Shown one piece after another: positions 1 to 64,000 of a stretch of 64,000 nt of DNA. This DNA comes from a virus, in the IMG/VR virus record IMGVR_UViG_3300043775_001834, positions 1 through 64,000 of that record. One strand, 5' to 3'. Every line of letters begins with the position of its first letter. The stretch's first letter is position 1. The position numbers were made by a program, and so were the translations under genes. The notes under the pieces are model-generated. The model was given only the letters and a program-made list of their open reading frames with translations. It did no database searches and was not told the origin of the DNA.

Positions 1-2
1 GT

Positions 3-605
3 ATTCCCTCAGGTTGGACGCCTGTCGACAATCCTCATCAGAAAACCTCTCCTATAACTATACCACCTATATCGGTTGCACCTATACAAAATACCCGTAA
101 CAATAATGGAACCGGTGGAGGTGGAGGTGGATGTTTCATCGAAGGTACATATATCACATTACCAGATGGAATTAAAATGCTAATCGAAGAAGTAAAAGTT
201 GGAATGGAAATTTTAACGTATAATGAAGATTACGAAGAAAATGAAATAGGAATTGTAAAATCTCTAATACAACCTTCAGCATCTAAATTTATCTTATTAG
301 ATTTTACAGATGGAACTGGAATACAATGTACTCCTGAACATCCATTTTGGATTATTGATAAAGGTTGGAGTTCTTTCGATCCTACTTCTTCTATGGAATT
401 ACACGATTTAGAAGTAGCTCAATTAACTGAAGGAGATATTGCATTAAACGAATTTGAAGAGCAAATAGTAATCGAAGGAATTACAGAAATAAGCTATAAG
501 AAACCTGTTAAAGTTTACAACTTAGAAATAGAAGACAATCATACTTACTATGCAAATGGTATCTTAGTACATAATAAAATAGCTTCATCACTAGCATCAG
601 AATAA
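3..605 (+). CDS. C-terminal part of a virion protein ending in a Hint (intein-like) domain; 5' end outside window
   Basis: The reading frame is open from the window edge. It encodes a Pro/Thr-rich stretch, then a run of six glycines, then a Hint domain that starts with the catalytic Cys (CFIEGTYITLPDG). The block-B-like TPEH motif lies near the middle, and the C-terminal block reads YYANGILVHN followed by K. The HN end without a Cys/Ser/Thr at +1, at the very end of a protein, is typical of bacterial intein-like (BIL) domains and of Hint domains ending phage structural proteins. Such domains are known to cleave or ligate themselves; the outcome here is unknown. The next gene is tube-like, so I infer that the host protein is a tail or baseplate component. 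An internal ATG at 177 falls inside the Hint domain and is not the real start. Confidence 0.8.
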   Translation: MPSGWTPVDNPHQKTSPITIPPISVAPIQNTRNNNGTGGGGGGCFIEGTYITLPDGIKMLIEEVKVGMEILTYNEDYEENEIGIVKSLIQPSASKFILLDFTDGTGIQCTPEHPFWIIDKGWSSFDPTSSMELHDLEVAQLTEGDIALNEFEEQIVIEGITEISYKKPVKVYNLEIEDNHTYYANGILVHNKIASSLASE

Positions 606-606
606 T

Positions 607-1173
607 ATGATATTACAAAATAGAAACGACTTATTTAAAGTCGAGCTCCCAAAGACATTTATTCCTGAAGAAATCAAGAATAGATATTTGCCGTATATAC
701 AAAGAATGCCTACCCCGGTCAGAAATGTTTCAGACTTAGTAAATTATTCTATTCAATCTATTACGATACCTAATTTTAATTATTCTCCTATTGAACAAGT
801 TAAACCAGGTTATCAGGATGCAGCAAAAGGTACAACTCGTAAATTTAGACAGGCTTTATCTCCAGAGATGTTAATTGATAGAAATTTCACAGTAACTTTT
901 CAATTGCTTGATGGTAATGTTAATTATTGGATTATGTTAGAAACTTTCTTCTATTATTATAAATTCTCTACAACCAATCCTTATTCGGTTAATGTACCTA
1001 TTAGGATATTTGATGCAGAAGGTAATGCAATGTATTCTTCTATTTTTACTGATTGTTTATTTACTGGATTAAATCAATTTACGATGTCTTATTCTGAAAT
1101 AACTCCAGAATTTAGAACTTTTGAAGCTACTTTCGCCTTCAACGATATGCAAATAGACTTCCAATTACAATAA
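607..1173 (+). CDS. Tail-tube-like virion protein (T4 gp19/gp54-type fold suspected)
   Basis: This 188-residue protein starts directly after the preceding stop. It has no signal peptide or membrane segment and is rich in aromatic, beta-type sequence: FTVTFQLLDGNVNYWIMLE in the middle and a C-terminal TFEATFAFNDMQIDF. That arrangement (antiparallel strands, a variable loop, and a terminal F-x-Y/F-N-D strand) and the length near 160-190 residues resemble T4-like tail tube proteins. Assignment rests on general resemblance, so gp19, gp54 or another tube-fold baseplate protein are all possible. The neighbouring Hint-tailed protein supports a tail operon ending here, after which the head-targeted proteins begin. 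Confidence 0.5.
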   Translation: MILQNRNDLFKVELPKTFIPEEIKNRYLPYIQRMPTPVRNVSDLVNYSIQSITIPNFNYSPIEQVKPGYQDAAKGTTRKFRQALSPEMLIDRNFTVTFQLLDGNVNYWIMLETFFYYYKFSTTNPYSVNVPIRIFDAEGNAMYSSIFTDCLFTGLNQFTMSYSEITPEFRTFEATFAFNDMQIDFQLQ

Positions 1174-1186
1174 AGATAAATACTAT

Positions 1187-1495
1187 ATGAAAACATTTAA
1201 TGAACTTAGAGCTCTTATAACTGAAGCAAACAAATTTTCTTCTCATGGATTTACATTTACTATCATGGGAGGTAAAGACCGAGACGGATCATATGTTAGT
1301 TTCTTACCTGACATCAAAACTCTCGATACTTATTCTAAAGATGAAATGGCAGGATGGATTGATTCAATCTTTAATAATATGGATTTCTTTAGAGATTGCA
1401 TGATTTGGGAAAAAAATCATGTTGCAGCCGGATTAGTTTTTCGCATTAACGCTAATTATTTAGCAGATTCATTACTAAAAGAATTCAAATCATAA
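1187..1495 (+). CDS. Small protein with N-terminal capsid-targeting-like tag
   Basis: The 102-residue protein begins MKTFNELRALITEA, which resembles the T4 capsid targeting sequence MKTYQEFIAEA with a few residues inserted; the I-T-E-A end fits gp21-type cleavage after Glu. The remainder has no recognised domain and no membrane segment. A GATAAATACTATATG element, close to the T4 late promoter TATAAATA, lies immediately upstream. It shares one base with the next tagged gene, so the two are probably cotranscribed and co-translated. I infer an internal head protein of unknown activity. Confidence 0.6.
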   Translation: MKTFNELRALITEANKFSSHGFTFTIMGGKDRDGSYVSFLPDIKTLDTYSKDEMAGWIDSIFNNMDFFRDCMIWEKNHVAAGLVFRINANYLADSLLKEFKS

Positions 1496-1857
1496 TGAGA
1501 ACATTTAAAGAATATCTTCTAGAAGAAGGTCGTTTTACTGAAGCAGAACTATTAGAACTGAACGAAAATTTAAAATCTGAGCTTACTCCTGAAGAACAAG
1601 CTAAAGTAGATGCTGCAATAGAAGCATTTTGTGCTGAATATATGAACAACAAATCTATTAAAGACCTTAACGAAGAACTTACTAACGAAGGATTTTTAGG
1701 ATCTATTTTCGGAGGTCTTACCGGTTTTGCTTTAGGTTCATCTATTGGGAAAATTATTGCTAATGTTTTAGGAATAGAAAAAGGCGTAGTTTATGATATG
1801 TTAACTAGTCGTTTAGTTGGTGCTGCTTTAGGTGCTGCTTTAGGCAAAAGAATATAA
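1495..1857 (+). CDS. Capsid-targeting-tagged protein with a glycine-zipper membrane-like C terminus
   Basis: The 120-residue protein begins MRTFKEYLLEEG, a capsid-targeting-like sequence. Residues 20-60 are an acidic helical linker that contains a further ELNEEL and ends TNEG. The last 50 residues are Gly/Ala-rich and hydrophobic (GFLGSIFGGLTGFALGSS and LVGAALGAALGKRI), with repeated GxxxG spacing as in glycine-zipper membrane peptides. After removal of the tag the protein could insert into or perturb a membrane, but this is inference. The gene overlaps the preceding tagged gene by one base and is followed one base later by the RuvC-like gene. Confidence 0.65.
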   Translation: MRTFKEYLLEEGRFTEAELLELNENLKSELTPEEQAKVDAAIEAFCAEYMNNKSIKDLNEELTNEGFLGSIFGGLTGFALGSSIGKIIANVLGIEKGVVYDMLTSRLVGAALGAALGKRI

Positions 1858-1858
1858 T

Positions 1859-2464
1859 ATGACTACAATAGGAATTGATTTCTCCATAAACTCTACTGCA
1901 GTAGCAATAAATAAAGATGGTAAACTTACTATCTTTTCGTTCGTTCCTAATTATCGTTCTGAACTTGCCGGATTTAAAATTCATAAAGCCTTATCTGATA
2001 TGATTAGTGTTATTTCTTACGAAAAAGGAGGTAACACTAAAGACGCGTTAGCCGATCAAAGAATAAAACTACAAAATGCTGACAATCTATCAGATCAAAT
2101 AATTGAAGCAATAAAACCTCACATAACAGAAAATCCAGAAATAAGAATCGAAGGATTCTCTTTCGGATCTAAAGGAAATTCATTTATCGATTTGGTATCA
2201 TTCAATACTTTCCTGAAAGTTAAGATTATTCAATCTTATGGCCATTGCATAGATGTGGTGCCACCAAAGTCTCTAAAGAAAATATACACCGGAAACGGAA
2301 ACGCTTCAAAATGTGATATGTTGCGTAAGTTCTTGGAAGTAAAAGACACTCCTTTCAAATTAAGACTTGTAGAATTAGGACTTGATCGAGCAGAGGAATT
2401 TACTCTACCAAAACCAATCGACGACATCATAGATTCAATTGCTTTGTCTTGGGTTTCACTATAA
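1859..2464 (+). CDS. RuvC-like Holliday junction resolvase / RNase H-fold nuclease
   Basis: This 201-residue protein fits the RuvC family in length and acidic-residue spacing. The first strand TTIGIDFSINSTAVAI carries the first Asp. IRIEGFSFGSKGN carries the Glu. The C-terminal helix PIDDIIDSIALS carries the final acidic pair, preceded by the NASKCDM segment typical of the Lys-containing helix of viral RuvCs. It is expected to cut four-way junctions in branched phage DNA before packaging, the job done by gp49 (endonuclease VII) in T4. The start one base after the preceding stop is the first ATG of the domain. Confidence 0.78.
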   Translation: MTTIGIDFSINSTAVAINKDGKLTIFSFVPNYRSELAGFKIHKALSDMISVISYEKGGNTKDALADQRIKLQNADNLSDQIIEAIKPHITENPEIRIEGFSFGSKGNSFIDLVSFNTFLKVKIIQSYGHCIDVVPPKSLKKIYTGNGNASKCDMLRKFLEVKDTPFKLRLVELGLDRAEEFTLPKPIDDIIDSIALSWVSL

Positions 2465-2580
2465 CAAGCAAACCTTGGGTTTCCCTTGGCTTTGCCTCGG
2501 AATAAACTTCTTCAATTTCCTTGAATACAAGTAATCATTATATGACTTTAAGGCCTGTACTGTTTCATAAAGTCAATATA
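2465..2580 (-). repeat. Copy A of a long non-coding inverted repeat pair (copy B at 59475-59592)
   Basis: Read on the minus strand, this intergenic stretch aligns without gaps for about 80 bases to 59475-59556. Shared blocks include TTGAYTWTATGAAAC, GTCATATAAYGATTAC, TTGKATTCRAGGAAA and TTCCGAGG, followed by a variable tail ending in AGGTTTG. It holds three CCTYGG motifs at 2473, 2484 and 2495, exactly 11 bases apart. The short stem CTTG/CAAG in the core is kept in copy B as CTTG/CGAG, a wobble change. Function is unknown: a structured RNA, a protein-binding array or a replication site are all possible. Confidence 0.75.
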
Positions 2581-2585
2581 TTTAA

Positions 2586-2598
2586 AGATATATACTAT
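2586..2598 (+). promoter_or_regulatory. Late-promoter-like element
   Basis: GATATATAC lies directly before the ATG at 2599. It matches the GATATATA(A/C) element found before many virion genes here and resembles the T4 late consensus TATAAATA. The spacing to the start is unusually short. Confidence 0.45.
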
Positions 2599-2907
2599 AT
2601 GAAAACATTCTTAAACTACGCAGAATTCGTTGAATTAAACGAAGAAAATAAAAATCCACCAGATATTGGCTTATATAGTAAAGGTGGCCGAAGAGCTATT
2701 AAAGGAACTGGATATGTCGACAAAGAAAAGGCAGAATCTAGTTGTAAAAAATTAGATGCATTAAAAAATAAAGGTGAACATCAATGGGCTATGTCTATTG
2801 CTACTACAATGATGAACCGAGCAGAAAAGCATGAACATCAAACCGAAGGTATGAGAGATGCCATTAAGGTTTATAAAGAGTGGATCGAGAAAAACAAGAA
2901 AAAATAA
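2599..2907 (+). CDS. Small basic protein with capsid-targeting-like tag
   Basis: I chose the ATG at 2599 rather than the in-frame ATG at 2521. The upstream 26 codons run through the conserved non-coding repeat, whereas 2599 gives MKTFLNYAEFVELNEEN, a capsid-targeting-like sequence. The 102-residue product has a basic middle, a glycine-containing KGGRRAIKGTGYVDKEK segment and a helical basic C terminus ending KNKKK. No domain is recognised. I infer an internal head protein, possibly DNA-associated because of its charge. Confidence 0.6.
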   Translation: MKTFLNYAEFVELNEENKNPPDIGLYSKGGRRAIKGTGYVDKEKAESSCKKLDALKNKGEHQWAMSIATTMMNRAEKHEHQTEGMRDAIKVYKEWIEKNKKK

Positions 2908-2932
2908 ATTTAGTTTGTAGATTTAAAATAAG

Positions 2933-3283
2933 ATGCTAAATCCAAATTTAATAAACTTTGAATCGTATAGAAATAACTATCAAGAGCTTTTAGGCAATAA
3001 AGAAGATTATTTTATATTTGTCAGAGCTTTAACCGAGAGGAATTACGATCTTTTCAAAAATATCATTAATCCTAAAAATTTAAAGAGAAGCTGGAAAGCT
3101 AATCATTTAGACCATATCTATTCAATATCCCAAGGATTCAAAGATAAAATGGATCCTTTTTTCTTGGCACATCCATGTAATTTACAAATGCTAAAAGCTC
3201 GAGAAAACAAAAAGAAAAATTCTAGATGTGGACATACCACAGAAGAGCTGAATGAAAAAATATCAAATTTTGGTGATGTTTGA
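2933..3283 (+). CDS. HNH endonuclease (free-standing, mobile type)
   Basis: The 116-residue protein contains the compact HNH signature NHLDHIYSISQGF followed by the HPCNLQMLKARENKKKN segment. This order of His/Asp-His, Asn and a Lys-rich helix is typical of small phage HNH homing endonucleases. It lies just upstream of gene 32, a region also invaded by homing endonuclease genes in T4 relatives. The stop is TGA. Inverted arms ATTTAG/CTAAAT surround its start codon, but they are short. Confidence 0.75.
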   Translation: MLNPNLINFESYRNNYQELLGNKEDYFIFVRALTERNYDLFKNIINPKNLKRSWKANHLDHIYSISQGFKDKMDPFFLAHPCNLQMLKARENKKKNSRCGHTTEELNEKISNFGDV

Positions 3284-3291
3284 TGAATCCA

Positions 3292-3452
3292 AGAGGATAT
3301 ATAATTCATATAACAAGTAAGTAAAGACCCTAATAACTAGTAAGTAAAATCGACTGATTAATTTTAGTCCGGAAGTAAGTTAAGAAAGTAGATTGAATCT
3401 ATCTAATAAGTAGGTCATATTAAATAAACAAAGTAAATAAAACGTAAGTAAA
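3292..3452 (+). promoter_or_regulatory. Gene 32 leader with repeated GTAAGTAAA motifs and a GATATATAA element
   Basis: The 170-base leader starts with a late-promoter-like GATATATAA. It then repeats AAGTAAGTAAA-type units at about 3315, 3339, 3372, 3406, 3430 and 3443, the last touching the gene 32 start codon. It has little potential for stable pairing. T4 gp32 represses its own translation by binding cooperatively to an unstructured, repeat-containing leader, so I infer the same role here. A single copy (AAAGTAAGTAAAAC) also sits directly before uvsX at 22049. Confidence 0.6.
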
Positions 3453-4385
3453 ATGGAAAACAATTTCGACATCTTCAACATTGGCATCGACGCATACCAA
3501 GAAGAAGCAAAACCTGCATCAAAGAGCTCAGAGTTTAAAACTGACCCTAAGCTATCTAAAGACTCTATCTACAGAGCAATTGTACGATTCGTACCAAACA
3601 TCAAGAACCCTAAAAAATCTATCGTTAAGAAATTCTCCTATTGGTTAGAATTGCACGAAGGTGAAGGATTCTACGTTGACTGTCCTTCTTCGGTTAACGA
3701 AAAATCAGTAATTCAAGACACATTCTGGAAATTGTTCAAATCTGAATCAGCATTTGACAAAAAACAAGCAGAACACATCAAACGTAAAGAATACTACTAT
3801 TCTTATGTTGAGATTGTGAAAGACCCACAACGTCCTGAATTAGAAGGAACAATTCAAATTTTCAGATATCCAAAAGCTGTTAAAAAGCTAATCGATGCTC
3901 AAATCCAACCGGATGCTACTGAGATCGAAATGGGTACAACACCAACAAATATCTTCGATTTCTTCGATGGTAAAGATTTCTCAATCAAAGTTACACTTAA
4001 AGGCGGTTATTGGAATTATGACGAATGTAAATTCGCAACAGCTAATTCACCAATCTCGGTTAAAGGAGTTAAAATGGAAAACAACGCTGAATCTCGTAAC
4101 TTAATCCTTTCTTTATATGATGGATTACAACCACTTGAAGAATTTGACTTTAAACCATGGTCAGATGAACAAAGAGACAGAGTTAACAAATTCTTAGGTG
4201 AATTAATTGGTAATCCAGGTGCTGCATATTCTGCAGTAACTACACCGTCTACTCCTTCACAACCAAGTGCAGTAGCACAATCTGCTCCAGTTAAAACTCA
4301 AAACCTTGCTGAAGTATCTTCTGATGCTGTATCCGGTAATGATGGCGACATTGAAGATTGGTTAAAAGAGTTTGATATTAACTAA
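3453..4385 (+). CDS. 32: Single-stranded DNA-binding protein gp32
   Basis: The 310-residue length matches gp32. The N terminus is followed by a core with aromatic/basic strands (RAIVRFVPNIKNPKKS, YWLELHEGEGFYVDCPSS, GTIQIFRYPKAVKKLID). A Pro/Ser/Ala linker starts near residue 255, and a short acidic tail, DGDIEDWLKEFDIN, ends the protein. The acidic tail normally recruits replication and recombination partners. The CxxC zinc motif of T4 gp32 is not visible, so the core may be zinc-free. It coats unwound DNA and lies beside primase, UvsY and UvsW. A repeat-rich leader precedes it and a strong terminator follows. Confidence 0.9.
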   Translation: MENNFDIFNIGIDAYQEEAKPASKSSEFKTDPKLSKDSIYRAIVRFVPNIKNPKKSIVKKFSYWLELHEGEGFYVDCPSSVNEKSVIQDTFWKLFKSESAFDKKQAEHIKRKEYYYSYVEIVKDPQRPELEGTIQIFRYPKAVKKLIDAQIQPDATEIEMGTTPTNIFDFFDGKDFSIKVTLKGGYWNYDECKFATANSPISVKGVKMENNAESRNLILSLYDGLQPLEEFDFKPWSDEQRDRVNKFLGELIGNPGAAYSAVTTPSTPSQPSAVAQSAPVKTQNLAEVSSDAVSGNDGDIEDWLKEFDIN

Positions 4386-4405
4386 GATTTCTTATTTAAT
4401 AACTC

Positions 4406-4436
4406 AAAGGCATTCATTTCGATGAATGCCTTTTTT
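4406..4436 (+). terminator. Rho-independent terminator after gene 32
   Basis: A perfect nine-base-pair stem GGCATTCAT/ATGAATGCC with a TTCG tetraloop is followed by six T residues. It separates gene 32 from the primase gene. Confidence 0.9.
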
Positions 4437-4447
4437 ACTCTCTACTC

Positions 4448-5530
4448 ATGGAATTAACAAAACAAAAACAAGACGAAATAACGGCAAAGGTTCAGAAAAT
4501 ACTCCTTAATAATTTTTCTGGTCCTAAATCTTCTATTAAAATAAATAGAGATCGAATCAATTTTGCATGTCCTTATTGTGGTGATGGTTCGGATATCCAT
4601 AAAAAGCGAGGAAATATCTATTGGAAATCGCTTTCCTTTCATTGTTATAATGGCGGTTGTCAAAAGCGTCATGCTAATGTCGTAGAATTTCTTAGAGACT
4701 TTGACCAATCAGTTACTAATAAAGACGATTTGATGTTCTTTCTTGATTATATTCGAGAAAATCAAGTAATCACACCTACAAAAGATTACATGGAACTTAC
4801 GGTCTTTGAAAATCTTAAAGAATATTCTATACCATTAGAATTAATTAAGAAAAAACTTAATTTAGTATCACCGAAAGATAATTTCAAAATTGAAAGATAT
4901 CTTAAAGGCAGATTTCTGCATAATAAACTAGAATATTTCTTATACGATCCTAAAGAAGAACAACTTTATATTTTCAATCTTACACCTGACAAACAACATA
5001 CTTTCGGTTGGCAGATTCGTAATTTTAAACCTAAACGAGAAAAATACGTAAGTTACAATATCGAAAAAATCAATCTATTGATATTAGACCGAGAATTAAA
5101 AATGCCAAATGACGAAGCAATCAGAATGAATACCCTAAGCATTTATTTTAATATTGCCCTTGTAGATTTTATGAAACCTGTTACAATTTTTGAAGGACCT
5201 ATCGATTCGATGTTATGTCCTAATTCTGTGTCTATTTCAGGATTAGATAAACCAACCGATATGTTCGATGAAATTCCAACAGTTAGATATTTATTTGACA
5301 ATGACCATGTAGGTCGTCGAAAAATGGAAGAAAAACTAAAACGAAGAAAAACTGTTTTTATGTGGAATAAGATAGTAAGAGACTTTAAAGTTCAACCTAG
5401 ATTAGCCGACATGAAAGAAGTTAAAGATTTTAACGACTTAATAAAGTACAGCTGGTTACAGAAAAACGATGCAGCAAGAAAATACAACGAATATTTTACG
5501 TCAAACCCTTTGGATATTAGATCAGTGTAA
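4448..5530 (+). CDS. 61: DNA primase (gp61-like)
   Basis: The 360-residue protein has an N-terminal zinc-ribbon (FACPYCGDGSD with a later HCYNGGC). A TOPRIM catalytic domain carries the Glu strand VTIFEGPIDSML and the acidic-pair strand RYLFDNDHVGR. This is the organisation of T4-type primases. The enzyme makes RNA primers for lagging-strand synthesis together with helicase gp41. It overlaps the next small gene by 62 bases if that gene starts at its first ATG. Confidence 0.88.
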   Translation: MELTKQKQDEITAKVQKILLNNFSGPKSSIKINRDRINFACPYCGDGSDIHKKRGNIYWKSLSFHCYNGGCQKRHANVVEFLRDFDQSVTNKDDLMFFLDYIRENQVITPTKDYMELTVFENLKEYSIPLELIKKKLNLVSPKDNFKIERYLKGRFLHNKLEYFLYDPKEEQLYIFNLTPDKQHTFGWQIRNFKPKREKYVSYNIEKINLLILDRELKMPNDEAIRMNTLSIYFNIALVDFMKPVTIFEGPIDSMLCPNSVSISGLDKPTDMFDEIPTVRYLFDNDHVGRRKMEEKLKRRKTVFMWNKIVRDFKVQPRLADMKEVKDFNDLIKYSWLQKNDAARKYNEYFTSNPLDIRSV

Positions 5531-5744
5531 AGTGGAAGAAGAACTTGATAAATTTGATAAACGAGTTGCCGATAGTAAAGGTAGCTTTAAATTGATAGTT
5601 GATTTTAATCAACTAGAAGTGGAATTCAAGGGAAAACAAATTGACATTGGTAGCATAAAATATAAAAAGAAAGAAAAACCTAAGACCAAGGAGGTAATAA
5701 ACTTTCGTAAAAAGAAATCAAAAAATTCTAGCGACTTATTCTAA
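5469..5744 (+). CDS. Small basic protein with a possible clamp-binding C terminus
   Basis: The 91-residue protein overlaps the primase end by 62 bases; a GTG at 5532 would remove the overlap and is an equally possible start. The C-terminal third is highly basic (KKKEKPKTKE, RKKKSKNSS) and the last residues are SSDLF. Short hydrophobic tails of this type bind the T4 sliding clamp in gp43, gp33 and gp55. It could be the late co-activator gp33 or another clamp-tethered factor, but no direct similarity is recognised. The stop overlaps the next start by one base. Confidence 0.45.
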   Translation: MQQENTTNILRQTLWILDQCKVEEELDKFDKRVADSKGSFKLIVDFNQLEVEFKGKQIDIGSIKYKKKEKPKTKEVINFRKKKSKNSSDLF

Positions 5745-6190
5745 TGACAGACGAAGAACAAAAGGTATCTGACCTCGAAACGGCATTAGAAACTGAGAGA
5801 GGTGAATACGCTAGAAAGATTAGCGAAATCATTAAGATGATATACAAAATAGATCGAGTTGCAGAAGCTCAGGTCTTGATGTTGTCGTTTAGGCATATGA
5901 TGGTTGAGAAATTAGCCAAATATCGATCTGCGATATATAACAAGAAATCAAATGATGCAAACTTTAGAAAGCTTAGATATGAGTATTATAAGACTGCACA
6001 TAACATAAAATTAGACTATAAAGAAATAAACGACTTTATAAATTCTGATATGTCTTTAAGGATTAGACAAACTAGCCTTTTAGAAAATCAATTGACGTTC
6101 TATACACAATGTATTGAAACGTTAGATCGAATGGGGTATTCTATAAAAAATGTAGTTTCAATCGCTGAAATGAATCATAGAAACTCATAG
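5744..6190 (+). CDS. uvsY: Recombination mediator UvsY-like protein
   Basis: The 148-residue helical protein matches UvsY in length. The C-terminal segment LTFYTQCIETLDRMGYSIKN strongly resembles the T4 UvsY end, where an amphipathic helix is followed by a G-(F/Y)-x-I-K motif. The Lys/Tyr-rich middle (KLRYEYYKTAHNIK) also fits. UvsY loads UvsX recombinase onto gp32-coated ssDNA. It lies immediately before uvsW, as uvsY and uvsW neighbour each other in T4, which supports the call. Confidence 0.7.
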   Translation: MTDEEQKVSDLETALETERGEYARKISEIIKMIYKIDRVAEAQVLMLSFRHMMVEKLAKYRSAIYNKKSNDANFRKLRYEYYKTAHNIKLDYKEINDFINSDMSLRIRQTSLLENQLTFYTQCIETLDRMGYSIKNVVSIAEMNHRNS

Positions 6191-6207
6191 AAAATAAAAT
6201 TTAACAT

Positions 6208-7200
6208 ATGCAGTGGGATCTAACGCATAATGACAAACTTTTAACTCTGACATCAGCCTCAGAAATAGAAATGGAGCAAATAAAGCTTTCATTTACTAGA
6301 GAAGCGGCTAATGCCAAATGGGATCCTCGAGTTAAAAAGGGATGGTGGGATGGTAAAATAAGCTACTTTAAAGGTGGTCGATATTTGCCTTCAGGCCTTT
6401 GGAATGAAGTCGTGAATGTTGGTAAACAATATAATTTTGAAGTAGGTATCAATGGAATTGAACGTAAATTCGATGCAGACATAAACAAAGAAGATTTTAC
6501 TGAATGGGTAAATCTTAAATTTGCTAATTCAGCTAGAAAGCCTAGAGATTATCAAATAGAAACTGCATTTCAAATCATCAAATACAAGAGCTGTTTGGCA
6601 GAATTAGCTACATCGGCAGGTAAGACATTGATTATTTTCATGGTAATTTCTTTTATGTTAGAAACTAGAAAGAGCCATAAAGTGCTAATGATCGTACCTA
6701 CGGTTGATTTAGTTGTTCAATCATCCGAAGACTTTTATGAATATAATACCGATTCGGTTAATATGAAACTACAAATACAACAAATATTTGCAGGATCTGT
6801 TATTAGAGATGGTGCTAATATTGTTGTAGGTACTTACCAATCTCTAGTTAAAAAAGACAAAGAATATTTTGATTCATTTGATACGGTTTTAGTTGACGAA
6901 TGTTTGCATCCGGATACTTTAATTTCTATGGCAGATGGAACTTCGAAAAAAATAACAGATGTTAAAGGTGGAGATTTAGTATTAACTACAAACGATAATA
7001 CTTTAGAAAAGGAAGCTAGAGTGGTCGATTTCGTTTATCATAATCTATCTAAAAATAATCAAATGTTTGAATTAGAGATGGAAGATGGAACCGTCTTGAG
7101 AGTAACTGGTAATCATAAAGTCAAATTAACTACAGGGAAATATAAAAGAGTTGATGAATTGACTTTGGATGACGAAATTTTAGAAAATAGATACATTTAA
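6208..7200 (+). CDS. uvsW: UvsW helicase N-terminal half fused to the N-fragment of a split intein
   Basis: Residues 1-231 are the UvsW N-terminal domain plus the start of the first RecA-like domain: Walker A ATSAGKT near 134-140, later motif Ia IVPTVDLV, and VLVDE just before the break. Residue 232 (codon at 6901) is the Cys of CLHPDTLISMADGT, the first block of an intein. The intein fragment continues for 99 residues with block B VTGNHKV and then stops. The missing DExH partner CHKAKS is encoded at 8154, after a separate intein C-fragment. Trans-splicing would rebuild VLVDECHKAKS, the ATPase motif II. UvsW unwinds R-loops and branched DNA. Confidence 0.9.
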   Translation: MQWDLTHNDKLLTLTSASEIEMEQIKLSFTREAANAKWDPRVKKGWWDGKISYFKGGRYLPSGLWNEVVNVGKQYNFEVGINGIERKFDADINKEDFTEWVNLKFANSARKPRDYQIETAFQIIKYKSCLAELATSAGKTLIIFMVISFMLETRKSHKVLMIVPTVDLVVQSSEDFYEYNTDSVNMKLQIQQIFAGSVIRDGANIVVGTYQSLVKKDKEYFDSFDTVLVDECLHPDTLISMADGTSKKITDVKGGDLVLTTNDNTLEKEARVVDFVYHNLSKNNQMFELEMEDGTVLRVTGNHKVKLTTGKYKRVDELTLDDEILENRYI

Positions 7201-7203
7201 CCT

Positions 7204-7238
7204 TATGAGTTTAAATATATAAAATAAACAAACTCATA
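7204..7238 (+). promoter_or_regulatory. Hairpin with a late-promoter-like loop that masks the endonuclease start codon
   Basis: A perfect nine-base inverted repeat, TATGAGTTT (7204-7212) and AAACTCATA (7230-7238), ends on the A of the endonuclease ATG. The loop contains AAATATATAA, matching the late-element family. A read-through transcript would hide the start codon, whereas a transcript starting from the loop promoter would lack the 5' arm. T4 I-TevI is controlled in this way; the function here is inferred. Confidence 0.65.
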
Positions 7239-8047
7239 TGACGAAATCCGAAATTTATGAATATATTAATAAAAATAAGATGAAATTCTTAGGATCTAAT
7301 ATAGGCACATATGATGAGAAATTAGATAATTGGATAAGGTCTCAAGGATTTAAAATACCGGTATTTGGTTCACAAAATGTTTTCGATTATTTGACTGACG
7401 ATAAAGGTAAATTTTGTAACTGTGGAAAACCTAATAAGTTTGATACCTTTAGTCATGGTTATTCTAAATTTTGTTCGAAAGATTGTTTATATAAATGGAG
7501 GTCTGTTAATATGATTGGTGAAAAAAATAACATATACAAAGCAACACCAGAAACCCTAAAAGAAATGGGTAAAAAAAATAGCATACGTATAAAAAAATCT
7601 ATCGCTGAAGGAAAATTCACTCCATGTGTAACTAACTCGTGGGCAAAATCAAGATGCATTGTTGAAATTACTCAAGGAAATATTATTAATAAAATAAAAT
7701 GCAGATCTTCCTGGGATGCTTATTTCCAGATTAGAAATCCGGAATTATTATATGAAAGAATAAGAATTCCTTATGTTATAAAAAACGAATTACATAATTA
7801 CATAGTAGATTTTGTTGATATAAAAAATAAAATTATATATGAAATTAAACCTGAAGGTTTATGTGATTTAGAACTCAATCAAATAAAATTCAAAGCCGCT
7901 CTTGATTGGTGTGAAACTAATCAATACACCTTTAACATAATATCAAATGAATGGTTTGAAACTAATTATGATGAATCTTTATTAAAAGGCCAACCGGATG
8001 AATATAAAATAAAAAGATTATTAAAACAATTTAAAAATGAAAATTAA
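7238..8047 (+). CDS. Vsr-like (EDxHD-type) homing endonuclease inside the split uvsW locus
   Basis: The 269-residue protein has an N-terminal Cys-rich zinc-finger-like part (FCNCGKPNKFD and FCSKDCLYKW). A NUMOD-like basic region (MGKKNSIRIKKSIAEGKF) follows. The C-terminal nuclease domain contains CRSSWDAYFQ, HNYIVDFVDIKNKIIYEIKP and FNIISNEWF. This matches the Vsr/PD-(D/E)xK-type endonucleases described between the halves of split inteins in fractured phage genes. It starts within the masking hairpin and overlaps the downstream intein C-fragment by 11 bases. It probably cleaves intein-free uvsW alleles to spread the element. Confidence 0.75.
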   Translation: MTKSEIYEYINKNKMKFLGSNIGTYDEKLDNWIRSQGFKIPVFGSQNVFDYLTDDKGKFCNCGKPNKFDTFSHGYSKFCSKDCLYKWRSVNMIGEKNNIYKATPETLKEMGKKNSIRIKKSIAEGKFTPCVTNSWAKSRCIVEITQGNIINKIKCRSSWDAYFQIRNPELLYERIRIPYVIKNELHNYIVDFVDIKNKIIYEIKPEGLCDLELNQIKFKAALDWCETNQYTFNIISNEWFETNYDESLLKGQPDEYKIKRLLKQFKNEN

Positions 8048-8981
8048 AAGTATAAAAAAAATAGATTATACTGGCGATGTTTATAATCTTCGAATAAAAT
8101 CAGAAGACGGTAAAAACCATAATTATTTTGCAAATGGCTTGAATGTTTCGAATTGTCATAAGGCAAAATCTCAATCGATCAAAACTATCTTAGAAAAATG
8201 TGAAAACGCTGATAGAAGATTTGGTCTTTCTGGTACAATTCCTAAAGAAGGATCTTTAGATAGATTGACTATTATGGCTTATACCGGACCTATAATTTCA
8301 TCTATTAGTGCAGATTTCTTAATTGAAAAGGGACATATCACTCCATGTGAAGTTTATGCAATAGAAATGGATTATGCACCACAAGAAGTAAAAGAAGGAT
8401 TTAAAGTTTTACATGCTAGATCTGAAGATGATAGAAAGAAATTGCTTAAACTTGAACAGGATTATGCAATACAATCAAATGCTAGGCTGCAATTTATTAC
8501 GGATATGATTTTAAAGAATCATAAAAACTCTCTTGTACTTTTCTTTAGAATCGAATACGGTAACAAAATCTATGATATGCTAAGACAGAAAACTGTAAGG
8601 AGAGTATTCTACATCGATGGTGGAACCGACAAAGATGTTCGTTCAAGTCATAAAGAAGGTCTCGAAGAAGGTGAAGGGAAAATTATGATTGCATCTTATG
8701 GTACATTCTCGACAGGTATCAATGTAACAAATATTCATACCATATATCTCACAGAATCATTCAAATCTGAGGTTATTATTCGTCAATCTATTGGTAGAGG
8801 ACTTAGAAAACATGAGGATAAAAAGAAGCTACTCATCATTGACTTTATAGATGATTTTAGAGTTGGACGATACAATAACTATCTATACAAACATGGTTTA
8901 GCTAGACAAGAAATCTATGACGATCAGAAGTTCCCTTTTCAAGTCAAGACCGTCGATGTAGGAAAGATATACAACACATAA
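8037..8981 (+). CDS. uvsW: Split-intein C-fragment fused to the UvsW helicase C-terminal half
   Basis: The first 39 residues are an intein C-fragment with block F DYTGDVYNLRI and the terminal block NYFANGLNVSN. The penultimate residue is Ser rather than the usual His. The extein resumes with Cys at 8154 as CHKAKSQSIKTIL and continues through motif III (GLSGTIP), the second RecA domain and the motif VI region RQSIGRGLRKHEDKK. Together with 6208-7200 this makes a complete UvsW. The independent ATG shows that two polypeptides are made and must splice in trans to work. Confidence 0.9.
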   Translation: MKIKSIKKIDYTGDVYNLRIKSEDGKNHNYFANGLNVSNCHKAKSQSIKTILEKCENADRRFGLSGTIPKEGSLDRLTIMAYTGPIISSISADFLIEKGHITPCEVYAIEMDYAPQEVKEGFKVLHARSEDDRKKLLKLEQDYAIQSNARLQFITDMILKNHKNSLVLFFRIEYGNKIYDMLRQKTVRRVFYIDGGTDKDVRSSHKEGLEEGEGKIMIASYGTFSTGINVTNIHTIYLTESFKSEVIIRQSIGRGLRKHEDKKKLLIIDFIDDFRVGRYNNYLYKHGLARQEIYDDQKFPFQVKTVDVGKIYNT

Positions 8982-8988
8982 ACAATTA

Positions 8989-8997
8989 GATATATAA
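8989..8997 (+). promoter_or_regulatory. Late-promoter-like GATATATAA
   Basis: An exact GATATATAA lies 20 bases before the ATG at 9018 in a short intergenic gap. Confidence 0.55.
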
Positions 8998-9017
8998 TTA
9001 AAAAGTATCTAACTCTA

Positions 9018-9251
9018 ATGGCATTACTTAAATTTAAAGCCTTTTCTAAATCACTTAAGGAAGAAAAAATCCAAAAGGAATTAGACAAAAAGGCTTCTGA
9101 CTATAAAAAAATCTATTTAGAAAAACTTCAAACTTATGGAGTTACGGATGCTTCACATTTAAACGACGATCAGCTAGAAGAATTTTTAGAGAATATGAAG
9201 TCTTATCGAAATAAACCAACTATTCAATCAGAACCATCAGATATATTATAA
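9018..9251 (+). CDS. Small charged helical protein, unknown function
   Basis: The 77-residue protein is strongly Lys/Glu-rich and helical (SKSLKEEKIQKELDKKASDY), followed by NDDQLEEFLENM. It starts MALLKFKAFSKSL, which is not a good capsid-targeting match. A late-promoter-like GATATATAA lies upstream and the next gene begins on the base after its stop, so it is probably a late gene. A prohead-core or scaffold accessory role is possible, but no family is recognised. Confidence 0.5.
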   Translation: MALLKFKAFSKSLKEEKIQKELDKKASDYKKIYLEKLQTYGVTDASHLNDDQLEEFLENMKSYRNKPTIQSEPSDIL

Positions 9252-10484
9252 ATGGCAGAAATTCAAACATTAAGAGATGTATTTCGTAAGGAAGGACTTC
9301 AATTTGTACATAAACTTTTCGATAATTTTGTAATAGTAAGCGAAAAGCTTAATGCGACTAGGTTTGCCTTCGAAAAAAATTCCGATGGGACTATCGAATT
9401 CTATCGTAAAGATGGGAAGATAACTGCTATCGAGAGAACTCTTAACCAAATATTTGAAGAGCCAATAAATTACATTCAAAGTCTTTCTCCTGAAATTATT
9501 AAAAAAATACCAGTAGGATATCGATATGGCTTTAGATATTTTCATTCAACTGAACCTATCTACATCAAATATGATAAACTTCCACTTAATGGTTTAACAC
9601 TTACCGACATCATAAAAATTGATGGAAATAAAAGTAAAGTTATCGATGATGTTGCAGTTCAAAATGGCATTGCTGATTTGCTTATGGTAGACAAACCACC
9701 AGTAATTTGGTATGGTAAACTAGACGACGTTCAGAAAACTAGATTAACGGATTATCTTAGAACTTCAGAGGAAAAACTACTAGAAAAATTTAAAACTACT
9801 TCGTTTACTAAATACTTTATTTCAATAGTTAATCCTTCGTTGAAGAAAACCGCCTTAAACGACGATATTGATAAACCAATTGACTCGATAATATTCAAAT
9901 TCATCGATGATTCTAATTCCGACATAGTATATGCAAAAGCGGTTGACCCTGTAATTCAACAAATAATTCGAACTAACGAAGAAGAAAGAGAACCTCAAGA
10001 TATGTATGGCATAATTTTGTCAGATATCGTTGAGTTCGTAAAAATCAACGGAATTAATAAGTATAAATTAGAAGATGGTTCATCTGACGAAAAATTCGTT
10101 AAGTTGATGTGTCTAATTTATAACGATTATATTAAAAAGAATGAATATAAATTTGAAGGTGTCGAATTAGATGCTCTTTCATTTACTAATATACCTAAAT
10201 TTGATTTGAATTCAGGTTTTATTCCTAATCTAGAAACTAGAGAATCAATTGCAAAATCTACAATAAATAAAAATTTATTTAAGATAATTGTTTCGTCGTT
10301 TTCTAAGCCTAAAAGAAAGCCAACCGGCACAATGACTCAATTGCTAATTGATGATTTAAAAACTCTTAGTGATAGGATAAAAACGAAAGTTGATATACTG
10401 AAACCTGTAACAAATGAAGGAATGATGACGTTCGAAGATTATTTAGCATTAAAGGAAGAAAAGACGAGAACGATCAAAGACTAA
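9252..10484 (+). CDS. Putative nucleotidyltransferase/ligase-like protein with CTS-like C terminus
   Basis: Residues 27-50 read VIVSEKLNATRF then a strand and YRKDGK. This resembles motif I of RNA/DNA ligases (K-x-D/N-G-x-R), with Lys32 as the candidate nucleophile and Asn-Ala in place of Asp-Gly. A later RYGFRYFHS segment fits motif III/IIIa of that fold. The remaining 300 residues are not recognised. The last 25 residues read NEG then MMTFEDYLALKEE, resembling the capsid targeting motif at the C rather than the N terminus. It directly precedes a run of tagged head proteins. Catalytic activity is uncertain because the motif is degenerate. Confidence 0.45.
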   Translation: MAEIQTLRDVFRKEGLQFVHKLFDNFVIVSEKLNATRFAFEKNSDGTIEFYRKDGKITAIERTLNQIFEEPINYIQSLSPEIIKKIPVGYRYGFRYFHSTEPIYIKYDKLPLNGLTLTDIIKIDGNKSKVIDDVAVQNGIADLLMVDKPPVIWYGKLDDVQKTRLTDYLRTSEEKLLEKFKTTSFTKYFISIVNPSLKKTALNDDIDKPIDSIIFKFIDDSNSDIVYAKAVDPVIQQIIRTNEEEREPQDMYGIILSDIVEFVKINGINKYKLEDGSSDEKFVKLMCLIYNDYIKKNEYKFEGVELDALSFTNIPKFDLNSGFIPNLETRESIAKSTINKNLFKIIVSSFSKPKRKPTGTMTQLLIDDLKTLSDRIKTKVDILKPVTNEGMMTFEDYLALKEEKTRTIKD

Positions 10485-10492
10485 ATATATAA
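10483..10492 (+). promoter_or_regulatory. Late-promoter-like AAATATATAA
   Basis: A variant of the GATATATAA element, overlapping the upstream stop and about 15 bases before the ATG at 10508. It would drive the cluster of tagged genes. Confidence 0.5.
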
Positions 10493-10507
10493 AAAAACAA
10501 CAAAGAT

Positions 10508-11569
10508 ATGAATTTTACAAGAGACTTTTTAAATGAAGTTCTTATCTGTAGAGAATCTATAAAAGTACTTCTTAACGAAGGTACTGTTGTAACAATAAAT
10601 GCAGGAGATGAATTTACTCGCATAAATGATATTGTTGCGGTAAGTGAAAACTATGGTAAAGAAATAGAAGAACTAGCAGAACGTGTACAGATCAAAAGAA
10701 AATACGGTCAATATGGTTCCATGTCCGCAAATAGTTCTGCACCAGTTAGAGACAGAATAGTTGAATTTGTAGGTAAAAAATACTGCAATGAGGAAGAACT
10801 TCAAAATTTCTTACTTAAATTAGAAGAAGATCGAGGAACTTCTTTCAACCAAAAACAATGGTTTGATAGAAATCAAAAATATTTTCAATCATTTAAAAAT
10901 GAAGGTCAACAAGTATGGACCCTTTCTAAATTCGGTAAACGAGTACTAGAACACATATTAAAAAACAAAACAAAACCAATGGTAAACGAATCGAAAATTG
11001 GACTATTTAAGTTCACTACAATAAATGAATCAAAATCCGAACCTATTTTCGAAGGTTCAGTAAATTTAAGTAATCAATTTGCTTTAGTTCTTGTTGGTGG
11101 ATCTATTGGTGCTACAAAAACATTCCCAATTTTTGTTGGTAGAGATATGGGTAGCATAGTAGAAACTGGAGATGATAAAGATGCATTGGTTTCTGTTAAA
11201 AATCAAAGAAATAAAACACTAAGTCCTGGTGAAAAATCTTACTACGGAATGTCGTACAAAGTAATTGAATTGACTAAAAGCAAAGTAAAACAAATCAACA
11301 ACCTTATTGCTTTTCAAGATAAATCTGATGATGCAGAAGTTTCTGAATCAGAATTATTTGAAAGTCATGAAGAACAAATTAAGAAAGAATGCATTTCTAG
11401 ACTTTCTGAGTTCTTTGGTTGTTCTCCAGGTAATTTGTCGAAATTCAAATTTGATGGTAGTGATAACATCAAAGAACTTACTAAATCACTTAGATCTAGT
11501 AGTGATGTAGGAACTGAAGCTTATTATAAAGTAGCTATTGAAATGGCTAAAAAGGATTTAGGTCTATAA
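10508..11569 (+). CDS. Tagged putative internal head protein with several gp21-type cleavage sites
   Basis: The 353-residue protein begins MNFTRDFLNEVLICRES and soon repeats the cleavage-like signature as VLLNEG. Further copies appear as MVNES and TINES around residues 160-180. Between them lies an unassigned domain; a second unassigned region (SNQFALVLVGGSIGATKTFP) follows. Several (L/I/V)NE-(S/G/A) sites suggest that the protease cuts it into pieces during head maturation, as happens to T4 core proteins. No enzymatic motif is recognised. Its stop overlaps the next tagged start by one base. Confidence 0.6.
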   Translation: MNFTRDFLNEVLICRESIKVLLNEGTVVTINAGDEFTRINDIVAVSENYGKEIEELAERVQIKRKYGQYGSMSANSSAPVRDRIVEFVGKKYCNEEELQNFLLKLEEDRGTSFNQKQWFDRNQKYFQSFKNEGQQVWTLSKFGKRVLEHILKNKTKPMVNESKIGLFKFTTINESKSEPIFEGSVNLSNQFALVLVGGSIGATKTFPIFVGRDMGSIVETGDDKDALVSVKNQRNKTLSPGEKSYYGMSYKVIELTKSKVKQINNLIAFQDKSDDAEVSESELFESHEEQIKKECISRLSEFFGCSPGNLSKFKFDGSDNIKELTKSLRSSSDVGTEAYYKVAIEMAKKDLGL

Positions 11570-11913
11570 TGAGACTTAAAAAATTCAATGATTTTGTTAA
11601 TGAAGCTGAGGTTAGATATTCGATCGAAAGACTTCAATTAGCCAAAAGGACTTGGAGTTCTGATGATGAGGCAAAAGAAAAATTTGCTAAAAAGAATGAA
11701 GATGCTAAGAACATCAATGCATTTATGACTAAAGATGAAGAACGAGAAGAAACTTATCGCTTTATATCTTACGAAGAAGGAATCTCATTTAATATAATCT
11801 TACGAGAAAATGGAAAGGTTATTATTTCTAATTCATATCCTGACGAAGAGAAAAGAAATTTCGATCAAGATTGTAAACTAATAATAGGAAAAACAATTAA
11901 AACAAATGCCTAA
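11569..11913 (+). CDS. Small capsid-targeting-tagged protein
   Basis: The 114-residue protein begins MRLKKFNDFVNEAEV, a clear member of the tag family with a predicted cut after Glu. The mature part is charged and helical (KRTWSSDDEAKEKFAKKN), followed by a predicted beta segment (GISFNIILRENGKVIISN). No known domain. It sits in a translationally coupled run of tagged genes, overlapping both neighbours by a few bases. Confidence 0.65.
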   Translation: MRLKKFNDFVNEAEVRYSIERLQLAKRTWSSDDEAKEKFAKKNEDAKNINAFMTKDEEREETYRFISYEEGISFNIILRENGKVIISNSYPDEEKRNFDQDCKLIIGKTIKTNA

Positions 11914-12163
11914 TTATATACCATCATTTGATGAATATCTTAACGAATCTTCAGAAGATCGTAGAACACCTGAAGAAAAGATTCGAGATGGAATTGCCGC
12001 GTTAAAGCAATCAATAGACAAGCTACTGAATTCGTGTAAAGAGAATCCAGAAAAGATTCCGATATTTAAAGCTCAAATTGCAGTGCTAAACGCAAAAATT
12101 AATGTATTTAACGCACAAACTAATTTGCGAAGAGTACAAAAAAATTACACATATTCAAAATGA
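11906..12163 (+). CDS. Small capsid-targeting-tagged helical protein
   Basis: The 85-residue protein begins MPNYIPSFDEYLNESSED, matching the tag. The remainder is helical and Gln/Lys/Asn-rich (NAKINVFNAQTNLRRVQ) with no recognised domain. It starts eight bases inside the upstream gene and its stop overlaps the next start by four bases, the usual coupling in this cluster. Confidence 0.65.
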   Translation: MPNYIPSFDEYLNESSEDRRTPEEKIRDGIAALKQSIDKLLNSCKENPEKIPIFKAQIAVLNAKINVFNAQTNLRRVQKNYTYSK

Positions 12164-12819
12164 AATTAACAACATACGAAGAATATCTAAATGAAAACAT
12201 AAATGAATTTGGCCCTTTAGCTGGTTCAGGTAATGTTCGAGCAGATGAACTAAATAACCTGCAACGAGAAGCTGCAAAGAAAAGTGAAAGAGGAGAAACT
12301 GTTTATATAGTAGGTGCTAAAAACGGATCTTATAAATTATCAAAATATTTCGAAAAGGGAAATACTTATGCAGCATATTATAACGGTATGCCGCAAGTAG
12401 TAGAAGGAATTTTAGAAAATGAAAATTTTTTAAATGAAGCTCTTAAAGACATTACGATAAGTGATACAGAAGCAGAAGAAATTTTTGACGAAATCAAGCG
12501 TCTTACTAAATTACATAAAGAAAAGGGATTTGTTTCCGGTGAAGTTTCCGTAGATGGATTCGCTAAATCTTCAGGAGCATTTGGATTAAATCCAGACGAT
12601 AAAAACCTTAAAATTGCTGGCATCTCTGCAACTACATTCGGAGTTTTTGCATGTATAACAACTCAAGCTAATATTGTAGTTTGTTATGTCACTTTAGGTT
12701 ACGATACGTTAAAGAAAAAATTAAAACTAGGAAGTTATTCTCTTACTTTTTATAGTGGTAGAGAATCTCATTTCAATCAAATAGCTAGACAATACAAAAA
12801 AACAATATACAACAAATAA
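12160..12819 (+). CDS. Capsid-targeting-tagged protein, unknown function
   Basis: The 219-residue protein begins MKLTTYEEYLNENINEFGP. An internal NENFLNEALKD lies near residue 90 and would be a second protease site, dividing the product into two parts. The second part has a predicted beta-rich region ending in a basic tail (SHFNQIARQYKKTIY). No active-site motif is seen. Confidence 0.65.
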   Translation: MKLTTYEEYLNENINEFGPLAGSGNVRADELNNLQREAAKKSERGETVYIVGAKNGSYKLSKYFEKGNTYAAYYNGMPQVVEGILENENFLNEALKDITISDTEAEEIFDEIKRLTKLHKEKGFVSGEVSVDGFAKSSGAFGLNPDDKNLKIAGISATTFGVFACITTQANIVVCYVTLGYDTLKKKLKLGSYSLTFYSGRESHFNQIARQYKKTIYNK

Positions 12820-12820
12820 T

Positions 12821-13390
12821 ATGAAACACATACCTACATACGAAGAATTCGTAAACGAATCAGTACTAAACGAAGGAAGAGTTAAAGCAGCTACATTACT
12901 TCAAGAAATAATAGACGGTAATACTTCTAGAGCAGAAGGTATTAAAATGTCTAAAGACTTAGCTGAACACTATCTGTATTGGTTGAGAACTTCTCCTTAC
13001 GGCAAGAAAAATACAGATTTGCCTCTATATATGCTAATCAAAGCTTCATTTAATTGGGGTATTGAAAGACAATTAGATAAAAAATTAAAAGTAGAGCTAG
13101 ATACATTGAAAACTACAATCAACAAACCAATGAATGAAGGTTTTAATGCAAGCTATTGGGAAGGTTATCATGAAAAATCTGCAAAAATTCCAAATCCAAC
13201 GGATATGCAAATTCAACAAGAAGTAGAAGCTTCGGTTGAAGAATGGAACGATAATAATGAAAACGGGAAAGAGAATGAAGTAACTCCTGCAGGTGAAAAG
13301 AAAGTTTTAGCTCTTGCAAAACAATTCGTTAAAGCAAAAAAATATATTTGCTCAGATATTATTGATGCAATGATAGCTCAAGAATCATAA
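12821..13390 (+). CDS. Capsid-targeting-tagged protein with tandem cleavage sites
   Basis: The 189-residue protein begins MKHIPTYEEFVNESVLNEGR, with two consecutive (V/L)NE sites, and has another at PMNEGFNASYWEG near residue 105. Residues 25-90 contain an aromatic helical segment (LAEHYLYWLRTSPYGKK). The C-terminal part is acidic, then Lys-rich. No family is recognised; it ends the block B cluster of tagged genes. Confidence 0.65.
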   Translation: MKHIPTYEEFVNESVLNEGRVKAATLLQEIIDGNTSRAEGIKMSKDLAEHYLYWLRTSPYGKKNTDLPLYMLIKASFNWGIERQLDKKLKVELDTLKTTINKPMNEGFNASYWEGYHEKSAKIPNPTDMQIQQEVEASVEEWNDNNENGKENEVTPAGEKKVLALAKQFVKAKKYICSDIIDAMIAQES

Positions 13391-13396
13391 TAAATT

Positions 13397-13780
13397 ATGC
13401 CATCAGTATCACAATCACAACAACGATTAATGGGTCAGGCTTATGCTCTTAAAAAGGGAGATATTCAAGCTAAAGACATTGATGCAGAATATAGAAAACA
13501 AATACAAGATTTAGCAGATGGAATGTCTCTTAAAGATTTAAAAGATTTTGCAGAAACTAAACATAACGATTTACCTGTTACGAAAGAATCCAATGAACTG
13601 GATGAAAATTCTCCGGTTGCTACATTAAGTTCTGTTAATGGTATGGGTCCTATTGCACTACCTCAAGGAGATAAAATAGGAAGTGGAGATAATCCAAATC
13701 CTTCTTCTAAAAAGAAAAAAGCCTTTAAGAATTTCAAAGATTTTATTAAAGGACAAACAACGGTAAGGGCTGCCTTTTAA
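13397..13780 (+). CDS. DUF3008-like small phage protein with capsid-protein-like segment
   Basis: Residues 1-60 (MPSVSQSQQRLMGQAYALKKG, then the LADGMSLKDLKDFAETKHNDLP end) match the widespread DUF3008 family of small phage proteins. After a linker it carries SSVNGMGPIALPQ and IGSGDNP, which parallel AVNGMGATRFPDSPGS and TGSGDK in the N-terminal region of the major capsid protein of this phage. The C terminus is basic (SSKKKKAFKNFKDFIKG). It lacks the N-terminal tag but sits at the end of a tagged cluster, so a head-associated role is likely. Confidence 0.6.
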   Translation: MPSVSQSQQRLMGQAYALKKGDIQAKDIDAEYRKQIQDLADGMSLKDLKDFAETKHNDLPVTKESNELDENSPVATLSSVNGMGPIALPQGDKIGSGDNPNPSSKKKKAFKNFKDFIKGQTTVRAAF

Positions 13781-13816
13781 GGTTTGCGGCTCAAATAAAA
13801 AACTCTAAAATGGACG

Positions 13817-14038
13817 GTGATTATCCCAAGCAAAAAACCAAAAAAACTAACAAGAAAGCATGTTGCGACAACATTTCTTATATTAGCAACTTTCTTCAAC
13901 CCTCTTGGATTCGATGCCCTCTTCGCACTGATAATGAAGTGGACAGGCTCATTTTGGCTTACGGACAGTATATTCTATGCCCTATCACTATTATTTTTTG
14001 GAGCATATTACTTTATGTCTCGATCTAACAAAGACTGA
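13817..14038 (+). CDS. Small membrane protein, GTG start
   Basis: This 73-residue frame starts at GTG and encodes a basic N terminus (KKPKKLTRKH). Two hydrophobic segments follow, about residues 16-42 and 47-68 (TFLILATFFNPLGFDALFAL and FWLTDSIFYALSLLFFGAYY), then a short charged end. I prefer it over the overlapping frame from the ATG at 13810 because it has a coherent two-helix membrane topology. A holin-like or host-membrane function is possible but unsupported. Confidence 0.5.
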   Translation: MIIPSKKPKKLTRKHVATTFLILATFFNPLGFDALFALIMKWTGSFWLTDSIFYALSLLFFGAYYFMSRSNKD

Positions 14039-14082
14039 ATCTCCTCGATTTTTCTTACATATAATGATAAAACAATGTCATT

Positions 14083-14526
14083 ATGAAATTCTTAAAAGTT
14101 AGAGATGTCAAAGATCCGTCAAGAGGCACTCCTCAATCTGCCGGCATCGACCTATTTATACCAAATGATTTCACTCCGCAATTTTTGCGTCCAGGTGATT
14201 CTATCTTAATTCCAGCAGGATTAAAAATTAATGTACCAGAAAATCACGTATTTATTATGATGAATAAATCTGGTGTAGCCACTAAAAAGCATCTCGACGT
14301 AGGTGCTTGTGTTATAGACGAAGATTACCAAGGAGAAATTCATATCCACTTAATGAATGTCGGTAATGATTCTACATCTTTAAGTCCAGGTGAAAAAATT
14401 GCTCAATGTTTACTTATGCCTATTGTATATGCACCGGTAGAAGTTGTAGAAGATGAAAATACTTTATGGAATGGCAAATCTACTGAAAGAGGCGAAGGTG
14501 GATTTGGTTCAACTGGAATTAATTAA
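14083..14526 (+). CDS. dut: dUTP diphosphatase (trimeric dUTPase)
   Basis: The 147-residue protein carries all five dUTPase motifs in order: AGIDLF, NKSGVATK, CVIDEDYQGEIHI with the catalytic Asp, PGEKIAQCLL, and the C-terminal P-loop-like ERGEGGFGSTG. It hydrolyses dUTP to dUMP and diphosphate, keeping uracil out of phage DNA and feeding dTMP synthesis. It stands at the head of the nucleotide/replication cluster and probably shares a transcript with the polymerase and ribonucleotide reductase genes. Confidence 0.93.
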   Translation: MKFLKVRDVKDPSRGTPQSAGIDLFIPNDFTPQFLRPGDSILIPAGLKINVPENHVFIMMNKSGVATKKHLDVGACVIDEDYQGEIHIHLMNVGNDSTSLSPGEKIAQCLLMPIVYAPVEVVEDENTLWNGKSTERGEGGFGSTGIN

Positions 14527-14528
14527 TT

Positions 14529-14750
14529 ATGGAAAATTTAATAGCACCAGGCATAGATATTAAGAAAAATTCTATTGCTGTTATATGTGAAGCTGAAAAT
14601 TGTGGTAGTGAAACCTTCACCGAAGTAGTTTTTATGCGTAAAGTTTCTAAGCTAATTACCGGAGCACCAAAAGATTCATTTGTTCCAATTCCGACATTCC
14701 AATGTTCAAAATGCGGGCATATAAATAAAGAATTCATTCCTAAAATTTAA
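14529..14750 (+). CDS. Small zinc-ribbon protein upstream of polymerase
   Basis: The 73-residue protein has two candidate zinc half-sites: ICEAENCGSETF near residue 20, and FQCSKCGHINKEF near the C terminus. It probably folds as a zinc ribbon. It lies two bases after dut and three bases before polymerase part A. Small zinc-ribbon proteins of this size are common beside T4-like replication genes, but their role is unknown. Confidence 0.6.
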   Translation: MENLIAPGIDIKKNSIAVICEAENCGSETFTEVVFMRKVSKLITGAPKDSFVPIPTFQCSKCGHINKEFIPKI

Positions 14751-14753
14751 TTA

Positions 14754-16139
14754 ATGATATTAGACGTAGAAAATAACGAAAGCGAATTAGTCATCTCCTA
14801 CTATGACAAAGAAGGTCGAGTTAAAATTAAAAAATTCGAAATCCCTCATATATTGAATTGGACTGTTTGTTCTATAACAGATCCTCGAAGAAATCCAGAT
14901 TTTCAGAATTGGGATGGCAAACCAGTTAAAAAGATTGCCGAAAAACGACTTAATAAATGGTCAGTTTACGAGTTCATTAATACTCTACCACCAGAAGAAA
15001 GAGAAGAACTTTCTGCATTAAACTTCCCTAAAGTACAATCAATAGATATTGAAACCGAAGTTATCGATGGATTCCCTAAACCTGAAATAGCTAGAGAAAG
15101 AATAACAACTATTGCGATTGCAACAGAATCAAATTCTACGTTAGTTCTCGGTTGGAAAAAAATATCTAAAGAGCAAGAAAAAGAAATTTTTGACAAACAT
15201 CGAGAATACCTTAAAGAATTCGGCGATTGGAATTTTAAATATATGTACTTTGAAGATGAGTACAATATGATGTATACTTTCATCAACAAATTTTTACCTA
15301 ATTTTTCATTAGCTATCGGCTGGAACTTTATGGGATTTGACTGGAAATATATTTCTAATCGATGCAAAAGATTAAATATCGATGTATCAAAAGCATCACC
15401 CTCTGGAAAACTACAAGGAAACGATCTAATACCATTACACATCGGAATTATCGATTATCTAGACGTCTATCGTAGATGGGATAGAACTGTAGCGATTAAA
15501 GAAAGCAATAAACTTGATTGGGTTGCTAATTCTGTGCTAGGTGTAACAAAATTACATTATAGTGGTACTTTACAGGAATTGTATGAAAATGACTATGATA
15601 AATACATTCTCTACAATGCCATAGATGCTGCGTTAGTGTGCTTAATTCACAAAAAATTAAAAACCCTTAACTCGGTATTGTCCGTTTCTTGTTTATGTGA
15701 TTTGTCTATTTATAAGGCTTCTTCTGCAGTAAATTTAACTGAAGCACTTTTATGGAAAGGTTATTTTAAAAGAAACATGGTAATTGCTGATAAGAAAGTA
15801 GATACACCAAAAGGTTCGTATGAAGGTGCTTATGTTAAAGAACCTGAAGCAGGTATGTTTAGAGCTGTAACATGTTTTGATTACGCTTCACTATACCCTT
15901 CAATTATGAGACAATTTAATGTTTCTCCGGAATCATTTATAACTAAAACACAAGATACAGACAAACTAGAAAAACATAAATCAGATTCGAACTTTATAGT
16001 TTCTACCACAGGTGCAATATATAATAATCAAGAAGTTTCCGTACTTAAGGAAATTCTTACTACGTTATATTCAGAGAGAAAGAGAAAAAAGAACATACAT
16101 TTGGAGATCGAACGAAAAATGTCAAAATTAAAAAATTAA
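14754..16139 (+). CDS. 43A: DNA polymerase gp43, N-terminal fragment (exonuclease plus motif A)
   Basis: The 461-residue protein has a family B N-terminal domain. The proofreading exonuclease motifs are DIETE (residues 98-102), GWNFMGFDWKYI and YNAIDAALV. The palm motif A follows (FDYASLYPSIMRQ, about 375-387). It stops soon afterwards in a basic stretch, SERKRKKNIHLEIERK, within the fingers. Motifs B and C are encoded separately at 20826-22019. The two products must associate to give an active polymerase, as reported for split gp43 of some Aeromonas T4-like phages. Ribonucleotide reductase and clamp genes occupy the gap. Confidence 0.9.
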   Translation: MILDVENNESELVISYYDKEGRVKIKKFEIPHILNWTVCSITDPRRNPDFQNWDGKPVKKIAEKRLNKWSVYEFINTLPPEEREELSALNFPKVQSIDIETEVIDGFPKPEIARERITTIAIATESNSTLVLGWKKISKEQEKEIFDKHREYLKEFGDWNFKYMYFEDEYNMMYTFINKFLPNFSLAIGWNFMGFDWKYISNRCKRLNIDVSKASPSGKLQGNDLIPLHIGIIDYLDVYRRWDRTVAIKESNKLDWVANSVLGVTKLHYSGTLQELYENDYDKYILYNAIDAALVCLIHKKLKTLNSVLSVSCLCDLSIYKASSAVNLTEALLWKGYFKRNMVIADKKVDTPKGSYEGAYVKEPEAGMFRAVTCFDYASLYPSIMRQFNVSPESFITKTQDTDKLEKHKSDSNFIVSTTGAIYNNQEVSVLKEILTTLYSERKRKKNIHLEIERKMSKLKN

Positions 16140-16143
16140 ATTT

Positions 16144-17145
16144 ATGTCTAAACTATTCGAAGAGCGATTAGAATATAAGCCATTCGAATTTCCCGTTTAT
16201 TACACTGAAGGATGGCTTAAACAAGCACAATCATTTTGGTTACATACGGAAATCCAAATGCAAGGAGATGTCAAAGATTGGAAAGAGCATCTTAAAGAAC
16301 ACGAAAAAAATCTAGTAGGAAACATCTTATTAGGATTCGCTCAAACCGAATGTGCAGTTTCTGATTATTGGACAGGTATGGTAACTAAATGGTTTCCTAA
16401 ACACGAAATTAAACAAATGGCTATGCTATTTGGTTCTCAGGAAACAATTCATGCAGTTGCATATTCTTACCTAAATGAAACTTTAGGTCTCGATGATTTT
16501 GCTGCGTTTATGCACGAGCCAACTATTGCCGAAAAATTTGAATTTTTATTAGCAACTGAAAATGAGTATACTCATGAAGACTTATTAAAGTCAGCTAAAG
16601 CTAGAAAAGATGTTGCTAGATCTTTAGCAGTATTCTCGGCTTTTGCTGAAGGAGTTTCATTATACTCATCTTTTGCTGTTTTATATTCTTTTCAAATGAG
16701 GAATTTACTCAAAGGAATTGGTCAACAAATGAAATGGTCAGTTAGAGATGAGTCCTTACATTCAAAAATGGGATGTCAATTGTTTAGACATATGTGTGAG
16801 GAATATCCCGAATTGAAAGACTCAGTTCAATATGATGTCGAATATGCAGCTAAATTAATGGTGGAAATGGAACATCGTTTCATCGATAAAATATTCGAAG
16901 AAGGAGACTTAGAAAACTTAAAAGCTCGGGATGTTAAAAGTTTCATTTCACGAAGAGCAAATGAGAAATTAATGGAATTAGGTTATCAACCTAAATTTGA
17001 ATATGATATAGAATCAGCAAATGAGTTAGATTGGTTCTATCACCTTACTGGTGGATTAACACATACAGATTTTTTTGCTATTAGATCGACTGATTATGCA
17101 AAAGCCGGCGAAGAAGAAAACTGGTCAGATGATGAACTTTGGTAA
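16144..17145 (+). CDS. nrdB: Ribonucleotide reductase class I small subunit
   Basis: The 333-residue protein has the diiron-site residues in order: Glu in FAQTECAVSDYW, SQETIHAVAYSYL with the EXXH ligands and a Tyr four residues after His (the radical Tyr position), FSAFAEGVSLY, and RDESLHSKMG. The C-terminal tail DDELW would dock into the large subunit. It holds the tyrosyl radical for reduction of ribonucleotides to deoxyribonucleotides. It precedes nrdA, and both lie between the two polymerase fragments. Confidence 0.92.
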   Translation: MSKLFEERLEYKPFEFPVYYTEGWLKQAQSFWLHTEIQMQGDVKDWKEHLKEHEKNLVGNILLGFAQTECAVSDYWTGMVTKWFPKHEIKQMAMLFGSQETIHAVAYSYLNETLGLDDFAAFMHEPTIAEKFEFLLATENEYTHEDLLKSAKARKDVARSLAVFSAFAEGVSLYSSFAVLYSFQMRNLLKGIGQQMKWSVRDESLHSKMGCQLFRHMCEEYPELKDSVQYDVEYAAKLMVEMEHRFIDKIFEEGDLENLKARDVKSFISRRANEKLMELGYQPKFEYDIESANELDWFYHLTGGLTHTDFFAIRSTDYAKAGEEENWSDDELW

Positions 17146-17164
17146 AATTAAAATTATAAAATAA

Positions 17165-18973
17165 ATGAACATAAAAACAGAGACTGAAGAATTATTAGAA
17201 AAATTTGGATGGGAATTAGGAGTAGATATACCAATATGGGCAGCCACCGAAATCTATGTTAAAACGATTAGTAAAGGTTATTTGATAGGAAATGAAACTC
17301 CTAAAGATGCTTATTGGCGAGTTTGCACAACGGTAGCAAAAAGATTAGGTAAGCCAGAAATGGCTTCTAAGTTCTTTGATTATATTTGGAAAGGTTGGTT
17401 GAATTTAGCCACTCCTGTACTTTCAAATACTGGAACTGAAAGAGGATTACCTATTAGTTGTTTTGGTATTGATGTCGCCGATTCGATATACGATATTGGT
17501 AATAAGAATCTAGAGATGATGATTCTTGCAAAACATGGTGGCGGTGTTGGTGTTGGTATTAATCAAATTAGACCAGCAGGTACAAAAATTAAAGGAAATG
17601 GAACTTCTGATGGAGTTGTGCCTTTTTGTAAAATTTACGATTCAACTATACTAGCTACATCTCAAGGATCTGTTCGTAGAGGTGCTGCTTCAGTTAATAT
17701 CGATATTGAGCATGCTGATTTTTGGGAATGGCTAGAAATCAGAGAACCTAAAGGTGATGTGAATCGTCAATCTCTAAACTTACACCAATGTGTTGTTATC
17801 TCTGATGCATTTATGCAAAAGGTAGAATTAGGCGATAAAGAAGCGAGAGCTCGATGGACTGCAGTAATACGTAAAAGACGTGGAACTGGTGAGCCATATA
17901 TTATGTTTAAAGGCAATGTAAATAGAAACAATCCTGAAGCATACAACAAACATGGATTAAAAGTTTACATGACTAATATTTGTTCAGAAATTACATTACA
18001 TACTGATGAATCCCATTCATTTGTTTGTTGTTTATCTTCTATCAATTTAGCTAAATATGACGAATGGAAAGACACTGATTTGATTTATACTTCAACTTGG
18101 TTCTTAGATGGAGTAATGGAGGAATTCATTACGAAAGCTAAGTATATGAGAGGATTTGAAAATGCAGTAAGATCTGCAGAAAAGGGTAGAGCTTTAGGAC
18201 TTGGAGTTCTTGGATGGCATACTTATTTACAAGACAGAGGAATTCCTTTTGAAGGACTTCCTGCTCAATATGCTACTCGTAAAATATTTTCTCAATTCAA
18301 ATTAGAGTCAGAAAGAGCAAGTAGAGATATGGCAAGAGAATTTGGTGAACCTCTTTGGTGTGTTGGTACTGGAATGAGAAACACTCACACCAGAGCAATT
18401 GCACCTACAGTTTCGAATTCTAAACTTTCTGGTAATGTATCACCTGGAATTGAAGCGTGGGCAGCAAATGTATTTACTGAACAAACCGCTAAAGGTACGT
18501 TCATTCGTAAAAATCCTACACTAGAAAAATTCTTAAGGAAAATTAAAAAGAACTCAAAAGAAGTATGGGATCAGATTCTTACCGATGGTGGATCTGTACA
18601 AGGTTTAGATTTCTTAGATGATTGGTTCTTTATGGAAGGTGCTCTAATAAATTCTGAAAAGAAGGCAGAAATAGAAACTACACTAAATGCAGATATTTTT
18701 GTACCATTTAAAGATGTGTTTAAAACATTCAAAGAAATCAATCAATTAGAATTAGTTAAGCAAGCTGGATTACGTCAAACTTATGTCGATCAAGCAGTTT
18801 CTCTTAATTTAGCATTCCCTACTGAAGCTACTCCTAAATTTATCAATCAAGTTCATATGGAAGCTTATAAACAAGGAATCAAAACTCTTTATTATATGAG
18901 AACTGAATCTGTACTTAGAGGTGATATCGCTGCTAAAGCATTAGATGAGAATTGCCTGTCATGTGATGGATAG
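17165..18973 (+). CDS. nrdA: Ribonucleotide reductase class I large subunit
   Basis: The 602-residue protein has the catalytic core: ATPVLSNTGTERGLPISCFG with the first redox Cys, GGGVGVGINQIRPAG, NICSEITLHTD with the Cys-x-Glu radical centre, and FVCCLSSINLAKYDEW with the second redox Cys. The C-terminal swinging arm is ENCLSCDG. There is no N-terminal ATP cone, so the dATP overall-activity switch is probably absent, which would suit high dNTP production in infection. The stop is TAG and a terminator follows. Confidence 0.93.
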   Translation: MNIKTETEELLEKFGWELGVDIPIWAATEIYVKTISKGYLIGNETPKDAYWRVCTTVAKRLGKPEMASKFFDYIWKGWLNLATPVLSNTGTERGLPISCFGIDVADSIYDIGNKNLEMMILAKHGGGVGVGINQIRPAGTKIKGNGTSDGVVPFCKIYDSTILATSQGSVRRGAASVNIDIEHADFWEWLEIREPKGDVNRQSLNLHQCVVISDAFMQKVELGDKEARARWTAVIRKRRGTGEPYIMFKGNVNRNNPEAYNKHGLKVYMTNICSEITLHTDESHSFVCCLSSINLAKYDEWKDTDLIYTSTWFLDGVMEEFITKAKYMRGFENAVRSAEKGRALGLGVLGWHTYLQDRGIPFEGLPAQYATRKIFSQFKLESERASRDMAREFGEPLWCVGTGMRNTHTRAIAPTVSNSKLSGNVSPGIEAWAANVFTEQTAKGTFIRKNPTLEKFLRKIKKNSKEVWDQILTDGGSVQGLDFLDDWFFMEGALINSEKKAEIETTLNADIFVPFKDVFKTFKEINQLELVKQAGLRQTYVDQAVSLNLAFPTEATPKFINQVHMEAYKQGIKTLYYMRTESVLRGDIAAKALDENCLSCDG

Positions 18974-18993
18974 GATTAATTATTAACAATTTC

Positions 18994-19028
18994 AAAGCGA
19001 AAGTCATTTATTTGATTTTCGCTTTTGT
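18994..19028 (+). terminator. Rho-independent terminator after nrdA
   Basis: The nine-base-pair stem AAAGCGAAA/TTTCGCTTT encloses a short A/T-rich loop and is followed by T-rich sequence. It ends the dut-43A-nrdBA transcription unit. Confidence 0.7.
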
Positions 19029-19058
19029 TGTCTACATATAACTTAAAAATAAAATAGT

Positions 19059-19307
19059 ATGGCAAAAGTAGAGTATTATGTAGGCATTCTGCCTGAAGAT
19101 TTTAATAAATTTGAAGAGTATGTTGAGTATCTAAATGATGATGCTCATTGTGATTGGAAATTCAAAGTTGATGTACTAAACGAATTTGACGATCCTGATG
19201 GATATTACACATTTCAAATTCGAGGGTATTGGGATTCATATAATAAATTTCTTGAGCAATCAAAGAATAACGGTTTCGTCCGATCTCTTACTCATTACGA
19301 AGAATAA
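19059..19307 (+). CDS. Small acidic protein, unknown function
   Basis: The 82-residue acidic protein (EYYVGILPEDFNKFEEYVEY at the start) has a mixed alpha/beta pattern and ends with NNGFVRSLTHYEE. An element ACATATAACTTA lies about 20 bases upstream and resembles the late or middle promoter family. No domain is recognised. It sits between nrdA and the clamp gene. Confidence 0.5.
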   Translation: MAKVEYYVGILPEDFNKFEEYVEYLNDDAHCDWKFKVDVLNEFDDPDGYYTFQIRGYWDSYNKFLEQSKNNGFVRSLTHYEE

Positions 19308-19357
19308 AACCAAATAGCCAAAAATGGCATATAACAAATAACCTTAACATTTAAAGA

Positions 19358-20104
19358 ATGAAAATAAAAATTACTAAAGTATCAGTTCCTAATTTAATGT
19401 CTTTATGTAAAAAGATGTTGCTTATGGACACATCTATTTACTTGAATGTAGATCCAGACCATGTATGGTCAAGTGTATTTACGCCAACTAAAGATGTTGT
19501 AAAATCTATTCACTTGCCGGCAAAAGATGTATTTACATTTGATACGCCATTGACCGAAACAATTAAATTGTCGTTTCACTCTGGTCAAAAATTATTAAAT
19601 TGCCTTGGATATTTCGATCCACATAATTTAACTGCCGAAATTAGCGCATTTAAAGATGAAGATGATGGTATTGTATATGCCGAAAAAATTATCTTTAGAG
19701 ATAACCAACTTAAAATCGAAGTTTATTGTCAAGATATTTCTTTAGGTTTTACTGCAATGTCCGAAGACCAAATCAAACGAGCCTTCGATACTTCTTCAGA
19801 AAAATTCAAATTCAAACTTGCATCCGAAGATTTTAACAAACTTTTATCACTACAAACTTTAGATAAAAGTGAATTGTTTACAATTTATTCAGATGAACAA
19901 GGTGTTCACGTAAAATCAGAATCTTTTGATATCATTATCGATGACCATGTCAAAACCGTAAATGCACCTTCAGCAATTTTCAAATCATTCTTAGCAAGAG
20001 TTGACAAAGAAACATATGATGCAATTGTATGTGAAAACAAAATCTTGCTTATTTCTACTGAATCTAATTCAAAAATTGCTTTAAATTTAGCTATATTAGA
20101 TTAA
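19358..20104 (+). CDS. 45: Sliding clamp gp45-like protein
   Basis: The 248-residue length, the two-part alternating beta/alpha pattern, and the position among replisome genes fit the T4 gp45 processivity clamp. The N-terminal strand KIKITKVSVPNLMSLC resembles the start of clamps. No other clamp candidate occurs in the window although clamp loader gp44 is present. The clamp encircles DNA, tethers the polymerase, and in T4 also activates late transcription through gp33 and gp55. No single diagnostic motif exists, so the call is by exclusion and pattern. Confidence 0.6.
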   Translation: MKIKITKVSVPNLMSLCKKMLLMDTSIYLNVDPDHVWSSVFTPTKDVVKSIHLPAKDVFTFDTPLTETIKLSFHSGQKLLNCLGYFDPHNLTAEISAFKDEDDGIVYAEKIIFRDNQLKIEVYCQDISLGFTAMSEDQIKRAFDTSSEKFKFKLASEDFNKLLSLQTLDKSELFTIYSDEQGVHVKSESFDIIIDDHVKTVNAPSAIFKSFLARVDKETYDAIVCENKILLISTESNSKIALNLAILD

Positions 20105-20108
20105 TGCC

Positions 20109-20807
20109 ATGAGTAAGTACGAAAGAAACTTAATGCTAAAAGAAGTAAAAGATGGTACTCGAATTTATTATCGAGAAAATTCATCTGACTTATATGCTTA
20201 CTTAGAAAACCAATACAAATTACCCGATTTAACTCGTGAAGATGTAATGATGGATGTTGGTGCTAATATGGGTGATATTCCTCTAAGGTTTGCAAATAGA
20301 GTAGGTAAAATCTATAGTTATGAGCCAATACCAGAAACATTTGAGATTTTAAAAACGAATGTAGAAGCAAACGGTTATAATAACTGTGAGATTTCTAATT
20401 CAGCTATATCTGCTAATAATGGAAGCCTAACTATGTACTTAAATGATGCAGCTAAATGTTGCCATGTTACAGCTTCTATGTATAAAAGGAGAGTAAAAAC
20501 TCAAATCGAAGTTACGGTACCAGCTATTTCTTTTAGTGAAGAGGTTAGAAGGATAAAGCCTACTATCATCAAAATGGACATTGAAGGCGCAGAAATTGAC
20601 ATCCTTAATAACGTTGAAGATTCGGTATTTGATGGAGTTAGGATATTCTATGTTGAACTACATTTAGACAGAGACAAAGAATATGGAGTAGAATGGAATA
20701 TGCGAACCGGTGATAGATTCACTAAAATATTCGGACAAGGAGAAGAACAGGTAATAAGAGTCTTTAATAAACATGTTGCATCTATTTGGAAATTCCAAAG
20801 ACAATAA
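20109..20807 (+). CDS. FkbM-family methyltransferase
   Basis: The 232-residue protein has SAM-binding motif I DVGANMGDIPLRFA, motif II YSYEPIPETFEILKTNV, and the FkbM signature IKMDIEGAEIDIL, followed by FYVELH. FkbM enzymes usually O-methylate sugars or small molecules. Here the gene is embedded between the clamp and polymerase part B, so a nucleotide, DNA-modification or surface-glycan target are all conceivable. Nothing in the sequence decides the substrate. Confidence 0.8.
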   Translation: MSKYERNLMLKEVKDGTRIYYRENSSDLYAYLENQYKLPDLTREDVMMDVGANMGDIPLRFANRVGKIYSYEPIPETFEILKTNVEANGYNNCEISNSAISANNGSLTMYLNDAAKCCHVTASMYKRRVKTQIEVTVPAISFSEEVRRIKPTIIKMDIEGAEIDILNNVEDSVFDGVRIFYVELHLDRDKEYGVEWNMRTGDRFTKIFGQGEEQVIRVFNKHVASIWKFQRQ

Positions 20808-20825
20808 ACTGCATATAACTTAAAT

Positions 20826-22019
20826 ATGAATATAGAAAAACTTACATTAGAAGACATACAAAATTTAGATTTCTCGACTTTAAGTCCTGAAGAACTAAAT
20901 GAATTTAAGAATGAATCCTTAAGATGTGCATCTTCTGAGCAGGCGATAAAGCTCATCATTAATTCAATTTACGGTGCATTCGCAAACGAATATTTTCACT
21001 TCTATAACATTGCAATTGCAGAAACCGTAACATTACAAGGACAAGATGCTATTCGTTTTACCGAAGTAATGGTTGACAAGTACTTTAAAGAATTCTTTCA
21101 TAAAGATCGAGCTTTGTTAGAAAAATTAGGTGTTCCTGAAGGTGTTCAAGTAAAACCAATCAAAGGTCAAGTATGGAAATATACTGATACGGATTCGGGT
21201 TATCTTATTTTCGAAGAAGTTATGGATTCTGTTGAATGGCAAGGTACAGTTAAAGATTTTGTGTTAAATATTAATGCAAATCGACTTGCCGCATATATCA
21301 AAAAAGTATTAGATGATTATGCAAAACAACGTAATACTGAAAATTACTTGGATTTCGAGCTAGAAACAATTGCAGAAAATGCAATATGGGTTGCTAAAAA
21401 GAAATATATCCAAAACATCATATGGAAAGATGGTAAAGATTACGATAACCTATCTTATGTGAAAACTACAGGTCTAGAGATTATTCAATCATCAACTCCA
21501 GTATTTTGCAGACAAAAACTAACAGATGCTGTAAGATTTATTTTCACGAAGAAAAAAATCACACCTAAAGACAATGCAGAGTTAGTTAAAATTATCAAAG
21601 AAATAAAGAAAGAGTTTAAACTTTCAAACATTGAAAAAATATCAATGTCTCGAGGAATATCTGATTACAACAAATTCATCATCAACGACCAAACATCCTT
21701 TGAAATGAAATCAGGTTGTCCAATTCACGTCAGAGCAGGTGGTTATCATAACTATTTGCTTAATCAAGACCCAAAATTAAAAGGCAAATATCAATTGATA
21801 CAAGCTGGAGATAAAGTAAAATGGTATCATTCATCAGATCAATTCTGTGATGTATTTGCCTATACTTCTGGAAATTATCCTATTGAATTTGCACCTAAAA
21901 TAAACCTCGAACATCAATTCCAAAAAACCATTCTAGATCCTCTAAATCGAATCATTGTTCCTGCAGGGTTACCTCCACTCCACCCTTCGTTAGCGTATAC
22001 TATCGGGTCACTTTTTTAA
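20826..22019 (+). CDS. 43B: DNA polymerase gp43, C-terminal fragment (motifs B and C, thumb)
   Basis: After a 35-residue acidic leader the 397-residue protein carries motif B (EQAIKLIINSIYGAFANEYF, about 38-57), motif C (WKYTDTDSGYLIFE, about 116-129) with both catalytic Asp, the KKKYI motif region and the thumb. It ends SLAYTIGSLF, a tail matching the clamp-binding peptide of T4 gp43 (SLF core). It complements the exonuclease/motif A fragment at 14754-16139. The leader probably forms part of the interface between fragments. Confidence 0.9.
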   Translation: MNIEKLTLEDIQNLDFSTLSPEELNEFKNESLRCASSEQAIKLIINSIYGAFANEYFHFYNIAIAETVTLQGQDAIRFTEVMVDKYFKEFFHKDRALLEKLGVPEGVQVKPIKGQVWKYTDTDSGYLIFEEVMDSVEWQGTVKDFVLNINANRLAAYIKKVLDDYAKQRNTENYLDFELETIAENAIWVAKKKYIQNIIWKDGKDYDNLSYVKTTGLEIIQSSTPVFCRQKLTDAVRFIFTKKKITPKDNAELVKIIKEIKKEFKLSNIEKISMSRGISDYNKFIINDQTSFEMKSGCPIHVRAGGYHNYLLNQDPKLKGKYQLIQAGDKVKWYHSSDQFCDVFAYTSGNYPIEFAPKINLEHQFQKTILDPLNRIIVPAGLPPLHPSLAYTIGSLF

Positions 22020-22063
22020 TAAAGAGGACTATTCTAGAAAACTAAAATAAAAGTAAGTAAAAC

Positions 22064-23248
22064 ATGAGTAAAGAGTATTCAATCTTAGAACTACAAAAGG
22101 AATTAAAGAAAATTAATCCATTTGGAGACGTCATCAGTAAAAATGACTTCTCAAAAATTTCTGAATGGATCGACACAGGAAACTACCACTTGAATGCGGT
22201 ATTTTCAGGCGATCTTTTCGGTGGAATCCCAAACAATCGAACTATCTGTTTAGCAGGTGAGTCAGGAACAGGTAAAACATTCTTGATGCTTAATATGGTA
22301 AGAGAAATGCAACAAAAAGGTTATTATGTGATTTATTACGACACTGAAGGTGCAGTAGATATCGATAATATTAAGAATTTTGGAGTAGATCCAGAAAAAT
22401 TCGATCATCAACCAATGTCAGATTTAGCTAGATTCCGTACATCAATTACAACTTTATGTAAGAAGATGATGGAAGCTAAAGAGAAAGGTCACAAAACTCC
22501 TAAAATCGCAATTTGCCTAGATTCATTAGGTATGCTTGCAACTACAAAGGAAATTGATGATGCACAATCAGGGAATAGTGCAGCCGATATGACTCGTGCT
22601 AAAATGGTTCGTTCTCTATTCCGTATCATTACTTCGGATTTAACTGGTCTCGGAATACCTTTCTTATTCACAAATCACACATACGCTTCTACTGGTATGT
22701 TTCCAACGATTAACCTTTCCGGTGGAGGTGGATTAGTTTATTCAGCTTCTGTAATTTTAGCTCTTTCAAAAGCTCAAATCAAAGAAGGTACTGTACAAAC
22801 TGGAATCATCGTATCAGTTAAAACTCTTAAGAATCGTTTTGGTAAACCAATTCCAATCAAATTCCATATTCGTTGGGATAAAGGTATGAACCGATTCATC
22901 GGGATGGAAGAGTATATTTCATGGGAAACTTGTGGAATTCAAAAAGGTAATATTATCACTCAAAAAGATTACGATAAACTTACTGAAAAGGATCGTCCAT
23001 CCGCTAAACCTTTCGAAATCGAAGGAGTAACTCATTACTTTGTAGCTAGAGATACTGCTCGTAATTTTATCGTTAAGCACTTAGGTAAAGGTGTAAGTCC
23101 TTACGAACTATTTAGTGAAACCGTATTTACGACAGAAGTTCTTACTGAAATCAACGAAAAGAAAATTAAATCTAAATTTAGCTATGGTATTGATGCTAAT
23201 GAAATTGAAGAATTTGAAGAATTCCTTATAGGAAGTGACGATGAATAA
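22064..23248 (+). CDS. uvsX: RecA-like recombinase UvsX
   Basis: The 394-residue protein has Walker A GESGTGKT, a YYDTEG catalytic segment, the Walker B strand KIAICLDSLGML, an L1 loop-like NHTYASTG and an L2-like NLSGGGGLVYSAS region, with an acidic C-terminal end. UvsX forms filaments on ssDNA, aided by UvsY and gp32, and drives recombination-dependent replication. Its leader holds one copy of the GTAAGTAAA motif that is repeated before gene 32, suggesting shared control by gp32. Confidence 0.92.
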   Translation: MSKEYSILELQKELKKINPFGDVISKNDFSKISEWIDTGNYHLNAVFSGDLFGGIPNNRTICLAGESGTGKTFLMLNMVREMQQKGYYVIYYDTEGAVDIDNIKNFGVDPEKFDHQPMSDLARFRTSITTLCKKMMEAKEKGHKTPKIAICLDSLGMLATTKEIDDAQSGNSAADMTRAKMVRSLFRIITSDLTGLGIPFLFTNHTYASTGMFPTINLSGGGGLVYSASVILALSKAQIKEGTVQTGIIVSVKTLKNRFGKPIPIKFHIRWDKGMNRFIGMEEYISWETCGIQKGNIITQKDYDKLTEKDRPSAKPFEIEGVTHYFVARDTARNFIVKHLGKGVSPYELFSETVFTTEVLTEINEKKIKSKFSYGIDANEIEEFEEFLIGSDDE

Positions 23249-23570
23249 AGATTCGATAAAAATAAAGTATTTGATGGGGTCATTTCGTGATGACCCTCAA
23301 TACCCTTCTCAAGAAGATTTTGAGTACCTAATACTTAATTGGTATTTCAATGAAGGTGGTAAAGATTTTATGGAATATCGTAGAATCGACGAAACCCAAA
23401 CTACAAATCCAGTTTTCACTGGTTCAATTCTTACCGAAAAACTTAATGGAGATGAAAAATTATCTAAATCCCTTATTGAAACTCTAATCGCTGAAGGTGT
23501 AATTCAAGTCCTCAAAGAAACTCGGTTTACTTCATACTACGAAATATTAAAAACCAAAATGCCTATTTAG
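23241..23570 (+). CDS. Small protein between uvsX and helicase gene, unknown function
   Basis: The ATG at 23241 gives 109 residues and overlaps uvsX by eight bases; an in-frame GTG lies six bases earlier. The sequence has an aromatic/acidic N terminus (FEYLILNWYFNEGGKDFMEY) and a winged-helix-like C-terminal part (SLIETLIAEGVIQVLKETRF). A small DNA-binding or helicase accessory role is possible, but no family is recognised. Confidence 0.5.
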   Translation: MNKDSIKIKYLMGSFRDDPQYPSQEDFEYLILNWYFNEGGKDFMEYRRIDETQTTNPVFTGSILTEKLNGDEKLSKSLIETLIAEGVIQVLKETRFTSYYEILKTKMPI

Positions 23571-23588
23571 GCATATTAAATAAAAACT

Positions 23589-24461
23589 ATGATTGGAGCA
23601 ACTGAATTTGAAAAGGTCTTCTATCTTTACACACTACAAAATCCTAAATATCTAAGAAACATTAGTGAAGCATTTTATGAAAATGACCAAATAGGTACAT
23701 TACATACAATTACTAAACAATTCTATGATAGATTTAATCAAGTTCCTTCACAAGAACAATTACAAATTGTAGCAAAGCAAGATAAATTTAAAGACGACGT
23801 TACAGAATCTATTATTAATTTAATATTTGATGAACCTATAGCTTCATACGATCAAGAATGGGTTGAAGAAACCTGTCAATCTTGGATTTTGTGGAAATCT
23901 TTAGATAAATCATTAATTGATACTTTAGAATATGTAAAAACAGTTAAAGTTAATCCAAACAATGTTAAGGAAATAATTCAAAAGGTTAAAACCTTGATTA
24001 ATGAGAGAAACAACATCACATTTAATCAAGACTTAGGTAAGAATTTCTTTGAAGCAGCTTCTCACATACCTGAAGCAAATTCAAAAATTACTACATGTCA
24101 TAATTGGATTGACCAATATACTGGTGGTTATCGTACAAAATCGCTTGTAATTTATGCAGGTGAACAAAACATTGGTAAATCTATATGGTTAGCTAATGAT
24201 GCAGTAAATTATGTTAAAGCCGGTTATGATGTTGCGGTAATTACTGCTGAAATGGCAGACATTGATTTTATTCATCGTATTGGTTCGAATTTACTTAATG
24301 TAAAAGTTTCTGAATATGAAAAATTATCAAAACAACCTAATTTCATTAAAGGCAGATTATCAAATTTAACGAATGGTGTGATTCCGCCAGGAAATCTTTT
24401 TGTTAAAGAATATCCAACTTCGCAAGCAACGGTTCCAGATATTGAAACTTACTTAAAGTAA
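23589..24461 (+). CDS. 41: Replicative DNA helicase gp41, N-terminal part, ending at an in-frame TAA
   Basis: The 290-residue product contains the DnaB-like N-terminal domain and the start of the RecA-like core with Walker A AGEQNIGKSIW (about 198-208) and ITAEMADIDFIHR. It ends ETYLK at a TAA (24459-24461). The same frame continues without interruption through LETVNGIKLKAIIIDYINIL (Walker B) to 24887, and together they make a normal 430-residue gp41. A single base change from AAA or CAA would create the TAA. It may be a recent nonsense mutation, a sequence error or read-through. Confidence 0.85.
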   Translation: MIGATEFEKVFYLYTLQNPKYLRNISEAFYENDQIGTLHTITKQFYDRFNQVPSQEQLQIVAKQDKFKDDVTESIINLIFDEPIASYDQEWVEETCQSWILWKSLDKSLIDTLEYVKTVKVNPNNVKEIIQKVKTLINERNNITFNQDLGKNFFEAASHIPEANSKITTCHNWIDQYTGGYRTKSLVIYAGEQNIGKSIWLANDAVNYVKAGYDVAVITAEMADIDFIHRIGSNLLNVKVSEYEKLSKQPNFIKGRLSNLTNGVIPPGNLFVKEYPTSQATVPDIETYLK

Positions 24462-24887
24462 TTAGAAACAGTTAATGGAATAAAATTAAAGGCGATTATT
24501 ATTGACTATATCAATATTCTTGCAAATTACAGAAATCCAAATACCGAGAATACCTACATGAAAATCAAACAAATTGCTGAAGATTTAAGAGCAATGGCTG
24601 TAAGAAATGATTGGATAGTTATATCAGCAACGCAAATCAATAGAGGCGGTTATGATTCAACGGAAATCTCTCTAGGAAATATTGCAGAATCAGCAGGCCT
24701 TTCTCATACTGCCGATATCATTTATGGTATCATTCAAGATTCATCGATGCACATTAGTAATGAATATTGGTTGAAGCTATTGAAAGTGAGAAACGGATCA
24801 GGTAAAAACAGTCGATGCAGGTACAATATAGATTATTCATATATGAGACTTCTAGAAACTACCGACATCATAAACACATCAATTTAA
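24462..24887 (+). pseudogene. 41: Replicative DNA helicase gp41, C-terminal part after an in-frame stop
   Basis: This is the same-frame continuation of the upstream helicase. It carries Walker B AIIIDYINIL, the SATQINRGGYDS segment with the conserved Gln (motif H3), and SAGLSHTADIIYGI and the Arg-containing LKVRNGSGKNSR region (motif H4/arginine finger). The first ATG at 24558 lies after Walker B, so independent initiation there would give an incomplete core. All expected motifs remain intact, which argues that the stop is recent, suppressed or an error. Confidence 0.75.
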
Positions 24888-24888
24888 T

Positions 24889-25359
24889 ATGATAAATCCA
24901 GAAGAAGTAATTCCGGATGAATTCGAGAACGACGGTCACAAAAAAGACAAGATATTTGATAATTCATACGATGAAATAGAGATCGATACATCGGAAATCA
25001 ATTTTGCAGTAGATCCAGCATATCAACCTAAAACTTATGAATATACTATCGACGAGAAAATGATTCTCGAAAAGGTAGAAGAAGTTTTATCGGAAGAAAC
25101 TAAATTTTCAAAGTTTCAAATACCTGATGAATTAGGAAATTACAGAAAAATGCACAAAAGTGACATAAACGAAATTTATCTTTATGTTACCACTAAATTA
25201 CCAAATGAACCCCGAATTGAAATATTCTCTATTGTATCTTCAATGTTTGATATAAATTCCGAGAAATTTTACGATTCATTATCAAACTCATTTAAAACTG
25301 AATTGATAACTGAATTAAGAGGTAGAGGTTATTTAAAAGATAGAAACACATTATTTTAG
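24889..25359 (+). CDS. Acidic protein, possible late-transcription co-activator (gp33-like)
   Basis: The 156-residue protein has a very acidic N-terminal half, then a helical part (DINEIYLYVTTKLPN and IFSIVSSMFDINSEKF), and ends GYLKDRNTLF. The hydrophobic TLF end resembles clamp-binding tails of gp43 and gp33. The helical arrangement followed by a small hydrophobic tail is like T4 gp33, but the similarity is weak. It lies between the helicase and gp47 genes. Confidence 0.4.
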   Translation: MINPEEVIPDEFENDGHKKDKIFDNSYDEIEIDTSEINFAVDPAYQPKTYEYTIDEKMILEKVEEVLSEETKFSKFQIPDELGNYRKMHKSDINEIYLYVTTKLPNEPRIEIFSIVSSMFDINSEKFYDSLSNSFKTELITELRGRGYLKDRNTLF

Positions 25360-25362
25360 AAT

Positions 25363-26454
25363 ATGGAGATTAAAGCTAAAAGAGCATTTATTATATCCGA
25401 TACTCATTTAGGAGCTCGTTCGAATTCGGTCGAGTGGCTAGAAGTAATGCGTGACTGGTTCTATTCAGATTTTTTACCTAGAGTAGAGAAGGAATATCGA
25501 CCTGGAGATATTCTTATTCATTGTGGTGATGTTTTTGACAATCGACAATCGGTTAACTTATTAGTACTCCATGAAGGCATTAGATTGTTTGAAGAATTTT
25601 CAAGAATCTTTGCTGATGGAGTATATGTTATTGCCGGTAATCATGACGTAATGAGAAAAACAACAAATGATGTTTCATCTTTAGATTCTCTAAAATACAT
25701 TCCACGAATCAATATTATTAAGGAACCAGTAATTGCAGAAATTGGTGAAGTTAAAGCACTTTTTATGCCATGGAGAACTAATGATGAAGAAGAACGAGAA
25801 TGCATCAAATCATATAATGTTCATGAATTGCAATATTTATTCTGTCACACAAATATCCGAAATTTAAAGTTTGACAATAATCGAGATGTCGAAGAAGGCT
25901 TAAATATTTCTGAATTAAATGAATTTAAGCGAGTATATTCAGGACATATCCATTGGGGTCAATCCAGAAGAAACGTTACAATGGTTGGTAATCCATATCA
26001 AATGACTCGTTCAGATGCCGGAAACAAAAAAGGATTTTATATCTTAGATTTTGAAAATGCAGAAGAAACTTTCTGTGAAAATGAATATTCGCCTAAATTT
26101 GTTAGAGTATATTTGAATAAATTCTTAGATAAAACTACTAAGGAATTAGAAGATATATGTAGAAATAATAGAGTAGATTTGTATGTTCCTTCGAGTTTTT
26201 TAATTAAATATCAAATCAATCCTATCATCGATATTTTAAGTTTGATAACTAAAAAATTAGAAGTAATTCCATTTGAAGATGATTTGACATCAGACTTAGA
26301 TTTATCCGACGAAGTTGAACAATCATATAATATCTATGGTTTATGTGAAAGATATGTGAAAAATATATCTACCTTAGATGATACTACAAAAGAAAGAGTT
26401 TTGACAAAAATCAACACTTTATACACAAACGTAATAAAAGAAACACGAGATTAA
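25363..26454 (+). CDS. 47: Recombination nuclease subunit gp47 (Mre11/SbcD-like)
   Basis: The 363-residue protein has the five phosphoesterase motifs of Mre11-type nucleases: IISDTHLG, HCGDVFDN, AGNHDVM, CHTNIR and YSGHIHWGQ. The C-terminal part is the capping/partner-binding region. With gp46 it forms the nuclease complex that resects DNA ends for UvsX-dependent recombination. Its stop overlaps the gene 46 start by one base, indicating coupled translation. Confidence 0.92.
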   Translation: MEIKAKRAFIISDTHLGARSNSVEWLEVMRDWFYSDFLPRVEKEYRPGDILIHCGDVFDNRQSVNLLVLHEGIRLFEEFSRIFADGVYVIAGNHDVMRKTTNDVSSLDSLKYIPRINIIKEPVIAEIGEVKALFMPWRTNDEEERECIKSYNVHELQYLFCHTNIRNLKFDNNRDVEEGLNISELNEFKRVYSGHIHWGQSRRNVTMVGNPYQMTRSDAGNKKGFYILDFENAEETFCENEYSPKFVRVYLNKFLDKTTKELEDICRNNRVDLYVPSSFLIKYQINPIIDILSLITKKLEVIPFEDDLTSDLDLSDEVEQSYNIYGLCERYVKNISTLDDTTKERVLTKINTLYTNVIKETRD

Positions 26455-28124
26455 TGAGAATCGAATCAATATCTTTTAAGAATTTCAATTCATACGGCAA
26501 TCAATTACAACATATTGAATTTGCTGAAACCCGAGGAGATTTATATCTCCTTTTAGGTGGTAATGGCCATGGAAAATCAACGATAGCTGAAGTAATTACT
26601 TTTGCTCTATATGGTAGAATCGAAAAGAAAAACAAATCGGATTTACCAAATCGTATCAATAAAAATCTTTGGTGTAAGATAGTTCTTCGATGCAAAAATA
26701 AAAAAGTAGAAATCAGTAGAGGAGTTTCTCCTGGTTTATTTGAAGTACTTATTGATGGTCTACCATATGAGACTGCAGGTAATTCAAATGTACAAGATTA
26801 TTTAGAACTTGAAATGTTTGACATACCATATCAGGTCTTTAAAAATATTATTGTATTGTCCATTAACGATTTTAGATCGTTCCTTACGATGTCACCTGGA
26901 GACAAGAGAAACATCATCGATAGGCTCTTTGGCTTCACTTTAATTAATCAAATGAAAGATTCCGTAAGAAATGAGCGTAAAGAAATCCGAGAGCAAGTAA
27001 AAACTTTACAAGATGAATTAGGCGTTATTGAAGACGGAATTGAGTCTATCAATGAAAAAATCAAAAATCTAGAAGAAACTAAGAAAGAAGATAAAACTAA
27101 ATTAGCTCAAGAATTTAGAGATAAAATTGTTGAATTGATAGAGTCTAAAAAGAAAATTGAAGAAAATCTTACAAAATTAAAGGCAGCCGAAAAGAGCATA
27201 TCGAAAGTATTTGATGAAAAGAAAACCGAATTTGGTGCTTTAGGATATGAATTAAAATCTATCGACGAAAAAATAAACCTGTATGAAAATTCTCAATGTC
27301 CTACTTGCGGTTCGTCTTTTGATACTGCCGATCATATTCATACCCAAGAACTTTTATCAGAAAGCAAATCAGCTAAGAAAACAGAATTTGAAATACTAAA
27401 AGCTGACCTCACCGAAAGTAAAACTAAAATAGATTCAGTAAAAGAGAAAGTAAAAGAAATGGATTCTAGTATGACTAGAATAGGTATGTTAGTTAATCAA
27501 TACAAGAGAGAAGTAGAAAAAGCAGTAACCGAAAGTAAAGAATTAGATTCAGAATATCTTCAACAATTGGTAGTTGAAAATGTTACAAAAAGAGAAGATA
27601 AAAGAAAATCTCATTCGGCTAAATCAATGGAAGATAATTTCCTAGAAACAGTAGAAGCTGTACTCGGTGAAGACGGAGTTAAGAATTTAGCAATGAAGAC
27701 TATCTTACCTTCATTGAATCAAAACATCTCAAATATGAGTAAACAAATGCATTTACCATATTCGGTTAAATTTAATGACAAATTTGATTGTGTAATAAAT
27801 GCATTAGGCGAAGAGATTAATCCTCGAAGTATGTCAACCGGTGAAAGAAAGAAAGCAGATTTTATCATCATTATTGCTTTGTTAAAAATCCTTAAGATTA
27901 GATATCCTTCATTAAATATTCTTTTTTTAGATGAGATTTTCTCTTCGGTAGATTCTGCCGGTGTTTATGAGATTGTTAAAATCCTAAACGAAGTATCAAA
28001 AGAAAATAATCTGAACACTTGGGTAATTAATCATACGGAATTACCTATGGAGCTTTTTGATAAAAAGGTAGAAGCAATTAAAGAAGGTGGATTCTCAAAA
28101 CTTATCATAGAAAACATCACATAA
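26454..28124 (+). CDS. 46: Recombination nuclease subunit gp46 (Rad50/SbcC-like ATPase)
   Basis: The 556-residue protein has Walker A GGNGHGKSTI near residue 36, long coiled-coil arms around a zinc hook CPTCGSSF (about residue 282), and then the ABC signature MSTGERKKADF and Walker B ILFLDEIFSSVD. It partners gp47 in end resection. The coiled coil is short, as in T4 gp46. Confidence 0.93.
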   Translation: MRIESISFKNFNSYGNQLQHIEFAETRGDLYLLLGGNGHGKSTIAEVITFALYGRIEKKNKSDLPNRINKNLWCKIVLRCKNKKVEISRGVSPGLFEVLIDGLPYETAGNSNVQDYLELEMFDIPYQVFKNIIVLSINDFRSFLTMSPGDKRNIIDRLFGFTLINQMKDSVRNERKEIREQVKTLQDELGVIEDGIESINEKIKNLEETKKEDKTKLAQEFRDKIVELIESKKKIEENLTKLKAAEKSISKVFDEKKTEFGALGYELKSIDEKINLYENSQCPTCGSSFDTADHIHTQELLSESKSAKKTEFEILKADLTESKTKIDSVKEKVKEMDSSMTRIGMLVNQYKREVEKAVTESKELDSEYLQQLVVENVTKREDKRKSHSAKSMEDNFLETVEAVLGEDGVKNLAMKTILPSLNQNISNMSKQMHLPYSVKFNDKFDCVINALGEEINPRSMSTGERKKADFIIIIALLKILKIRYPSLNILFLDEIFSSVDSAGVYEIVKILNEVSKENNLNTWVINHTELPMELFDKKVEAIKEGGFSKLIIENIT

Positions 28125-28132
28125 GAAAGGTG

Positions 28133-28141
28133 GATATATAC
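28133..28141 (+). promoter_or_regulatory. Late-promoter-like GATATATAC
   Basis: The element follows the gene 46 stop and lies 18 bases before the GTG at 28159, at the switch from recombination to virion genes. Confidence 0.55.
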
Positions 28142-28158
28142 TAAAATAAATCCAATAA

Positions 28159-29364
28159 GTGTCAGCATACGATTTACATTTTAATAAAGATAATGTCGCT
28201 CTACGTAACATTATAGTAGGAAGCTTAGCTACCCTATCAAATCATATAGGGTGGAATAATCAAATAGGAACCTCAATCGAAAAAAAAGTTCCTATTAAGG
28301 TTCCTTTTTATTTTAGCACAACTGGATCAGAAAGATATTTAAACGACAATTTCCTTAATAATATAGATTTCGACCCTCAACTTTTACAAGCTGAATCATT
28401 TTATAATCAAATTCCCAGAGGGATTGTAGATTTCTCTTCATTTTCTATTGAAACTCAGGCCATTACTAACAAATATGTTAGAATGGACCATATTGTACAA
28501 GAGGATAATGGAACGTTAAATCAATACAATTCAGAAGCCTTTATGGTTCCTATTTTGATGTCTTTAAAAATTGAAATTTATGTAGATTCAATTTTAGATC
28601 AGCTTAAATGTTCAGAAGCAATTATTAGAACTTTCTATAAAGCAAAATCTTATAATGTAGATATCGGTTACACTAGAATTCCATGTCTTATGTTATTTCC
28701 TGATGAATTAACTCAAGAACGAGCAGTTGAATTTTCATTTACTGATAAAAAAGAATTCAAAATTATTTTTGATATCGACATTAAATCATATATTCCAGTA
28801 TTCAAAGATGGAACTATGATATTTGCTGGTAATAATATGGGCAATATTCAATCAAATATTTCAGTTTCTAGTGATATTCAAGTCTCTACTTCGTTAACGA
28901 CAAACGATCCAGGAAAAAGAATTACTGATAATGCTATATCATCAAATAGTAGCTCAGTTGGTGAAATGAGTGGTATAAATTCCGACCCTAATACTAACAG
29001 TTATATTGGGCAATCTGGATATAATTGGAAAGGAGTTTGGACCCCTGGTGCTACATACTCATCTACAACTACAATTCCGTTAGGAACTCCTACTCCAAAC
29101 GGTTTACCTACACCAGGACAAACTATCGGCGAAGGAGTAGAGATCGGAGTAATTGTAGGAGACTTGGTAGTTTATGATGGAGTATCATACAATTGTATTT
29201 CTGATATAACCGACGTAACTGATCCGGTAATTGCAGCATTACCACCGTCTTTAAATCCTACTTATTGGAGTCCTTACGTTGCTCCAGTAACCCCATATAA
29301 TAGACCATTAGGACCAATTCCTTCATGGCCAACCGGTGAAGACCCGTCAGTCACAAACACCTAA
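28159..29364 (+). CDS. 15: Tail sheath terminator gp15-like protein with a carbohydrate-binding-like extension
   Basis: The GTG start gives 401 residues. Residues 1-215 follow the pattern of T4 gp15: an N-terminal helix (RNIIVGSLATLSNHIGW), VPIKVPFYFSTTGSERY, a central MVPILMSLKIEIYVDSILD, and a closing strand EFKIIFDIDIKSYIPVF. The rest is a Ser/Thr/Asn linker and a domain with NWKGVWTPGATY, VGDLVVYDGVSYNCI and PTYWSPY, which resembles chitin/carbohydrate-binding modules of families 5/12. T4 gp15 lacks this extension. The first part would cap the sheath and join head to tail; the second may decorate the virion. Confidence 0.6.
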   Translation: MSAYDLHFNKDNVALRNIIVGSLATLSNHIGWNNQIGTSIEKKVPIKVPFYFSTTGSERYLNDNFLNNIDFDPQLLQAESFYNQIPRGIVDFSSFSIETQAITNKYVRMDHIVQEDNGTLNQYNSEAFMVPILMSLKIEIYVDSILDQLKCSEAIIRTFYKAKSYNVDIGYTRIPCLMLFPDELTQERAVEFSFTDKKEFKIIFDIDIKSYIPVFKDGTMIFAGNNMGNIQSNISVSSDIQVSTSLTTNDPGKRITDNAISSNSSSVGEMSGINSDPNTNSYIGQSGYNWKGVWTPGATYSSTTTIPLGTPTPNGLPTPGQTIGEGVEIGVIVGDLVVYDGVSYNCISDITDVTDPVIAALPPSLNPTYWSPYVAPVTPYNRPLGPIPSWPTGEDPSVTNT

Positions 29365-29380
29365 CTAACATATTAACTAA

Positions 29381-29389
29381 GATATATAA
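29381..29389 (+). promoter_or_regulatory. Late-promoter-like GATATATAA
   Basis: An exact copy 19 bases before the ATG at 29409, heading a second run of tagged head-protein genes. Confidence 0.6.
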
Positions 29390-29408
29390 ATAAAAATTTA
29401 GTCTATCA

Positions 29409-30407
29409 ATGTCAAACATTAAATCATACGAGCAATTCGTAAATGAGAATCTATTCGGTCAATATTCATATTACGGAGCCGGTTCTTTATTTCCTATTGT
29501 TCAAAAACTAGCATCTGAAGGAAAAAATCCTGAACAGATATACCTTTTCTTGACTACAATAGGAGTTGATGAAGAGAGAAAAATAAGCGTACTTAAAAAA
29601 GTATTCTTAAACGAATCAATAGACGCTAATACATTAAGTGAAGCATCTAGAAGTAAATTCAAAGGAAAAACTGCACATGACCTTTATACTCAAATGAATG
29701 GAAAAACATTTGAAGTTTTTATTAAAAATGATTGGTATAGCGTAGATCCAGAAGAATTAAAAGGTGAAAAGGGAACTTCATTTACCGGATATACTAGAGA
29801 TGGATCAGATTATGGATTCGATGTTAAAGATATAGATTTTATTCAAGAATCTAAAGAAGTTAGCGAAGGTGGTCTTTATGAAGAAGACGATATCCTTAAA
29901 GCTGATACGAAAGATTTAGCAAAAGGAATTGCACCTGATAAAGCTAAAGCCGACGATGAAGTAAAAGATGCAATCGACAAATTAAAAAATGACGATAAAG
30001 AAAAGAAAGCTACAGAAGAAAAACCAGAGAGTGAAGTTCCTGATGAAACTGCAAAAATCGAAGCTTTAAAAGATGCTTTAAAGGATGCTCAGAAAATGGA
30101 AAAAATCAAAAAGATTCTTTCTGAATCTATGGGTTTTGATATGACTGGTCTTGAAGATGAAGTTCTAGAATCTGTTTTAGAATATCATAAAGTTCTTGAG
30201 AAATTATCTCAAACCGAAAGAGATAAATTGAAACCTACGGATTTTGTATTTCCTGATCGTAAATCCTGGCCAATACATGATGAGAAACATGCAAAAACTG
30301 CATTAGTTTGGGCTACATGGCCACAATATGCAGACTTGAAAAAACAAGTAGTTGCATCGGTTTTAAAAAGATATCCTAACCTTAAAGACGTAGGAGCTGC
30401 TAAATAA
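29409..30407 (+). CDS. Tagged prohead-core-type protein with a C-terminal head-protein domain
   Basis: The 332-residue protein begins MSNIKSYEQFVNENLFGQ. Further cleavage-like sites occur at VFLNES and LSEAS (60-80). A charged Lys/Asp/Glu-rich middle (about 175-235) resembles scaffold or core proteins. The C-terminal domain DFVFPDRKSWPIHDEKHAKT continuing to VLKRYPNL matches a small domain common in phage head-morphogenesis proteins (pattern P-x-K-(R/S)-x-(Y/W)-P-I-x-D-x-x-H-A). I infer a major internal core component. Confidence 0.65.
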   Translation: MSNIKSYEQFVNENLFGQYSYYGAGSLFPIVQKLASEGKNPEQIYLFLTTIGVDEERKISVLKKVFLNESIDANTLSEASRSKFKGKTAHDLYTQMNGKTFEVFIKNDWYSVDPEELKGEKGTSFTGYTRDGSDYGFDVKDIDFIQESKEVSEGGLYEEDDILKADTKDLAKGIAPDKAKADDEVKDAIDKLKNDDKEKKATEEKPESEVPDETAKIEALKDALKDAQKMEKIKKILSESMGFDMTGLEDEVLESVLEYHKVLEKLSQTERDKLKPTDFVFPDRKSWPIHDEKHAKTALVWATWPQYADLKKQVVASVLKRYPNLKDVGAAK

Positions 30408-30416
30408 TATAACGAT

Positions 30417-30749
30417 ATGAACACAATATTAAGTTTTAAAGAATTTATTAATGAAGCCGATGAAGTATCGGTTGATAAAATTTTAACATCTGCCGAAAAG
30501 AAAAAACTTAAAAACGCTTTTGAATCCGTTATAACCGGAGTAGATAAATTAACATTTAAAAAAGATGGTACTATCGTAGGTAAACGAGGATATTTTTACA
30601 GACATGGTCAATCACCTCAAAGTGTTGCGGATAAATTAAAAGGAGCTTTAAGCAGTCAAGGAATTGAAATACAAATTGTTGATTCATATGATGATTTTAA
30701 ACCTTGGCCTAAAGATAGTAACTTTGTAGTTGTATTTAAAATAATATAA
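30417..30749 (+). CDS. Small capsid-targeting-tagged protein
   Basis: The 110-residue protein begins MNTILSFKEFINEADEV, a strong tag with predicted cut after INE. The mature part is basic, with KKKLKNAF followed by a beta-like GTIVGKRGYFYRHGQSPQSV and a final strand SNFVVVFKII. No family is recognised. Confidence 0.65.
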   Translation: MNTILSFKEFINEADEVSVDKILTSAEKKKLKNAFESVITGVDKLTFKKDGTIVGKRGYFYRHGQSPQSVADKLKGALSSQGIEIQIVDSYDDFKPWPKDSNFVVVFKII

Positions 30750-30752
30750 AAC

Positions 30753-31430
30753 ATGAATAATTTACCTTCATATGAAGATTTCATCTTAGAGTCATTAATC
30801 CTTGAAGCTACTCAAAAAGACTTACAAAGAATTAACGATATCGTTACAAAATCAAAAGGCGATGAATCTAAAATGTTAATGTTAGCTAACACTATGTGTA
30901 AGTTAATTACTGATAAAAATAAAGCATTTGATAGAGGAGTTGCTGCCGATCAAATACTTGGATCTGGACATCCGGTAACAAAAGTATTTTTCGATAGAGC
31001 TGCTGGATTAGGAATGGATGTTGATAAATCAATGAATTCTGTTCATGTCTTACCCGGTTCAAAAAGACCTTCATCTGAACAATTCAAAACTTCTAGACAA
31101 TTTACTGGAGGTTATAGAGGTGGTGGTTGTGCTATTTTACCGTGTGGTAGTTTAAATCTTACTTCTGGTGAAAATAAATATTTCAACGTTAAAACTAACG
31201 GTTCTTCTACTATTGAAGTTTGGAAAACTAATGGTGATGAAAAATATAGAGCAGTAATCACAGCTGGTTCTAATCCATTATGGCAAATAGGAACTCAAGG
31301 ACATTTCAGTCACGATCAAACCGGAAGACCGTTATTTACTGGTACTATGGTAGATTACATTGAATCTGCACACATGGAAGCATTAATACCTCTTTATGGT
31401 AAATCTATTACATGTGCTGTGTATAAATAA
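30753..31430 (+). CDS. Capsid-targeting-tagged protein, unknown function
   Basis: The 225-residue protein begins MNNLPSYEDFILESLILEAT, with two alternative sites ILE-S and ILE-A. The middle has KAFDRGVAADQILGSGHPV and a Gly/Cys-rich FTGGYRGGGCAILPCGSLNL. The C-terminal part has a His-containing GTQGHFSHDQTGRPLFTG and ends ITCAVYK. The paired Cys and His residues could bind metal or form a catalytic site, but I recognise no family. Confidence 0.65.
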   Translation: MNNLPSYEDFILESLILEATQKDLQRINDIVTKSKGDESKMLMLANTMCKLITDKNKAFDRGVAADQILGSGHPVTKVFFDRAAGLGMDVDKSMNSVHVLPGSKRPSSEQFKTSRQFTGGYRGGGCAILPCGSLNLTSGENKYFNVKTNGSSTIEVWKTNGDEKYRAVITAGSNPLWQIGTQGHFSHDQTGRPLFTGTMVDYIESAHMEALIPLYGKSITCAVYK

Positions 31431-31457
31431 TAAAATACAAAAAAACCAATATAAAAC

Positions 31458-33122
31458 ATGTCAAAATTAAAAACTACTTTTGATTCTGCATCTCTTAAAG
31501 CTAAATTCTCTGAATTACTTGAAAGTATCGACAGAAACAATACATCGAAATTGATTGTCGAAAGACACTATGGTAACATAGCTTCATTAGAAATTGCTGA
31601 AGGTTCTGTTTCTGCTAAAGATGCTTATGCTGAATTAATCGGTAAAGGTGTTGAACAAAACAGAGCTAAACATATTGCTACCGCTTCAACTTTATCAGAA
31701 GCTAAAACTCAAATCGCAGATTCTTATCTTTTAGGTAGAATAGCTATTCTTGAGTCAGCAATCAAAGAATTGAATGCTTATTCTTGGATGCCACAAATTA
31801 AAACTTTCATCACAGAAGGACAAGAATTTATCAAAGCTAATCAAATTTATATTCTTATTGAATCTATAATTAGAGACTTAGAATTAGATAGAAACAAAGC
31901 TTATTACACAAAAGCTATTAATTCTCTTAGAGAAGCTTCTAATGCTGAAAATCCTACATTTGCAGTAATTGAAGGTTTAGAAACAGAAGTTTGGATTCCT
32001 ATCGTTAAAAGACTTTACGAGTATTGTTCAGCTCAAAAAGGAGAAGTTAATGGACAAAATCCTAACTTTAAAGTTCAAAAAATATATTCACCAATCGAAA
32101 CTATTGATGAAAATACTTTTGCTTTTTATTCTTCAGGTAAATTCTTAGAAATTAAAGGAAACACAATTTCAGAATCAGCTTTTACTGGTAATAACGATTT
32201 CAATTCTTTAGTTAAGATTACTGAATCTTCTAAATTTGGAGATAATCAAATGAGAATGTACCCTAATCCTAATTCAGTATTAGATATCACATTTGGTGAA
32301 CAACCTAAAGTTACACTCAATGGTAAACTTGTTGAATCTACTTCACTTGCTACTCAATTAGTTACTTCTGGCTTCGTTAGATTTAATGAACAAGATAAAC
32401 TTGCTCTTATTCAAAGAGCAGTAAATGAAGGTTCTAAAGTTAAAGAACTTGATTTCGGTTATAAAGTAATTTCTTCAGTTTTTGAAGGTCTTTCAGTTTC
32501 TATATTCAATGTTGAGGATAGAGTATTTGTACAAAAGATAAACAAAGGAATGAAAGAAAATTCTCTTGTTGAAGCTTCTTCGGCTAATGAAGCAGTTGAA
32601 ATGGTAAAAGATTTTATGAATTATGATATAACTGAATCGTTATCTCATTTAGTTGAAAATGAAAAAGCTGAAATTTCTAGAAAAAATGCTGAACTTGGAA
32701 AAGTTGAAAGTAGAATCAAATTTATCATCGAAAAACTTGCTGATATAGATGCTGCGGAAAGAACTTTAGGAAAATCAGAATTTATCGATCAAGCAAAACA
32801 ATTGCTAGAATCTCAAATTAAAGAACAAAACGTAATTCTTGCCAAATTAAAAGGTGAGGTTGTTGAAGGCGTTGAAACTCCTTTCTTACCTAAAGCTGGT
32901 GAAACCGCAGTTCCTGGAACAATTCCAGTACAATCAGTTGCAGATTTAGTTGCAGGTAAAGAATATACAATTAAAGGTGCTGCAGGTTACATATTTGTAG
33001 GTGATGCTGATGGAGCTTATATATTCAATCAGAAAAATCTTGAAACTAACTCACAACCTTTGCATATGACTGAGATAGAGGTGCTTGCCGCAATTAAAAA
33101 CGGCGAAATCACTTGCTGTTAA
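31458..33122 (+). CDS. Large helical putative head/core protein
   Basis: The 554-residue protein is Ser/Glu/Ala-rich and mostly helical. It lacks a clear N-terminal tag but has tag-like or cleavage-like segments (KFSELLESIDR, RAVNEGSK). Residues 395-465 are coiled-coil-like. The last 75 residues (SVADLVAGKEYTIKG, YIFVGDADGAYIFN, MTEIEVLAAIKNGEI) are repeated in shorter form in the tagged protein at 34304-34660. It lies within the tagged cluster before portal and capsid genes, so I infer an abundant internal or core protein. Confidence 0.6.
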   Translation: MSKLKTTFDSASLKAKFSELLESIDRNNTSKLIVERHYGNIASLEIAEGSVSAKDAYAELIGKGVEQNRAKHIATASTLSEAKTQIADSYLLGRIAILESAIKELNAYSWMPQIKTFITEGQEFIKANQIYILIESIIRDLELDRNKAYYTKAINSLREASNAENPTFAVIEGLETEVWIPIVKRLYEYCSAQKGEVNGQNPNFKVQKIYSPIETIDENTFAFYSSGKFLEIKGNTISESAFTGNNDFNSLVKITESSKFGDNQMRMYPNPNSVLDITFGEQPKVTLNGKLVESTSLATQLVTSGFVRFNEQDKLALIQRAVNEGSKVKELDFGYKVISSVFEGLSVSIFNVEDRVFVQKINKGMKENSLVEASSANEAVEMVKDFMNYDITESLSHLVENEKAEISRKNAELGKVESRIKFIIEKLADIDAAERTLGKSEFIDQAKQLLESQIKEQNVILAKLKGEVVEGVETPFLPKAGETAVPGTIPVQSVADLVAGKEYTIKGAAGYIFVGDADGAYIFNQKNLETNSQPLHMTEIEVLAAIKNGEITCC

Positions 33123-33137
33123 AAACAAATTTCAATT

Positions 33138-33359
33138 ATGAAACTATCCACATTTGATGAATGGTTAAATGAATCGAAATCAGATGAATTTGTAAATGCT
33201 ACACTAACATCTCCTTTTAAAATGATTAAAAAAGGAGATGTAGTTAAAGTAAATGCTTTACAATACACTAAGAGTGGAGATTCTGATAAAATAGAAATCA
33301 TTTTGCCTAATGGGAAATCTGAATTAATAGATAAAAAGTTTTTAGTAGTTAAATTCTAA
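33138..33359 (+). CDS. Small capsid-targeting-tagged protein
   Basis: The 73-residue protein begins MKLSTFDEWLNESKSDE, with Trp replacing the usual Phe/Tyr. The mature part is a small beta-type module (FKMIKKGDVVKVNALQYTKS, KIEIILPNGKSELI) resembling an SH3-like or KOW-like barrel. That resemblance is only by pattern. It immediately precedes the late sigma gene. Confidence 0.65.
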   Translation: MKLSTFDEWLNESKSDEFVNATLTSPFKMIKKGDVVKVNALQYTKSGDSDKIEIILPNGKSELIDKKFLVVKF

Positions 33360-33371
33360 AACCTCAAATCA

Positions 33372-33731
33372 ATGTCAATTTACGTAAAACCAAAAGAACT
33401 CTACGAGGAAATATGCATTTCCTTAAAACAAGAAAAATTAACCAAGAAGGCAGAAGAAATGCTTATCTTAATTGCATATCGAGCTAATACGAGATTAACG
33501 TATGAAGATCCGATGGACCGAGAAGATTGTATAGCTTTTGCCCTTTTGGATTTGTTTAAATACTGGAAATCATTTAAGCCAGAAAAAACTAAAAACGCAT
33601 TTTCCTATTTTACTCAAATAGCTAAAAATGGATATGCTAAAGGATGGAATAAATTACATCCAGGAAAATACAAAGGAACTATATCTCTAAGTGGAGGTAA
33701 TGGTGATTCCGAAGGTATTTATTCCGTTTAA
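33372..33731 (+). CDS. 55: Late-promoter sigma factor gp55
   Basis: The 119-residue protein aligns in pattern with T4 gp55. The KPKELYEEICISLKQE start resembles the gp55 N terminus. The central DREDCIAFALLDLFKYWKSF followed by FSYFTQIAKNGYAKGW matches the sigma region 2-like segment (EMIADGIEASIKGLHNF and YITQACFNAFVQRIKK in T4). The product should direct host RNA polymerase to GATATATAA-type late promoters. It is shorter than T4 gp55 and ends GDSEGIYSV, without an obvious clamp-binding tail. Confidence 0.75.
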   Translation: MSIYVKPKELYEEICISLKQEKLTKKAEEMLILIAYRANTRLTYEDPMDREDCIAFALLDLFKYWKSFKPEKTKNAFSYFTQIAKNGYAKGWNKLHPGKYKGTISLSGGNGDSEGIYSV

Positions 33732-33744
33732 AATAACAACCGCG

Positions 33745-34272
33745 ATGAATCGTCTTTTAAAATTTGCTGATTTTGTTAATGAGGCAGTTAGCTTAGCTAA
33801 ATTAAATCGAGTATATGCTATGACTCCGGAATGGTGGTCAGCTTGGAAGCTTGAAAATATAGAAAAGTACAATTTTGAACAGGATGCCTTTTCGAAAACT
33901 TTTAATGTATATGATGTAAATAAGAAATTAGTTTTTGTTTTTGATTATGCTAGAAGTAAAATATTTACTAACGAAACACCTTCTACTTTTATTCTTCATG
34001 ACGAATTAACTCAAGAAGAAATGAATAAAGTTAAGGATAAAGCAGAAAAAATACAAAATCCTGAAGCTTTAGATGCTCAAAAAGATTTAAAAAGGGAATT
34101 AGAAAAAAATCCACCTAAGAAAAAAGAAGGCAAAGAAGTTGAAGAAGCTGAAATGGTCGGTACCGGAACATTAAATCCTGTATCTGCTGCAGATTCAAAT
34201 CCTAAAGTTACTGGATATAGAAACACCACCGATTCTGCATCTGGAGGAAGTTACCCAACATATATTGGATAA
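33745..34272 (+). CDS. Capsid-targeting-tagged protein
   Basis: The ATG at 33745 is preferred to the in-frame ATG at 33691, because it gives MNRLLKFADFVNEAVSLAK, a clear tag, and avoids overlapping gp55. The 175-residue product continues with an aromatic segment (TPEWWSAWKLENIEKY), a Lys/Glu-rich middle (LEKNPPKKKEGKEVEEAE) and a Ser/Gly/Thr-rich end. No enzymatic motif is seen. Confidence 0.65.
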   Translation: MNRLLKFADFVNEAVSLAKLNRVYAMTPEWWSAWKLENIEKYNFEQDAFSKTFNVYDVNKKLVFVFDYARSKIFTNETPSTFILHDELTQEEMNKVKDKAEKIQNPEALDAQKDLKRELEKNPPKKKEGKEVEEAEMVGTGTLNPVSAADSNPKVTGYRNTTDSASGGSYPTYIG

Positions 34273-34278
34273 ATATAA
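34268..34278 (+). promoter_or_regulatory. Late-promoter-like GATAAATATAA
   Basis: This element overlaps the preceding stop and lies 26 bases before the ATG at 34304. It contains the ATAAATA core of the T4 late consensus. Confidence 0.45.
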
Positions 34279-34303
34279 AAAACAAAAACAATAATAAATT
34301 AAA

Positions 34304-34660
34304 ATGAAAAAATTATTATCATTTGACGAGTTCGTAAACGAACATTACAAAATTCAAGAAGCTACCGACGCTGATGGATTTGACCCACAAAATACTACCG
34401 GAGTAGATCCAACAGGACCAGCTTTAACTTCTGTTTCTGAATTACTTCCTGGTAAAGAATATGTTATCACTGTAGATGATACTGTTAATACTGATATGAT
34501 ATATCAAGGTGTAACTGATGGAGTTCACATTTTTAATGGTGAAGATAAAGCTAATGATATTCAGTATACTGATACTGAAATTGCTGATGTTATCGCTAAA
34601 GGTGGATTTGTACAAGTTTTAGAAGGTAATTCTTCTGAAAGTGTAGCTACTGAAGAGTAA
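34304..34660 (+). CDS. Capsid-targeting-tagged protein sharing a module with the 31458 protein
   Basis: The 118-residue protein begins MKKLLSFDEFVNEHYKIQEA. Residues 40-105 (SVSELLPGKEYVITV, MIYQGVTDGVHIFN, TDTEIADVIAKGGF) parallel the C-terminal module of the 554-residue protein at 31458-33122: same order, same GKEY and DG-x-x-IFN turns. The module is probably a small beta domain. Its presence on a tagged protein supports a shared role inside the head. Confidence 0.65.
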   Translation: MKKLLSFDEFVNEHYKIQEATDADGFDPQNTTGVDPTGPALTSVSELLPGKEYVITVDDTVNTDMIYQGVTDGVHIFNGEDKANDIQYTDTEIADVIAKGGFVQVLEGNSSESVATEE

Positions 34661-34668
34661 TTTAAACT

Positions 34669-35145
34669 ATGCATTCAATAAAAAGTAATAAACCTTCTAA
34701 AAAATCAGGGTTTATTCAAGGATATTTCAATATTAACGAATGCAAAAAATATTCAGGAAGTGGTCCTATCATATATCGATCTTCGTGGGAAAAGAAATTT
34801 TGTCTATATTGTGAAAGAAATCCGGAGATACTTAGTTGGTCTTCGGAATCTTTTTCAATCCCTTATTTTCTTCCGTTGGACAACAAATATCATAAATACT
34901 TCCCTGACTACATATTGAGGCTTTCTAGTGGTGAAATTATCATCGTAGAAATTAAACCAAAAGCTCAATTACTAAAGCCAACTTTACCTGTTAGAAAAAC
35001 CGCTAAGGCATTAAATTCCTATAAATGGAGTTACGAAACTTGGATTACTAATCTAAGTAAAAAGAATGCCGCTGAAGCCTATTCTAAAGCTAGAGGTTGG
35101 AAATTCATATATGTTACGGAAGATTTTTTCAAAGGTAAATCATGA
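34669..35145 (+). CDS. 4: Head completion nuclease gp4-like protein
   Basis: The 158-residue protein matches T4 gp4 along its length: the NECKKYSGSGPIIYRSSWEK start, FCLYCERNPEILSWSSESF, KYFPDYILRLSSG and IIIVEIKPKAQLL. The Asp...Glu-x-Lys arrangement is a PD-(D/E)xK/TnsA-like nuclease core. gp4 acts after packaging in head completion, enabling tail joining. It overlaps the next gene by four bases. Confidence 0.88.
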   Translation: MHSIKSNKPSKKSGFIQGYFNINECKKYSGSGPIIYRSSWEKKFCLYCERNPEILSWSSESFSIPYFLPLDNKYHKYFPDYILRLSSGEIIIVEIKPKAQLLKPTLPVRKTAKALNSYKWSYETWITNLSKKNAAEAYSKARGWKFIYVTEDFFKGKS

Positions 35146-35885
35146 ATCCAGTATTAGACTTTTTACAAGACATCATTAAGTTACTTACTCTGCAATCTAA
35201 AATGGGTTCAGATAAAGAAGAAGAAGTAATTAATAATTCCAAGGATGCATACAAATGGCTGATGGATCAGATGAAGGATTCTAGAAATACTCGGGTTCAA
35301 ATCAATAAAGATTCAGGATTCCAAAAGGGTAAGATTTACATTTTTAAATATAACGCAAAACATAAATCTACTTTAGATTATTGGGATAAACATCCAATAG
35401 TTTTGTGTTTAGGTATGATTAATACTTCTAAAGGAAAACTAATGATAGGTTTAAATATTAGTTGGTATCCGCCAGCTGCTAGAAAATATATCGTAGAAAA
35501 GATTAGACTTATGTATAAGCCAGGTTATTCTTCTGCAATTAAGGCTAAATCCTTAAAAGCTAATGAGCAACCTCCGATTGCTCTCGATTTATACTCTTTA
35601 CAAACTGCTCTCGATCAAGTTGGTCTATCGTTTGCTTTAAGGCAATACATTCCTTCATTAGTAATTTCACCGAAAGTCTGTATATGTTATGAAGATTGGG
35701 ATAAAGCAGTACAACTCGATCAACCTAGAATATTTCCTGAACTTATGATAAATGCTTCAGGTACTAGTTTAAGTAGTATTTATGAAGATTATGAGAAACA
35801 TATTCAATATCTACGTAATAATAGAGGCGAGATTAAAGCATCTAGAGATATTGCTAAAAAGAAAAATAAATACACTTTTCTATAG
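35142..35885 (+). CDS. Virion assembly protein, possible DNA end protector (gp2-like) candidate
   Basis: The 247-residue protein has KGKIYIFKYNAKHKSTLDYW, DKHPIVLCLGM and LMIGLNISWYPPAARKYIVE. This KHKxTLxYxDxxP...GLNxxYxPP pattern recurs in T4-like marine phages next to head-completion genes. Gene neighbourhood (directly after gp4, before the portal) parallels the T4 gene 2-gene 4 pair, so a gp2-like role is suggested, but similarity to T4 gp2 itself is not demonstrable by eye. The stop is TAG. Confidence 0.4.
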   Translation: MNPVLDFLQDIIKLLTLQSKMGSDKEEEVINNSKDAYKWLMDQMKDSRNTRVQINKDSGFQKGKIYIFKYNAKHKSTLDYWDKHPIVLCLGMINTSKGKLMIGLNISWYPPAARKYIVEKIRLMYKPGYSSAIKAKSLKANEQPPIALDLYSLQTALDQVGLSFALRQYIPSLVISPKVCICYEDWDKAVQLDQPRIFPELMINASGTSLSSIYEDYEKHIQYLRNNRGEIKASRDIAKKKNKYTFL

Positions 35886-35932
35886 TAATCATTTCAACAC
35901 GAATATATACTTAAACCCATAATAATAAACTT

Positions 35933-37546
35933 ATGCCAGGATTTGTAAATAGAGACGAAACCTCAAACGGTAAACCAACACCAGCTTCGAGAAACATCGT
36001 CAGTAAAGCACTTAAATCATTATCTTCCTTCGGGATGATGTATGATGATATGGTGCTGAAGAATTCTAAAGCTATCGGTATCAATGAAGACCAATATGGT
36101 TGGAGACTTGATCCGAGAAATGTTGCTGGAGGTGAATATGATGATTATGCACTTTTTGCTAATTTGTCAATGACCGACATCAATCTTCGTAAATCAATTT
36201 CCATCTTTGATAAATCATACCCTAAGAAAAGAGAAGACCTTAGAAAATTCGCTATCCAAGATGAGATAGAAGATATTCTTGATACTCTTTGTGATGAGTG
36301 TGTAGTTTATGACGACAAAAATTACTTTTGTATGCCATTATCTTTTGATGATGATACATTAGAACCTACAACATTAGAAGCAGTTAAAATCGCTTTAGAT
36401 ACTAATTTTAAAAGAATCTATCAATATTTTGGATTCAATAATGATATTGCCGCTTGGTCTTATTTTAGAAAATGGTTAGTTGATGGTTATCTTGCATTTG
36501 AGATAATCTATGACAAAGAACAATCTCGAATCATCGGATTCAAAGAACTTGATCCGATAAATCTTGAACCTGGAATTGACAAAGAAGGTAAGAAAATTTG
36601 GAAACAATTTAAAGGTATGCCAAATAAAGAGAGAGTTGTTTATGATTCTCAGGTTATTTACATCTCTTATGCTAACGTTAATACCGTAAATCGAGTTTCT
36701 TATGTTGAAAGACTTATTCGTTCTTTTAACTTACTTAGGATTATGGAACACTCAAGAGTTATTTGGGCTACCGTTAATGCTTCGTTTAAAACTAAGTTCG
36801 TAATTCCAGTTGGTGGTAAATCGAAAACTAGAGCAAAACAATCTCTTGGAGTTTTAATGCAAAACTACAGAGAGCAAATAGATTTTGATACTGAATCAGG
36901 CGAATTAAAAGTTAATGGTAAAGCAATGATGCCATTTAACAAAGAATATTGGTTACCATCAGGTGATGCTGGTGAACCTACAATTGAGACTATCGGAAAC
37001 GATGGTCCAGACCTTTCAGATACTGATGCTCTTAAATATTTCAGAGAGAAATTAATTAAAGTATCTAAAATTCCACTTTCTCGTTTTGATATGGAATCCC
37101 CACCTTCATGGGAAATGAATGCTGAGGGTATGACTAGAGATGAGATTAAATTTGGACGTTTTGTTACTCGTTTACGTTCAGTTTTTCAAGAAATACTTAC
37201 AAAACCACTTTGGATTCAAATGTGTTTGGACTTCCCTGAAATAAAGGAAGATGATGCATTTAAAGCCCAAATCGGGGTAAAATACAACACAATGAACATC
37301 TTTGAAGAGATGAAAGAAATCGAAATCTTACAGAAAAGATTAGATTTCGTAACTTCAATGAAAGATGGTCTTGTTGATACAGATGCAAACATGAATGAAA
37401 TAAAATACTTTGCATCGGAATTCTTAATTCAAAGATTCTTAGGTTTATCCAACGACGATTTACGTCTTAATAAGAAACTAAAAGGTATCGAAGATGTAGA
37501 AAGAAGAGAAGCTGCAAAAAAGGATGCCGAAGCAACTGGAATGTAA
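35933..37546 (+). CDS. 20: Portal protein gp20
   Basis: The 537-residue protein fits T4 gp20 in length and pattern. It has a wing domain with FNNDIAAWSYFRKWLVDGYL, AFEIIYDKEQSRIIGFKELD, PINLEPGIDKEGKKIWKQF and LLRIMEHSRVIWATVNAS. The stem/crown part reads YFREKLIKVSKIPLSRFD, followed by EGMTRDEIKFGRFVTRLR. Twelve copies form the head vertex through which the terminase packages DNA. It heads the portal-protease-capsid block. Confidence 0.9.
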   Translation: MPGFVNRDETSNGKPTPASRNIVSKALKSLSSFGMMYDDMVLKNSKAIGINEDQYGWRLDPRNVAGGEYDDYALFANLSMTDINLRKSISIFDKSYPKKREDLRKFAIQDEIEDILDTLCDECVVYDDKNYFCMPLSFDDDTLEPTTLEAVKIALDTNFKRIYQYFGFNNDIAAWSYFRKWLVDGYLAFEIIYDKEQSRIIGFKELDPINLEPGIDKEGKKIWKQFKGMPNKERVVYDSQVIYISYANVNTVNRVSYVERLIRSFNLLRIMEHSRVIWATVNASFKTKFVIPVGGKSKTRAKQSLGVLMQNYREQIDFDTESGELKVNGKAMMPFNKEYWLPSGDAGEPTIETIGNDGPDLSDTDALKYFREKLIKVSKIPLSRFDMESPPSWEMNAEGMTRDEIKFGRFVTRLRSVFQEILTKPLWIQMCLDFPEIKEDDAFKAQIGVKYNTMNIFEEMKEIEILQKRLDFVTSMKDGLVDTDANMNEIKYFASEFLIQRFLGLSNDDLRLNKKLKGIEDVERREAAKKDAEATGM

Positions 37547-37575
37547 TTGAATTTCCATTGTTTCCAAACGTCATT

Positions 37576-37584
37576 GATATATAA
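37576..37584 (+). promoter_or_regulatory. Late-promoter-like GATATATAA
   Basis: An exact copy 19 bases before the ATG of the protease-scaffold gene. Confidence 0.6.
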
Positions 37585-37602
37585 CTAAAAATAGAAGCCA
37601 TA

Positions 37603-39516
37603 ATGAGCAATAATAAATATCTACTTGTATTAGAAAGATCGGAAGGAAATCTTACATCTTCTAAGGATGGAGATAAATATGTGTTGGAAGGTGTTTTCAC
37701 CGAAATAGGCATTAGAAACAAGAATAATCGTATTTACGATGAAGCTGAGTTAATGCCACACATACAAGACTTACAAGAAAAACTTAAAGGTAATAAATTA
37801 CTTGGAGAACTTGACCACCCTAAATCTTTTGATATATCGTTAAAGAATGCTTCGCATATTATTGAAGACATTCAATACGATAAAGCTAGCAAAAAAGTTA
37901 CTGGTAGAATCAGATTACTTAATACTGATGCTGGAAAACAAGCAATGGCATTAGTAGATGCTGGTGTACCTCTTCATATTTCATCTAGAGCTGCCGGTGT
38001 TGTTGAATCTAATGGCCATGTTAAAATTAAAAAAATGTTTACTTATGATTTAGTTGCAGATCCTGGATTTGCTAATGCCGAATTAAAAAGAGTAAACGAA
38101 TCTTTTGGATTAGACAATGATTCATTGACTCAGATCTACGAAATAGAATCTGATTTGAGTGAATCTGATATGCCAGTTTTAATCTATCAACAAGAAGAAA
38201 CACCCCAAACCACAATAAACGAAACAAAAAACGACAAAATGGATCCTAAAAAATACATTACCGTTGAAGATTTTAACGAATATACTAAACATGTTAAAAA
38301 CGAAGTAGAAAATCTTAAAAAGTCTTTAACCGAATCATCAGCTAAAGATTCTTCATCTGTTAATGAAGGATTGATACGTTACACCGAAGAAACTGCAAAA
38401 AGAGTTAATCAAATTAATTCTTATGTTGAAAAACTAGCAGAATCAGTTGATGGTTTAATTTCTCATAATGATTATATCATTGAAAACCTTGAAAGAGTTA
38501 AAAACTATGCTGAATTAGTTGGTGAAAAATCTAATCAAGGAATTAACTACTCAGAAAAACTTTCTGAATCAGTTGACCACTTAATTGAGTATACTAAATT
38601 AGTTGCTGAAATGAGCGATAGAGGTATTGAATATACTAAAGTAGTTGCAGAAAAAGCAGATCAAGGAATTGAATTTAGTAAATATCTTGCTAACGAATCT
38701 AATTCACGTTGGACTTATCAACAACATATGAATGAACAATTAGATAATGTAATTTCTCATAATGATTATATTGTTGAAGGTACATCATCAATCATTGAAT
38801 ATACTGAATACTTAAAAGAAAATACTCAAAATCTTGCAGGTTACCTTAATCATATCGTTAAAGAAATTAATGAAGGTAAAGTTACTGGTTTAGAAAATGC
38901 TGAATCGATTGATGAAAACGCTATCGTATATTCCACTCCAAATAGGTCAATCTTAGCTAAGGTTGAAGGTAACGAAGAAGATGCATTCGAAAAATCTTTA
39001 ACTGACAAATTGAATACTATTTTAGAAAGCGCTAAATCAGTTAACGAATCAGTAGATGCTAACAAATTACACTTCTTAAATTTCCTATCAGAAAATAAAA
39101 GAAATCAATTTGAGTCATTAACTCCTGAGAAAAAAGACGAAGTTATTGCAGCTTTTGAAGGTAATAAATTTTATGGATCAGTTGATGCTGAAAGATTATA
39201 CGAATCAGTATTTATTGGATTTAAACCGGTTACAAATTGGTTAACTAATATTCCTGCTAAATATAAAGATTCTTGGAATGGTTTAAATGAATCACAAAAG
39301 AATGCTATTAAGGCTCAAGCTTCAGTAAAAGTTTTAGATAACCAATATAAAATCGATGATTTCTGGGCTACCAGAGATTTAAGATCTGTAAAAGTTGATG
39401 CTCCATTAAATGAAGGTGCTGCACCGGCAATTGTTAATGAGTCTGCAGAATATAAAACTCCAGCTAATTATATGGACACTGTACAGGCTGAATTAAGAAG
39501 AAGATTTAACAGATAA
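37603..39516 (+). CDS. 21: Prohead protease (gp21) fused to scaffold (gp22-like)
   Basis: Residues 1-175 are a gp21-family serine protease: GVFTEIGIRNKNNRIYDEAE, the catalytic-His segment KLLGELDHPKS, the catalytic-Ser segment PLHISSRAAGVV, then TYDLVADPGF. The remaining 460 residues are helical, acidic and repetitive. About 255-430 contains imperfect repeats such as EYTKLVAEMSDRG, EYTKVVAEKADQG and SHNDYIIEN/SHNDYIVEG. There are many NE-S/NE-G sites, and the end is basic (QAELRRRFNR). In T4 the protease (gp21) and scaffold (gp22) are separate genes. The protease should cleave tags and scaffold during maturation. Confidence 0.85.
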   Translation: MSNNKYLLVLERSEGNLTSSKDGDKYVLEGVFTEIGIRNKNNRIYDEAELMPHIQDLQEKLKGNKLLGELDHPKSFDISLKNASHIIEDIQYDKASKKVTGRIRLLNTDAGKQAMALVDAGVPLHISSRAAGVVESNGHVKIKKMFTYDLVADPGFANAELKRVNESFGLDNDSLTQIYEIESDLSESDMPVLIYQQEETPQTTINETKNDKMDPKKYITVEDFNEYTKHVKNEVENLKKSLTESSAKDSSSVNEGLIRYTEETAKRVNQINSYVEKLAESVDGLISHNDYIIENLERVKNYAELVGEKSNQGINYSEKLSESVDHLIEYTKLVAEMSDRGIEYTKVVAEKADQGIEFSKYLANESNSRWTYQQHMNEQLDNVISHNDYIVEGTSSIIEYTEYLKENTQNLAGYLNHIVKEINEGKVTGLENAESIDENAIVYSTPNRSILAKVEGNEEDAFEKSLTDKLNTILESAKSVNESVDANKLHFLNFLSENKRNQFESLTPEKKDEVIAAFEGNKFYGSVDAERLYESVFIGFKPVTNWLTNIPAKYKDSWNGLNESQKNAIKAQASVKVLDNQYKIDDFWATRDLRSVKVDAPLNEGAAPAIVNESAEYKTPANYMDTVQAELRRRFNR

Positions 39517-39540
39517 TAAATTATATTTTTAAATTATTTC

Positions 39541-39568
39541 AAAAACTCATCAGAAATGGTGAGTTTTT
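39541..39568 (+). terminator. Terminator after the protease-scaffold gene
   Basis: The stem AAAAACTCA/TGAGTTTTT surrounds a ten-base loop and ends in a T run. It separates this gene from the capsid gene. Confidence 0.7.
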
Positions 39569-39599
39569 GTGCTAGAAATAAAAAATCTAAGGCGACTTA

Positions 39600-39608
39600 G
39601 ATATATAC
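39600..39608 (+). promoter_or_regulatory. Late-promoter-like GATATATAC for the capsid gene
   Basis: The element lies between the terminator and the capsid ATG, leaving a leader of about 75 bases. Confidence 0.55.
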
Positions 39609-39685
39609 TTAAACGCTAAATACTGCTAAAACACAAAAAGCATCAGCGTAAAAATCAAAACACAAAACAAAATAAAACATTTTAA

Positions 39686-41308
39686 ATGTATTTAATTAAC
39701 GAACAAGAAATATTCGGTAAATGGGCTCCAATCATTGAGTCTACTACAGGAATTCAAGAGCGTTCTAGAGTAGAGTGGATGTCTAAATACTGTCATTACC
39801 ATGAATTGTATGAAAACAATAACTTAGCTCAATTAGGCGCAGTAAACGGTATGGGAGCTACAAGATTCCCTGACAGTCCTGGAAGTCAATCTGCTTTCGC
39901 AGACCAAACTACAGGTTCAGGTGATAAAGCTCACACACTTCTTCCATTAGCAATGCAAGTTGCTGCTCAAACTATCGGTCTTGACTTGGTACCAGTTGTA
40001 CCAATGCCTGGTCCAATGGGTGTATTAACATATTTAGACTTCGTATATGCTGGTGGTCAAACATCTTCTACTACAAATGCTCCATTGTTAATCAAAATAA
40101 ACTACGGTTCTACTGCAGTTCCTGCATTCGTAGTTGGTGGAACTTCTGCTGCTACTAATGGTGTTACTCTTGCTTATGTTGGAGCTTCACGTTTAGATGG
40201 TTATCCAATCTTCCACGTTAGAGGTACTCTTTCTGGTGCTACAATCCTTGCAACTTATGCTACTATCTTAGGTGCTTCTGGTATCTCTGGTGTAACTGGT
40301 GCTTCTACTGGATTAAACGTAGAATTAGTAAAAGCTTTAGAAGACCACATTACCGGTTTCTCAGGTACTGCTTTAACAAGCAATGATTATACAGGTTCTG
40401 ATATTAACGATCCTTACTCTAGAAGTTTAGGTGAGTCTACTATGGACAATGTAATGAACTTAAGTCTTTTCAACAAATCAGTTGAAGCTAAAACTTTCCA
40501 AGTTGCAGCTGCTGTTACTAGAGAGCAAGTTCAAGATTTGAAACAATTCGGAGTAGATGCTGTATCTCAAGTAGAATCAGTACTTATCAATGAATTGACT
40601 CAATCAATCAACAAAAACATCCTTTCTAGATTATTTGCTCTTGGAGAAACTAACCACAAAAATGTTGTTAATTCTCAAGGAATCAACTTCTTCTTGAACA
40701 TTGGTGCTACTTCAGTTGTTGTATCAGGTACATCTGCTAACACTCAAACTAACTTTGGTGCTTACATCCAAGATACTACTCTTAGAGCTGCAACTATTCT
40801 TGCTTCTGAGGTTACAAACTCAGCTTCTGAGAATCTTTCAACTCGTCAGAGAAAAATTATGTCTAAGATCCTTGCAATCGCTAACCTTATTGCAATTAGA
40901 GGTCGTAGAGGACCAGCTACTTTCATCGTTACAAACGGTCAAGTATGTTCTGCTCTTCAAGATATAGCTGGTTTCGTTCCTGCTCCTATGGCTAATACTA
41001 TTAACCAAATGAGTGGTTCACTTTACCCAATTGGAACTGTTGCAGGTCTTGCTATCTACAACGATCCTAACATGGCTTGGAACGATACTCGTTTCTTAGT
41101 TGGACGTAAAGGTGATGGTAACTCTCCAGGTTTAGTATTCATGCCTTACTTAATGGCTGAATCAGTACAAACAATTGCTGAAGGAACTATGGCTCCTAAA
41201 GTTGCTGTTAAATCAAGATACGCTTTAGTTGAAGCTGGTTTCCACCCAGAAACTATGTATATCACTTCAGGTGTATTTATGTCTAGCCTTCTTGGTTCTT
41301 TAGTATAA
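39686..41308 (+). CDS. 23: Major capsid protein gp23
   Basis: The 540-residue protein begins MYLINEQEIFGKWAPIIEST, like the propeptide of gp23 (LLGKWKPL in T4). It then has the likely start of the mature chain around AVNGMGATRFPDS. The HK97-fold parts include LLPLAMQVAAQTIGLDLVPV, EAKTFQVAAAVTREQVQDL and the C-terminal GMxAPKVAVKSRYALVEAGF-like end. A long leader, an upstream late element and a strong terminator fit very high late expression. The N-terminal propeptide should be removed by the protease encoded just upstream. Confidence 0.93.
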   Translation: MYLINEQEIFGKWAPIIESTTGIQERSRVEWMSKYCHYHELYENNNLAQLGAVNGMGATRFPDSPGSQSAFADQTTGSGDKAHTLLPLAMQVAAQTIGLDLVPVVPMPGPMGVLTYLDFVYAGGQTSSTTNAPLLIKINYGSTAVPAFVVGGTSAATNGVTLAYVGASRLDGYPIFHVRGTLSGATILATYATILGASGISGVTGASTGLNVELVKALEDHITGFSGTALTSNDYTGSDINDPYSRSLGESTMDNVMNLSLFNKSVEAKTFQVAAAVTREQVQDLKQFGVDAVSQVESVLINELTQSINKNILSRLFALGETNHKNVVNSQGINFFLNIGATSVVVSGTSANTQTNFGAYIQDTTLRAATILASEVTNSASENLSTRQRKIMSKILAIANLIAIRGRRGPATFIVTNGQVCSALQDIAGFVPAPMANTINQMSGSLYPIGTVAGLAIYNDPNMAWNDTRFLVGRKGDGNSPGLVFMPYLMAESVQTIAEGTMAPKVAVKSRYALVEAGFHPETMYITSGVFMSSLLGSLV

Positions 41309-41330
41309 TCTTTATGCTTCATATATTTCA

Positions 41331-41361
41331 AAGAGCTCTTCTCACGAAGAGCTCTTTTTTT
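41331..41361 (+). terminator. Strong terminator after the capsid gene
   Basis: An eleven-base-pair stem AAGAGCTCTTC/GAAGAGCTCTT with a TCAC loop is followed by a T run. Confidence 0.9.
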
Positions 41362-41376
41362 GTCACAAATTCTAGA

Positions 41377-41385
41377 GATATATAA
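41377..41385 (+). promoter_or_regulatory. Late-promoter-like GATATATAA
   Basis: An exact copy 26 bases before the ATG at 41411, just after the capsid terminator. Confidence 0.6.
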
Positions 41386-41410
41386 TTAAATTGAATAGTA
41401 ACCCTATATT

Positions 41411-41956
41411 ATGACCTTTATTCTACCTACAAATGTTCTCGGTATACAAAACGAGATGAAAAACTATAAACAATTATGTTTACAGTATGATTATACTCCA
41501 GCACAAAAAGAATATGAAGATATTGTTAGATTCATATTGTTATTTTCTGGAGACGGAATCAGCGAATCTATAATAAATGAAAATTCATCAACACTAGATT
41601 ATCTTTATGAGTCTTTTATAGAGGACCTAAACGAAGCTCATTCATCAACCGATGGAGAAGCTGAATGGGACACCGCAGCTGGAGCAGCAATTGGTACAGT
41701 TAAAAAGGCTGGTGCAATAGCAACTGCTGGTGCAGTAGCAGTAGGAGCTGGAGCAGTTTTAGCAGCTGCGAGTATTGGTTCTTGGATTTCTTATATGTTT
41801 AAGAAGGGTAAAGTTAAAAAGGCAGTAAATAAAGAATATGATGCCGCAGACACACAACTTAATGATTATGCAAAAATATATCAACTCAAATCAAAAAAAG
41901 CAGAGTTAGAAGGAAGAGAAGCTCCTAAAGGTGATTTTCCGGGATATCCAGGCTAA
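41411..41956 (+). CDS. Putative internal head protein with a Gly/Ala-rich membrane-like segment
   Basis: The 181-residue protein has no N-terminal tag, but LDYLYESFIEDLNEAHSS near residues 64-81 reads like an internal capsid-targeting/cleavage sequence. After it comes a long Ala/Gly-rich hydrophobic stretch (AIATAGAVAVGAGAVLAAAS, then WISYMF), then a basic helical end. Cleavage after LNE would release a mature form starting near residue 79 with a membrane-active-looking segment. This parallels the tagged glycine-zipper protein at 1495-1857. Confidence 0.55.
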   Translation: MTFILPTNVLGIQNEMKNYKQLCLQYDYTPAQKEYEDIVRFILLFSGDGISESIINENSSTLDYLYESFIEDLNEAHSSTDGEAEWDTAAGAAIGTVKKAGAIATAGAVAVGAGAVLAAASIGSWISYMFKKGKVKKAVNKEYDAADTQLNDYAKIYQLKSKKAELEGREAPKGDFPGYPG

Positions 41957-41966
41957 TATTATAAAT

Positions 41967-43304
41967 ATGAAAACTAATACTATATTTGAAAATCTTCTAC
42001 TTTCCATGTATGAGAAGGCTATTAACGAAAATGAAGAGGTAGATGCCATTACAAAAAAGATTACCGATCTTCGAGCTGAACTTGAAAAAATGAAAGGAGA
42101 TACCGGAGATTCTGCTACATCTAAAAGAGTAAATATCAATAGCGAAATAGATAAACTCGGTAAGGAAAAAGAAGAAGCAAAGAAAAATTCTGAAGATACA
42201 CCTGATGAGGAACCTGAAGAAGATAATAGCAAAGAAATAGAAGCTCAAAAGAAACATATTTCTGATTTAGAAGATAAAATCGAAACTACTAAAGAAAAGG
42301 CAAAAGATCCTAAAAGTCCTCTAAATAATCCTAAAGTTTTACAAAAAGCATTAGAACCCGAAGAAGCTAAATTAAGTGAACTTAAAAATAAATTAGCAGA
42401 TTTAGAAAAAACTACAAAGAAGCCCGAAACTAAAACCGGAACTGAAGTTGAACCGGAAAAGAAAGTTGAACCTGAAAAGAAACTTGAACCTGAAACTGAA
42501 GGTGAACCTGGAGAGAAAGAAGATGAAGGTGATGCAGAAATGAAAGCAAAAAATAAAGAGGCAATTGAGAAGTTAGATGCTCAAATTAAATCTTTAGAAA
42601 AGACTTATGATGATAAAAAGGAATCTACTACCGAGCTTATCAATGCAGCAAAAGAAACTACTGATAAATTAGCTTCTAGCGATATGTTAAAAACTCTAGT
42701 GTCTAAAACTCGTTTAGAAAATAAACTAAAATATCAGAAAAAGATTTTATCAATCGTTGAAGACGATAAAGCTAGAAAAGAATTGTCAGAAATTGTTAAA
42801 AAAGAAGAAGCTGCTTTATCAAAATTGAATACTGAAATCGAAGATGCTCAAAAGAAAGCCGACGAAAAAGGTAAAGACAATCCTGAATATCAAGAGGCAA
42901 AAGAAGCTGCTAAGAAAGCTGATCTTCCTGATTCAACTAAAGATACTGAAAAACGAGGTAATAAAGATATCGATTCTTCGGAAATTGAAGATAGAGACAA
43001 AGATGCAATGATACAATATAAGCTTAAAATTGCATTAGAAAAACAAAAGGGAATATCTACCGCTTGGCAGAAGAAGCAAGATGAAGTAGCAGAAACAGAA
43101 GACGAAGATAAAAAAGCTTCTCTTCAAAAAGCCGCTGACGCTATTGAAAAGAATTTAGATGCTATTAAAACTAGAATAGAAAATCTTGAAAACGGTATTG
43201 ATGAGGCGTCAGATACAGAAATTTGGACTATCATGGCAATGATAAATTTAGTTGAGCAACAAATTGAAAATTTCAGTAACGAATTCATTCCTTTGAATGG
43301 CTAA
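41967..43304 (+). CDS. Long coiled-coil, highly charged protein with divergent tag
   Basis: The ATG at 41967 is chosen over the in-frame 41931 because it follows the upstream stop and gives MKTNTIFENLLLSMYEKAIN followed by ENEE, a divergent tag. The 445-residue product is almost entirely Lys/Glu/Asp-rich coiled coil. A short Pro/Glu repeat near residues 150-185 reads EPEKKVEPEKKLEPET. It resembles scaffold, core or tape-like helical proteins. It ends eight bases into the next gene. Confidence 0.55.
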   Translation: MKTNTIFENLLLSMYEKAINENEEVDAITKKITDLRAELEKMKGDTGDSATSKRVNINSEIDKLGKEKEEAKKNSEDTPDEEPEEDNSKEIEAQKKHISDLEDKIETTKEKAKDPKSPLNNPKVLQKALEPEEAKLSELKNKLADLEKTTKKPETKTGTEVEPEKKVEPEKKLEPETEGEPGEKEDEGDAEMKAKNKEAIEKLDAQIKSLEKTYDDKKESTTELINAAKETTDKLASSDMLKTLVSKTRLENKLKYQKKILSIVEDDKARKELSEIVKKEEAALSKLNTEIEDAQKKADEKGKDNPEYQEAKEAAKKADLPDSTKDTEKRGNKDIDSSEIEDRDKDAMIQYKLKIALEKQKGISTAWQKKQDEVAETEDEDKKASLQKAADAIEKNLDAIKTRIENLENGIDEASDTEIWTIMAMINLVEQQIENFSNEFIPLNG

Positions 43305-43806
43305 TTATCATATAAAAAGACAGAACTTAGGTAAAACTCCTACTAAATATGGAATCGTACTTAAAGGACTTCCACCTAGGCATCAACGAATATTAAAGGA
43401 AAATCCAGTAATTAAGAAATATGCTGATGATGACCTTTTCATTAATGCCATATTTAGGATCGAAGATGGGAGAATAAGAGTATCTCATTTGAATCGGCCA
43501 TTTGTTCAACCAGGGTCAAAAGACATATCATCTTATTCATCCGTTAAAGACTCATATAAAGTATTTGATTGGAACTGTGCTTATTGCAATAAAGAAATTC
43601 AATCTCGAATAGACACATATGTTCCGAGTAATTTTACTTGTGAAAAATGTTTCAAATACTACCTTAAGGGTAATGAAAAAATTGACCAACGAGTTATTGA
43701 ATCTTCATTAGCTTTTACCGAAAAATGTAAGAGAATGATGATAGATAATCAGAAATCATTCATAAAATATATACGAAAAAATGAAAAACCGTCTCGCATA
43801 CTTTAA
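43297..43806 (+). CDS. Zinc-ribbon-type protein, unknown function
   Basis: The 169-residue protein has a basic N terminus (YHIKRQNLGKTPTKYG) and two CxxC pairs: NCAYCNKE near residue 92 and FTCEKCFKYY near residue 114. These form a probable zinc ribbon. The C terminus is basic and helical. It overlaps the start of the tagged ATP-grasp gene by 26 bases. A neck or head-vertex role is possible from its late-gene context, but no family is recognised. Confidence 0.5.
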   Translation: MANYHIKRQNLGKTPTKYGIVLKGLPPRHQRILKENPVIKKYADDDLFINAIFRIEDGRIRVSHLNRPFVQPGSKDISSYSSVKDSYKVFDWNCAYCNKEIQSRIDTYVPSNFTCEKCFKYYLKGNEKIDQRVIESSLAFTEKCKRMMIDNQKSFIKYIRKNEKPSRIL

Positions 43807-45277
43807 CGAATTTGTAATTAATGAGGCTGTAAAACCGGCACCAAAAAATCCTGTTAAAATTGTACTTCTTTCCAATATTAGTGAGGAATCATACACTGTT
43901 CCTGCAGTTGATAAAGAATGTAAAAAACGTGGAATCGAATTCCGCATCATTGATGTTAATACATGTTCATTGACTAAAAGCTCAGATGGAGATTATTTTA
44001 CTATCGTTGATAAAACCAAGAAACCTTTTAAAATAGATTCAGAAGATACTGCAATTTTAACTCGTAGAGGAATCGTTAGAAATACTTATACTCGAGATAT
44101 TGTATCTCAATTAGAAGATAATAATTTCTTTGTAGTAAACACTTTAAGTTCAGTTTTAGCTTGTGAAAACAAATACGTTACTTCAAAAATACTTATGGAT
44201 GCCGGTCTTCCGGTTCCTAAAATGGCAATGGTCGATGGAGAAGATTCCATTGAACCGGCAGTCGAACAAGTTGGTGGCAATTTTCCGGTAATCCTTAAAA
44301 TGCTTTCCGGTTCACAAGGAATTGGAGTTTCTATTATAGATTCATTAGCATCTCTTAAATCAGTATTACAAACTTTATGGAAAGTCGATCCAACCGTAGA
44401 AACTCTTATACAAGAAAAGATCGAATCAGAATATGATTTACGTATTCACGTTTTAACTAAGCGTTTCAATTCACCTAGACCGGAAGATACTGATTCGGTA
44501 CTTTTAGGTTATATGAGAAGAAACAAAGTTGATAAAGACTTTAGAACTAACTACTCATTAGGCGGTTCAGTTGAAAAAACCAAATTAACACCAGAACAAG
44601 AAAGAATTGCGATCGAATCGGCTAAGGCAGTAGGTTGTAATTGGTGTGGAGTTGATATTATTGTTGATGAGAAAACTGGTAAAAACTATGTACTAGAAGT
44701 TAATTCATCTCCAGGTACACAAGGATTAAAAAAGGCTACTGGTGTAGATGTTATTAAAGACATCATCGATTTTCTATCAGATAGACAAAATTGGATTCGT
44801 TCACGTAGAATTATTGGATTTAGAGAAGTAATTACAATTCCTGGAATTGGTGATATTGTTTCTAAGTTCGATACTGGTAATGGTTCACTTTCATGTTCAT
44901 TAACTTATGATAAAATGAAAATTAGTGAAGATGGCAAACAATGTAATTGGGAATTGAACGGTAAAAAATATGTGCATCAGATAATTGGAATTTCTAATGC
45001 AGAAGTTGGTAATGATATTGATGAAAGACCTATTATAGAAATGGATATCGCATTTGCTGGTAAAACTTACAAAGAAGTTCAAGTTTCATTAGTTAATAGA
45101 ATCGACAAATCTACTAAATTTTTAGTAAATAGGAAATTCATGGAAAGAATTGGTTGTTCAGTATCGCCATATAAAACTTTCGTAGTAACTTCATTTGATG
45201 GTGAATATCATCCAGGTGAAGCTAAAGGAAGTGCACATGCTGGAATAACATTTGAAAATAAAAAAACAAAGAAATAA
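43781..45277 (+). CDS. Tagged RimK-like ATP-grasp ligase fused to an ATP-dependent-zinc-protease-like domain
   Basis: The 498-residue protein begins MKNRLAYFNEFVINEAVK, a capsid-targeting-like tag. Residues 25-335 are an ATP-grasp enzyme of RimK type: NKYVTSKILMDAGLPVPKMA, FPVILKMLSGSQGIGVSI, LIQEKIESEYDLRIHVL, and the Mg-binding NWCGVDIIVDE/YVLEVNSSPGTQG. Residues 345-480 (IIGFREVITIPGIGDIVSKF, then DTGNGSLSCSL) match the domain that accompanies RimK in bacteria (COG4067, retropepsin-like DTG motif). RimK adds glutamates to ribosomal protein S6; the substrate here is unknown. The tag suggests packaging and delivery into the host, as for T4 Alt. Confidence 0.85.
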   Translation: MKNRLAYFNEFVINEAVKPAPKNPVKIVLLSNISEESYTVPAVDKECKKRGIEFRIIDVNTCSLTKSSDGDYFTIVDKTKKPFKIDSEDTAILTRRGIVRNTYTRDIVSQLEDNNFFVVNTLSSVLACENKYVTSKILMDAGLPVPKMAMVDGEDSIEPAVEQVGGNFPVILKMLSGSQGIGVSIIDSLASLKSVLQTLWKVDPTVETLIQEKIESEYDLRIHVLTKRFNSPRPEDTDSVLLGYMRRNKVDKDFRTNYSLGGSVEKTKLTPEQERIAIESAKAVGCNWCGVDIIVDEKTGKNYVLEVNSSPGTQGLKKATGVDVIKDIIDFLSDRQNWIRSRRIIGFREVITIPGIGDIVSKFDTGNGSLSCSLTYDKMKISEDGKQCNWELNGKKYVHQIIGISNAEVGNDIDERPIIEMDIAFAGKTYKEVQVSLVNRIDKSTKFLVNRKFMERIGCSVSPYKTFVVTSFDGEYHPGEAKGSAHAGITFENKKTKK

Positions 45278-45684
45278 TGAGTAAACTACCTACATATGAA
45301 GAATTCTTAAACGAATCTACATCATTAGCGGTTGGCGGAGAACATTGGAATGTGTATATTGCTAACAAAGACACAGAAGTTAAAAATATCAAAGGAACTA
45401 GAAAGGTAAAAGTATCAGTTGGAACTGTAATAAGTGCTGCTGGAGGTGGATATTGGGTAAACATCGATCGTAGTGTTGAAACTGGAATCGAGTCTCTTGA
45501 AGGCAACCCAGATTTTGATGTCCTTAACGATTCAACTTGGCCTAAAACTGTTGAACTAACTAAGGAAATAGAAAAATGGGCAAGAGATACTGATCGTCTT
45601 ATGCAAAGAGACCCTAAAAAGGCACAATCGGTTATCAATAATCGAAACCGAGTTATAGAAGACATTAAAAAATTATTAAAGTAA
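45277..45684 (+). CDS. Small capsid-targeting-tagged protein
   Basis: The 135-residue protein begins MSKLPTYEEFLNESTSLAVG, one of the best tag matches. The mature part has a beta-rich domain (HWNVYIANKDTEVKN, KVSVGTVISAAGGGYWVNID), then a basic helix ending KKLLK. It overlaps the ATP-grasp gene by one base, so the two are translationally coupled and may cooperate. Confidence 0.65.
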   Translation: MSKLPTYEEFLNESTSLAVGGEHWNVYIANKDTEVKNIKGTRKVKVSVGTVISAAGGGYWVNIDRSVETGIESLEGNPDFDVLNDSTWPKTVELTKEIEKWARDTDRLMQRDPKKAQSVINNRNRVIEDIKKLLK

Positions 45685-45685
45685 T

Positions 45686-45913
45686 ATGGAACACTTACCT
45701 ACATTCAATGAATTCGTAAACGAAAAAGCTGAGAACTATATGACGATAGAAAATCTTAAAACTATCAAAAGAAATGTAGAAATTCTTTTAGCTATGGATC
45801 CCATTAAAATAGACGAAATCTTAAAGAATGGGCATGATTGGGCAGAAGACCACATTTCAGTAGCAAACGAAAACTTAGACCAAGTAACAAAATTCTTTAC
45901 TAACGAACAATAA
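45686..45913 (+). CDS. Small capsid-targeting-tagged protein
   Basis: The 75-residue protein begins MEHLPTFNEFVNEKAENY. The rest is a short helical acidic module (KRNVEILLAMDPIKIDEILK) without a known family. It is the last gene before a strong terminator and the switch to early-type promoters. Confidence 0.65.
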   Translation: MEHLPTFNEFVNEKAENYMTIENLKTIKRNVEILLAMDPIKIDEILKNGHDWAEDHISVANENLDQVTKFFTNEQ

Positions 45914-45940
45914 ATTGTTAATAACTTTTTGAAAATAATT

Positions 45941-45972
45941 AATCCGACATTTCCTAGTGTCGGATTTTTTGC
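45941..45972 (+). terminator. Terminator closing the late block
   Basis: The nine-base-pair stem AATCCGACA/TGTCGGATT with an eight-base loop is followed by a T run. It separates the tagged late genes from the early-type genes. Confidence 0.88.
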
Positions 45973-45990
45973 TTATATTTACATATCTAA
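45973..45990 (+). promoter_or_regulatory. Early-type promoter, copy 1
   Basis: TTATATTTACATATCTAA lies 15 bases before the ATG at 46006. It contains TATATTTA, one base from the Bacteroidetes -7 box TAnnTTTG. An upstream TTGTTAATAACTTT at 45915 is also repeated at other promoters of this family. Confidence 0.6.
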
Positions 45991-46005
45991 TTAAAACTAC
46001 ACATT

Positions 46006-46296
46006 ATGTCAAATCAAAATTCATTATTCACGTCAGTTAAAACATTTTTAAACGAACGTAACGATCAACAATTTAAGGTATCGGATTTAATCAAACATAC
46101 TACCGGTATTGAAAATGTTACTAATTGGAAGAGATGGAACAATAATCCTGGATATCGTACTCGTCAATATCTATCAAATTTACGAAGATTAGAATTTATC
46201 AAAAACGTTAAATATGGAGTTTGGGAAGTAATCAAACCAATACCACCAGATTTCAATTCAACTTCTATGAATATTGCTCTTAACTACATATACTAA
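46006..46296 (+). CDS. Small early-type protein with helix-turn-helix-like character
   Basis: The 96-residue protein (LFTSVKTFLNERNDQQF, then VSDLIKHTTG and TRQYLSNLRRLEFIKNVKYG) looks like a small winged-helix: helices followed by a short beta wing. It may be a DNA-binding regulator. Its promoter differs from the late genes, which fits early expression in infection. No precise family is recognised. Confidence 0.5.
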   Translation: MSNQNSLFTSVKTFLNERNDQQFKVSDLIKHTTGIENVTNWKRWNNNPGYRTRQYLSNLRRLEFIKNVKYGVWEVIKPIPPDFNSTSMNIALNYIY

Positions 46297-46301
46297 ATAT
46301 T

Positions 46302-46475
46302 ATGAAAGGATTTAACGAACCTAAAAATTGGAATTTTTACATTACAATAAATAGCATAGAAACTCTTGTTGCTACTAAATATTGCAAATGTCCTTCACTT
46401 ACTAAGATTTGGAAAGAACTTGAATATAGGCTTTCATATGAATCAGAAGTTAAAAGCATAAAATGGTGTCTATAA
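46302..46475 (+). CDS. Very small early-type protein
   Basis: ATG at 46302 encodes 57 residues (start MKGFNEPKNWNFYITINS, end SEVKSIKWCL) with a Cys-containing centre, TKYCKCPSLTKIW. It starts six bases after the upstream stop and ends just before the next TTGTTAATAACTTT element, filling the gap exactly. No family recognised. Confidence 0.55.
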   Translation: MKGFNEPKNWNFYITINSIETLVATKYCKCPSLTKIWKELEYRLSYESEVKSIKWCL

Positions 46476-46524
46476 ATTGTTAATAACTTTATTGAAATAA
46501 ATTTCCATGTTTCAGATTATTTGA

Positions 46525-46542
46525 TTAAATTTACATATCTAA
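46525..46542 (+). promoter_or_regulatory. Early-type promoter, copy 2
   Basis: TTAAATTTACATATCTAA lies 15 bases before the ATG at 46558, with TTGTTAATAACTTT at 46477. The spacing between the two elements equals that at 49797/49846. Confidence 0.6.
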
Positions 46543-46557
46543 TTAAAACTACACATT

Positions 46558-47034
46558 ATGATGACAGAATCACAAATCCACGAACAAAAAGAACTTGAAT
46601 CTAAATTAGCTCATAACTATGAGTTGTCTCATCGAGAGAACATGCTTCTCATATATTCAGATTTCCATAAAGATGCTTATGGTTTTCGTCCTCGTACTAT
46701 TAATGTATATGCCTTAACTACTGAGGAGTTAGAGGCCGATTTTGATCGTTTCGAACAGGTTTGTGCTGATAATCGTGAAGAGGAATTGGCTGCTGAATTT
46801 GAAGCGGATAAAGCCTTCCAAAACCTTATTACTAATACTATCCAAATAGGTGCTAGTGATGAGATTACTGCCTTACGTTGGATCGCTGAAGGTGCGGTAG
46901 AACAATACGGTTATGATTATGAGCACTTCCTTTGGAACCGAGGTATTTTATACTCAGCTTACGGTAAAAGAATTGCCCAGAGAATTGCTCCTATCTGGGG
47001 TAAAGCATTGTTCCAATATGAAAAGGCTGCATAA
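46558..47034 (+). CDS. Early-type acidic protein, unknown function
   Basis: The 158-residue acidic, helical protein contains LLIYSDFHKDAYGFRPRTIN. This motif occurs in small proteins of many phages and plasmids of unknown role, followed by ALRWIAEGAVEQYGYDYEHF. It carries its own promoter. The start at 46558 has a second Met immediately after it. No catalytic motif. Confidence 0.6.
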   Translation: MMTESQIHEQKELESKLAHNYELSHRENMLLIYSDFHKDAYGFRPRTINVYALTTEELEADFDRFEQVCADNREEELAAEFEADKAFQNLITNTIQIGASDEITALRWIAEGAVEQYGYDYEHFLWNRGILYSAYGKRIAQRIAPIWGKALFQYEKAA

Positions 47035-47084
47035 TTTTTAATAAATTTTTAACACTTTAATTTTTTTAGTTTCCTCAATATTGA

Positions 47085-47102
47085 TTATATTTACATATCT
47101 AA
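47085..47102 (+). promoter_or_regulatory. Early-type promoter, copy 3
   Basis: TTATATTTACATATCTAA is followed 15 bases later by the ATG at 47118. TTTTAACACTTT lies 28 bases before the -7-like box. Confidence 0.6.
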
Positions 47103-47117
47103 ATAAAATAAAGAAAC

Positions 47118-47249
47118 ATGATTATATCAACCGAACTAGCTGAAAAATTAATAGCAACAGGAAGACTTCTTTTTGGAGATTATTTCATTAACCTAGAAGG
47201 AGAATACTATATTACTCGTAAAAAACTTAATAAAATCAAAACATCGTGA
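47118..47249 (+). CDS. Very small early-type protein
   Basis: 43 residues: MIISTELAEKLIATGRLLFG, then DYFINLEGEYYITRKKLNKI. A short helix and two strands are plausible. It has its own promoter of the repeated early type, which argues that it is real. No known family. Confidence 0.55.
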   Translation: MIISTELAEKLIATGRLLFGDYFINLEGEYYITRKKLNKIKTS

Positions 47250-47344
47250 AACAAAATGTAAAAGATAATCTAGTGATGGCAGTATTCTGTATTATTGTTA
47301 TAATAATCACAACTATAATTGCTCATTTTTCGCCTGTAATGTAA
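47246..47344 (+). CDS. Tiny single-span membrane peptide, GTG start
   Basis: A 32-residue frame overlaps the preceding stop by four bases (GTGA). It encodes a charged N terminus (KQNVKDN) and one hydrophobic helix (MAVFCIIVIIITTIIA). The coupling and the clear membrane segment support it; its size makes it uncertain. Confidence 0.4.
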   Translation: MKQNVKDNLVMAVFCIIVIIITTIIAHFSPVM

Positions 47345-47534
47345 TGTAAAGAATTCTATTTTATCTCTAAAATATGGTTTGCTAGCAATATTATAACATT
47401 AAACTAGATGAAACTCTAATCCTCATACACTAGCCGGAACATTAGATAAAATGGTTAAAGATAAAATTAAAGCAAAGTGTTAAAACTTTAACAAAATTTT
47501 AACACTTTAGATTTTCACGATACAAACATATTGA
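47345..47534 (+). other. Non-coding stretch upstream of an early-type promoter
   Basis: I see no convincing reading frame, tRNA or stable terminator here. It contains TTTTAACACTTT at 47497, part of the bipartite promoter of the next gene, and scattered A/T-rich sequence. Confidence 0.4.
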
Positions 47535-47552
47535 TTATATTTACATATCTAA
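47535..47552 (+). promoter_or_regulatory. Early-type promoter, copy 4
   Basis: TTATATTTACATATCTAA lies 15 bases before the ATG at 47568, with TTTTAACACTTT 28 bases before the -7-like box, the same spacing as copy 3. Confidence 0.6.
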
Positions 47553-47567
47553 TTAAAACTTCATATT

Positions 47568-47768
47568 ATGACAAATCCAACATCTAAACGAGCAATTTAC
47601 CTTTTATTAACTCTGGCTTCTATGCTATGTACCTACTCTACGTTAACTGGCGATTTACAAAAAACAATTCACTTTACCGGAATTGCAAATGAAATGGCAT
47701 TCGTTATGGTCTCATTTATGTTATCTATCGGATTTGCTTATTTAACCATTTCTAAAATCGAAGAATAA
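47568..47768 (+). CDS. Small two-span membrane protein
   Basis: The 66-residue protein has two hydrophobic segments, about 10-28 (YLLLTLASMLCTYSTL) and 41-61 (MAFVMVSFMLSIGFAYLTI), with a polar loop between. It is expressed from an early-type promoter, so it may act on the host membrane early in infection. The next gene starts on the following base. Confidence 0.6.
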   Translation: MTNPTSKRAIYLLLTLASMLCTYSTLTGDLQKTIHFTGIANEMAFVMVSFMLSIGFAYLTISKIEE

Positions 47769-48173
47769 ATGAAAACTGAAAGATTACAAGTAAGAGCAAG
47801 ACAAGCAAGAAGAAAAATTACAAAATTGTTTACTGTATTTTCAAACGATGAGTTAATTGAAGATAAACAAATTGATTGTTTGCGTATCGTTAATAAGTTG
47901 ATTTGCGAGCCTAACACTATTTTACGATATATCTTCGACAAGAAAAAATATACGGTAGAAACTTCGAAATATTATGTTCAAATTTTCGATAAATTTATCA
48001 TCCTCCAAAACGGTAAATTTTCTTATCATGTAGATTTACCTGAGAAAAGTATAGACGAAGTCAAGTCTCTTTTTAATCGAGTAATTGAAAGACGAGATAA
48101 AATCTCTCAACAAAAATACAATGATCGAACTGCTAAAAATCTTAAAGAAGTTTTAGCGGAGCTAAATTCATAA
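47769..48173 (+). CDS. Basic early-type protein, unknown function
   Basis: The 134-residue basic protein starts KTERLQVRARQARRKITKLF and continues with mixed alpha/beta sequence (YYVQIFDKFIILQNGKFSYH) and a helical C terminus. It lies between the small membrane protein and clamp loader gp44. It is not recognisably gp62, the small clamp-loader subunit. Confidence 0.5.
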   Translation: MKTERLQVRARQARRKITKLFTVFSNDELIEDKQIDCLRIVNKLICEPNTILRYIFDKKKYTVETSKYYVQIFDKFIILQNGKFSYHVDLPEKSIDEVKSLFNRVIERRDKISQQKYNDRTAKNLKEVLAELNS

Positions 48174-48227
48174 ATTTGTTAATACTTTTAAAGGATTATT
48201 AGCATATAATAACTCTAAACTATTTAT

Positions 48228-49181
48228 ATGAATCCTAAAAAAGCTCTATGGACTGAAAGATATCGTCCATCCACATTAGATGAATTGATATTACCTGAAA
48301 GAATTGCAACCAAACTTCGTAATGGGTTGTATATGAATTTCTTATTTCATAGTTCTCCAGGTACAGGCAAAACATCAACGGCAAAAGCTATTTCAAAAGA
48401 CAATCCAACTATGTATATCAATTGTTCGGTTGAAACCGGAGTTGATACTGTTCGTACGAAAATATCCGAATTCTGTTCTACTTTGTCTGTTATTGATGGT
48501 GAAAGAAAATTAAAAGTGGTTATATTAGATGAGTTCGATGGTGTCTCTGATGCATACATGAAAGCTTTACGTGGTACAATCGAACAATTCGAAAAAACTG
48601 CTCGTTTTATTGCTACTTGCAACTACATTAATAAAATTCCTGACAACATTCAATCTCGTTTCGAATGTTTTAATTTTGATTTCTCTGAAGAAGAAGAAAT
48701 TGAAATTGAAAAGAAATACTATAAGCGAGTTTATGATATCATCAAAGCCGAAGGTATGGATATCGAGAAAGAAGCGTTAGTTGAATTAGTTAAACGTAAG
48801 TTTCCGGATTTACGATCAATCATTAACATCTTACAAGGTTATCATGCAGAAGGTAAAACTAAAATCACTGCAGAAGATGTTAAAAAATTCCACGGAGTTT
48901 TCAAAGACCTTTACGAACATATCTTTAATCCTGCAAATGACGAAGTTAAAAACTATCAATACTTAGTTTCTAATTACTCATCAAAAGTAGATGATGTGGT
49001 TCAATCATTAGGTACAGATTTCATAGAATACATTCAATTAGAACGTCCTCAGTTAATGAGAAAAGCCGGTGAAATATGTTATGAAGTTAATAGACATTCA
49101 TATGAACTTAGATTTGTTATTGATCCGGTAATTTGTATGTTGTCCTTGGTTTATCGTATACAACATATTGTTCGTTCATAG
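48228..49181 (+). CDS. 44: Clamp loader ATPase subunit gp44
   Basis: The 317-residue protein has the AAA+ clamp-loader motifs: LWTERYRPSTLDELILP, Walker A HSSPGTGKTS, Walker B KVVILDEFDG, sensor-1 FIATCNYINKIP, the QSRFECFNF segment with the arginine finger, and sensor-2 KFPDLRSIINILQ. With gp62 it opens the gp45 ring and loads it on primer-template. A gp62 gene is not clearly present nearby. Confidence 0.92.
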   Translation: MNPKKALWTERYRPSTLDELILPERIATKLRNGLYMNFLFHSSPGTGKTSTAKAISKDNPTMYINCSVETGVDTVRTKISEFCSTLSVIDGERKLKVVILDEFDGVSDAYMKALRGTIEQFEKTARFIATCNYINKIPDNIQSRFECFNFDFSEEEEIEIEKKYYKRVYDIIKAEGMDIEKEALVELVKRKFPDLRSIINILQGYHAEGKTKITAEDVKKFHGVFKDLYEHIFNPANDEVKNYQYLVSNYSSKVDDVVQSLGTDFIEYIQLERPQLMRKAGEICYEVNRHSYELRFVIDPVICMLSLVYRIQHIVRS

Positions 49182-49203
49182 GATAGATAAAAGAAAAGAA
49201 CAT

Positions 49204-49803
49204 ATGCCTGCAAGCAATCAACAAATATTTTTAGTTAATGGAATCATCGTGGATTTCTTCGGAAATCCAATAAATATATTTTCTTCAAGATCTGCTGGAG
49301 CAACTGGTCCGATAGGAGCAACTGGCGAAGCTGGATTACCTGGAGTTACTGGACCTGCTGGATCTACTGCAGCTACTTCTAAATTCATTAAAGAATGGAT
49401 TACCGCAGGCAATGAACGCCTAATTATTACTGCTGAAGAAATTAATCCAATAATGTTAGCCTCAGGGAATACTCAAGAACAAATAAGTTATGACCAAAAT
49501 TACAGTTATTATAACTATTATGGTGGTAATCCATCAAGTTCATCTAGTTTAACTTCGCCTTATTCATCTGGGTTTTTAATCGATGAAATTAGTCAATCTT
49601 TAGCAGACATCCAAATTCAATTATGGCGAGTTAATTCAGCGTTCATAGATCCGGAAACTGAAAGTAGCTCATCAACTTTTTGGGAATTAATTAGTCCTAA
49701 TGATTATTCGGTAAACGTAAATGCAAACACTGGAGCTATTTATATCAATTTAACTTACCGATTAGTAAATTCTACTAGAACTCGAGCGGTTGTTATTTGT
49801 TAA
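49204..49803 (+). CDS. Virion protein with short collagen-like repeat
   Basis: The ATG at 49204 is preferred to 49168, which lies inside gene 44. The 199-residue protein has FLVNGIIVDFFGNPINIF, then about nine Gly-X-Y triplets (GATGPIGATGEAGLPG, GVTGPAG), then a domain with Tyr/Ser-rich loops and a final beta segment (IYINLTYRLVNSTRTRAVV). Collagen-like stretches trimerise phage fibres and head decorations. It is an isolated structural-type gene among replication genes. Confidence 0.6.
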   Translation: MPASNQQIFLVNGIIVDFFGNPINIFSSRSAGATGPIGATGEAGLPGVTGPAGSTAATSKFIKEWITAGNERLIITAEEINPIMLASGNTQEQISYDQNYSYYNYYGGNPSSSSSLTSPYSSGFLIDEISQSLADIQIQLWRVNSAFIDPETESSSSTFWELISPNDYSVNVNANTGAIYINLTYRLVNSTRTRAVVIC

Positions 49804-49845
49804 TAACTTTCTATTAAAATATTTCTAAATAACAACTAATATTGT

Positions 49846-49853
49846 TATATTTG
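49846..49853 (+). promoter_or_regulatory. Bacteroidetes-type -7 box TATATTTG
   Basis: A perfect TAnnTTTG match lies 24 bases before the RNase H ATG at 49878. TTGTTAATAACTTT (49797-49810) lies 36 bases upstream, the same spacing as early-type copy 2. Confidence 0.65.
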
Positions 49854-49877
49854 TATAACACATTAAACAAAAACATT

Positions 49878-51146
49878 ATGACAGGTAAATATACCTTAGA
49901 ATTCGATGCTAATTTTTGGCTACATAAAACATTCCATATCGGTCAAAAAATTAAACAAGGCAAACCTTTTAATTTTATCGACGAACCTGAAGAAGATAAA
50001 AATCTATTGTTATGGAAATTATCTGTCGATTTTGCTGCTGAAATAAAACGTTTCGAAGGAATTACTCATCGAATCGTTTATACTATCGATTCAAGCTCAT
50101 GGCGTAAATCATATCATCCAACTGCCGAATACAAAGGAAATCGTATTAAAACCAATGAAATTAATTGGTCTATGATTTATGAAGTTCATGACGAATTTGC
50201 AAAATCACTTGAAAAACTAGGTGTTATTATTTCTCGAGTTAAAGGTGCCGAAGCCGACGATTTAATATTTGCTTGGTCTTCGTACTTAAATCAAAATGGT
50301 CAAAATGCTTTAATTATTTCAGGTGATAATGATTTACTTCAATTAGTAAATAAAGACAATTCATCAGGAGCTAATACAGTTTATTACAATAAATTCGACA
50401 AAGACCTACACGTTTTTCCAGGATTTAAACAATGGATCGAAGTCGAAGAAATGCCTACTGATATTTTCAACTTACCTAAAGACATCATATCAAATGCAAA
50501 GTCTCATCTCAAAGATATCGTTAAGTTAAATAAAATGAAATTAGATGAAGTCAATGTTAATGAATTTGTCTTCAGAAAAATCCTAGTAGGAGATTCAGGC
50601 GATAATGTTCCACCATTACATACTACAATTAAAACTGATAAATCAGGTAAAGAACGAACATTCAAAGTAACCGATACTCATGCCGCTGCAATTATGGCAG
50701 AATTTAAAGATGATAAAATTTACATCAATCAATCACACTTCTTTAATGAAGAATATATCGATCAAATCGTTTCTATTGCTCAACGAGTAATTAAAATCGA
50801 CAAACCATTAGCCGAAATTAAAGAACGATGGTTATTGAATCGAGATTTAATGATGCTACATAAACGTTGCATTCCTGAAAAGGTCTTAAGCGATATGTTC
50901 GAACACATCGAATCTATTCCATTAAGTTCTTTCTCTGCAATGGCTTTACATTCACTTATGAGTAAAGATAAAATTCTTGAAGGTACCACATACACAAAAG
51001 AAAAAGCCGAATCATTTAATGAGTCAGGAATTTTTAGATCGGCAATGCCAAAATCTGATCCGATGGTAAATAAAGATGTAGTAATAACTTCAACTCCTGC
51101 AGGTGATGGATTCAATCCTTCATTTTGGGAAGACTTAATGAAATAA
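49878..51146 (+). CDS. rnh: RNase H / 5'-3' exonuclease of the FEN family
   Basis: The ATG at 49878 is preferred to 49842, which would overlap the promoter box. The 422-residue protein has the FEN-nuclease residues: YTLEFDANFW, TIDSSSWRKSYHP, AEADDLIFAWSSY, LIISGDNDLLQLV and the H3TH motif GDSGDNVPPL. It is about 100 residues longer than T4 RNase H, with an extra C-terminal region ending NPSFWEDLMK. It removes RNA primers from lagging-strand fragments. Confidence 0.88.
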   Translation: MTGKYTLEFDANFWLHKTFHIGQKIKQGKPFNFIDEPEEDKNLLLWKLSVDFAAEIKRFEGITHRIVYTIDSSSWRKSYHPTAEYKGNRIKTNEINWSMIYEVHDEFAKSLEKLGVIISRVKGAEADDLIFAWSSYLNQNGQNALIISGDNDLLQLVNKDNSSGANTVYYNKFDKDLHVFPGFKQWIEVEEMPTDIFNLPKDIISNAKSHLKDIVKLNKMKLDEVNVNEFVFRKILVGDSGDNVPPLHTTIKTDKSGKERTFKVTDTHAAAIMAEFKDDKIYINQSHFFNEEYIDQIVSIAQRVIKIDKPLAEIKERWLLNRDLMMLHKRCIPEKVLSDMFEHIESIPLSSFSAMALHSLMSKDKILEGTTYTKEKAESFNESGIFRSAMPKSDPMVNKDVVITSTPAGDGFNPSFWEDLMK

Positions 51147-51147
51147 T

Positions 51148-51525
51148 ATGTCACATTATAAACATGCAAATATAAAGAATCTCCCTAGCAACCCTAAGGA
51201 GATTTTTGATTATGCACTGAGTAAATCTTACGATTCATGGGTTGATGAAAAGAGTACGGCAGATAATCCAGGATATGCTACTAGAAAACCTAGTAAATTA
51301 ACGTATGAAGAAGCTTTCAAAATCATTCAAGCAAATAAACCACATTGGGTAGTTTCTTTTCGCAATATCTATCATATAAGTACTACAGAAAATGATTATT
51401 GGGAATTCGGTGGATGTAATATCAAAGCCAATGATTATGGTGAAGTTTTCATTTGGATAAAAGTTACCATTGAAGAAGCCTTAAAAATATTTGAAAAATT
51501 TAATTTAGAAGTAAATGAATATTGA
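51148..51525 (+). CDS. Small protein, unknown function
   Basis: The 125-residue protein is acidic and aromatic (SKSYDSWVDEKSTADNPGY, HWVVSFRNIYHISTTE, WEFGGCNIKANDYGEVFIWI). It follows the RNase H gene by one base and overlaps the next gene by 11 bases. No known domain. Confidence 0.5.
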   Translation: MSHYKHANIKNLPSNPKEIFDYALSKSYDSWVDEKSTADNPGYATRKPSKLTYEEAFKIIQANKPHWVVSFRNIYHISTTENDYWEFGGCNIKANDYGEVFIWIKVTIEEALKIFEKFNLEVNEY

Positions 51526-51916
51526 TATAGAAGATAATAAAACACTCATCATCAGAAAGTTCGAAGAACTTAAAGGTCAATTCGTTATTAATGCAAGTTG
51601 GGAAATTGAAAGATTAGTAGCAGTCGGTGAAGATGATATGGACTACTATTGGATAACCTATGATGGTAGAAAATTACGATGGAATACTTGCGTTGGTGGA
51701 CTTATGCCACTAAAGGGATATTTGAGAAATGAAGATTATGATGAATTAGTTAGATTAGCTCAACTTAATCATTGGGATCAAGTAACTCGATGGGGTCATC
51801 CGAACATTGAAAAGGCTGAGAAATTCGGCAGAGACCACAAAAATGAATTATTAACACTACCAGAAAATCATAGGTTCTTAACTGAGGTTTGCTGGGAATT
51901 AACAAAAATAGAATAA
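51515..51916 (+). CDS. Small protein, unknown function
   Basis: The 133-residue protein has an N-terminal beta-type segment (GQFVINASWEIERLVAVGED, MDYYWITYDGRKLRWNTC) and a helical C-terminal half (LVRLAQLNHWDQVTRW). No active-site motif recognised. The next gene begins on the base after its stop, indicating one operon with it. Confidence 0.5.
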   Translation: MNIDIEDNKTLIIRKFEELKGQFVINASWEIERLVAVGEDDMDYYWITYDGRKLRWNTCVGGLMPLKGYLRNEDYDELVRLAQLNHWDQVTRWGHPNIEKAEKFGRDHKNELLTLPENHRFLTEVCWELTKIE

Positions 51917-52186
51917 ATGGACTACTTAATTTTATCGATTATCGTTGGCATTTATATTTTAGGATATGTTTCAATGCTTGGTTTTTTAATTACCTTTGGT
52001 AAGAAATTTGGATTCGATAAATATGATTCTAGCAGAATTCGAAGCTATTCTGATTACGAAGATTATGATAGCAATGCAGAAGCCTACGTTTCATGGTCTT
52101 TTGCATGGCCTATTTTAGTTCCCTTTCATATAATCTATTTCTTATATACTAGTCTCGTAAATAAAATAAAAAAATACACAAATTAA
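51917..52186 (+). CDS. Small two-span membrane protein
   Basis: The 89-residue protein has hydrophobic segments at about 2-27 (YLILSIIVGIYILGYVSMLG) and 59-79 (WSFAWPILVPFHIIYFLY), with an acidic Tyr/Asp/Ser-rich loop between and a basic tail. The loop charge suggests both ends face one side. Function unknown. Confidence 0.6.
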   Translation: MDYLILSIIVGIYILGYVSMLGFLITFGKKFGFDKYDSSRIRSYSDYEDYDSNAEAYVSWSFAWPILVPFHIIYFLYTSLVNKIKKYTN

Positions 52187-52187
52187 T

Positions 52188-52406
52188 ATGGAAGATTTTG
52201 CAAAAACCCGAGTAGGAAAAAAATTCTTAGAAATGGACATTCCTAAATTAGCCGATGCGTTAGAAAAACTAGCTGAGGCTATGACTGAATCTAATAAAAT
52301 CGAAGAAAAGAAATTAGTATTAGAACAAAAAAGATTCCTAAACGAAAAACGTAATTCAAATGCTAAAAATACTGAATCGCTTCAGGAAAACTGGGCAAAC
52401 AAATAG
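52188..52406 (+). CDS. Small helical protein, unknown function
   Basis: The 72-residue protein is a predicted amphipathic helix or coiled coil (ADALEKLAEAMTESNKIEEK). It starts one base after the membrane protein stop, so it may act with it. It overlaps the next frame by 47 bases. Confidence 0.5.
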   Translation: MEDFAKTRVGKKFLEMDIPKLADALEKLAEAMTESNKIEEKKLVLEQKRFLNEKRNSNAKNTESLQENWANK

Positions 52407-52671
52407 TTGCACTCTCTGCAATGGCAAAAAATGTAGTGAAAAATGTTTGCCTGAGGTAATTGATGAAATAGAAACCGAAAGAAATTTCTATTTGTCACCT
52501 GAACAAAATGCTAAGTTTGTTGCATGGCAGAGAACAAAAACACTTAAATACATTGGTGCTATCGGTGGCCATTTCTCAGTAGAATTTATGATGACCGGAA
52601 TTGGTGAATTTGTCGTAGCAAAATGTGTCGACGGAACCGAATTAAATTTAACCGAATACGATAAACTTTAA
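52360..52671 (+). CDS. Cys-rich small protein, unknown function
   Basis: The 103-residue frame has CTLCNGKKCSEKC near residues 17-29, a probable zinc-binding cluster, then an acidic helix and a small beta region (YIGAIGGHFSVEFMMTGIGE). The 47-base overlap with the upstream gene makes the exact start uncertain. It precedes the glycosylase gene by four bases. Confidence 0.5.
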   Translation: MLKILNRFRKTGQTNSCTLCNGKKCSEKCLPEVIDEIETERNFYLSPEQNAKFVAWQRTKTLKYIGAIGGHFSVEFMMTGIGEFVVAKCVDGTELNLTEYDKL

Positions 52672-52675
52672 AAAT

Positions 52676-53494
52676 ATGCCAGAATTACCAGAAGTCGCTC
52701 GCACCGCTTTATCATTGAATAGTGCAATTCAAGGAAAAAAATTACAAGAAGTAATAGTTCACTCAGGACGATATGCCAAGCATGGTAATCCTGTTGGATT
52801 AGACCAATTCAGAGAAGAATTACCTGCGAATATAGACAAAGTCGAATTTTGCGGTAAGCTTATAGTATTTGAATTTACCGGAAAGACTGGTAAAAAATGG
52901 TGGGTTTGGAATACTTTAGGCATGTCTGGTGGATGGCGATACCAACATTCAAAACACGGTCACGTTGAATTTAAGACTGCAGATGGCTCAGTTTTCTTTA
53001 CTGATGCTCGTAATTTTGGTACAATGAAGTTCGTTGATAACGAAGTAGAAACAAAAAAGAAAAAATCTTCAATCGGTCCTAATCATTTAGCCGATGTAAT
53101 ATCTGACGACCTTTTCAAAAATCGTTTGATGAAATATAAAAACAAAACTTTGCCAGAAGTACTAATGAATCAAGGATTGATAGGTGGTATAGGTAATTAT
53201 ATCAAAGCCGAAATTTTATATCGAGCTAAATTATCACCAAATCGAATTGTAGATTCTCTATCTCTTCAAGATTTCACAAATCTAAATAAGGCAACTAAGG
53301 AAGTTGTTCAAAACTCATTTGCTAATCGAGGAGCATCGATCAAAACTTATAAAAGTATGGACGGAGAAGATGGAGATTTTGTATTTTCATTTAAAGTATA
53401 CGGAAGAGAAACGTGTGAAAACGGTTTTGAAGTAGTAAGAGAATTAACTCGAGATGGAAGGACCACGCATTGGGTTCCTGAAATACAAATATAG
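52676..53494 (+). CDS. Fpg/Nei-type DNA glycosylase with a zincless finger
   Basis: The 272-residue protein begins MPELPEVARTA with the catalytic Pro2 and Glu3. It has the H2TH region LMNQGLIGGIGNYIKAEILY and ends VYGRETCENGFEVVRELT then RDGRTTHWVPEIQI. In most family members the end is a four-Cys zinc finger; only one Cys remains here although the GR-(S/T)-T lesion-binding Arg is kept, as in NEIL1-type zincless fingers. It excises oxidised bases and nicks the strand. T4 has no such gene. Confidence 0.88.
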   Translation: MPELPEVARTALSLNSAIQGKKLQEVIVHSGRYAKHGNPVGLDQFREELPANIDKVEFCGKLIVFEFTGKTGKKWWVWNTLGMSGGWRYQHSKHGHVEFKTADGSVFFTDARNFGTMKFVDNEVETKKKKSSIGPNHLADVISDDLFKNRLMKYKNKTLPEVLMNQGLIGGIGNYIKAEILYRAKLSPNRIVDSLSLQDFTNLNKATKEVVQNSFANRGASIKTYKSMDGEDGDFVFSFKVYGRETCENGFEVVRELTRDGRTTHWVPEIQI

Positions 53495-53905
53495 ATGGAA
53501 TCAAAAAAGCCAGATATCGTAGTATGGAACGAAAAAGATGGATATGATGCAAAGCTAAAGGCATATCCTACAAGTGCTTCCAGTCCAGGATTTGATTTAC
53601 CTAATGTACCTTTATTTAGAACACAATCATCTAAAAAAATGATGAATGTTTTTAATCGAGAGAAAGAGGAAATTAAAGAAAAAATCGAAAAGCTATACGA
53701 AGAGTATAATACATCGATAATGGTATGGGAATCTAAAATATCTTTTGAGCCTATCGTAGGAAAATCTTATTTCTTATATACTTTTAAAGGTGAATTGACA
53801 TTGTCATTAATAGGTCCAACTGAATGGAATCGAAGAGAAGATTTTATTGGCGAATTTATTTTAAATTCTGATAATAAGTGGATAGAACGTAAAACTAAAA
53901 TATAA
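53495..53905 (+). CDS. Small protein, unknown function
   Basis: The 136-residue protein begins on the base after the glycosylase stop. It has a loop-rich N terminus (YPTSASSPGFDLPNVPLF), a charged helix (NREKEEIKEKIEKLYEEY) and a final beta part. No domain recognised; it overlaps the following membrane-protein gene by one base. Confidence 0.5.
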   Translation: MESKKPDIVVWNEKDGYDAKLKAYPTSASSPGFDLPNVPLFRTQSSKKMMNVFNREKEEIKEKIEKLYEEYNTSIMVWESKISFEPIVGKSYFLYTFKGELTLSLIGPTEWNRREDFIGEFILNSDNKWIERKTKI

Positions 53906-54264
53906 TGGAAGTAGTCGAAGGACCCTTAGAGGTTAGCCAACATAAATCGGCTAAATTACACAAAAGAATTAAGAAAGAATTTAAAAATGCTAGCAATCTA
54001 GAAATATGGGAAGGGATTCGAGATAATTTTATCTTTGGATTTCTTGGTGCTATTTTAGTTGTGTTTATTTCTACGAAAACCGATATCGCAGTCCTCGTCG
54101 GCTATTTAGTTTACTATTTCTTTATGGGTAGAATTGTTAATCGTCCTAAATATGTAACTGAATTAGGAAAGCTAATTGTATTTCCTTTGCCATCTGCACT
54201 AGGTGCATTTACCGGCTATAAATTATCTTTATTTTTTATCGACTTAATCAATCAAATATCTTAA
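53905..54264 (+). CDS. Small membrane protein
   Basis: The 119-residue protein has a basic cytoplasmic-type N terminus (SAKLHKRIKKEFKNAS). Two or three hydrophobic segments follow, near 45-75 (FIFGFLGAILVVFISTK, VLVGYLVYYFFMG), plus one near the C terminus (FPLPSALGAFTGYKLSLFFI). Function unknown; a host-membrane role is possible. Confidence 0.55.
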   Translation: MEVVEGPLEVSQHKSAKLHKRIKKEFKNASNLEIWEGIRDNFIFGFLGAILVVFISTKTDIAVLVGYLVYYFFMGRIVNRPKYVTELGKLIVFPLPSALGAFTGYKLSLFFIDLINQIS

Positions 54265-54282
54265 TTCATTCATATAATAAAC

Positions 54283-54693
54283 ATGGAACTATTCGATTTT
54301 ATGAAGGTAATCTTCTCAAACCCTAAGCAATATTCAACAATTAAAAACTCGGAAAAAGAACGTCATTTCTTTATGACTCAACGTTTTTTTTCCGTGAAGC
54401 ACCCCACAACAGCTCAATCATTAAATCGAAACGGCATCACCGGTTGGGCTGTTGTAGATTTATGGCAAATCGTGGGTTCTCGCTTTCAAAGGGTTCCAGG
54501 TTGGATATATACTAAAACGAAGAAAGCTCCGACTGAAAAAATATGGAAACCTAATCCGGAAGTTGCAAAGCTATGGATGGAACGAAATGGACTTGGTGAA
54601 CGAGAATTAAATCTCGCAATCAAATTCAATCCAGAAGAAATGAAACGTACTTTTACTTTGATCGAAAAACAGATCGATACTAGTGTCAGATAA
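54283..54693 (+). CDS. Conserved phage-type protein; weak candidate for clamp-loader small subunit gp62
   Basis: The 136-residue protein has HFFMTQRFFSVKHPTTAQS, VVDLWQIVGSRF and GWIYTKTKKAPTEKI, then a helical end. The order F-(M)-x-x-R-x-(F/L)-S...P and a Trp/Lys-rich centre is loosely like gp62 of marine T4-like phages. Since gp44 is present without an obvious partner, gp62 is a reasonable but weak guess. It overlaps the next gene by 11 bases. Confidence 0.35.
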   Translation: MELFDFMKVIFSNPKQYSTIKNSEKERHFFMTQRFFSVKHPTTAQSLNRNGITGWAVVDLWQIVGSRFQRVPGWIYTKTKKAPTEKIWKPNPEVAKLWMERNGLGERELNLAIKFNPEEMKRTFTLIEKQIDTSVR

Positions 54694-55345
54694 ACTTGAT
54701 TTTACAGATATTGACGAAATGATTGAACCGCTTATTTTAGAGATTTACCTAAATAGTAATAATTATAAGGATCGTTTGTTAATAACCGATCTAAAAAAGA
54801 AGGCTCAAATCGTAAAATTACCAATGATTGATGATTCGTCTTTCTATGTAAAATCCGAAGAAGTTAGCGATATTCTATATGAAAAACATCGAAAAGATAT
54901 CAAGAATTACCAATCGACTCCAGTATCTACATTTATAGAATCTGCAAATTCAGTATTTTATATTGAAGCCATTCTCAGAGAATTTGATTCATTAAAGTAC
55001 TTTAAAGTTAACGTATCAGATAAAAGCATATCCAGAGATACATCTAACCTATTTGAATATAAAATCATGCATTCAAAAATGGACTTGGCTAATTCGGTTG
55101 ACGATGATTTTTTAGAAATGTGCGTTACAGTATTTAAAAACATAGGCATATATCGTACCTCTACATTTTACCCACAGCCTTATCTAGAAGTATCAATCCG
55201 AGATTTATTTTATAAACTCATAGATTATCGAGAGCAATTCGACAAAGAAGACGACGAGTACTTAGACGTAGTAGATATTATGATGATGTTCGGAAACAAA
55301 TTAGAACGAGATAATGCTACTTGTCTGGTAATATTGCAAAAATAA
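54683..55345 (+). CDS. Acidic protein, unknown function, GTG start
   Basis: The 220-residue acidic protein starts at GTG inside the upstream gene. It is largely helical with a central beta region (FESANSVFYIEAILREFD-like segment, YFKVNVSDKSISRD) and a C-terminal helix. No catalytic signature. The coupled start implies a functional link with the preceding gene. Confidence 0.45.
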   Translation: MSDKLDFTDIDEMIEPLILEIYLNSNNYKDRLLITDLKKKAQIVKLPMIDDSSFYVKSEEVSDILYEKHRKDIKNYQSTPVSTFIESANSVFYIEAILREFDSLKYFKVNVSDKSISRDTSNLFEYKIMHSKMDLANSVDDDFLEMCVTVFKNIGIYRTSTFYPQPYLEVSIRDLFYKLIDYREQFDKEDDEYLDVVDIMMMFGNKLERDNATCLVILQK

Positions 55346-55358
55346 GAGGAACTTTTAG

Positions 55359-55366
55359 TATAAATA
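55359..55366 (+). promoter_or_regulatory. T4-consensus late promoter TATAAATA
   Basis: An exact TATAAATA lies 25 bases before the ATG at 55392, at the return from early-type to structural genes. Confidence 0.6.
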
Positions 55367-55391
55367 ACTAAACAAAAATCTTATTTACGAT

Positions 55392-55778
55392 ATGCCTGGT
55401 ACAGATCCTAAAATAGAGGAAATCTTAAATTCTCTTAAATTAATTACTGAGAAATTACCAAATGGTGAATTAGAAAGCATCAAAAGAGTAATGGATTCCT
55501 TTTCTAACACTCAATCCGAAATTAAAGAAGACCTTGAATATTTCAAAAAGCGTCTTTTTAATCCAGATGATGGAGTAATTGTTAGAATAAACAAAAATAC
55601 GGAATCTATTGCTAGATACGAAGATGATATCGATCAAATAGTTGATATCAAAAATCGTGTAGATAATTTAGAAAAATGGCAAGGTGGAGTTAATAAAGCT
55701 TTATGGTTTGTATTTACTTCGATTGCTGGTTTAGTTATCGCACTTATATTTTCTTTGATTACGGTAAAAACAAAATAA
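55392..55778 (+). CDS. Coiled-coil protein with one C-terminal membrane span
   Basis: The 128-residue protein has a long helical/coiled-coil part (EEILNSLKLITEKL, DIKNRVDNLEKWQGG) and one C-terminal membrane helix (ALWFVFTSIAGLVIALIFSL) followed by a short basic tail. This tail-anchored plan resembles XhlA/holin-accessory proteins, so a lysis or membrane-tether role is possible. A late promoter lies just upstream. Confidence 0.55.
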   Translation: MPGTDPKIEEILNSLKLITEKLPNGELESIKRVMDSFSNTQSEIKEDLEYFKKRLFNPDDGVIVRINKNTESIARYEDDIDQIVDIKNRVDNLEKWQGGVNKALWFVFTSIAGLVIALIFSLITVKTK

Positions 55779-55782
55779 ATAA

Positions 55783-57651
55783 ATGCGTTATAGCTACGAG
55801 TTTATCTCAAATAACCTTACGTATAATGCCGGTGATACTCTATTAATAGACTTCGCAAATTACTTTCCTTACGTTAAATCTATTGAATCAATTAAATTTG
55901 ATTTATCTCCACTAGAAACTAATGACAATGGTCATGATATTTTTATTAGATGGACATATGATATTCAACAATTAGATAGAGCAGTAGGAAAGCCTCATGT
56001 TGTATGGTCAGCATGGGAACAAATAACTGAGCTAGGTATTCAAGGTGAATTTTCAAGAAGAATTTTTAATAAAATTGTTAGACAAACAAATCCTTATACC
56101 GAAAGAAATTCAGATTCGTTTGACCTTCAAATTAGGTTGGTTAGGAGAGGAACTTCTAGTGGAGGTCGACAATTAAACAATATTACTATTGATGTAACCG
56201 ACGGTTGGATTCCAGAAGAACCGGCAATACCTGTAATAACAAAAGGTGGTTGCAAAGCCACATCATGTCCTACTACCAATTTTGGTACCGGAGTTACAAT
56301 TGCATGTGATTCTAATTTATTTAGACCATATGATATGATGGGTCCAGCTATTAAGTTATACCATGAAATGGCTTGTTCAGTATCAGAAATGTTCGGACAT
56401 TGTGTTAGATATTTCAAAACTGAGGCTAATTTAGAATCGGCAGACCCAATCCTTAAAGAATATTCGTTGTATACGGTAACTGACGTAAAAGACATCAAAA
56501 TATTACTTCCTGACAACAATATCCCGGATAACGCTATTAATTTCCTACCATATGACATGGACTTTGGTGAAAGTTTAGAAGTTCATATTGTTAGAGAACA
56601 CTTCCACCGAGCCTTTGGTGATGATAATTTACCAGAACAAAAAGATTACATTTATTTTCCTTTACTTGATAGAATATTCGAAGTTCATTCGAGCTATTTG
56701 TTTAGAGATTTTATGGCTGATCAAGTTTATTACAAATTGAGCTTATATAAATGGCAAGATAAATTGAATGTAATGAGAGAAAATCCAGAAATCGATCAAT
56801 ACGTAGATAGCATACATACTAGTTTAGATGAAGTTTTAGATGCAGAGATTCAAAAAGAATATATTGAAATCACTAAACCGCAGCATTATCAAACGATAGC
56901 TATTGGTGGATACGATCATATTAGAAGTCATATTAACGAAAATTTAATAATCGAAACAAAAGACTTAACTAATTATTTTACGGTAGTTGGTAAATATTTC
57001 TACGATTTAACTAAAGGAATGACATGGCACGACATTGCAGCTCAATACAAGCAATTAGTTAATCGAGGTGACAATGACAACACTTCCTTTACGATGTGGT
57101 TTAAACCTCAGCATTTATCTAGTAGCACAAATACTTATGATACTTTAATTGAAGGTTTCAATGAATCTGAAAATAAAGGATTTCAAATCAATTTAGATTA
57201 TAATGGACAATCCGCATCGAGTATAACTGTTAAATCTAATGCACATACTTTGAAATTTGAAAAGAATTTCCCTACATTAAGTAATAATGATTGGTATGGT
57301 CTTTGTGTTAATCACATGAATGAATTTGGTCAGATTGCAGTTTATATTTGGAAGATGGGCTATGATTCTACAATGCCACCTAGAGGACAACAGAAAACTA
57401 CTAATTTACAATTGATATTCTCTGAGGTAATCGATATCAATTATAAAGAAGCTATTAATCCAACAAATACGCCTTTCTTATTAAGAGCTGGTACAATATA
57501 CTTAACAAATATCAGAGTTTGGAATGAATCAATTGAGGAAGAAAAACAACCTATTATGCTAAATCAATATGTTGTTAAAGACAACGATTTTGGATTAATA
57601 ATTGACAATGCCGTACCACCAATAAAATTAGTCAGGGAGTATGTTCGTTAA
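55783..57651 (+). CDS. Large virion (baseplate/tail) protein with a LamG-like C-terminal domain
   Basis: The 622-residue protein has beta-type N-terminal domains (SIKFDLSPLETNDNGHDIFI), a Cys-containing middle (KGGCKATSCPTTN, HEMACSVSEMFGHCVRYF), and DYIYFPLLDRIFEVHSSYLF. Residues 405-615 look like a concanavalin/LamG jelly roll: NTSFTMWFKPQHLSSS, GFQINLDYNGQ, NNDWYGLCVNHMNEFGQIAV and TIYLTNIRVWNESIEEE. Such domains bind glycans. I infer a baseplate or fibre-attachment protein; the exact T4 counterpart is unclear. Confidence 0.55.
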   Translation: MRYSYEFISNNLTYNAGDTLLIDFANYFPYVKSIESIKFDLSPLETNDNGHDIFIRWTYDIQQLDRAVGKPHVVWSAWEQITELGIQGEFSRRIFNKIVRQTNPYTERNSDSFDLQIRLVRRGTSSGGRQLNNITIDVTDGWIPEEPAIPVITKGGCKATSCPTTNFGTGVTIACDSNLFRPYDMMGPAIKLYHEMACSVSEMFGHCVRYFKTEANLESADPILKEYSLYTVTDVKDIKILLPDNNIPDNAINFLPYDMDFGESLEVHIVREHFHRAFGDDNLPEQKDYIYFPLLDRIFEVHSSYLFRDFMADQVYYKLSLYKWQDKLNVMRENPEIDQYVDSIHTSLDEVLDAEIQKEYIEITKPQHYQTIAIGGYDHIRSHINENLIIETKDLTNYFTVVGKYFYDLTKGMTWHDIAAQYKQLVNRGDNDNTSFTMWFKPQHLSSSTNTYDTLIEGFNESENKGFQINLDYNGQSASSITVKSNAHTLKFEKNFPTLSNNDWYGLCVNHMNEFGQIAVYIWKMGYDSTMPPRGQQKTTNLQLIFSEVIDINYKEAINPTNTPFLLRAGTIYLTNIRVWNESIEEEKQPIMLNQYVVKDNDFGLIIDNAVPPIKLVREYVR

Positions 57652-57676
57652 TCGGAGGTATTCCATTATCATTCTG

Positions 57677-57685
57677 GATATATAA
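57677..57685 (+). promoter_or_regulatory. Late-promoter-like GATATATAA
   Basis: An exact copy 12 bases before the ATG of the GIY-YIG gene. Confidence 0.55.
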
Positions 57686-57696
57686 AATAAAACTTT

Positions 57697-58563
57697 ATGT
57701 TTTATTGCTATATATTACTAGATCCTACTAAGCCAGGAATTTATCAATATGAAAATTTCAAATTTGATTTCGAACCCTTTTATGTAGGTAAAGGCAAATC
57801 AAATAGAATTAATTCTCATGATAAAATAAAAGATACAAAGACTCATAAAGGAGCAAAAATACAGAAGATTAAAAAATTAGAGTTAGAAGTTATTAAAATC
57901 AAATTATTTGAAAATTTAACTGAATCAACATCTTTTGAATTAGAGGTATCAACTATTTCTATTATTGGTAGAAAAGACAAATCTAAAGGCCCTTTACTTA
58001 ATTTAACTGATGGAGGTGAAGGTACTTCAGGTAAAATTTACACTAAAGAAGAAAAATTGCATAAATCAATTAAATCAAAAGAATGGTGGTTTTTATTAAA
58101 AGAGGATAGAATTAGTTATGAAGATTATATTAAAAAACTATCATCCGGAGTATCAAAAGCTCAAACCGGAGTTCCTTATGAAATTAGATATGGAGATCGA
58201 GCCGAAGAAATAAGAATTAAAAAATCTGAATGGACTAAAGAAAATTTTCATAGAACTGGATTAGGTCAAATGGATTTTAAAGGAGAGAATAATCCTATGT
58301 TCGGTAAATCTATAAAAGATATATGGATTGAAAAATATGGCATAGAAGAAGCTGAAATCAAACATAAAGAGTGGATCGCTAATAAATCTGGTAAAATTCC
58401 TCATAATAAATTAAATATTCAAATTTCTCAAAAAGATAAAGAAGGTAATTTAATAAAAATATGGAACGGATATCCGGAAGGATTTTCTAAACCGAATATA
58501 TGTAAAGCTCTCAAAGGTGAAAGAAAATTTGCTAATGGATTTATATGGGAATATGTTAGATAA
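57697..58563 (+). CDS. GIY-YIG homing endonuclease
   Basis: The 288-residue protein has a GIY-YIG-type nuclease N terminus (FYCYILLDPTKPG, EPFYVGKGKSNRINSH, and a catalytic Glu near SFELEVSTISIIG). NUMOD-type DNA-binding modules follow (GENNPMFGKSIKDIWIEKYG and SQKDKEGNLIKIWNGYPEG, continuing to the KALKGERKFANGFIWEY end). It is a free-standing homing endonuclease gene inserted between structural and tagged genes, with its own late-type promoter. Confidence 0.88.
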   Translation: MFYCYILLDPTKPGIYQYENFKFDFEPFYVGKGKSNRINSHDKIKDTKTHKGAKIQKIKKLELEVIKIKLFENLTESTSFELEVSTISIIGRKDKSKGPLLNLTDGGEGTSGKIYTKEEKLHKSIKSKEWWFLLKEDRISYEDYIKKLSSGVSKAQTGVPYEIRYGDRAEEIRIKKSEWTKENFHRTGLGQMDFKGENNPMFGKSIKDIWIEKYGIEEAEIKHKEWIANKSGKIPHNKLNIQISQKDKEGNLIKIWNGYPEGFSKPNICKALKGERKFANGFIWEYVR

Positions 58564-58581
58564 ATAAATAAAGAAATAATT

Positions 58582-58857
58582 ATGAAACATATACTAACAT
58601 TCGAAGAATTCTTAAACGAATCAACGATAAAAGAAAGCGCAGAAGCATTCAACATATCTACGATAAAAATAAAAGATGTTGTAGAATTAACAAATACTAG
58701 GACTGGTGATGTAGGACAATACACGGTAAAGAAAATACATGGTGGTTCAAGTAATATCAAAGAGATTGAATTATTGAACCGTAGTAAACAACCTCTAATT
58801 TTGTATTATAGTAAAGAACGTGGCCTACAAAACTTTAAAGGAGATACTTACAAATAA
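58582..58857 (+). CDS. Small capsid-targeting-tagged protein
   Basis: The 91-residue protein begins MKHILTFEEFLNESTIKES, almost the ideal tag. The mature part is a small beta domain (KIKDVVELTNTRTGDVGQYT, IKEIELLNRSKQPLILYYS) resembling an SH3-like fold. Its first 42 nucleotides are closely similar to those of the next gene, showing recent duplication or exchange of the tag-coding segment. Confidence 0.65.
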   Translation: MKHILTFEEFLNESTIKESAEAFNISTIKIKDVVELTNTRTGDVGQYTVKKIHGGSSNIKEIELLNRSKQPLILYYSKERGLQNFKGDTYK

Positions 58858-58868
58858 AAGAAATAATC

Positions 58869-59417
58869 ATGAAACATTTACTAACATTTGGTGAGTTCTT
58901 AAATGAAGCTAAATCTATCTCTGATTTATCTTCTAGAGATGAACAGCCTATGATTAAAGGAATTGCTGAAATTATTAATCGAGTAAAAGATCCTGTAAAT
59001 AAAAGAGAAATGGTAGATGCATCAATCGAAGATTTTAAGAGAGAAGGAATTAACTTTGATTATGAAGAATTTAGAGATATTTGCAACGAAGAATTAATAA
59101 ATGAAGCAACTGATATTAAATTTGACGCTAAAGAATTTTTATCTGATTTAGAATCGAAAAACATAATAGATACAGGTGGGTATTTGTCATCAACTGGCAA
59201 CGGAGCTCGAGGAAAAAATAAATTATTCATTACTTCGTCTAAATATCAAGACTATGATGATTTCAATGCCATTATAAAAAATACATATAAAACAGTAGGT
59301 TCTACTTCTATGTCATCTGACGTATATACAAATGGAAAAATTCATTTTTTCTTTTATCCTACTAGAGGAAATGGAAATTATGAAATAGTAATTAGGAGAA
59401 AAAATTACAAAAGATAA
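58869..59417 (+). CDS. Capsid-targeting-tagged protein with a second internal site
   Basis: The 182-residue protein begins MKHLLTFGEFLNEAKSIS. A second cleavage-like sequence, NEELINEATDIKFD, lies near residues 72-85, so it may yield two mature pieces. The C-terminal part has Gly/Asn-rich loops (GGYLSSTGNGARGKNKLF) and ends with a basic strand EIVIRRKNYKR. No known family. Confidence 0.65.
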   Translation: MKHLLTFGEFLNEAKSISDLSSRDEQPMIKGIAEIINRVKDPVNKREMVDASIEDFKREGINFDYEEFRDICNEELINEATDIKFDAKEFLSDLESKNIIDTGGYLSSTGNGARGKNKLFITSSKYQDYDDFNAIIKNTYKTVGSTSMSSDVYTNGKIHFFFYPTRGNGNYEIVIRRKNYKR

Positions 59418-59440
59418 CCACATATAAGCCATATAATGAT

Positions 59441-59476
59441 GTGCAAGAGACTTTTTAAGTTTTTTGCACATTTTTT
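59441..59476 (+). terminator. Probable terminator after the tagged pair
   Basis: The stem GTGCAA/TTGCAC with a T-rich loop is followed by six T residues. The stem is short, so termination strength is uncertain. Confidence 0.55.
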
Positions 59477-59592
59477 GATTATATGAAACTCGGCCACTCT
59501 CGAGGTCATATAACGATTACTTGGATTCGAGGAAAATGATATATCTAGTTCCGAGGTAAGCCCAGCCGAGCCAAGGACCCAACCGAGGTTTG
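59475..59592 (+). repeat. Copy B of the long non-coding inverted repeat pair (copy A at 2465-2580)
   Basis: This intergenic sequence is the + strand counterpart of copy A, aligned without gaps from TTGATTATATGAAAC (59475) through GTCATATAACGATTAC and TTCCGAGG (59549-59556). It then has a CCRAGG-rich tail (59551, 59571, 59583) ending in AGGTTTG. It lies just after a terminator and before the late element of the terminase gene. No reading frame is conserved between the copies. Confidence 0.75.
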
Positions 59593-59599
59593 TAATAAG

Positions 59600-59608
59600 G
59601 ATATATAA
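59600..59608 (+). promoter_or_regulatory. Late-promoter-like GATATATAA for the terminase operon
   Basis: An exact copy 20 bases before the ATG of the small terminase gene. Confidence 0.6.
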
Positions 59609-59627
59609 TACAATACTACAAGATTAT

Positions 59628-60260
59628 ATGGAAGAAAACAACCAAGACCCTATTAGAAAATCAATAGAAGATTTATTAAGAGAAGATAGCACACAAGGGC
59701 TACCGGCTCAATCAGTAGGGCTTCCTGCATTTTTACCTTCAGAACCTATGGATTATGACGAATTGAAAACTTCTTCAATGACCAAATCCAAAAAGGTAAT
59801 GGGTTCCTTACTTAAATTTTATCTTTCACAAGAGTTGATAGATAAAAACGAATACATTCGAGCAAAAGCTAATCTAGAAATAACCACTCTATCTTCATTA
59901 ATACAACAAATGGAAATGTCGGAAAGGGCAATCACTATTTTGATGCGGAGTATTGATACCGGAGAAACTTCACCTCGTATGTTTGAGGTTTTAGGAGGTT
60001 TACAAAAGACTTTATTAGATATAATGAAACATCAAACTCTTCATATGATGGCAGCTGAGGAAAATATGAAAAAAATGAGAAGAGATATCGATATCTATCA
60101 AAATACTATAAATACTACTACCGCAAAAATAGAACAACAAGGAACTCAAACATCTAGAGGTACTCGAAATTTAATGAGAGAAATTCAAGCTGAATTAGGC
60201 AACGAAGAACCTGAAGTAGATCCTTACGATTTTGATTCTGAAGAACAAAACGAAATATGA
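59628..60260 (+). CDS. 16: Small terminase subunit gp16-like
   Basis: The 210-residue protein has a disordered N terminus, a central helical hairpin/coiled coil (LSSLIQQMEMSERAITILM; LLDIMKHQTLHMMAAEENMK) and an acidic C-terminal tail, as in T4 gp16. It lies two genes upstream of gp17. It should recognise concatemeric DNA and stimulate the gp17 motor. Sequence conservation in this family is low; architecture and context carry the call. Confidence 0.7.
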   Translation: MEENNQDPIRKSIEDLLREDSTQGLPAQSVGLPAFLPSEPMDYDELKTSSMTKSKKVMGSLLKFYLSQELIDKNEYIRAKANLEITTLSSLIQQMEMSERAITILMRSIDTGETSPRMFEVLGGLQKTLLDIMKHQTLHMMAAEENMKKMRRDIDIYQNTINTTTAKIEQQGTQTSRGTRNLMREIQAELGNEEPEVDPYDFDSEEQNEI

Positions 60261-60961
60261 AAAACTTAGATATTGCTAGCACTTTTCTTAAATTTGGAGA
60301 TTTTCAACGAAAAGGTCATATGGAAAAAGAGCTAGATCCTCGACAAATAACTAGAATCAATGACGAAAATTCTGCTTATAAATCCTCTTCAATTTACTTA
60401 ACTTTTGATTTATGTCCTTCTCATAGTTTGGACATGAAAGTTATTAAATGGTTAGAAGATAATAAAGCCGGTGCAACTTTTTTTGTTAATGTTGATTGGC
60501 TTAATGTTAATAAAGATGAAGACTTTTCATTCTTAACTAATCCGCAATTTACGATAGGTGGACATGGTTTTAAACATGTCGATAATCTAAAGCAATCAAA
60601 TTTTCAACAGGCATTAGATATTCATGCATGTTATGACGATTTGAGTAAAAGATTTAAAGAACTTATTAAATGGTATCGAGTTCCTTTTGGACATCCAACT
60701 GAAACTACATTTAAAGAACTTTCTAAATTAGGCTTAAAGTGTGCATCTTGGTCCGGACCGGTTCTTGATAGAGAGGCTAAAGAAATATCACAAAAAAATG
60801 AGAAAGAATACCAAACTTTCTTCGATCTTAGTTTAAGATCTGGAGATTTGCTGATTCTACATGCAAACGGCACTGGTATTGATACAATCGAAATACTTGA
60901 GAAATTAAAGAAAATTGCTCAAGAACGAGGGTATATTTTTGACAAACTCCCAAATGTTTAA
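60257..60961 (+). CDS. NodB-type polysaccharide deacetylase (CE4) within the terminase operon
   Basis: The 234-residue protein has the CE4 motifs: SIYLTFDLCPSHS (motif 1, with Leu in place of the usual second Asp), ATFFVNVDWL, the metal-binding IGGHGFKHVDN (HxxxH), RVPFGHPTETTF (motif 3), and DLLILHANG (motif 5). No signal peptide is present. CE4 enzymes remove N-acetyl groups from peptidoglycan or other glycans. It overlaps gp16 by four bases and gp17 by eight, which is unusual company for such an enzyme. Confidence 0.8.
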   Translation: MKNLDIASTFLKFGDFQRKGHMEKELDPRQITRINDENSAYKSSSIYLTFDLCPSHSLDMKVIKWLEDNKAGATFFVNVDWLNVNKDEDFSFLTNPQFTIGGHGFKHVDNLKQSNFQQALDIHACYDDLSKRFKELIKWYRVPFGHPTETTFKELSKLGLKCASWSGPVLDREAKEISQKNEKEYQTFFDLSLRSGDLLILHANGTGIDTIEILEKLKKIAQERGYIFDKLPNV

Positions 60962-62753
60962 GGTAAAAGAATATAAAGAAGATAAACAAAAAGATGACGG
61001 TAGAGTAATTTGGACAACTGAAAAGGTCTATAAATTACTTGACGCCATGGAAGAAGGTTATCAAGCTTCAGATCATCCATTCTATGAAGGAGATCCAAAC
61101 TATAAAAAGGGCAATATAGTTTACGAATACACTGATATGGAGTATGACGAAATTAAAAGATGCGCTAAAGACATCATTCACTTTGCAAATACTTATTGCC
61201 AAGTAATGACGGATGAAGGTTATATGAAAATACAACTTCGTCCATATCAAGAAACCGTACTTAAATCCTATCAAGACAATCGATGGAGCATATTTGTTGC
61301 ACCACGTCAGATAGGTAAAACAATTACTTCGTCTATATTTTTGACTTGGTATCTCTTATTTCACTTTGATAAAAACGTACTTCTTATGTCGAATAAGGGT
61401 GCTACAACAAAAGAAATTATGGATAAAATTAAGGCAATTATGGAAGGACTTCCATTTTTCCTTAAACCAGGTGTACTTAAAAAAGACGTAATGACTATGA
61501 TGTTCGATAATCGATGTCGAATCATAGGACAAAATACTACAAAAACTGGCGGTATTGGTTTTACTATCCATCTTTTATTTTTAGATGAGTTTGCTCATAT
61601 TCCTGAAGGAATTAAACGTCCTTTCTATGAAAACGTTTATCCTACACTATCCTCATCGAAAATTTCAAGAATGATTATTACTTCAACTCCTAATGGATTC
61701 GATTTATTCCAGGAGCTGTATCAAGGAGCTATCGATGGAGCTAATGAATACACTCCGTTAAGGGTAGATTGGTGGGATGTTCCAGGAAGAGATGAAGCAT
61801 GGAGAGCTAGAGAGATTGGTAACTTAGGTTCCGAAGAAGCTTTTAATCAACAATATGGCTGCCAATTCTTATCATCATCTTCATTATTACTTACATCTGA
61901 GCAGATAAATAAGTTAGTAAAAGAAGAGAAGGAATTTGAGTTTAGGGAAATAGATACTTTAGATGATTTATGTATTGATTACTCTCAATTAAAATGGGAT
62001 CCAGACTTTGACGTTGATGATATCGAAGATAAATCTAATTTCTTTATTTGTACGATTGATTTAGCAGAAGGAATAGGTAGAGATTATACGATTTTGAATA
62101 TTTTTAAAGTAGTTCCTTTGCGTGAATTTGATATGGATGCATTAGTTGCACCAGGTCACGTTTCAGATTTCTTTGGATTAGAACAAGTAGGTATTTTTAG
62201 ATCAAATATTCATAATCTAGGAGAATTTGCAAAAATACTTTATTGTCTGTCAGTTAAATATTTCTTTCAAGATAATTTGCGCCTGATTATTGAATATAAC
62301 ACATATGGATCAACTTTAATTAAACACTTAACTACATTATATCCTGCAAGTAATGATTTTGATGAAGAAACTTTAGTAAAATACACTCATCGTTTAGGAA
62401 ATAAAACAAAAGAATTTGGTGTTAGGATAAATAGAGAGAACAAGATGCTATACTGTGAAAAGTTAAAGCAATGTGTGCAAAAAGGACAATTGATAATTAA
62501 AGATCCTAGAACAATTCTAGAAGCTAAGATGTTTTCAAGAAATCCAAATGGTACATATTCAGCTCAAACCGGAAACGATGATTGTGTAATGTCATGTGTA
62601 ACTGCTTCGTCGTTTTTTGAAACTTTAGATTACAATGAAATTATTGAAGAGTATTTTGATAATATTGACGAAGAATTACAAAATAAAATAGACTTAATCT
62701 TAGAAAATTCCGATCCAGGTGAAGACGAAGATTTTTATAGTTCTATGTTTTAA
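60954..62753 (+). CDS. 17: Terminase large subunit gp17
   Basis: The ATG at 60954 is preferred to an upstream TTG at 60915 deep in the deacetylase gene. The 599-residue protein has the ATPase motor: the Q-motif-like QLRPYQETVLKS region, Walker A VAPRQIGKTIT, Walker B LLFLDEFAHI and coupling motif ITSTPNGF. The RNase H-fold nuclease carries FFICTIDLAEGIGRDY, LIIEYNTYGSTL and GNDDCVMS. It cuts and packages phage DNA through the gp20 portal. Confidence 0.93.
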   Translation: MFKVKEYKEDKQKDDGRVIWTTEKVYKLLDAMEEGYQASDHPFYEGDPNYKKGNIVYEYTDMEYDEIKRCAKDIIHFANTYCQVMTDEGYMKIQLRPYQETVLKSYQDNRWSIFVAPRQIGKTITSSIFLTWYLLFHFDKNVLLMSNKGATTKEIMDKIKAIMEGLPFFLKPGVLKKDVMTMMFDNRCRIIGQNTTKTGGIGFTIHLLFLDEFAHIPEGIKRPFYENVYPTLSSSKISRMIITSTPNGFDLFQELYQGAIDGANEYTPLRVDWWDVPGRDEAWRAREIGNLGSEEAFNQQYGCQFLSSSSLLLTSEQINKLVKEEKEFEFREIDTLDDLCIDYSQLKWDPDFDVDDIEDKSNFFICTIDLAEGIGRDYTILNIFKVVPLREFDMDALVAPGHVSDFFGLEQVGIFRSNIHNLGEFAKILYCLSVKYFFQDNLRLIIEYNTYGSTLIKHLTTLYPASNDFDEETLVKYTHRLGNKTKEFGVRINRENKMLYCEKLKQCVQKGQLIIKDPRTILEAKMFSRNPNGTYSAQTGNDDCVMSCVTASSFFETLDYNEIIEEYFDNIDEELQNKIDLILENSDPGEDEDFYSSMF

Positions 62754-62774
62754 CCCAAATTTCATCTAATGGAT

Positions 62775-62783
62775 GATATATAA
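62775..62783 (+). promoter_or_regulatory. Late-promoter-like GATATATAA for the sheath gene
   Basis: An exact copy 19 bases before the sheath ATG at 62802. Confidence 0.6.
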
Positions 62784-62801
62784 TAAAAAAATAATAGCAA
62801 T

Positions 62802-64000
62802 ATGGCAATTTCACCATCATTACAACAGTTCAAGTCTTCAGGTGTTTATCGACTTGAATTTGACAAGAGCCAAATCACTAACATCCCTTCTGAGACTATA
62901 CGTCTTATTATCGGATTCTCTAAAAAAGGACCTTTTAATACACCAGTATTTGTACAGGATTCAGTATTTTTTAAATCTGTTTTCGGCGAAATCGACACAG
63001 TATTAGAAAGAAAAGGTTCATATTTCCACAGAACAGTTTTAACTTGTTTGGATAGAGGACCAGTGATCGTTCTTAACTTACTTAAGTTAGATGACACATT
63101 AGATACTTCTAATTTTCAATCAATTTCTACTTGTTCTACTGATGACAATGCACTAGTTGATACAGCACCAGTTTCTTCATTCTTTAATAAAGATAAATTC
63201 TGGTTTACTGATCCTGCTGCTTTAGTTCAATCAGCTGCAACTAACGGAAGTACTAATTCTCAGCGTTTGCTTAATTATGCAAATGTTGGTAGAAAACCTG
63301 TTTCTGTAATTACTAGAAAATCTGATATTCTTGGATTTGATGTAATCGCTAAAGATTGGTTTTCTGTAGGTCAAGTTCCATTCTTTATGAATGAAAATGA
63401 TTACATTTCAGATTATCTTGTTGATGTAATTGTAGTTGAAGGAGATTTCTCTAACTATACAACATTATCTATCGATCCAATTTTCGGATCATTTTTTAAT
63501 AATACTGGACTTAAAAAATCTTACACCGACCAATACGGTTTTGTGAGAGATGGATTAACTGAATTCCTTTCTTTACCTCAAGTTAATGTACTTGGAGTTT
63601 ATACTGGAGCAATGATTCCTGACTTCCAAGATAAAAATGGAAACAACATTTACATCCAAGATTTAGTTAACCTTGAAACTTCAAGAACTGGAGTTTTAAT
63701 GGCATTAAATCCTAACGCATATGACGATCAGCCTTATAACTTAGGTGGAGCTTCAAGATATATTTCTGGTGATTTAATTGATACTATAGGTCATACCATA
63801 GAATCAGAGCAACCTGGTGCACTTAATTTCTTATCATATTATGGTGGAATTCAAGAAGATTTATCTTATAATAAAGTTTCTGGAGCTACTGCGGTAGTAT
63901 TTAATACTTTATCAGTAGGTGCAACAACTGGAGTTGTTGCTAACGCATTATATTCTGCATCGACTGCAATTCAAGGAGCTACTGGATATACATCAGCTGG
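62802..64000 (+). CDS. 18: Tail sheath protein gp18, 3' end outside window
   Basis: The ATG at 62802 opens a frame that runs to the window edge (399 complete codons). The start MAISPSLQQFKSSGVYRLEF and the following IIGFSKKGPFNTPVFVQD are characteristic of contractile sheath proteins. Residues further on (DYISDYLVDVIVVEGDFSNY) also fit the sheath middle region, as does the position right after gp17, as in T4. The sheath surrounds the tube and contracts on infection. Confidence 0.88.
   Translation, partial: MAISPSLQQFKSSGVYRLEFDKSQITNIPSETIRLIIGFSKKGPFNTPVFVQDSVFFKSVFGEIDTVLERKGSYFHRTVLTCLDRGPVIVLNLLKLDDTLDTSNFQSISTCSTDDNALVDTAPVSSFFNKDKFWFTDPAALVQSAATNGSTNSQRLLNYANVGRKPVSVITRKSDILGFDVIAKDWFSVGQVPFFMNENDYISDYLVDVIVVEGDFSNYTTLSIDPIFGSFFNNTGLKKSYTDQYGFVRDGLTEFLSLPQVNVLGVYTGAMIPDFQDKNGNNIYIQDLVNLETSRTGVLMALNPNAYDDQPYNLGGASRYISGDLIDTIGHTIESEQPGALNFLSYYGGIQEDLSYNKVSGATAVVFNTLSVGATTGVVANALYSASTAIQGATGYTSA

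What the first reader, a model, noticed from the sequence alone, without database searches (positions are those of the whole stretch)
1187..59417. About twenty proteins share a T4-like capsid targeting tag: a large predicted cargo of internal head proteins
Proteins starting at 1187, 1495, 2599, 10508, 11569, 11906, 12160, 12821, 29409, 30417, 30753, 33138, 33745, 34304, 41967 (weak), 43781, 45277, 45686, 58582 and 58869 begin with variants of MKHILTFEEFLNES. The core is an aromatic, then E/D/N, then F/Y/W, then (L/V/I)-N-E before S/A/N. Seen directly in sequence. Established: T4 internal proteins (IPI-III, Alt) carry MKTYQEFIAE-type targeting sequences, are packaged in proheads, cut by gp21 after (L/I)-x-E, and injected. 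Inference: this phage has a much larger set, mostly of unknown folds, probably host-takeover or anti-defence effectors.
Basis: partly seen in the sequence, partly recalled or inferred. Interest (0 to 1): 0.92.

Follow-up and report, generated by a model that had tools for sequence, protein, structure and literature searches.

The report
Capsid-tagged phage cargo and polyproteins
A group of very large uncultured viruses of bacteria marks about one in ten of its proteins with a short end-tag like the one phage T4 uses to load proteins into its head, and some of them string several such cargo proteins into one long chain with likely cutting sites in between, which suggests a far larger pre-packed toolkit delivered with the viral DNA than was known.

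Summary
In the window 13 genes carry the strict tag [FYW]xx[FYW][LIV]NE at an ATG, none on the other strand; 5 more of the 20 listed are variants backed by orthologues, 10508 is uncertain, 41967 is not supported. In nine related phage records 243 of 2,319 crude gene calls are tagged (48 in a 294-kb sister) against 25 of 9,002 internal methionines; S-SSM5, PTm1, PAU and Lak-A2 show chance-like counts. The tag's conserved residues match the four positions mapped in the T4 capsid targeting sequence. The neighbouring head protease-scaffold is the protein richest in the same NE sites. New here: domains that follow a tag in one phage lie inside longer proteins in others, with the junction at the same motif (35 of 68 junctions, 8.8 expected; 32 of 61, 8.1 expected, without possible start-call artefacts; untagged control 18 of 145, 11 expected). 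Some relatives carry 779-1,029-residue proteins with 7-14 such sites by a relaxed motif. Best reading: T4-type internal head proteins, much expanded, some delivered as polyproteins cut in the prohead. Cleavage, virion location and injection are inferred, not shown.

The parts
1187..1495 (+). cargo gene, degenerate tag MKTFNELRALITE; orthologues in G002 and G006 have the canonical tag
1495..1857 (+). cargo gene, tag MRTFKEYLLE; orthologues in G002 and G006 tagged, G001 orthologue degenerate
2599..2907 (+). cargo gene, variant tag MKTFLNYAEFVELNE; orthologues in G002, G003, G006, G009 canonical
10508..11569 (+). 353-aa multi-domain protein with possible variant tag MNFTRDFLNE and internal sites LLNE, MVNE, TINE; its parts occur in other proteins of relatives
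11569..11913 (+). tagged cargo gene, FNDFVNE^A
11906..12163 (+). tagged cargo gene, FDEYLNE^S
12160..12819 (+). tagged cargo gene, YEEYLNE^N followed by INE
12821..13390 (+). tagged two-domain cargo protein: tag YEEFVNE^S, second site VLNE^G, junction PMNE^G with E at residue 106 (bases 13136-13138)
29409..30407 (+). tagged cargo gene, YEQFVNE^N; orthologues tagged in the six other records where one was found (G001, G002, G003, G006, G009, G010)
30417..30749 (+). tagged cargo gene, FKEFINE^A
30753..31430 (+). tagged cargo gene, YEDFILE^S
33138..33359 (+). tagged cargo gene, FDEWLNE^S
33745..34272 (+). tagged cargo gene, FADFVNE^A
34304..34660 (+). tagged cargo gene, FDEFVNE^H
35933..37546 (+). 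portal protein (phrog_213)
37603..39516 (+). head maturation protease (residues 17-297 match phrog_207) with long C-terminal part; 11 [LIVMFA]NE sites in all; taken as protease fused to scaffold
39686..41308 (+). major capsid protein (phrog_138), N terminus MYLINE^Q; [LIM][IL]NE kept in 78 of 78 relatives (50 distinct sequences)
43781..45277 (+). tagged RimK-like ATP-grasp protein, YFNEFVINE^A
45277..45684 (+). tagged cargo gene, YEEFLNE^S; the same protein is the second half of a 225-aa protein in G009 (junction ESAMNE^S)
45686..45913 (+). tagged cargo gene, FNEFVNE^K
58582..58857 (+). tagged cargo gene, FEEFLNE^S; its domain lies inside a 421-aa protein in G001 (nearest NE 8 residues off)
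58869..59417 (+). tagged cargo gene, FGEFLNE^A

Best explanation
The tag is a T4-type capsid targeting sequence. Its two aromatics bring the protein into the prohead core; the phage's own head maturation protease, which is fused to a scaffold, then cuts after (L/I/V)-N-E, leaving mature cargo inside the head to be ejected with the DNA. This clade of huge T4-related phages uses the route for about a tenth of its genes. Because any domain preceded by an NE site would be freed by the same protease, neighbouring cargo genes can fuse: one tag then carries a chain of domains, and the internal tags shrink to bare NE junctions. Shown: the tag, its spread, the sites in the scaffold, and the coincidence of junctions with sites. 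Inferred: targeting, cleavage, ejection, the direction of evolution, and a role in early takeover or counter-defence.
For: T4-type portal, protease and capsid protein in the window. 243 of 2,319 calls tagged in nine records. Conserved positions equal T4 positions 4, 7 (targeting) and 8, 10 (processing) given in passages of PMC9026906; here aromatic at -4 and -1 in 195 and 197 of 243 N-terminal [LIV]NE. The protease-scaffold has the most [LIVMFA]NE sites of 95 calls in the record (11, 17.3 per 1,000 aa); 73 full-length orthologues have [LIVM]NE at 11.46 per 1,000 (46 distinct sequences: 11.56), portal 1.59 (71), capsid protein 4.41 (78). P1' is S/A/G in 67% of N-terminal and 33% of internal cases. 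Junctions: NE within 7 residues in 35 of 68 (null 8.8), exact in 11 (null 0.63); relaxed motif 51 of 68 (null 18.5); without 7 possible start-call artefacts 32 of 61 (8.05), exact 10 (0.57), relaxed 45 (16.8); control with untagged queries 18 of 145 (null 11.1), exact 1 (0.77). The only stretches of three or more residues under pLDDT 50 in the predicted 12821 structure are 7-19 (tag and two sites) and 103-106 (PMNE). Tagged genes sit side by side: 27 adjacent pairs in G001, 4.9 expected.
Against: No proteomics: cleavage, virion location and ejection are untested. 33 of 68 junctions have no NE within 7 and 17 have no relaxed site. The longest chains (1,016-1,029 aa) begin MAQVNKISSFKSFTEV, not a canonical tag. 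Tagged genes are no more variable than size-matched untagged ones (16 of 45 against 112 of 309 with a homologue, G001 to G002), which does not support rapid arms-race turnover. Mature parts do not resemble T4 internal proteins (1 of 140 hits phrog_2667 'internal head protein', E 6.1e-4). LR756500 tags use NE in only 11 of 24 and its scaffold has few NE sites. The tag is unevenly spread: in short contigs around the capsid gene it marks 118 of 516 calls at 70-90% capsid identity but 3 of 92 at 60-70% and 45 of 610 at 50-60%.
Confidence: 0.78

Rival explanations
1. Tagged proteins are prohead core or scaffold components that help build the very large head; they are cut and mostly expelled or stay as structural filler rather than acting in the host.
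For: The scaffold itself carries the sites; several tagged genes flank portal and capsid genes (window 29409-34660, 43781-45913); T4 core proteins are cut by the same protease (PMC5694885 passages).
Against: Dozens of dissimilar small proteins in clusters, many far from the head genes; some look like enzymes: RimK-like ATP-grasp, HxGH nucleotidyltransferase PF01467.
Confidence: 0.13
2. The multi-site proteins are ordinary multi-domain proteins; NE motifs are just flexible linkers that are never cut.
For: Cleavage not shown; AlphaFold only shows flexibility; 17 of 68 junctions lack even the relaxed motif.
Against: The junction motif equals the tag end and the scaffold sites; exact coincidence 11 against 0.63 expected, absent in the untagged control; junction-type motif density 1.14 per 1,000 aa in tagged against 0.14 in untagged proteins of ten records and 0.02-0.11 in T4, S-SSM5, PTm1 and PAU.
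Confidence: 0.2
3. The tag is another kind of address, for example for a phage nucleus or for the cell membrane, or a translation-start element.
For: None found beyond its N-terminal position; a mild codon bias inside the tag.
Against: Synonymous codon variation argues against a DNA or RNA element; the match to the mapped T4 residues and to scaffold sites fits head targeting. A phage nucleus was not tested for.
Confidence: 0.04

Closest known systems
T4 capsid targeting sequence and internal proteins IPI, IPII, IPIII and Alt
   Same: Short N-terminal peptide, two aromatics three apart, hydrophobic-x-Glu cut site, dissimilar mature proteins, T4-type protease and capsid protein.
   Different: 15-48 tagged genes per record instead of a handful; N at P2 in 182 of 243; tandem second site; cargo chains; protease fused to a long scaffold-like part.
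P1 DarB capsid targeting sequence (PMC9024508)
   Same: N-terminal 30 residues suffice to bring a foreign protein to the capsid (abstract and passages).
   Different: One 250-kDa protein and an unrelated signal; no shared tag across dozens of proteins is described in the passages seen.
Polyvalent proteins of phages and conjugative elements (Iyer et al. 2017, PMC5512222)
   Same: Many small domains in one polypeptide thought to be delivered with the DNA; the authors draw the analogy to polyproteins (passages).
   Different: Their proposed release is by embedded peptidases; here no Pfam family above cut-off, peptidase or other, in the six long chains scanned, and the likely release sites match the tag and scaffold sites.
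phiKZ and SPN3US head maturation (PMC5694885, PMC10052503, PMC9026906)
   Same: Giant phages; Glu-specific head protease; several sites per propeptide (passages).
   Different: There S/A-x-E or A-x-E motifs, eight processed SPN3US proteins (19 in 201phi2-1), several SPN3US propeptides over 100 residues; here one shared short tag.

Membership tests
T4 internal proteins with capsid targeting sequence | T4-type portal, head maturation protease and capsid protein in the same genome | tested here: met
   phrog_213, phrog_207, phrog_138
T4 internal proteins with capsid targeting sequence | N-terminal peptide of about 10-20 residues with the targeting aromatics at T4 positions 4 and 7 and processing residues at 8 and 10 | tested here: met
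   T4 positions from PMC9026906 passages
T4 internal proteins with capsid targeting sequence | cut-site motif of the form (L/I)-x-E, shared with the scaffold | tested here: met
   motif present in tags and enriched in the scaffold; the cut itself not tested
T4 internal proteins with capsid targeting sequence | present in the virion, trimmed, and ejected into the host | not testable with these tools
   uncultured phage, no proteomics
T4 internal proteins with capsid targeting sequence | sequence similarity of mature parts to IPI-III or Alt | tested here: inconclusive
   1 of 140 members hits phrog_2667 'internal head protein' at 6.1e-4; T4 mature parts are themselves diverse
Polyvalent proteins | several dissimilar domains in one polypeptide of a phage | tested here: met
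Polyvalent proteins | embedded peptidase domain in many members | tested here: inconclusive
   no Pfam match above cut-off in 6 long chains; remote ones could be missed
Virus polyprotein (functional sense) | protease-type sites at the domain boundaries of one translated chain | tested here: met
   sites coincide with homology boundaries well above two controls, though not at every boundary
Virus polyprotein (functional sense) | chain is cut into separate products | not testable with these tools
   needs virion mass spectrometry or an in vitro assay

The most novel reading that the evidence does not exclude
Huge T4-related phages deliver injected cargo as capsid-tagged polyproteins: chains of up to about a dozen small domains are loaded into the prohead on one tag and cut apart there by the head protease, so the capsid serves as a processing chamber and cargo sets evolve by fusing and splitting tag-bounded units.
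Probability: 0.62. Interest if true: 0.92.

Novelty: new variant of a known kind. Interest (0 to 1): 0.8.

Why it matters
If right, a sequence tag identifies much of the injected proteome of a whole group of uncultured huge phages at once: hundreds of mostly unknown proteins predicted to act at the very start of infection, a rich source of counter-defence and takeover functions. It would extend the T4 internal-protein system from a handful of proteins to about a tenth of the genes, and would show a capsid protease releasing polyprotein cargo, a delivery form not described for phages in the listings and passages seen here. It also gives short, portable loading tags and cut sites for packing proteins into phage heads.

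Tried and rejected
Rejected: 41967 as a tagged protein (orthologues untagged). Not supported: hypervariability of cargo; tagged genes are not less conserved than size-matched (60-350 aa) untagged calls in any of four directed comparisons (Fisher p 0.18 to 1; spurious ORFs among the untagged calls weaken this test). Argued against: a nucleotide-level element. The distant relatives PTm1 (2 of 325), PAU (1 of 298), cyanophage S-SSM5 (1 of 216) and Lak-A2 (3 of 465 calls, 400 of 541 kb, TAG read as Q) show only chance-like counts, so the expansion is not found in these four. T4 gave 5 of 274, of which two begin MKTYQEFIAE (IPII and IPIII by recall); T4 ipI (annotated) begins MKTFKEFTSTTTPVSTITE and is missed by the core, so the scan undercounts.

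A first junction test (22 families, 12 with NE within 6 residues, null 2.1) was replaced. In one search (208 junctions) coiled-coil and scaffold families gave false 'tags', so I dropped homologues of the window's 37603, 41931 and 35142 proteins and queries without the strict tag. Seven of the 68 junctions left may be start-call artefacts or internal repeats; one search gives the counts without them. The null assumes independent junctions; related phages make it optimistic.

Structure of the 1,016-aa chain: mean pLDDT 47.5, not used. Fold comparison of the 12821 model found nothing convincing (best Z 4.3, mostly residues 119-189). A tagged protein found in five records with an EKTDG motif that recalls ATP-dependent nucleic-acid ligases (A4; the motif reading is recall) has no hit in PDB sequences and none beyond chance level in Pfam or PHROGs: lead only. 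ADP-ribosyltransferase-like cargo is also only a lead (PF18760 E 0.0011, below cut-off; phrog_5470 E 2.5e-4). tblastn of two long chains (L236, L257) found no match in the phages collection at E 1e-3.

Literature: nine searches (one search returned none, one search showed 20 of 81, the letters search gave only unrelated papers). No title or abstract start listed describes such a tag in huge phages or phage cargo cut as polyproteins by the head protease. The library lacks most subscription papers. Read as passages only: PMC5694885, PMC3012670, PMC5512222, PMC10052503, PMC9391042, PMC9026906, PMC7824862, PMC12619734, PMC9024508, PMC12363816; the others were seen as listings.
Full report
What the record is. 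The window is bases 1-64000 of a 77,586-base virus record, 32% G+C; every ORF over 160 aa listed lies on the + strand. PHROG matches give a T4-type replication and head set: DNA polymerase, UvsX-like recombinase, ribonucleotide reductase, SbcCD-like nuclease, portal, head maturation protease, major head protein and large terminase. The nearest named records by capsid protein are an uncultured 462-kb phage (LR756500, 57% identity), then Lak megaphages (36-38%), PTm1 and PAU (32-34%). IMG/VR holds many closer relatives, among them a 294-kb record with 94% identical capsid protein (G001).

The tag. The strict form [FYW]xx[FYW][LIV]NE, near the start, stands at 13 of 426 open ATGs on the + strand and 0 of 67 on the - strand. 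Orthologues back 1187, 2599, 43781, 1495 and 30753; 10508 stays uncertain and 41967 fails. In nine related records, 243 of 2,319 crude gene calls are tagged, 182 of them ending NE: G000 15/97, G001 48/459, G002 35/355, G003 30/328, G006 19/235 (160,000 of 160,448 bases), G009 29/223, G010 20/116, G012 17/173, G013 30/333. The more distant LR756500 has 24 of 708, 11 with NE. The same expression after internal methionines hits 25 of 9,002 in the nine records. Around the capsid gene of 80 IMG/VR loci the tag marks 18 of 56 calls at 90% or more capsid identity, 118 of 516 at 70-90%, 3 of 92 at 60-70% and 45 of 610 at 50-60%, so its use is uneven. Gene calls are longest-ORF calls without a trained caller, so denominators are inflated and short genes are less sure.

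Match to T4. In T4, only the first ten residues of IPIII are required for packaging; residues 4 and 7 carry targeting and 8 and 10 processing, and the protease cuts after L/I-x-E (passages of PMC9026906). Anchoring only on N-terminal [LIV]NE in the nine records, the two upstream positions that correspond to T4 residues 4 and 7 are aromatic in 195 and 197 of 243 cases, against 12% and 13% in 607 internal [LIV]NE. The residue after the cut is S, A or G in 67% against 33%. The tag varies in synonymous codons.

The protease and its sites. Gene 37603-39516 joins a head maturation protease domain to a long C-terminal region. It has the most [LIVMFA]NE sites of any call in G000, G001 and G002 (11, 11 and 9), but not in LR756500. 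In 73 full-length orthologues [LIVM]NE runs at 11.46 per 1,000 residues (46 distinct: 11.56), against 1.59 in 71 portals and 4.41 in 78 capsid proteins. In LR756500, where tags are NE in fewer than half, the scaffold has few NE sites and no dominant P2 residue, a weak hint that tag and scaffold sites change together. All 78 full-length capsid proteins (50 distinct) carry [LIM][IL]NE within the first ten residues, although what precedes it varies.

Cargo as polyproteins. Many tagged proteins carry further NE sites, often as tandem NES-(V/I/L)-NE just after the tag, and in longer ones as ES(V)VNE^G/A. Taking only the part after the tag as query, so that the tag cannot guide the alignment, I collected places where it matches inside another protein, among 2,817 distinct calls (341 tagged) from seven records and the fetched loci. 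Of 68 distinct junctions, NE lies within 7 residues of the aligned cut in 35 (8.8 expected from random positions in the same proteins), exactly at it in 11 (0.63); with a relaxed motif 51 (18.5) and 16 (1.48). Without seven junctions that may be start-call artefacts or repeats: 32 of 61 (8.05), 10 (0.57), 45 (16.8) and 14 (1.35). The same procedure with untagged queries gives 18 of 145 (11.1) and 1 (0.77), relaxed 34 of 145 (31.6) and 4 (2.4). Against the reading, 33 of 68 have no NE near, and 17 not even the relaxed motif. The clearest cases: the window's 45277 protein matches residues 98-225 of a 225-residue G009 protein at 77% identity, tag EEFLNE^S replaced by ESAMNE^S; the window's 12821 protein has two domains joined at PMNE^G, the second is a stand-alone tagged protein in L243 and L251, and the two lie about 570 residues apart inside a 1,016-residue chain in L236. 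The predicted structure of 12821 (21 sequences, mean pLDDT 78.7) is helical; the only stretches of three or more residues under pLDDT 50 are 7-19 and 103-106, the tag with its two sites and the PMNE junction.

Long chains. Three relatives whose capsid protein matches at 54-63% in two segments (G012, G013, G016; in the other five of eight records searched no capsid gene was found, and most are fragments) carry 928-1,029-residue chains of mosaic domain order, starting MAQVN(K/R)ISSFKSFTEV, a possible degenerate tag. G013 and G012 also carry 913- and 779-residue proteins that begin with the canonical MNF(D/N)(Q/E)FLNE and have 9 and 7 sites by the relaxed motif, the first being the tag itself. 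A junction-type motif is eight times denser in tagged than untagged proteins of ten records (1.14 against 0.14 per 1,000 residues; the untagged figure includes the longest chains) and 0.02-0.11 in T4, S-SSM5, PTm1 and PAU. Some internal junctions still look like full tags, such as KVPTFKKFINE^S in a 395-residue G001 protein, as expected if neighbouring tagged genes fuse. Adjacent tagged pairs exceed all 5,000 shuffles in G001, G002, G003 and G009 (27, 18, 13, 16 against 4.9, 3.4, 2.7, 3.6); in G006 (6 against 1.5) and G010 (7 against 3.3) they do not exceed the largest shuffle.

What the cargo may do. Of 140 tagged proteins scanned together (from G001, G002, G003, G009, with a few of G006, G010 and the window), the commonest Pfam families at E 0.01 are CTP_transf_like (4), KTSC (3) and RimK-type ATP-grasp (2); 32 families were hit, 25 listed, most by one member and some below cut-off. 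The window's 43781 protein is RimK-like. HxGH nucleotidyltransferase domains occur both alone behind a tag (G003, G010) and as the second unit of longer proteins (G001, G009). T4 precedents for function are IPI, which inhibits the GmrSD nuclease (PMC3012670 passages), and IPIII, needed on one E. coli strain (PMC9391042 passages). That the present cargo acts likewise is inference.

Verdict. The tag and its expansion in this clade are solid; the reading as a T4-type targeting sequence is strong; cutting of cargo chains at NE junctions is well supported by comparison but untested. I file the tag under the T4 system as a new variant, and keep the polyprotein delivery as the bold, probable part.

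Noticed in passing
window 14754-16139 and 20826-22019: DNA polymerase apparently split in two genes: the first ends at position 494 and the second starts at 495 of phrog_262, with ribonucleotide reductase and other genes between.
   Followed up: no
window 39686-41308 and L003-L082: All 78 full-length capsid proteins of relatives carry [LIM][IL]NE at the very start; a second L-x-E^[NS] near residue 43 keeps L and E in many while x varies, possibly the capsid protein cut site.
   Followed up: partly
L227:2223-3518, L188:7941-9206, L223:3815-5128, L302:17679-18968, L289:5247-6536: A tagged protein conserved in five records (GGAYGHLxHPFE and EKTDG motifs) recalls covalent nucleotidyltransferases or ligases but has no convincing database hit.
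   Followed up: partly
G010 11434-12210 (L212:11434-12210): A tagged protein (ParB-like by recall of a DGHHRW motif) ends exactly with a second full tag, FSDFVNE, followed by the stop codon; a similar G001 protein continues through such a tag into another domain.
   Followed up: partly
window 41931-43304: Long protein just after the capsid gene with untagged relatives of 365-861 aa; weak tape-measure match.
   Followed up: no
window 31458-33122: 554-aa protein with no PHROG match whose C-terminal part is similar to small tagged proteins of the same head-gene block.
   Followed up: no
L254, L255, L256: Domain 1 of the 12821 protein (EGIKMSKDLA...) recurs at about 30-43% identity in three other contigs, in two of them next to an INE motif, so this unit may be widespread.
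   Followed up: no

Follow-up and report, generated by a model that had tools for sequence, protein, structure and literature searches.

The question raised by this locus is what a T4-like phage does with a RimK-type amino-acid ligase that is fused to a protease-like domain and that begins with a putative head-packaging tag. The window, i.e., the whole stretch of 64,000 nucleotides that was analysed, belongs to a 77.6-kb virus record of a large, T4-like freshwater phage. The fusion is encoded on the + strand by an ORF of 498 aa (43781-45277), for which the ATG at 43781 is the sole start that covers the tag; an in-frame stop lies six codons upstream, the next in-frame start is found at 43970, and the stop codon ends at 45277. 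The protein consists of a predicted capsid targeting sequence (CTS; residues 1-16, 43781-43828), a RimK-family ATP-grasp ligase domain (residues 26-335, 43856-44785) and an aspartic protease domain of the retropepsin-like RimB/RloA family (residues about 340-470, 44798-45190). On the same strand, it is preceded by the genes for the portal gp20 (35933-37546; Pfam Portal_T4 1.6e-72), a gp21-type prohead serine protease of the S77 family that is predicted to cut the tag (37603-39516; Pfam S77 1.8e-12) and the major capsid protein gp23 (39686-41308; Pfam Gp23 8.1e-36), which shares 57% identity with its counterpart in an uncultured phage of 462 kb; its identity to gp23 of the Prevotella Lak phages is about 36%. 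A further + strand gene between gp23 and RimK-RimB (43297-43806) overlaps the latter by 26 bases and is conserved beside it in most of the close relatives. We consider it rather probable that this RimK-RimB protein is delivered into the head by its CTS, cut by the gp21-type protease and injected, and that it modifies a host protein, the likeliest being S6 or another translation-linked protein.

The internal proteins IPI, IPII and IPIII and the protein Alt of T4 are CTS-targeted or head-packaged, processed by gp21 and injected. In the window, the tag pattern (aromatic-x-x-aromatic-aliphatic-(x)-E near the start) was found in 17 of 85 ORFs, with about 1.5 expected from its internal frequency (binomial 1.7e-13). 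A matrix that was built from 14 other tags of the window, with the RimK tag held out, was used to scan the 256 ORFs of T4 and placed IPII and IPIII, the proteins whose N-termini are the experimentally defined CTS, together at the top (14.0, with 7.7 for the next ORF). The held-out RimK tag (MKNRLAYFNEFVINEA) scored 16.6, with control maxima of 14.0 at internal methionines of the window and 4.5 inside the RimK-RimB homologues. The matrix is an incomplete CTS detector; T4 IPI reached only 4.7, Alt was not among the matches listed and one internal methionine of T4 scored 15.2. In T4 IPIII, targeting depends on residues 4 and 7 and cutting on residues 8 and 10, and gp21 cleaves after L/I-X-E (PMC9026906). 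In the phage tag, F8 and F11, an aromatic pair three residues apart, stand in place of T4 residues 4 and 7, and the predicted cut falls after E15 in I13-N14-E15-A16; all 17 aligned homologues have E15, followed by A or S at position 16. The tag that had been noticed in the first-pass annotation was thereby borne out as one of the T4 type.

The tag is also retained among relatives. It scored above the internal maximum of 4.5 in 11 of the 13 distinct freshwater-type homologues, the weaker ones being L019 (4.3) and L023 (2.7). It was kept in L022, L026, L028 and L030, in which the 6 kb of flanking sequence fetched to either side gave no match to gp23 or gp21; in L022 and L030, the protease gene lies tens of kilobases off on the same contig. 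Readable tags were also present in gut and marine relatives (e.g., MKTFNQFLES in L049 and MEHFKSFITEE in L046), several of them with marginal scores, and no tag was detected by the matrix in L042 and L043. The gp21-type protease of the window has 637 aa, with the S77 domain confined to the first quarter; its counterparts in relatives have 607-655 aa, compared to 213 codons in T4 gene 21, and the long C-terminal extension may be a fused scaffold.

The downstream tagged gene that was described earlier as coupled to RimK-RimB is indeed present (45277-45684, + strand; tag MSKLPTYEEFLNES), overlaps the RimK-RimB stop in TAATG and is 80-82% conserved in the relatives L006-L008. It is followed by a second tagged gene (45686-45913, + strand; tag MEHLPTFNEFVNEK, matrix score 29.3), which is conserved in L006-L010 and L020. 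In total, about 14 further ORFs of the window have the same strong CTS-like N-terminus (within 11569-13390, 29409-31430, 33138-34660, 45277-45913 and 58582-59417). Most of these gave no match or no useful domain in Pfam and PHROGs, and by their N-termini they are candidate injected proteins. Elsewhere in the window, an ORF at 8037-8981 encodes a helicase C-terminal domain, in front of which lies a motif resembling the C-terminal end of an intein (weak match to Pfam Intein_splicing), and the ORF at 7238-8047 matches a TnsA-like endonuclease; a split intein may interrupt a helicase in the region 6208-8981. A DnaB-type replicative helicase occupies two ORFs (23589-24461 and 24558-24887, within 23589-24887) and is perhaps split by an inserted element or a frameshift. 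Matches to the T4-type late promoter TATAAATA were uninformative (10 vs. 14 expected), and a defence-system library gave no match.

A homologue with virion evidence was found in the Yersinia phage YerA41. By tblastn, YerA41_066 has both domains with 33% identity to the window protein, and its GenBank annotation is structural protein. In the YerA41 report, g112, a ‘Ribosomal protein modification protein’, is marked as detected by LC-MS/MS in purified particles and closely follows g109 and g110, the ribonucleotide reductase genes (PMC7354516). Because genes 063 and 064 are the ribonucleotide reductase genes, g112 corresponds to YerA41_066 by gene order. The paper gives a virion list of 63 proteins, replication enzymes among them (PMC7354516), so that carry-over into the list is possible, and it places expression of the homologue in the middle period, not with the late head genes (PMC7354516). 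The N-terminus of YerA41_066 is atypical and does not match the tag matrix, and no common tag was seen among the YerA41 structural proteins in the first 50 kb. Four genes past the RimK-RimB homologue, the annotation of YerA41 has a mono-ADP-ribosylating toxin (L002:8689-9063). Taken as a prediction from sequence, head packaging of RimK-RimB is well supported because of the T4-like tag, the encoded protease, the retention of the tag in relatives and the virion report for YerA41.

The ligase domain matched PF08443 (Pfam RimK; 5.3e-34, 117.9 bits vs. a cut-off of 21) and the RimK family profile TIGR00768 (161.3 bits, above the cut-off of 143.4). It stayed below the cut-off of 331 for the S6-specific RimK equivalog profile NF007764 (91.5 bits), and the LysX, MptN and CofF profiles also matched it. 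The first-pass annotation had called the ATP-grasp domain complete and named its catalytic residues as a check; all six tested ATP/Mg residues are present, with K100, K141, E178, D248, E260 and N262 of E. coli RimK corresponding to K131, K173, E212, D292, E306 and N308, and they are invariant in 17 homologues. Among the residues of P. aeruginosa RimK that are reported to contact poly-glutamate (PMC10092738), R64, R189 and N262 have R95, R221 and N308 as their equivalents in the phage protein, and the acceptor contacts S7 and R8 appear not to be retained, so that the acceptor of the phage ligase may differ. The AlphaFold2 model (mean pLDDT 78, 15 sequences; residues 1-21 of low confidence) matched the fold of P. 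syringae RimK with a target TM of 0.89.

The C-terminal domain had been described as a DTG-containing domain like the bacterial partner of RimK and, at the same time, as zinc-protease-like. The former description agrees with our results: D364-T365-G366 is invariant in 17 homologues, and the domain matched RloA2 (9g59; 6.2e-11), RloA (9g58) and 2pma by profile and bacterial RimB by hhalign (96.7%). In Foldseek, RloA2 9g59 was the best match to its fold (target TM 0.73-0.76), followed more weakly by HIV protease. PF05618 scored 14.2 against the single phage sequence, under the cut-off of 27, and matched 13 of 14 members at E<1 (best 6.7e-8). The zinc-protease reading was rejected since both profile and fold point to the retropepsin-like class, the Pfam name Zn_protease being an old label; structure prediction of both domains, which the first-pass annotation had proposed as a check, gave a RimK fold and an RloA2-type fold. 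Both RimB and RloA are aspartic enzymes of the retropepsin-like type and act by cleaving poly-glutamate tails (PMC11957791, PMC12239564). Bacterial RimB shortens the glutamate tails of S6 and stimulates RimK (PMC11957791), including its synthesis of free poly-glutamate (PMC11957791). The basic residues with which RloA holds poly-glutamate (K46, R114 and R137) correspond to K362, R416 and R440 in the phage protein and are kept in nearly all of the 17 homologues. The alanine after DTG is absent, Asn367 being found in 17 of 17 homologues, and the glycine of the second motif of RimB/RloA is replaced by Asn450; judged from sequence, both changes weaken the claim of protease activity. Both domains are under strong purifying selection, with a dN/dS of 0.03-0.05 vs. 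the closest relatives (0.05 in the protease domain).

In the phylogenetic tree, the phage RimK-RimB proteins and the tagged relatives L005 and L053, which have the RimK domain only, formed one clade (99/97) that was separate from both bacterial RimK/RimBK and cyanophage RimK. Relatives of the RimK gene were found on IMG/VR contigs of up to 434 kb. For some members of the clade, the source is a genome bin with a bacterial or archaeal label; at the level of the bin, a T4-type portal gene was also present in 6 of the 11 tested, so that phage contigs have probably been binned with the cellular ones. The bacterial hybrids L121-L124 have RimB before RimK, and the phage protein has RimK before RimB; recent descent from bacterial RimBK is supported by neither the domain order nor the tree. 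A ligase-first order as a trait of phages only was also rejected, since L125 from the bacterial bin SZUA-486 has an ATP-grasp ligase, divergent in sequence, followed by a RimB-like domain with DTGA. In the cyanophages L040 and L037, an untagged RimK lies near gp23 (S-RIM32) or gp17 (S-RIM8).

What we infer for this phage, namely packaging, cleavage, injection, catalytic activity and substrate, can be set out as a sequence of steps. The tag would bind the prohead core through F8 and F11 and bring RimK-RimB inside. The gp21-type protease would then cleave after E15, and the tag-less enzyme would stay in the head during DNA packaging and enter the host along with the DNA. There, the ATP-grasp domain would ligate glutamate to the C-terminus of a protein or make poly-glutamate, and the RimB-like domain would trim the glutamate chains, stimulate the ligase or do both. 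A single protein would thus set the length of the tail ahead of any translation of phage genes. S6 is a plausible substrate, and a leading guess only, because the S6 equivalog profile was not reached and the one bacterial RimBK hybrid that has been assayed added no glutamate to S6 (PMC11957791).

The same two observations favour a second reading, in which the enzyme is packaged and injected and its target is not S6 but another host protein, linked to transcription or defence, or free poly-glutamate that drains the glutamate pool. It is quite possible, without being the reading that we prefer, and it also agrees with the stimulation of free poly-glutamate synthesis by RimB and with the existence of RimK-family ligases for other substrates, the profiles of which match the phage domain. 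Nothing specific speaks against it; the residues for the terminal glutamate, R221 and N308, are kept, which is consistent with ligation on several acceptors. The RimB-like domain could, moreover, be a regulatory pseudo-protease that steers the ligase and does not cut. DTG-N in place of DTG-A and Asn450 in place of a conserved glycine fit such a role, as do the known function of RimB as a regulator of RimK (PMC11957791) and the retention of the RimK domain alone in L005 and L053. We regard this as unlikely, however, given that the 17 homologues show little or no variation at D364, T365, G366 and the three poly-glutamate contacts and that the dN/dS of the domain is 0.05.

Two other readings dispense with an injected effector. 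RimK-RimB might act inside the prohead during assembly, where it would add glutamate to head or scaffold proteins or trim it from them, as could be suggested by its location, which in this phage and its close relatives is the head module, beside a Glu-rich coiled ORF (41931-43304); the RimK of cyanophage S-RIM32, which belongs to an unrelated clade, likewise adjoins gp23. Other relatives keep the tag even though the gene is far from the head module, ATP supply in a closed prohead seems doubtful, and the YerA41 homologue is expressed in the middle period and not together with the late head genes (PMC7354516), all of which makes this improbable. It is very improbable that the tag is no packaging signal at all and that RimK-RimB is an ordinary auxiliary gene that acts only in the producing cell. 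Untagged RimK proteins of a single domain do occur in cyanophages, and the YerA41 homologue lacks a good tag, but the tag matrix recovers proven internal proteins of T4, numerous unrelated ORFs begin with the tag, and a gp21-type protease is encoded along with it.

Both CTS delivery and RimK-RimB fusion are known, and no description of their combination, a virion-carried RimK-RimB, was found in the literature searched, most subscription journals being outside its scope. Alt-type ADP-ribosylation is the textbook case of a phage-injected enzyme. Injected phage enzymes of known chemistry are few, and a CTS-tagged RimK-RimB would add a second chemistry, possibly directed at the ribosome. According to a broader proposal, large T4-like phages from freshwater, marine and gut habitats inject both a writer and an eraser of glutamylation as one ready-made protein and thereby re-tune host ribosomes, through the length of the S6 tail, ahead of the first translation of a phage message; this is tentative and, on balance, doubtful, and, if true, it would make the protein a virion-delivered, translation-directed counterpart of T4 Alt. 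A row of the YerA41 virion table becomes a testable idea in a culturable phage. Moreover, a CTS proves to be recognisable in the sequences of large phages that are uncultured, and about 15 to 20 candidate injected proteins would be encoded in this window.

Compared with known systems, RimK-RimB resembles T4 IPI, IPII, IPIII and Alt in its N-terminal tag with an aromatic pair and an I-x-E cut site and in the gp21-type protease of the genome, and it shares with Alt an enzyme as cargo. Its tag, however, is one residue longer than the T4 CTS (V-I-N-E-A), and the cargo, a glutamate ligase-protease, is related to none of the T4 internal proteins. The YerA41 protein 066 (g112) has both domains at 33% identity and, by gene order, is reported in virions, but its N-terminus is without the canonical tag. 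Pseudomonas RimK/RimB and E. coli RimK have the ATP-grasp catalytic residues, fold, DTG and poly-glutamate contacts in common with the phage protein, whereas identity is about 25% and the bacterial RimK and RimB are separate proteins. The bacterial RimBK hybrid (Desulfotalea psychrophila, PMC11957791; L121-L124) also combines both domains in one polypeptide of about 480-516 aa, but with RimB first, in a separate clade and untagged. RloA (9g58, 9g59) is similar in fold, DTG motif and poly-glutamate contact residues; it is, however, secreted and stand-alone, and its DTG is followed by alanine instead of the asparagine of the phage. Finally, cyanophage RimK (‘ribosomal protein S6 glutaminyl transferase’, phrog_2599) is likewise a RimK-type ATP-grasp protein of T4-like phages, but a single-domain one with an untagged start that belongs to a separate clade.
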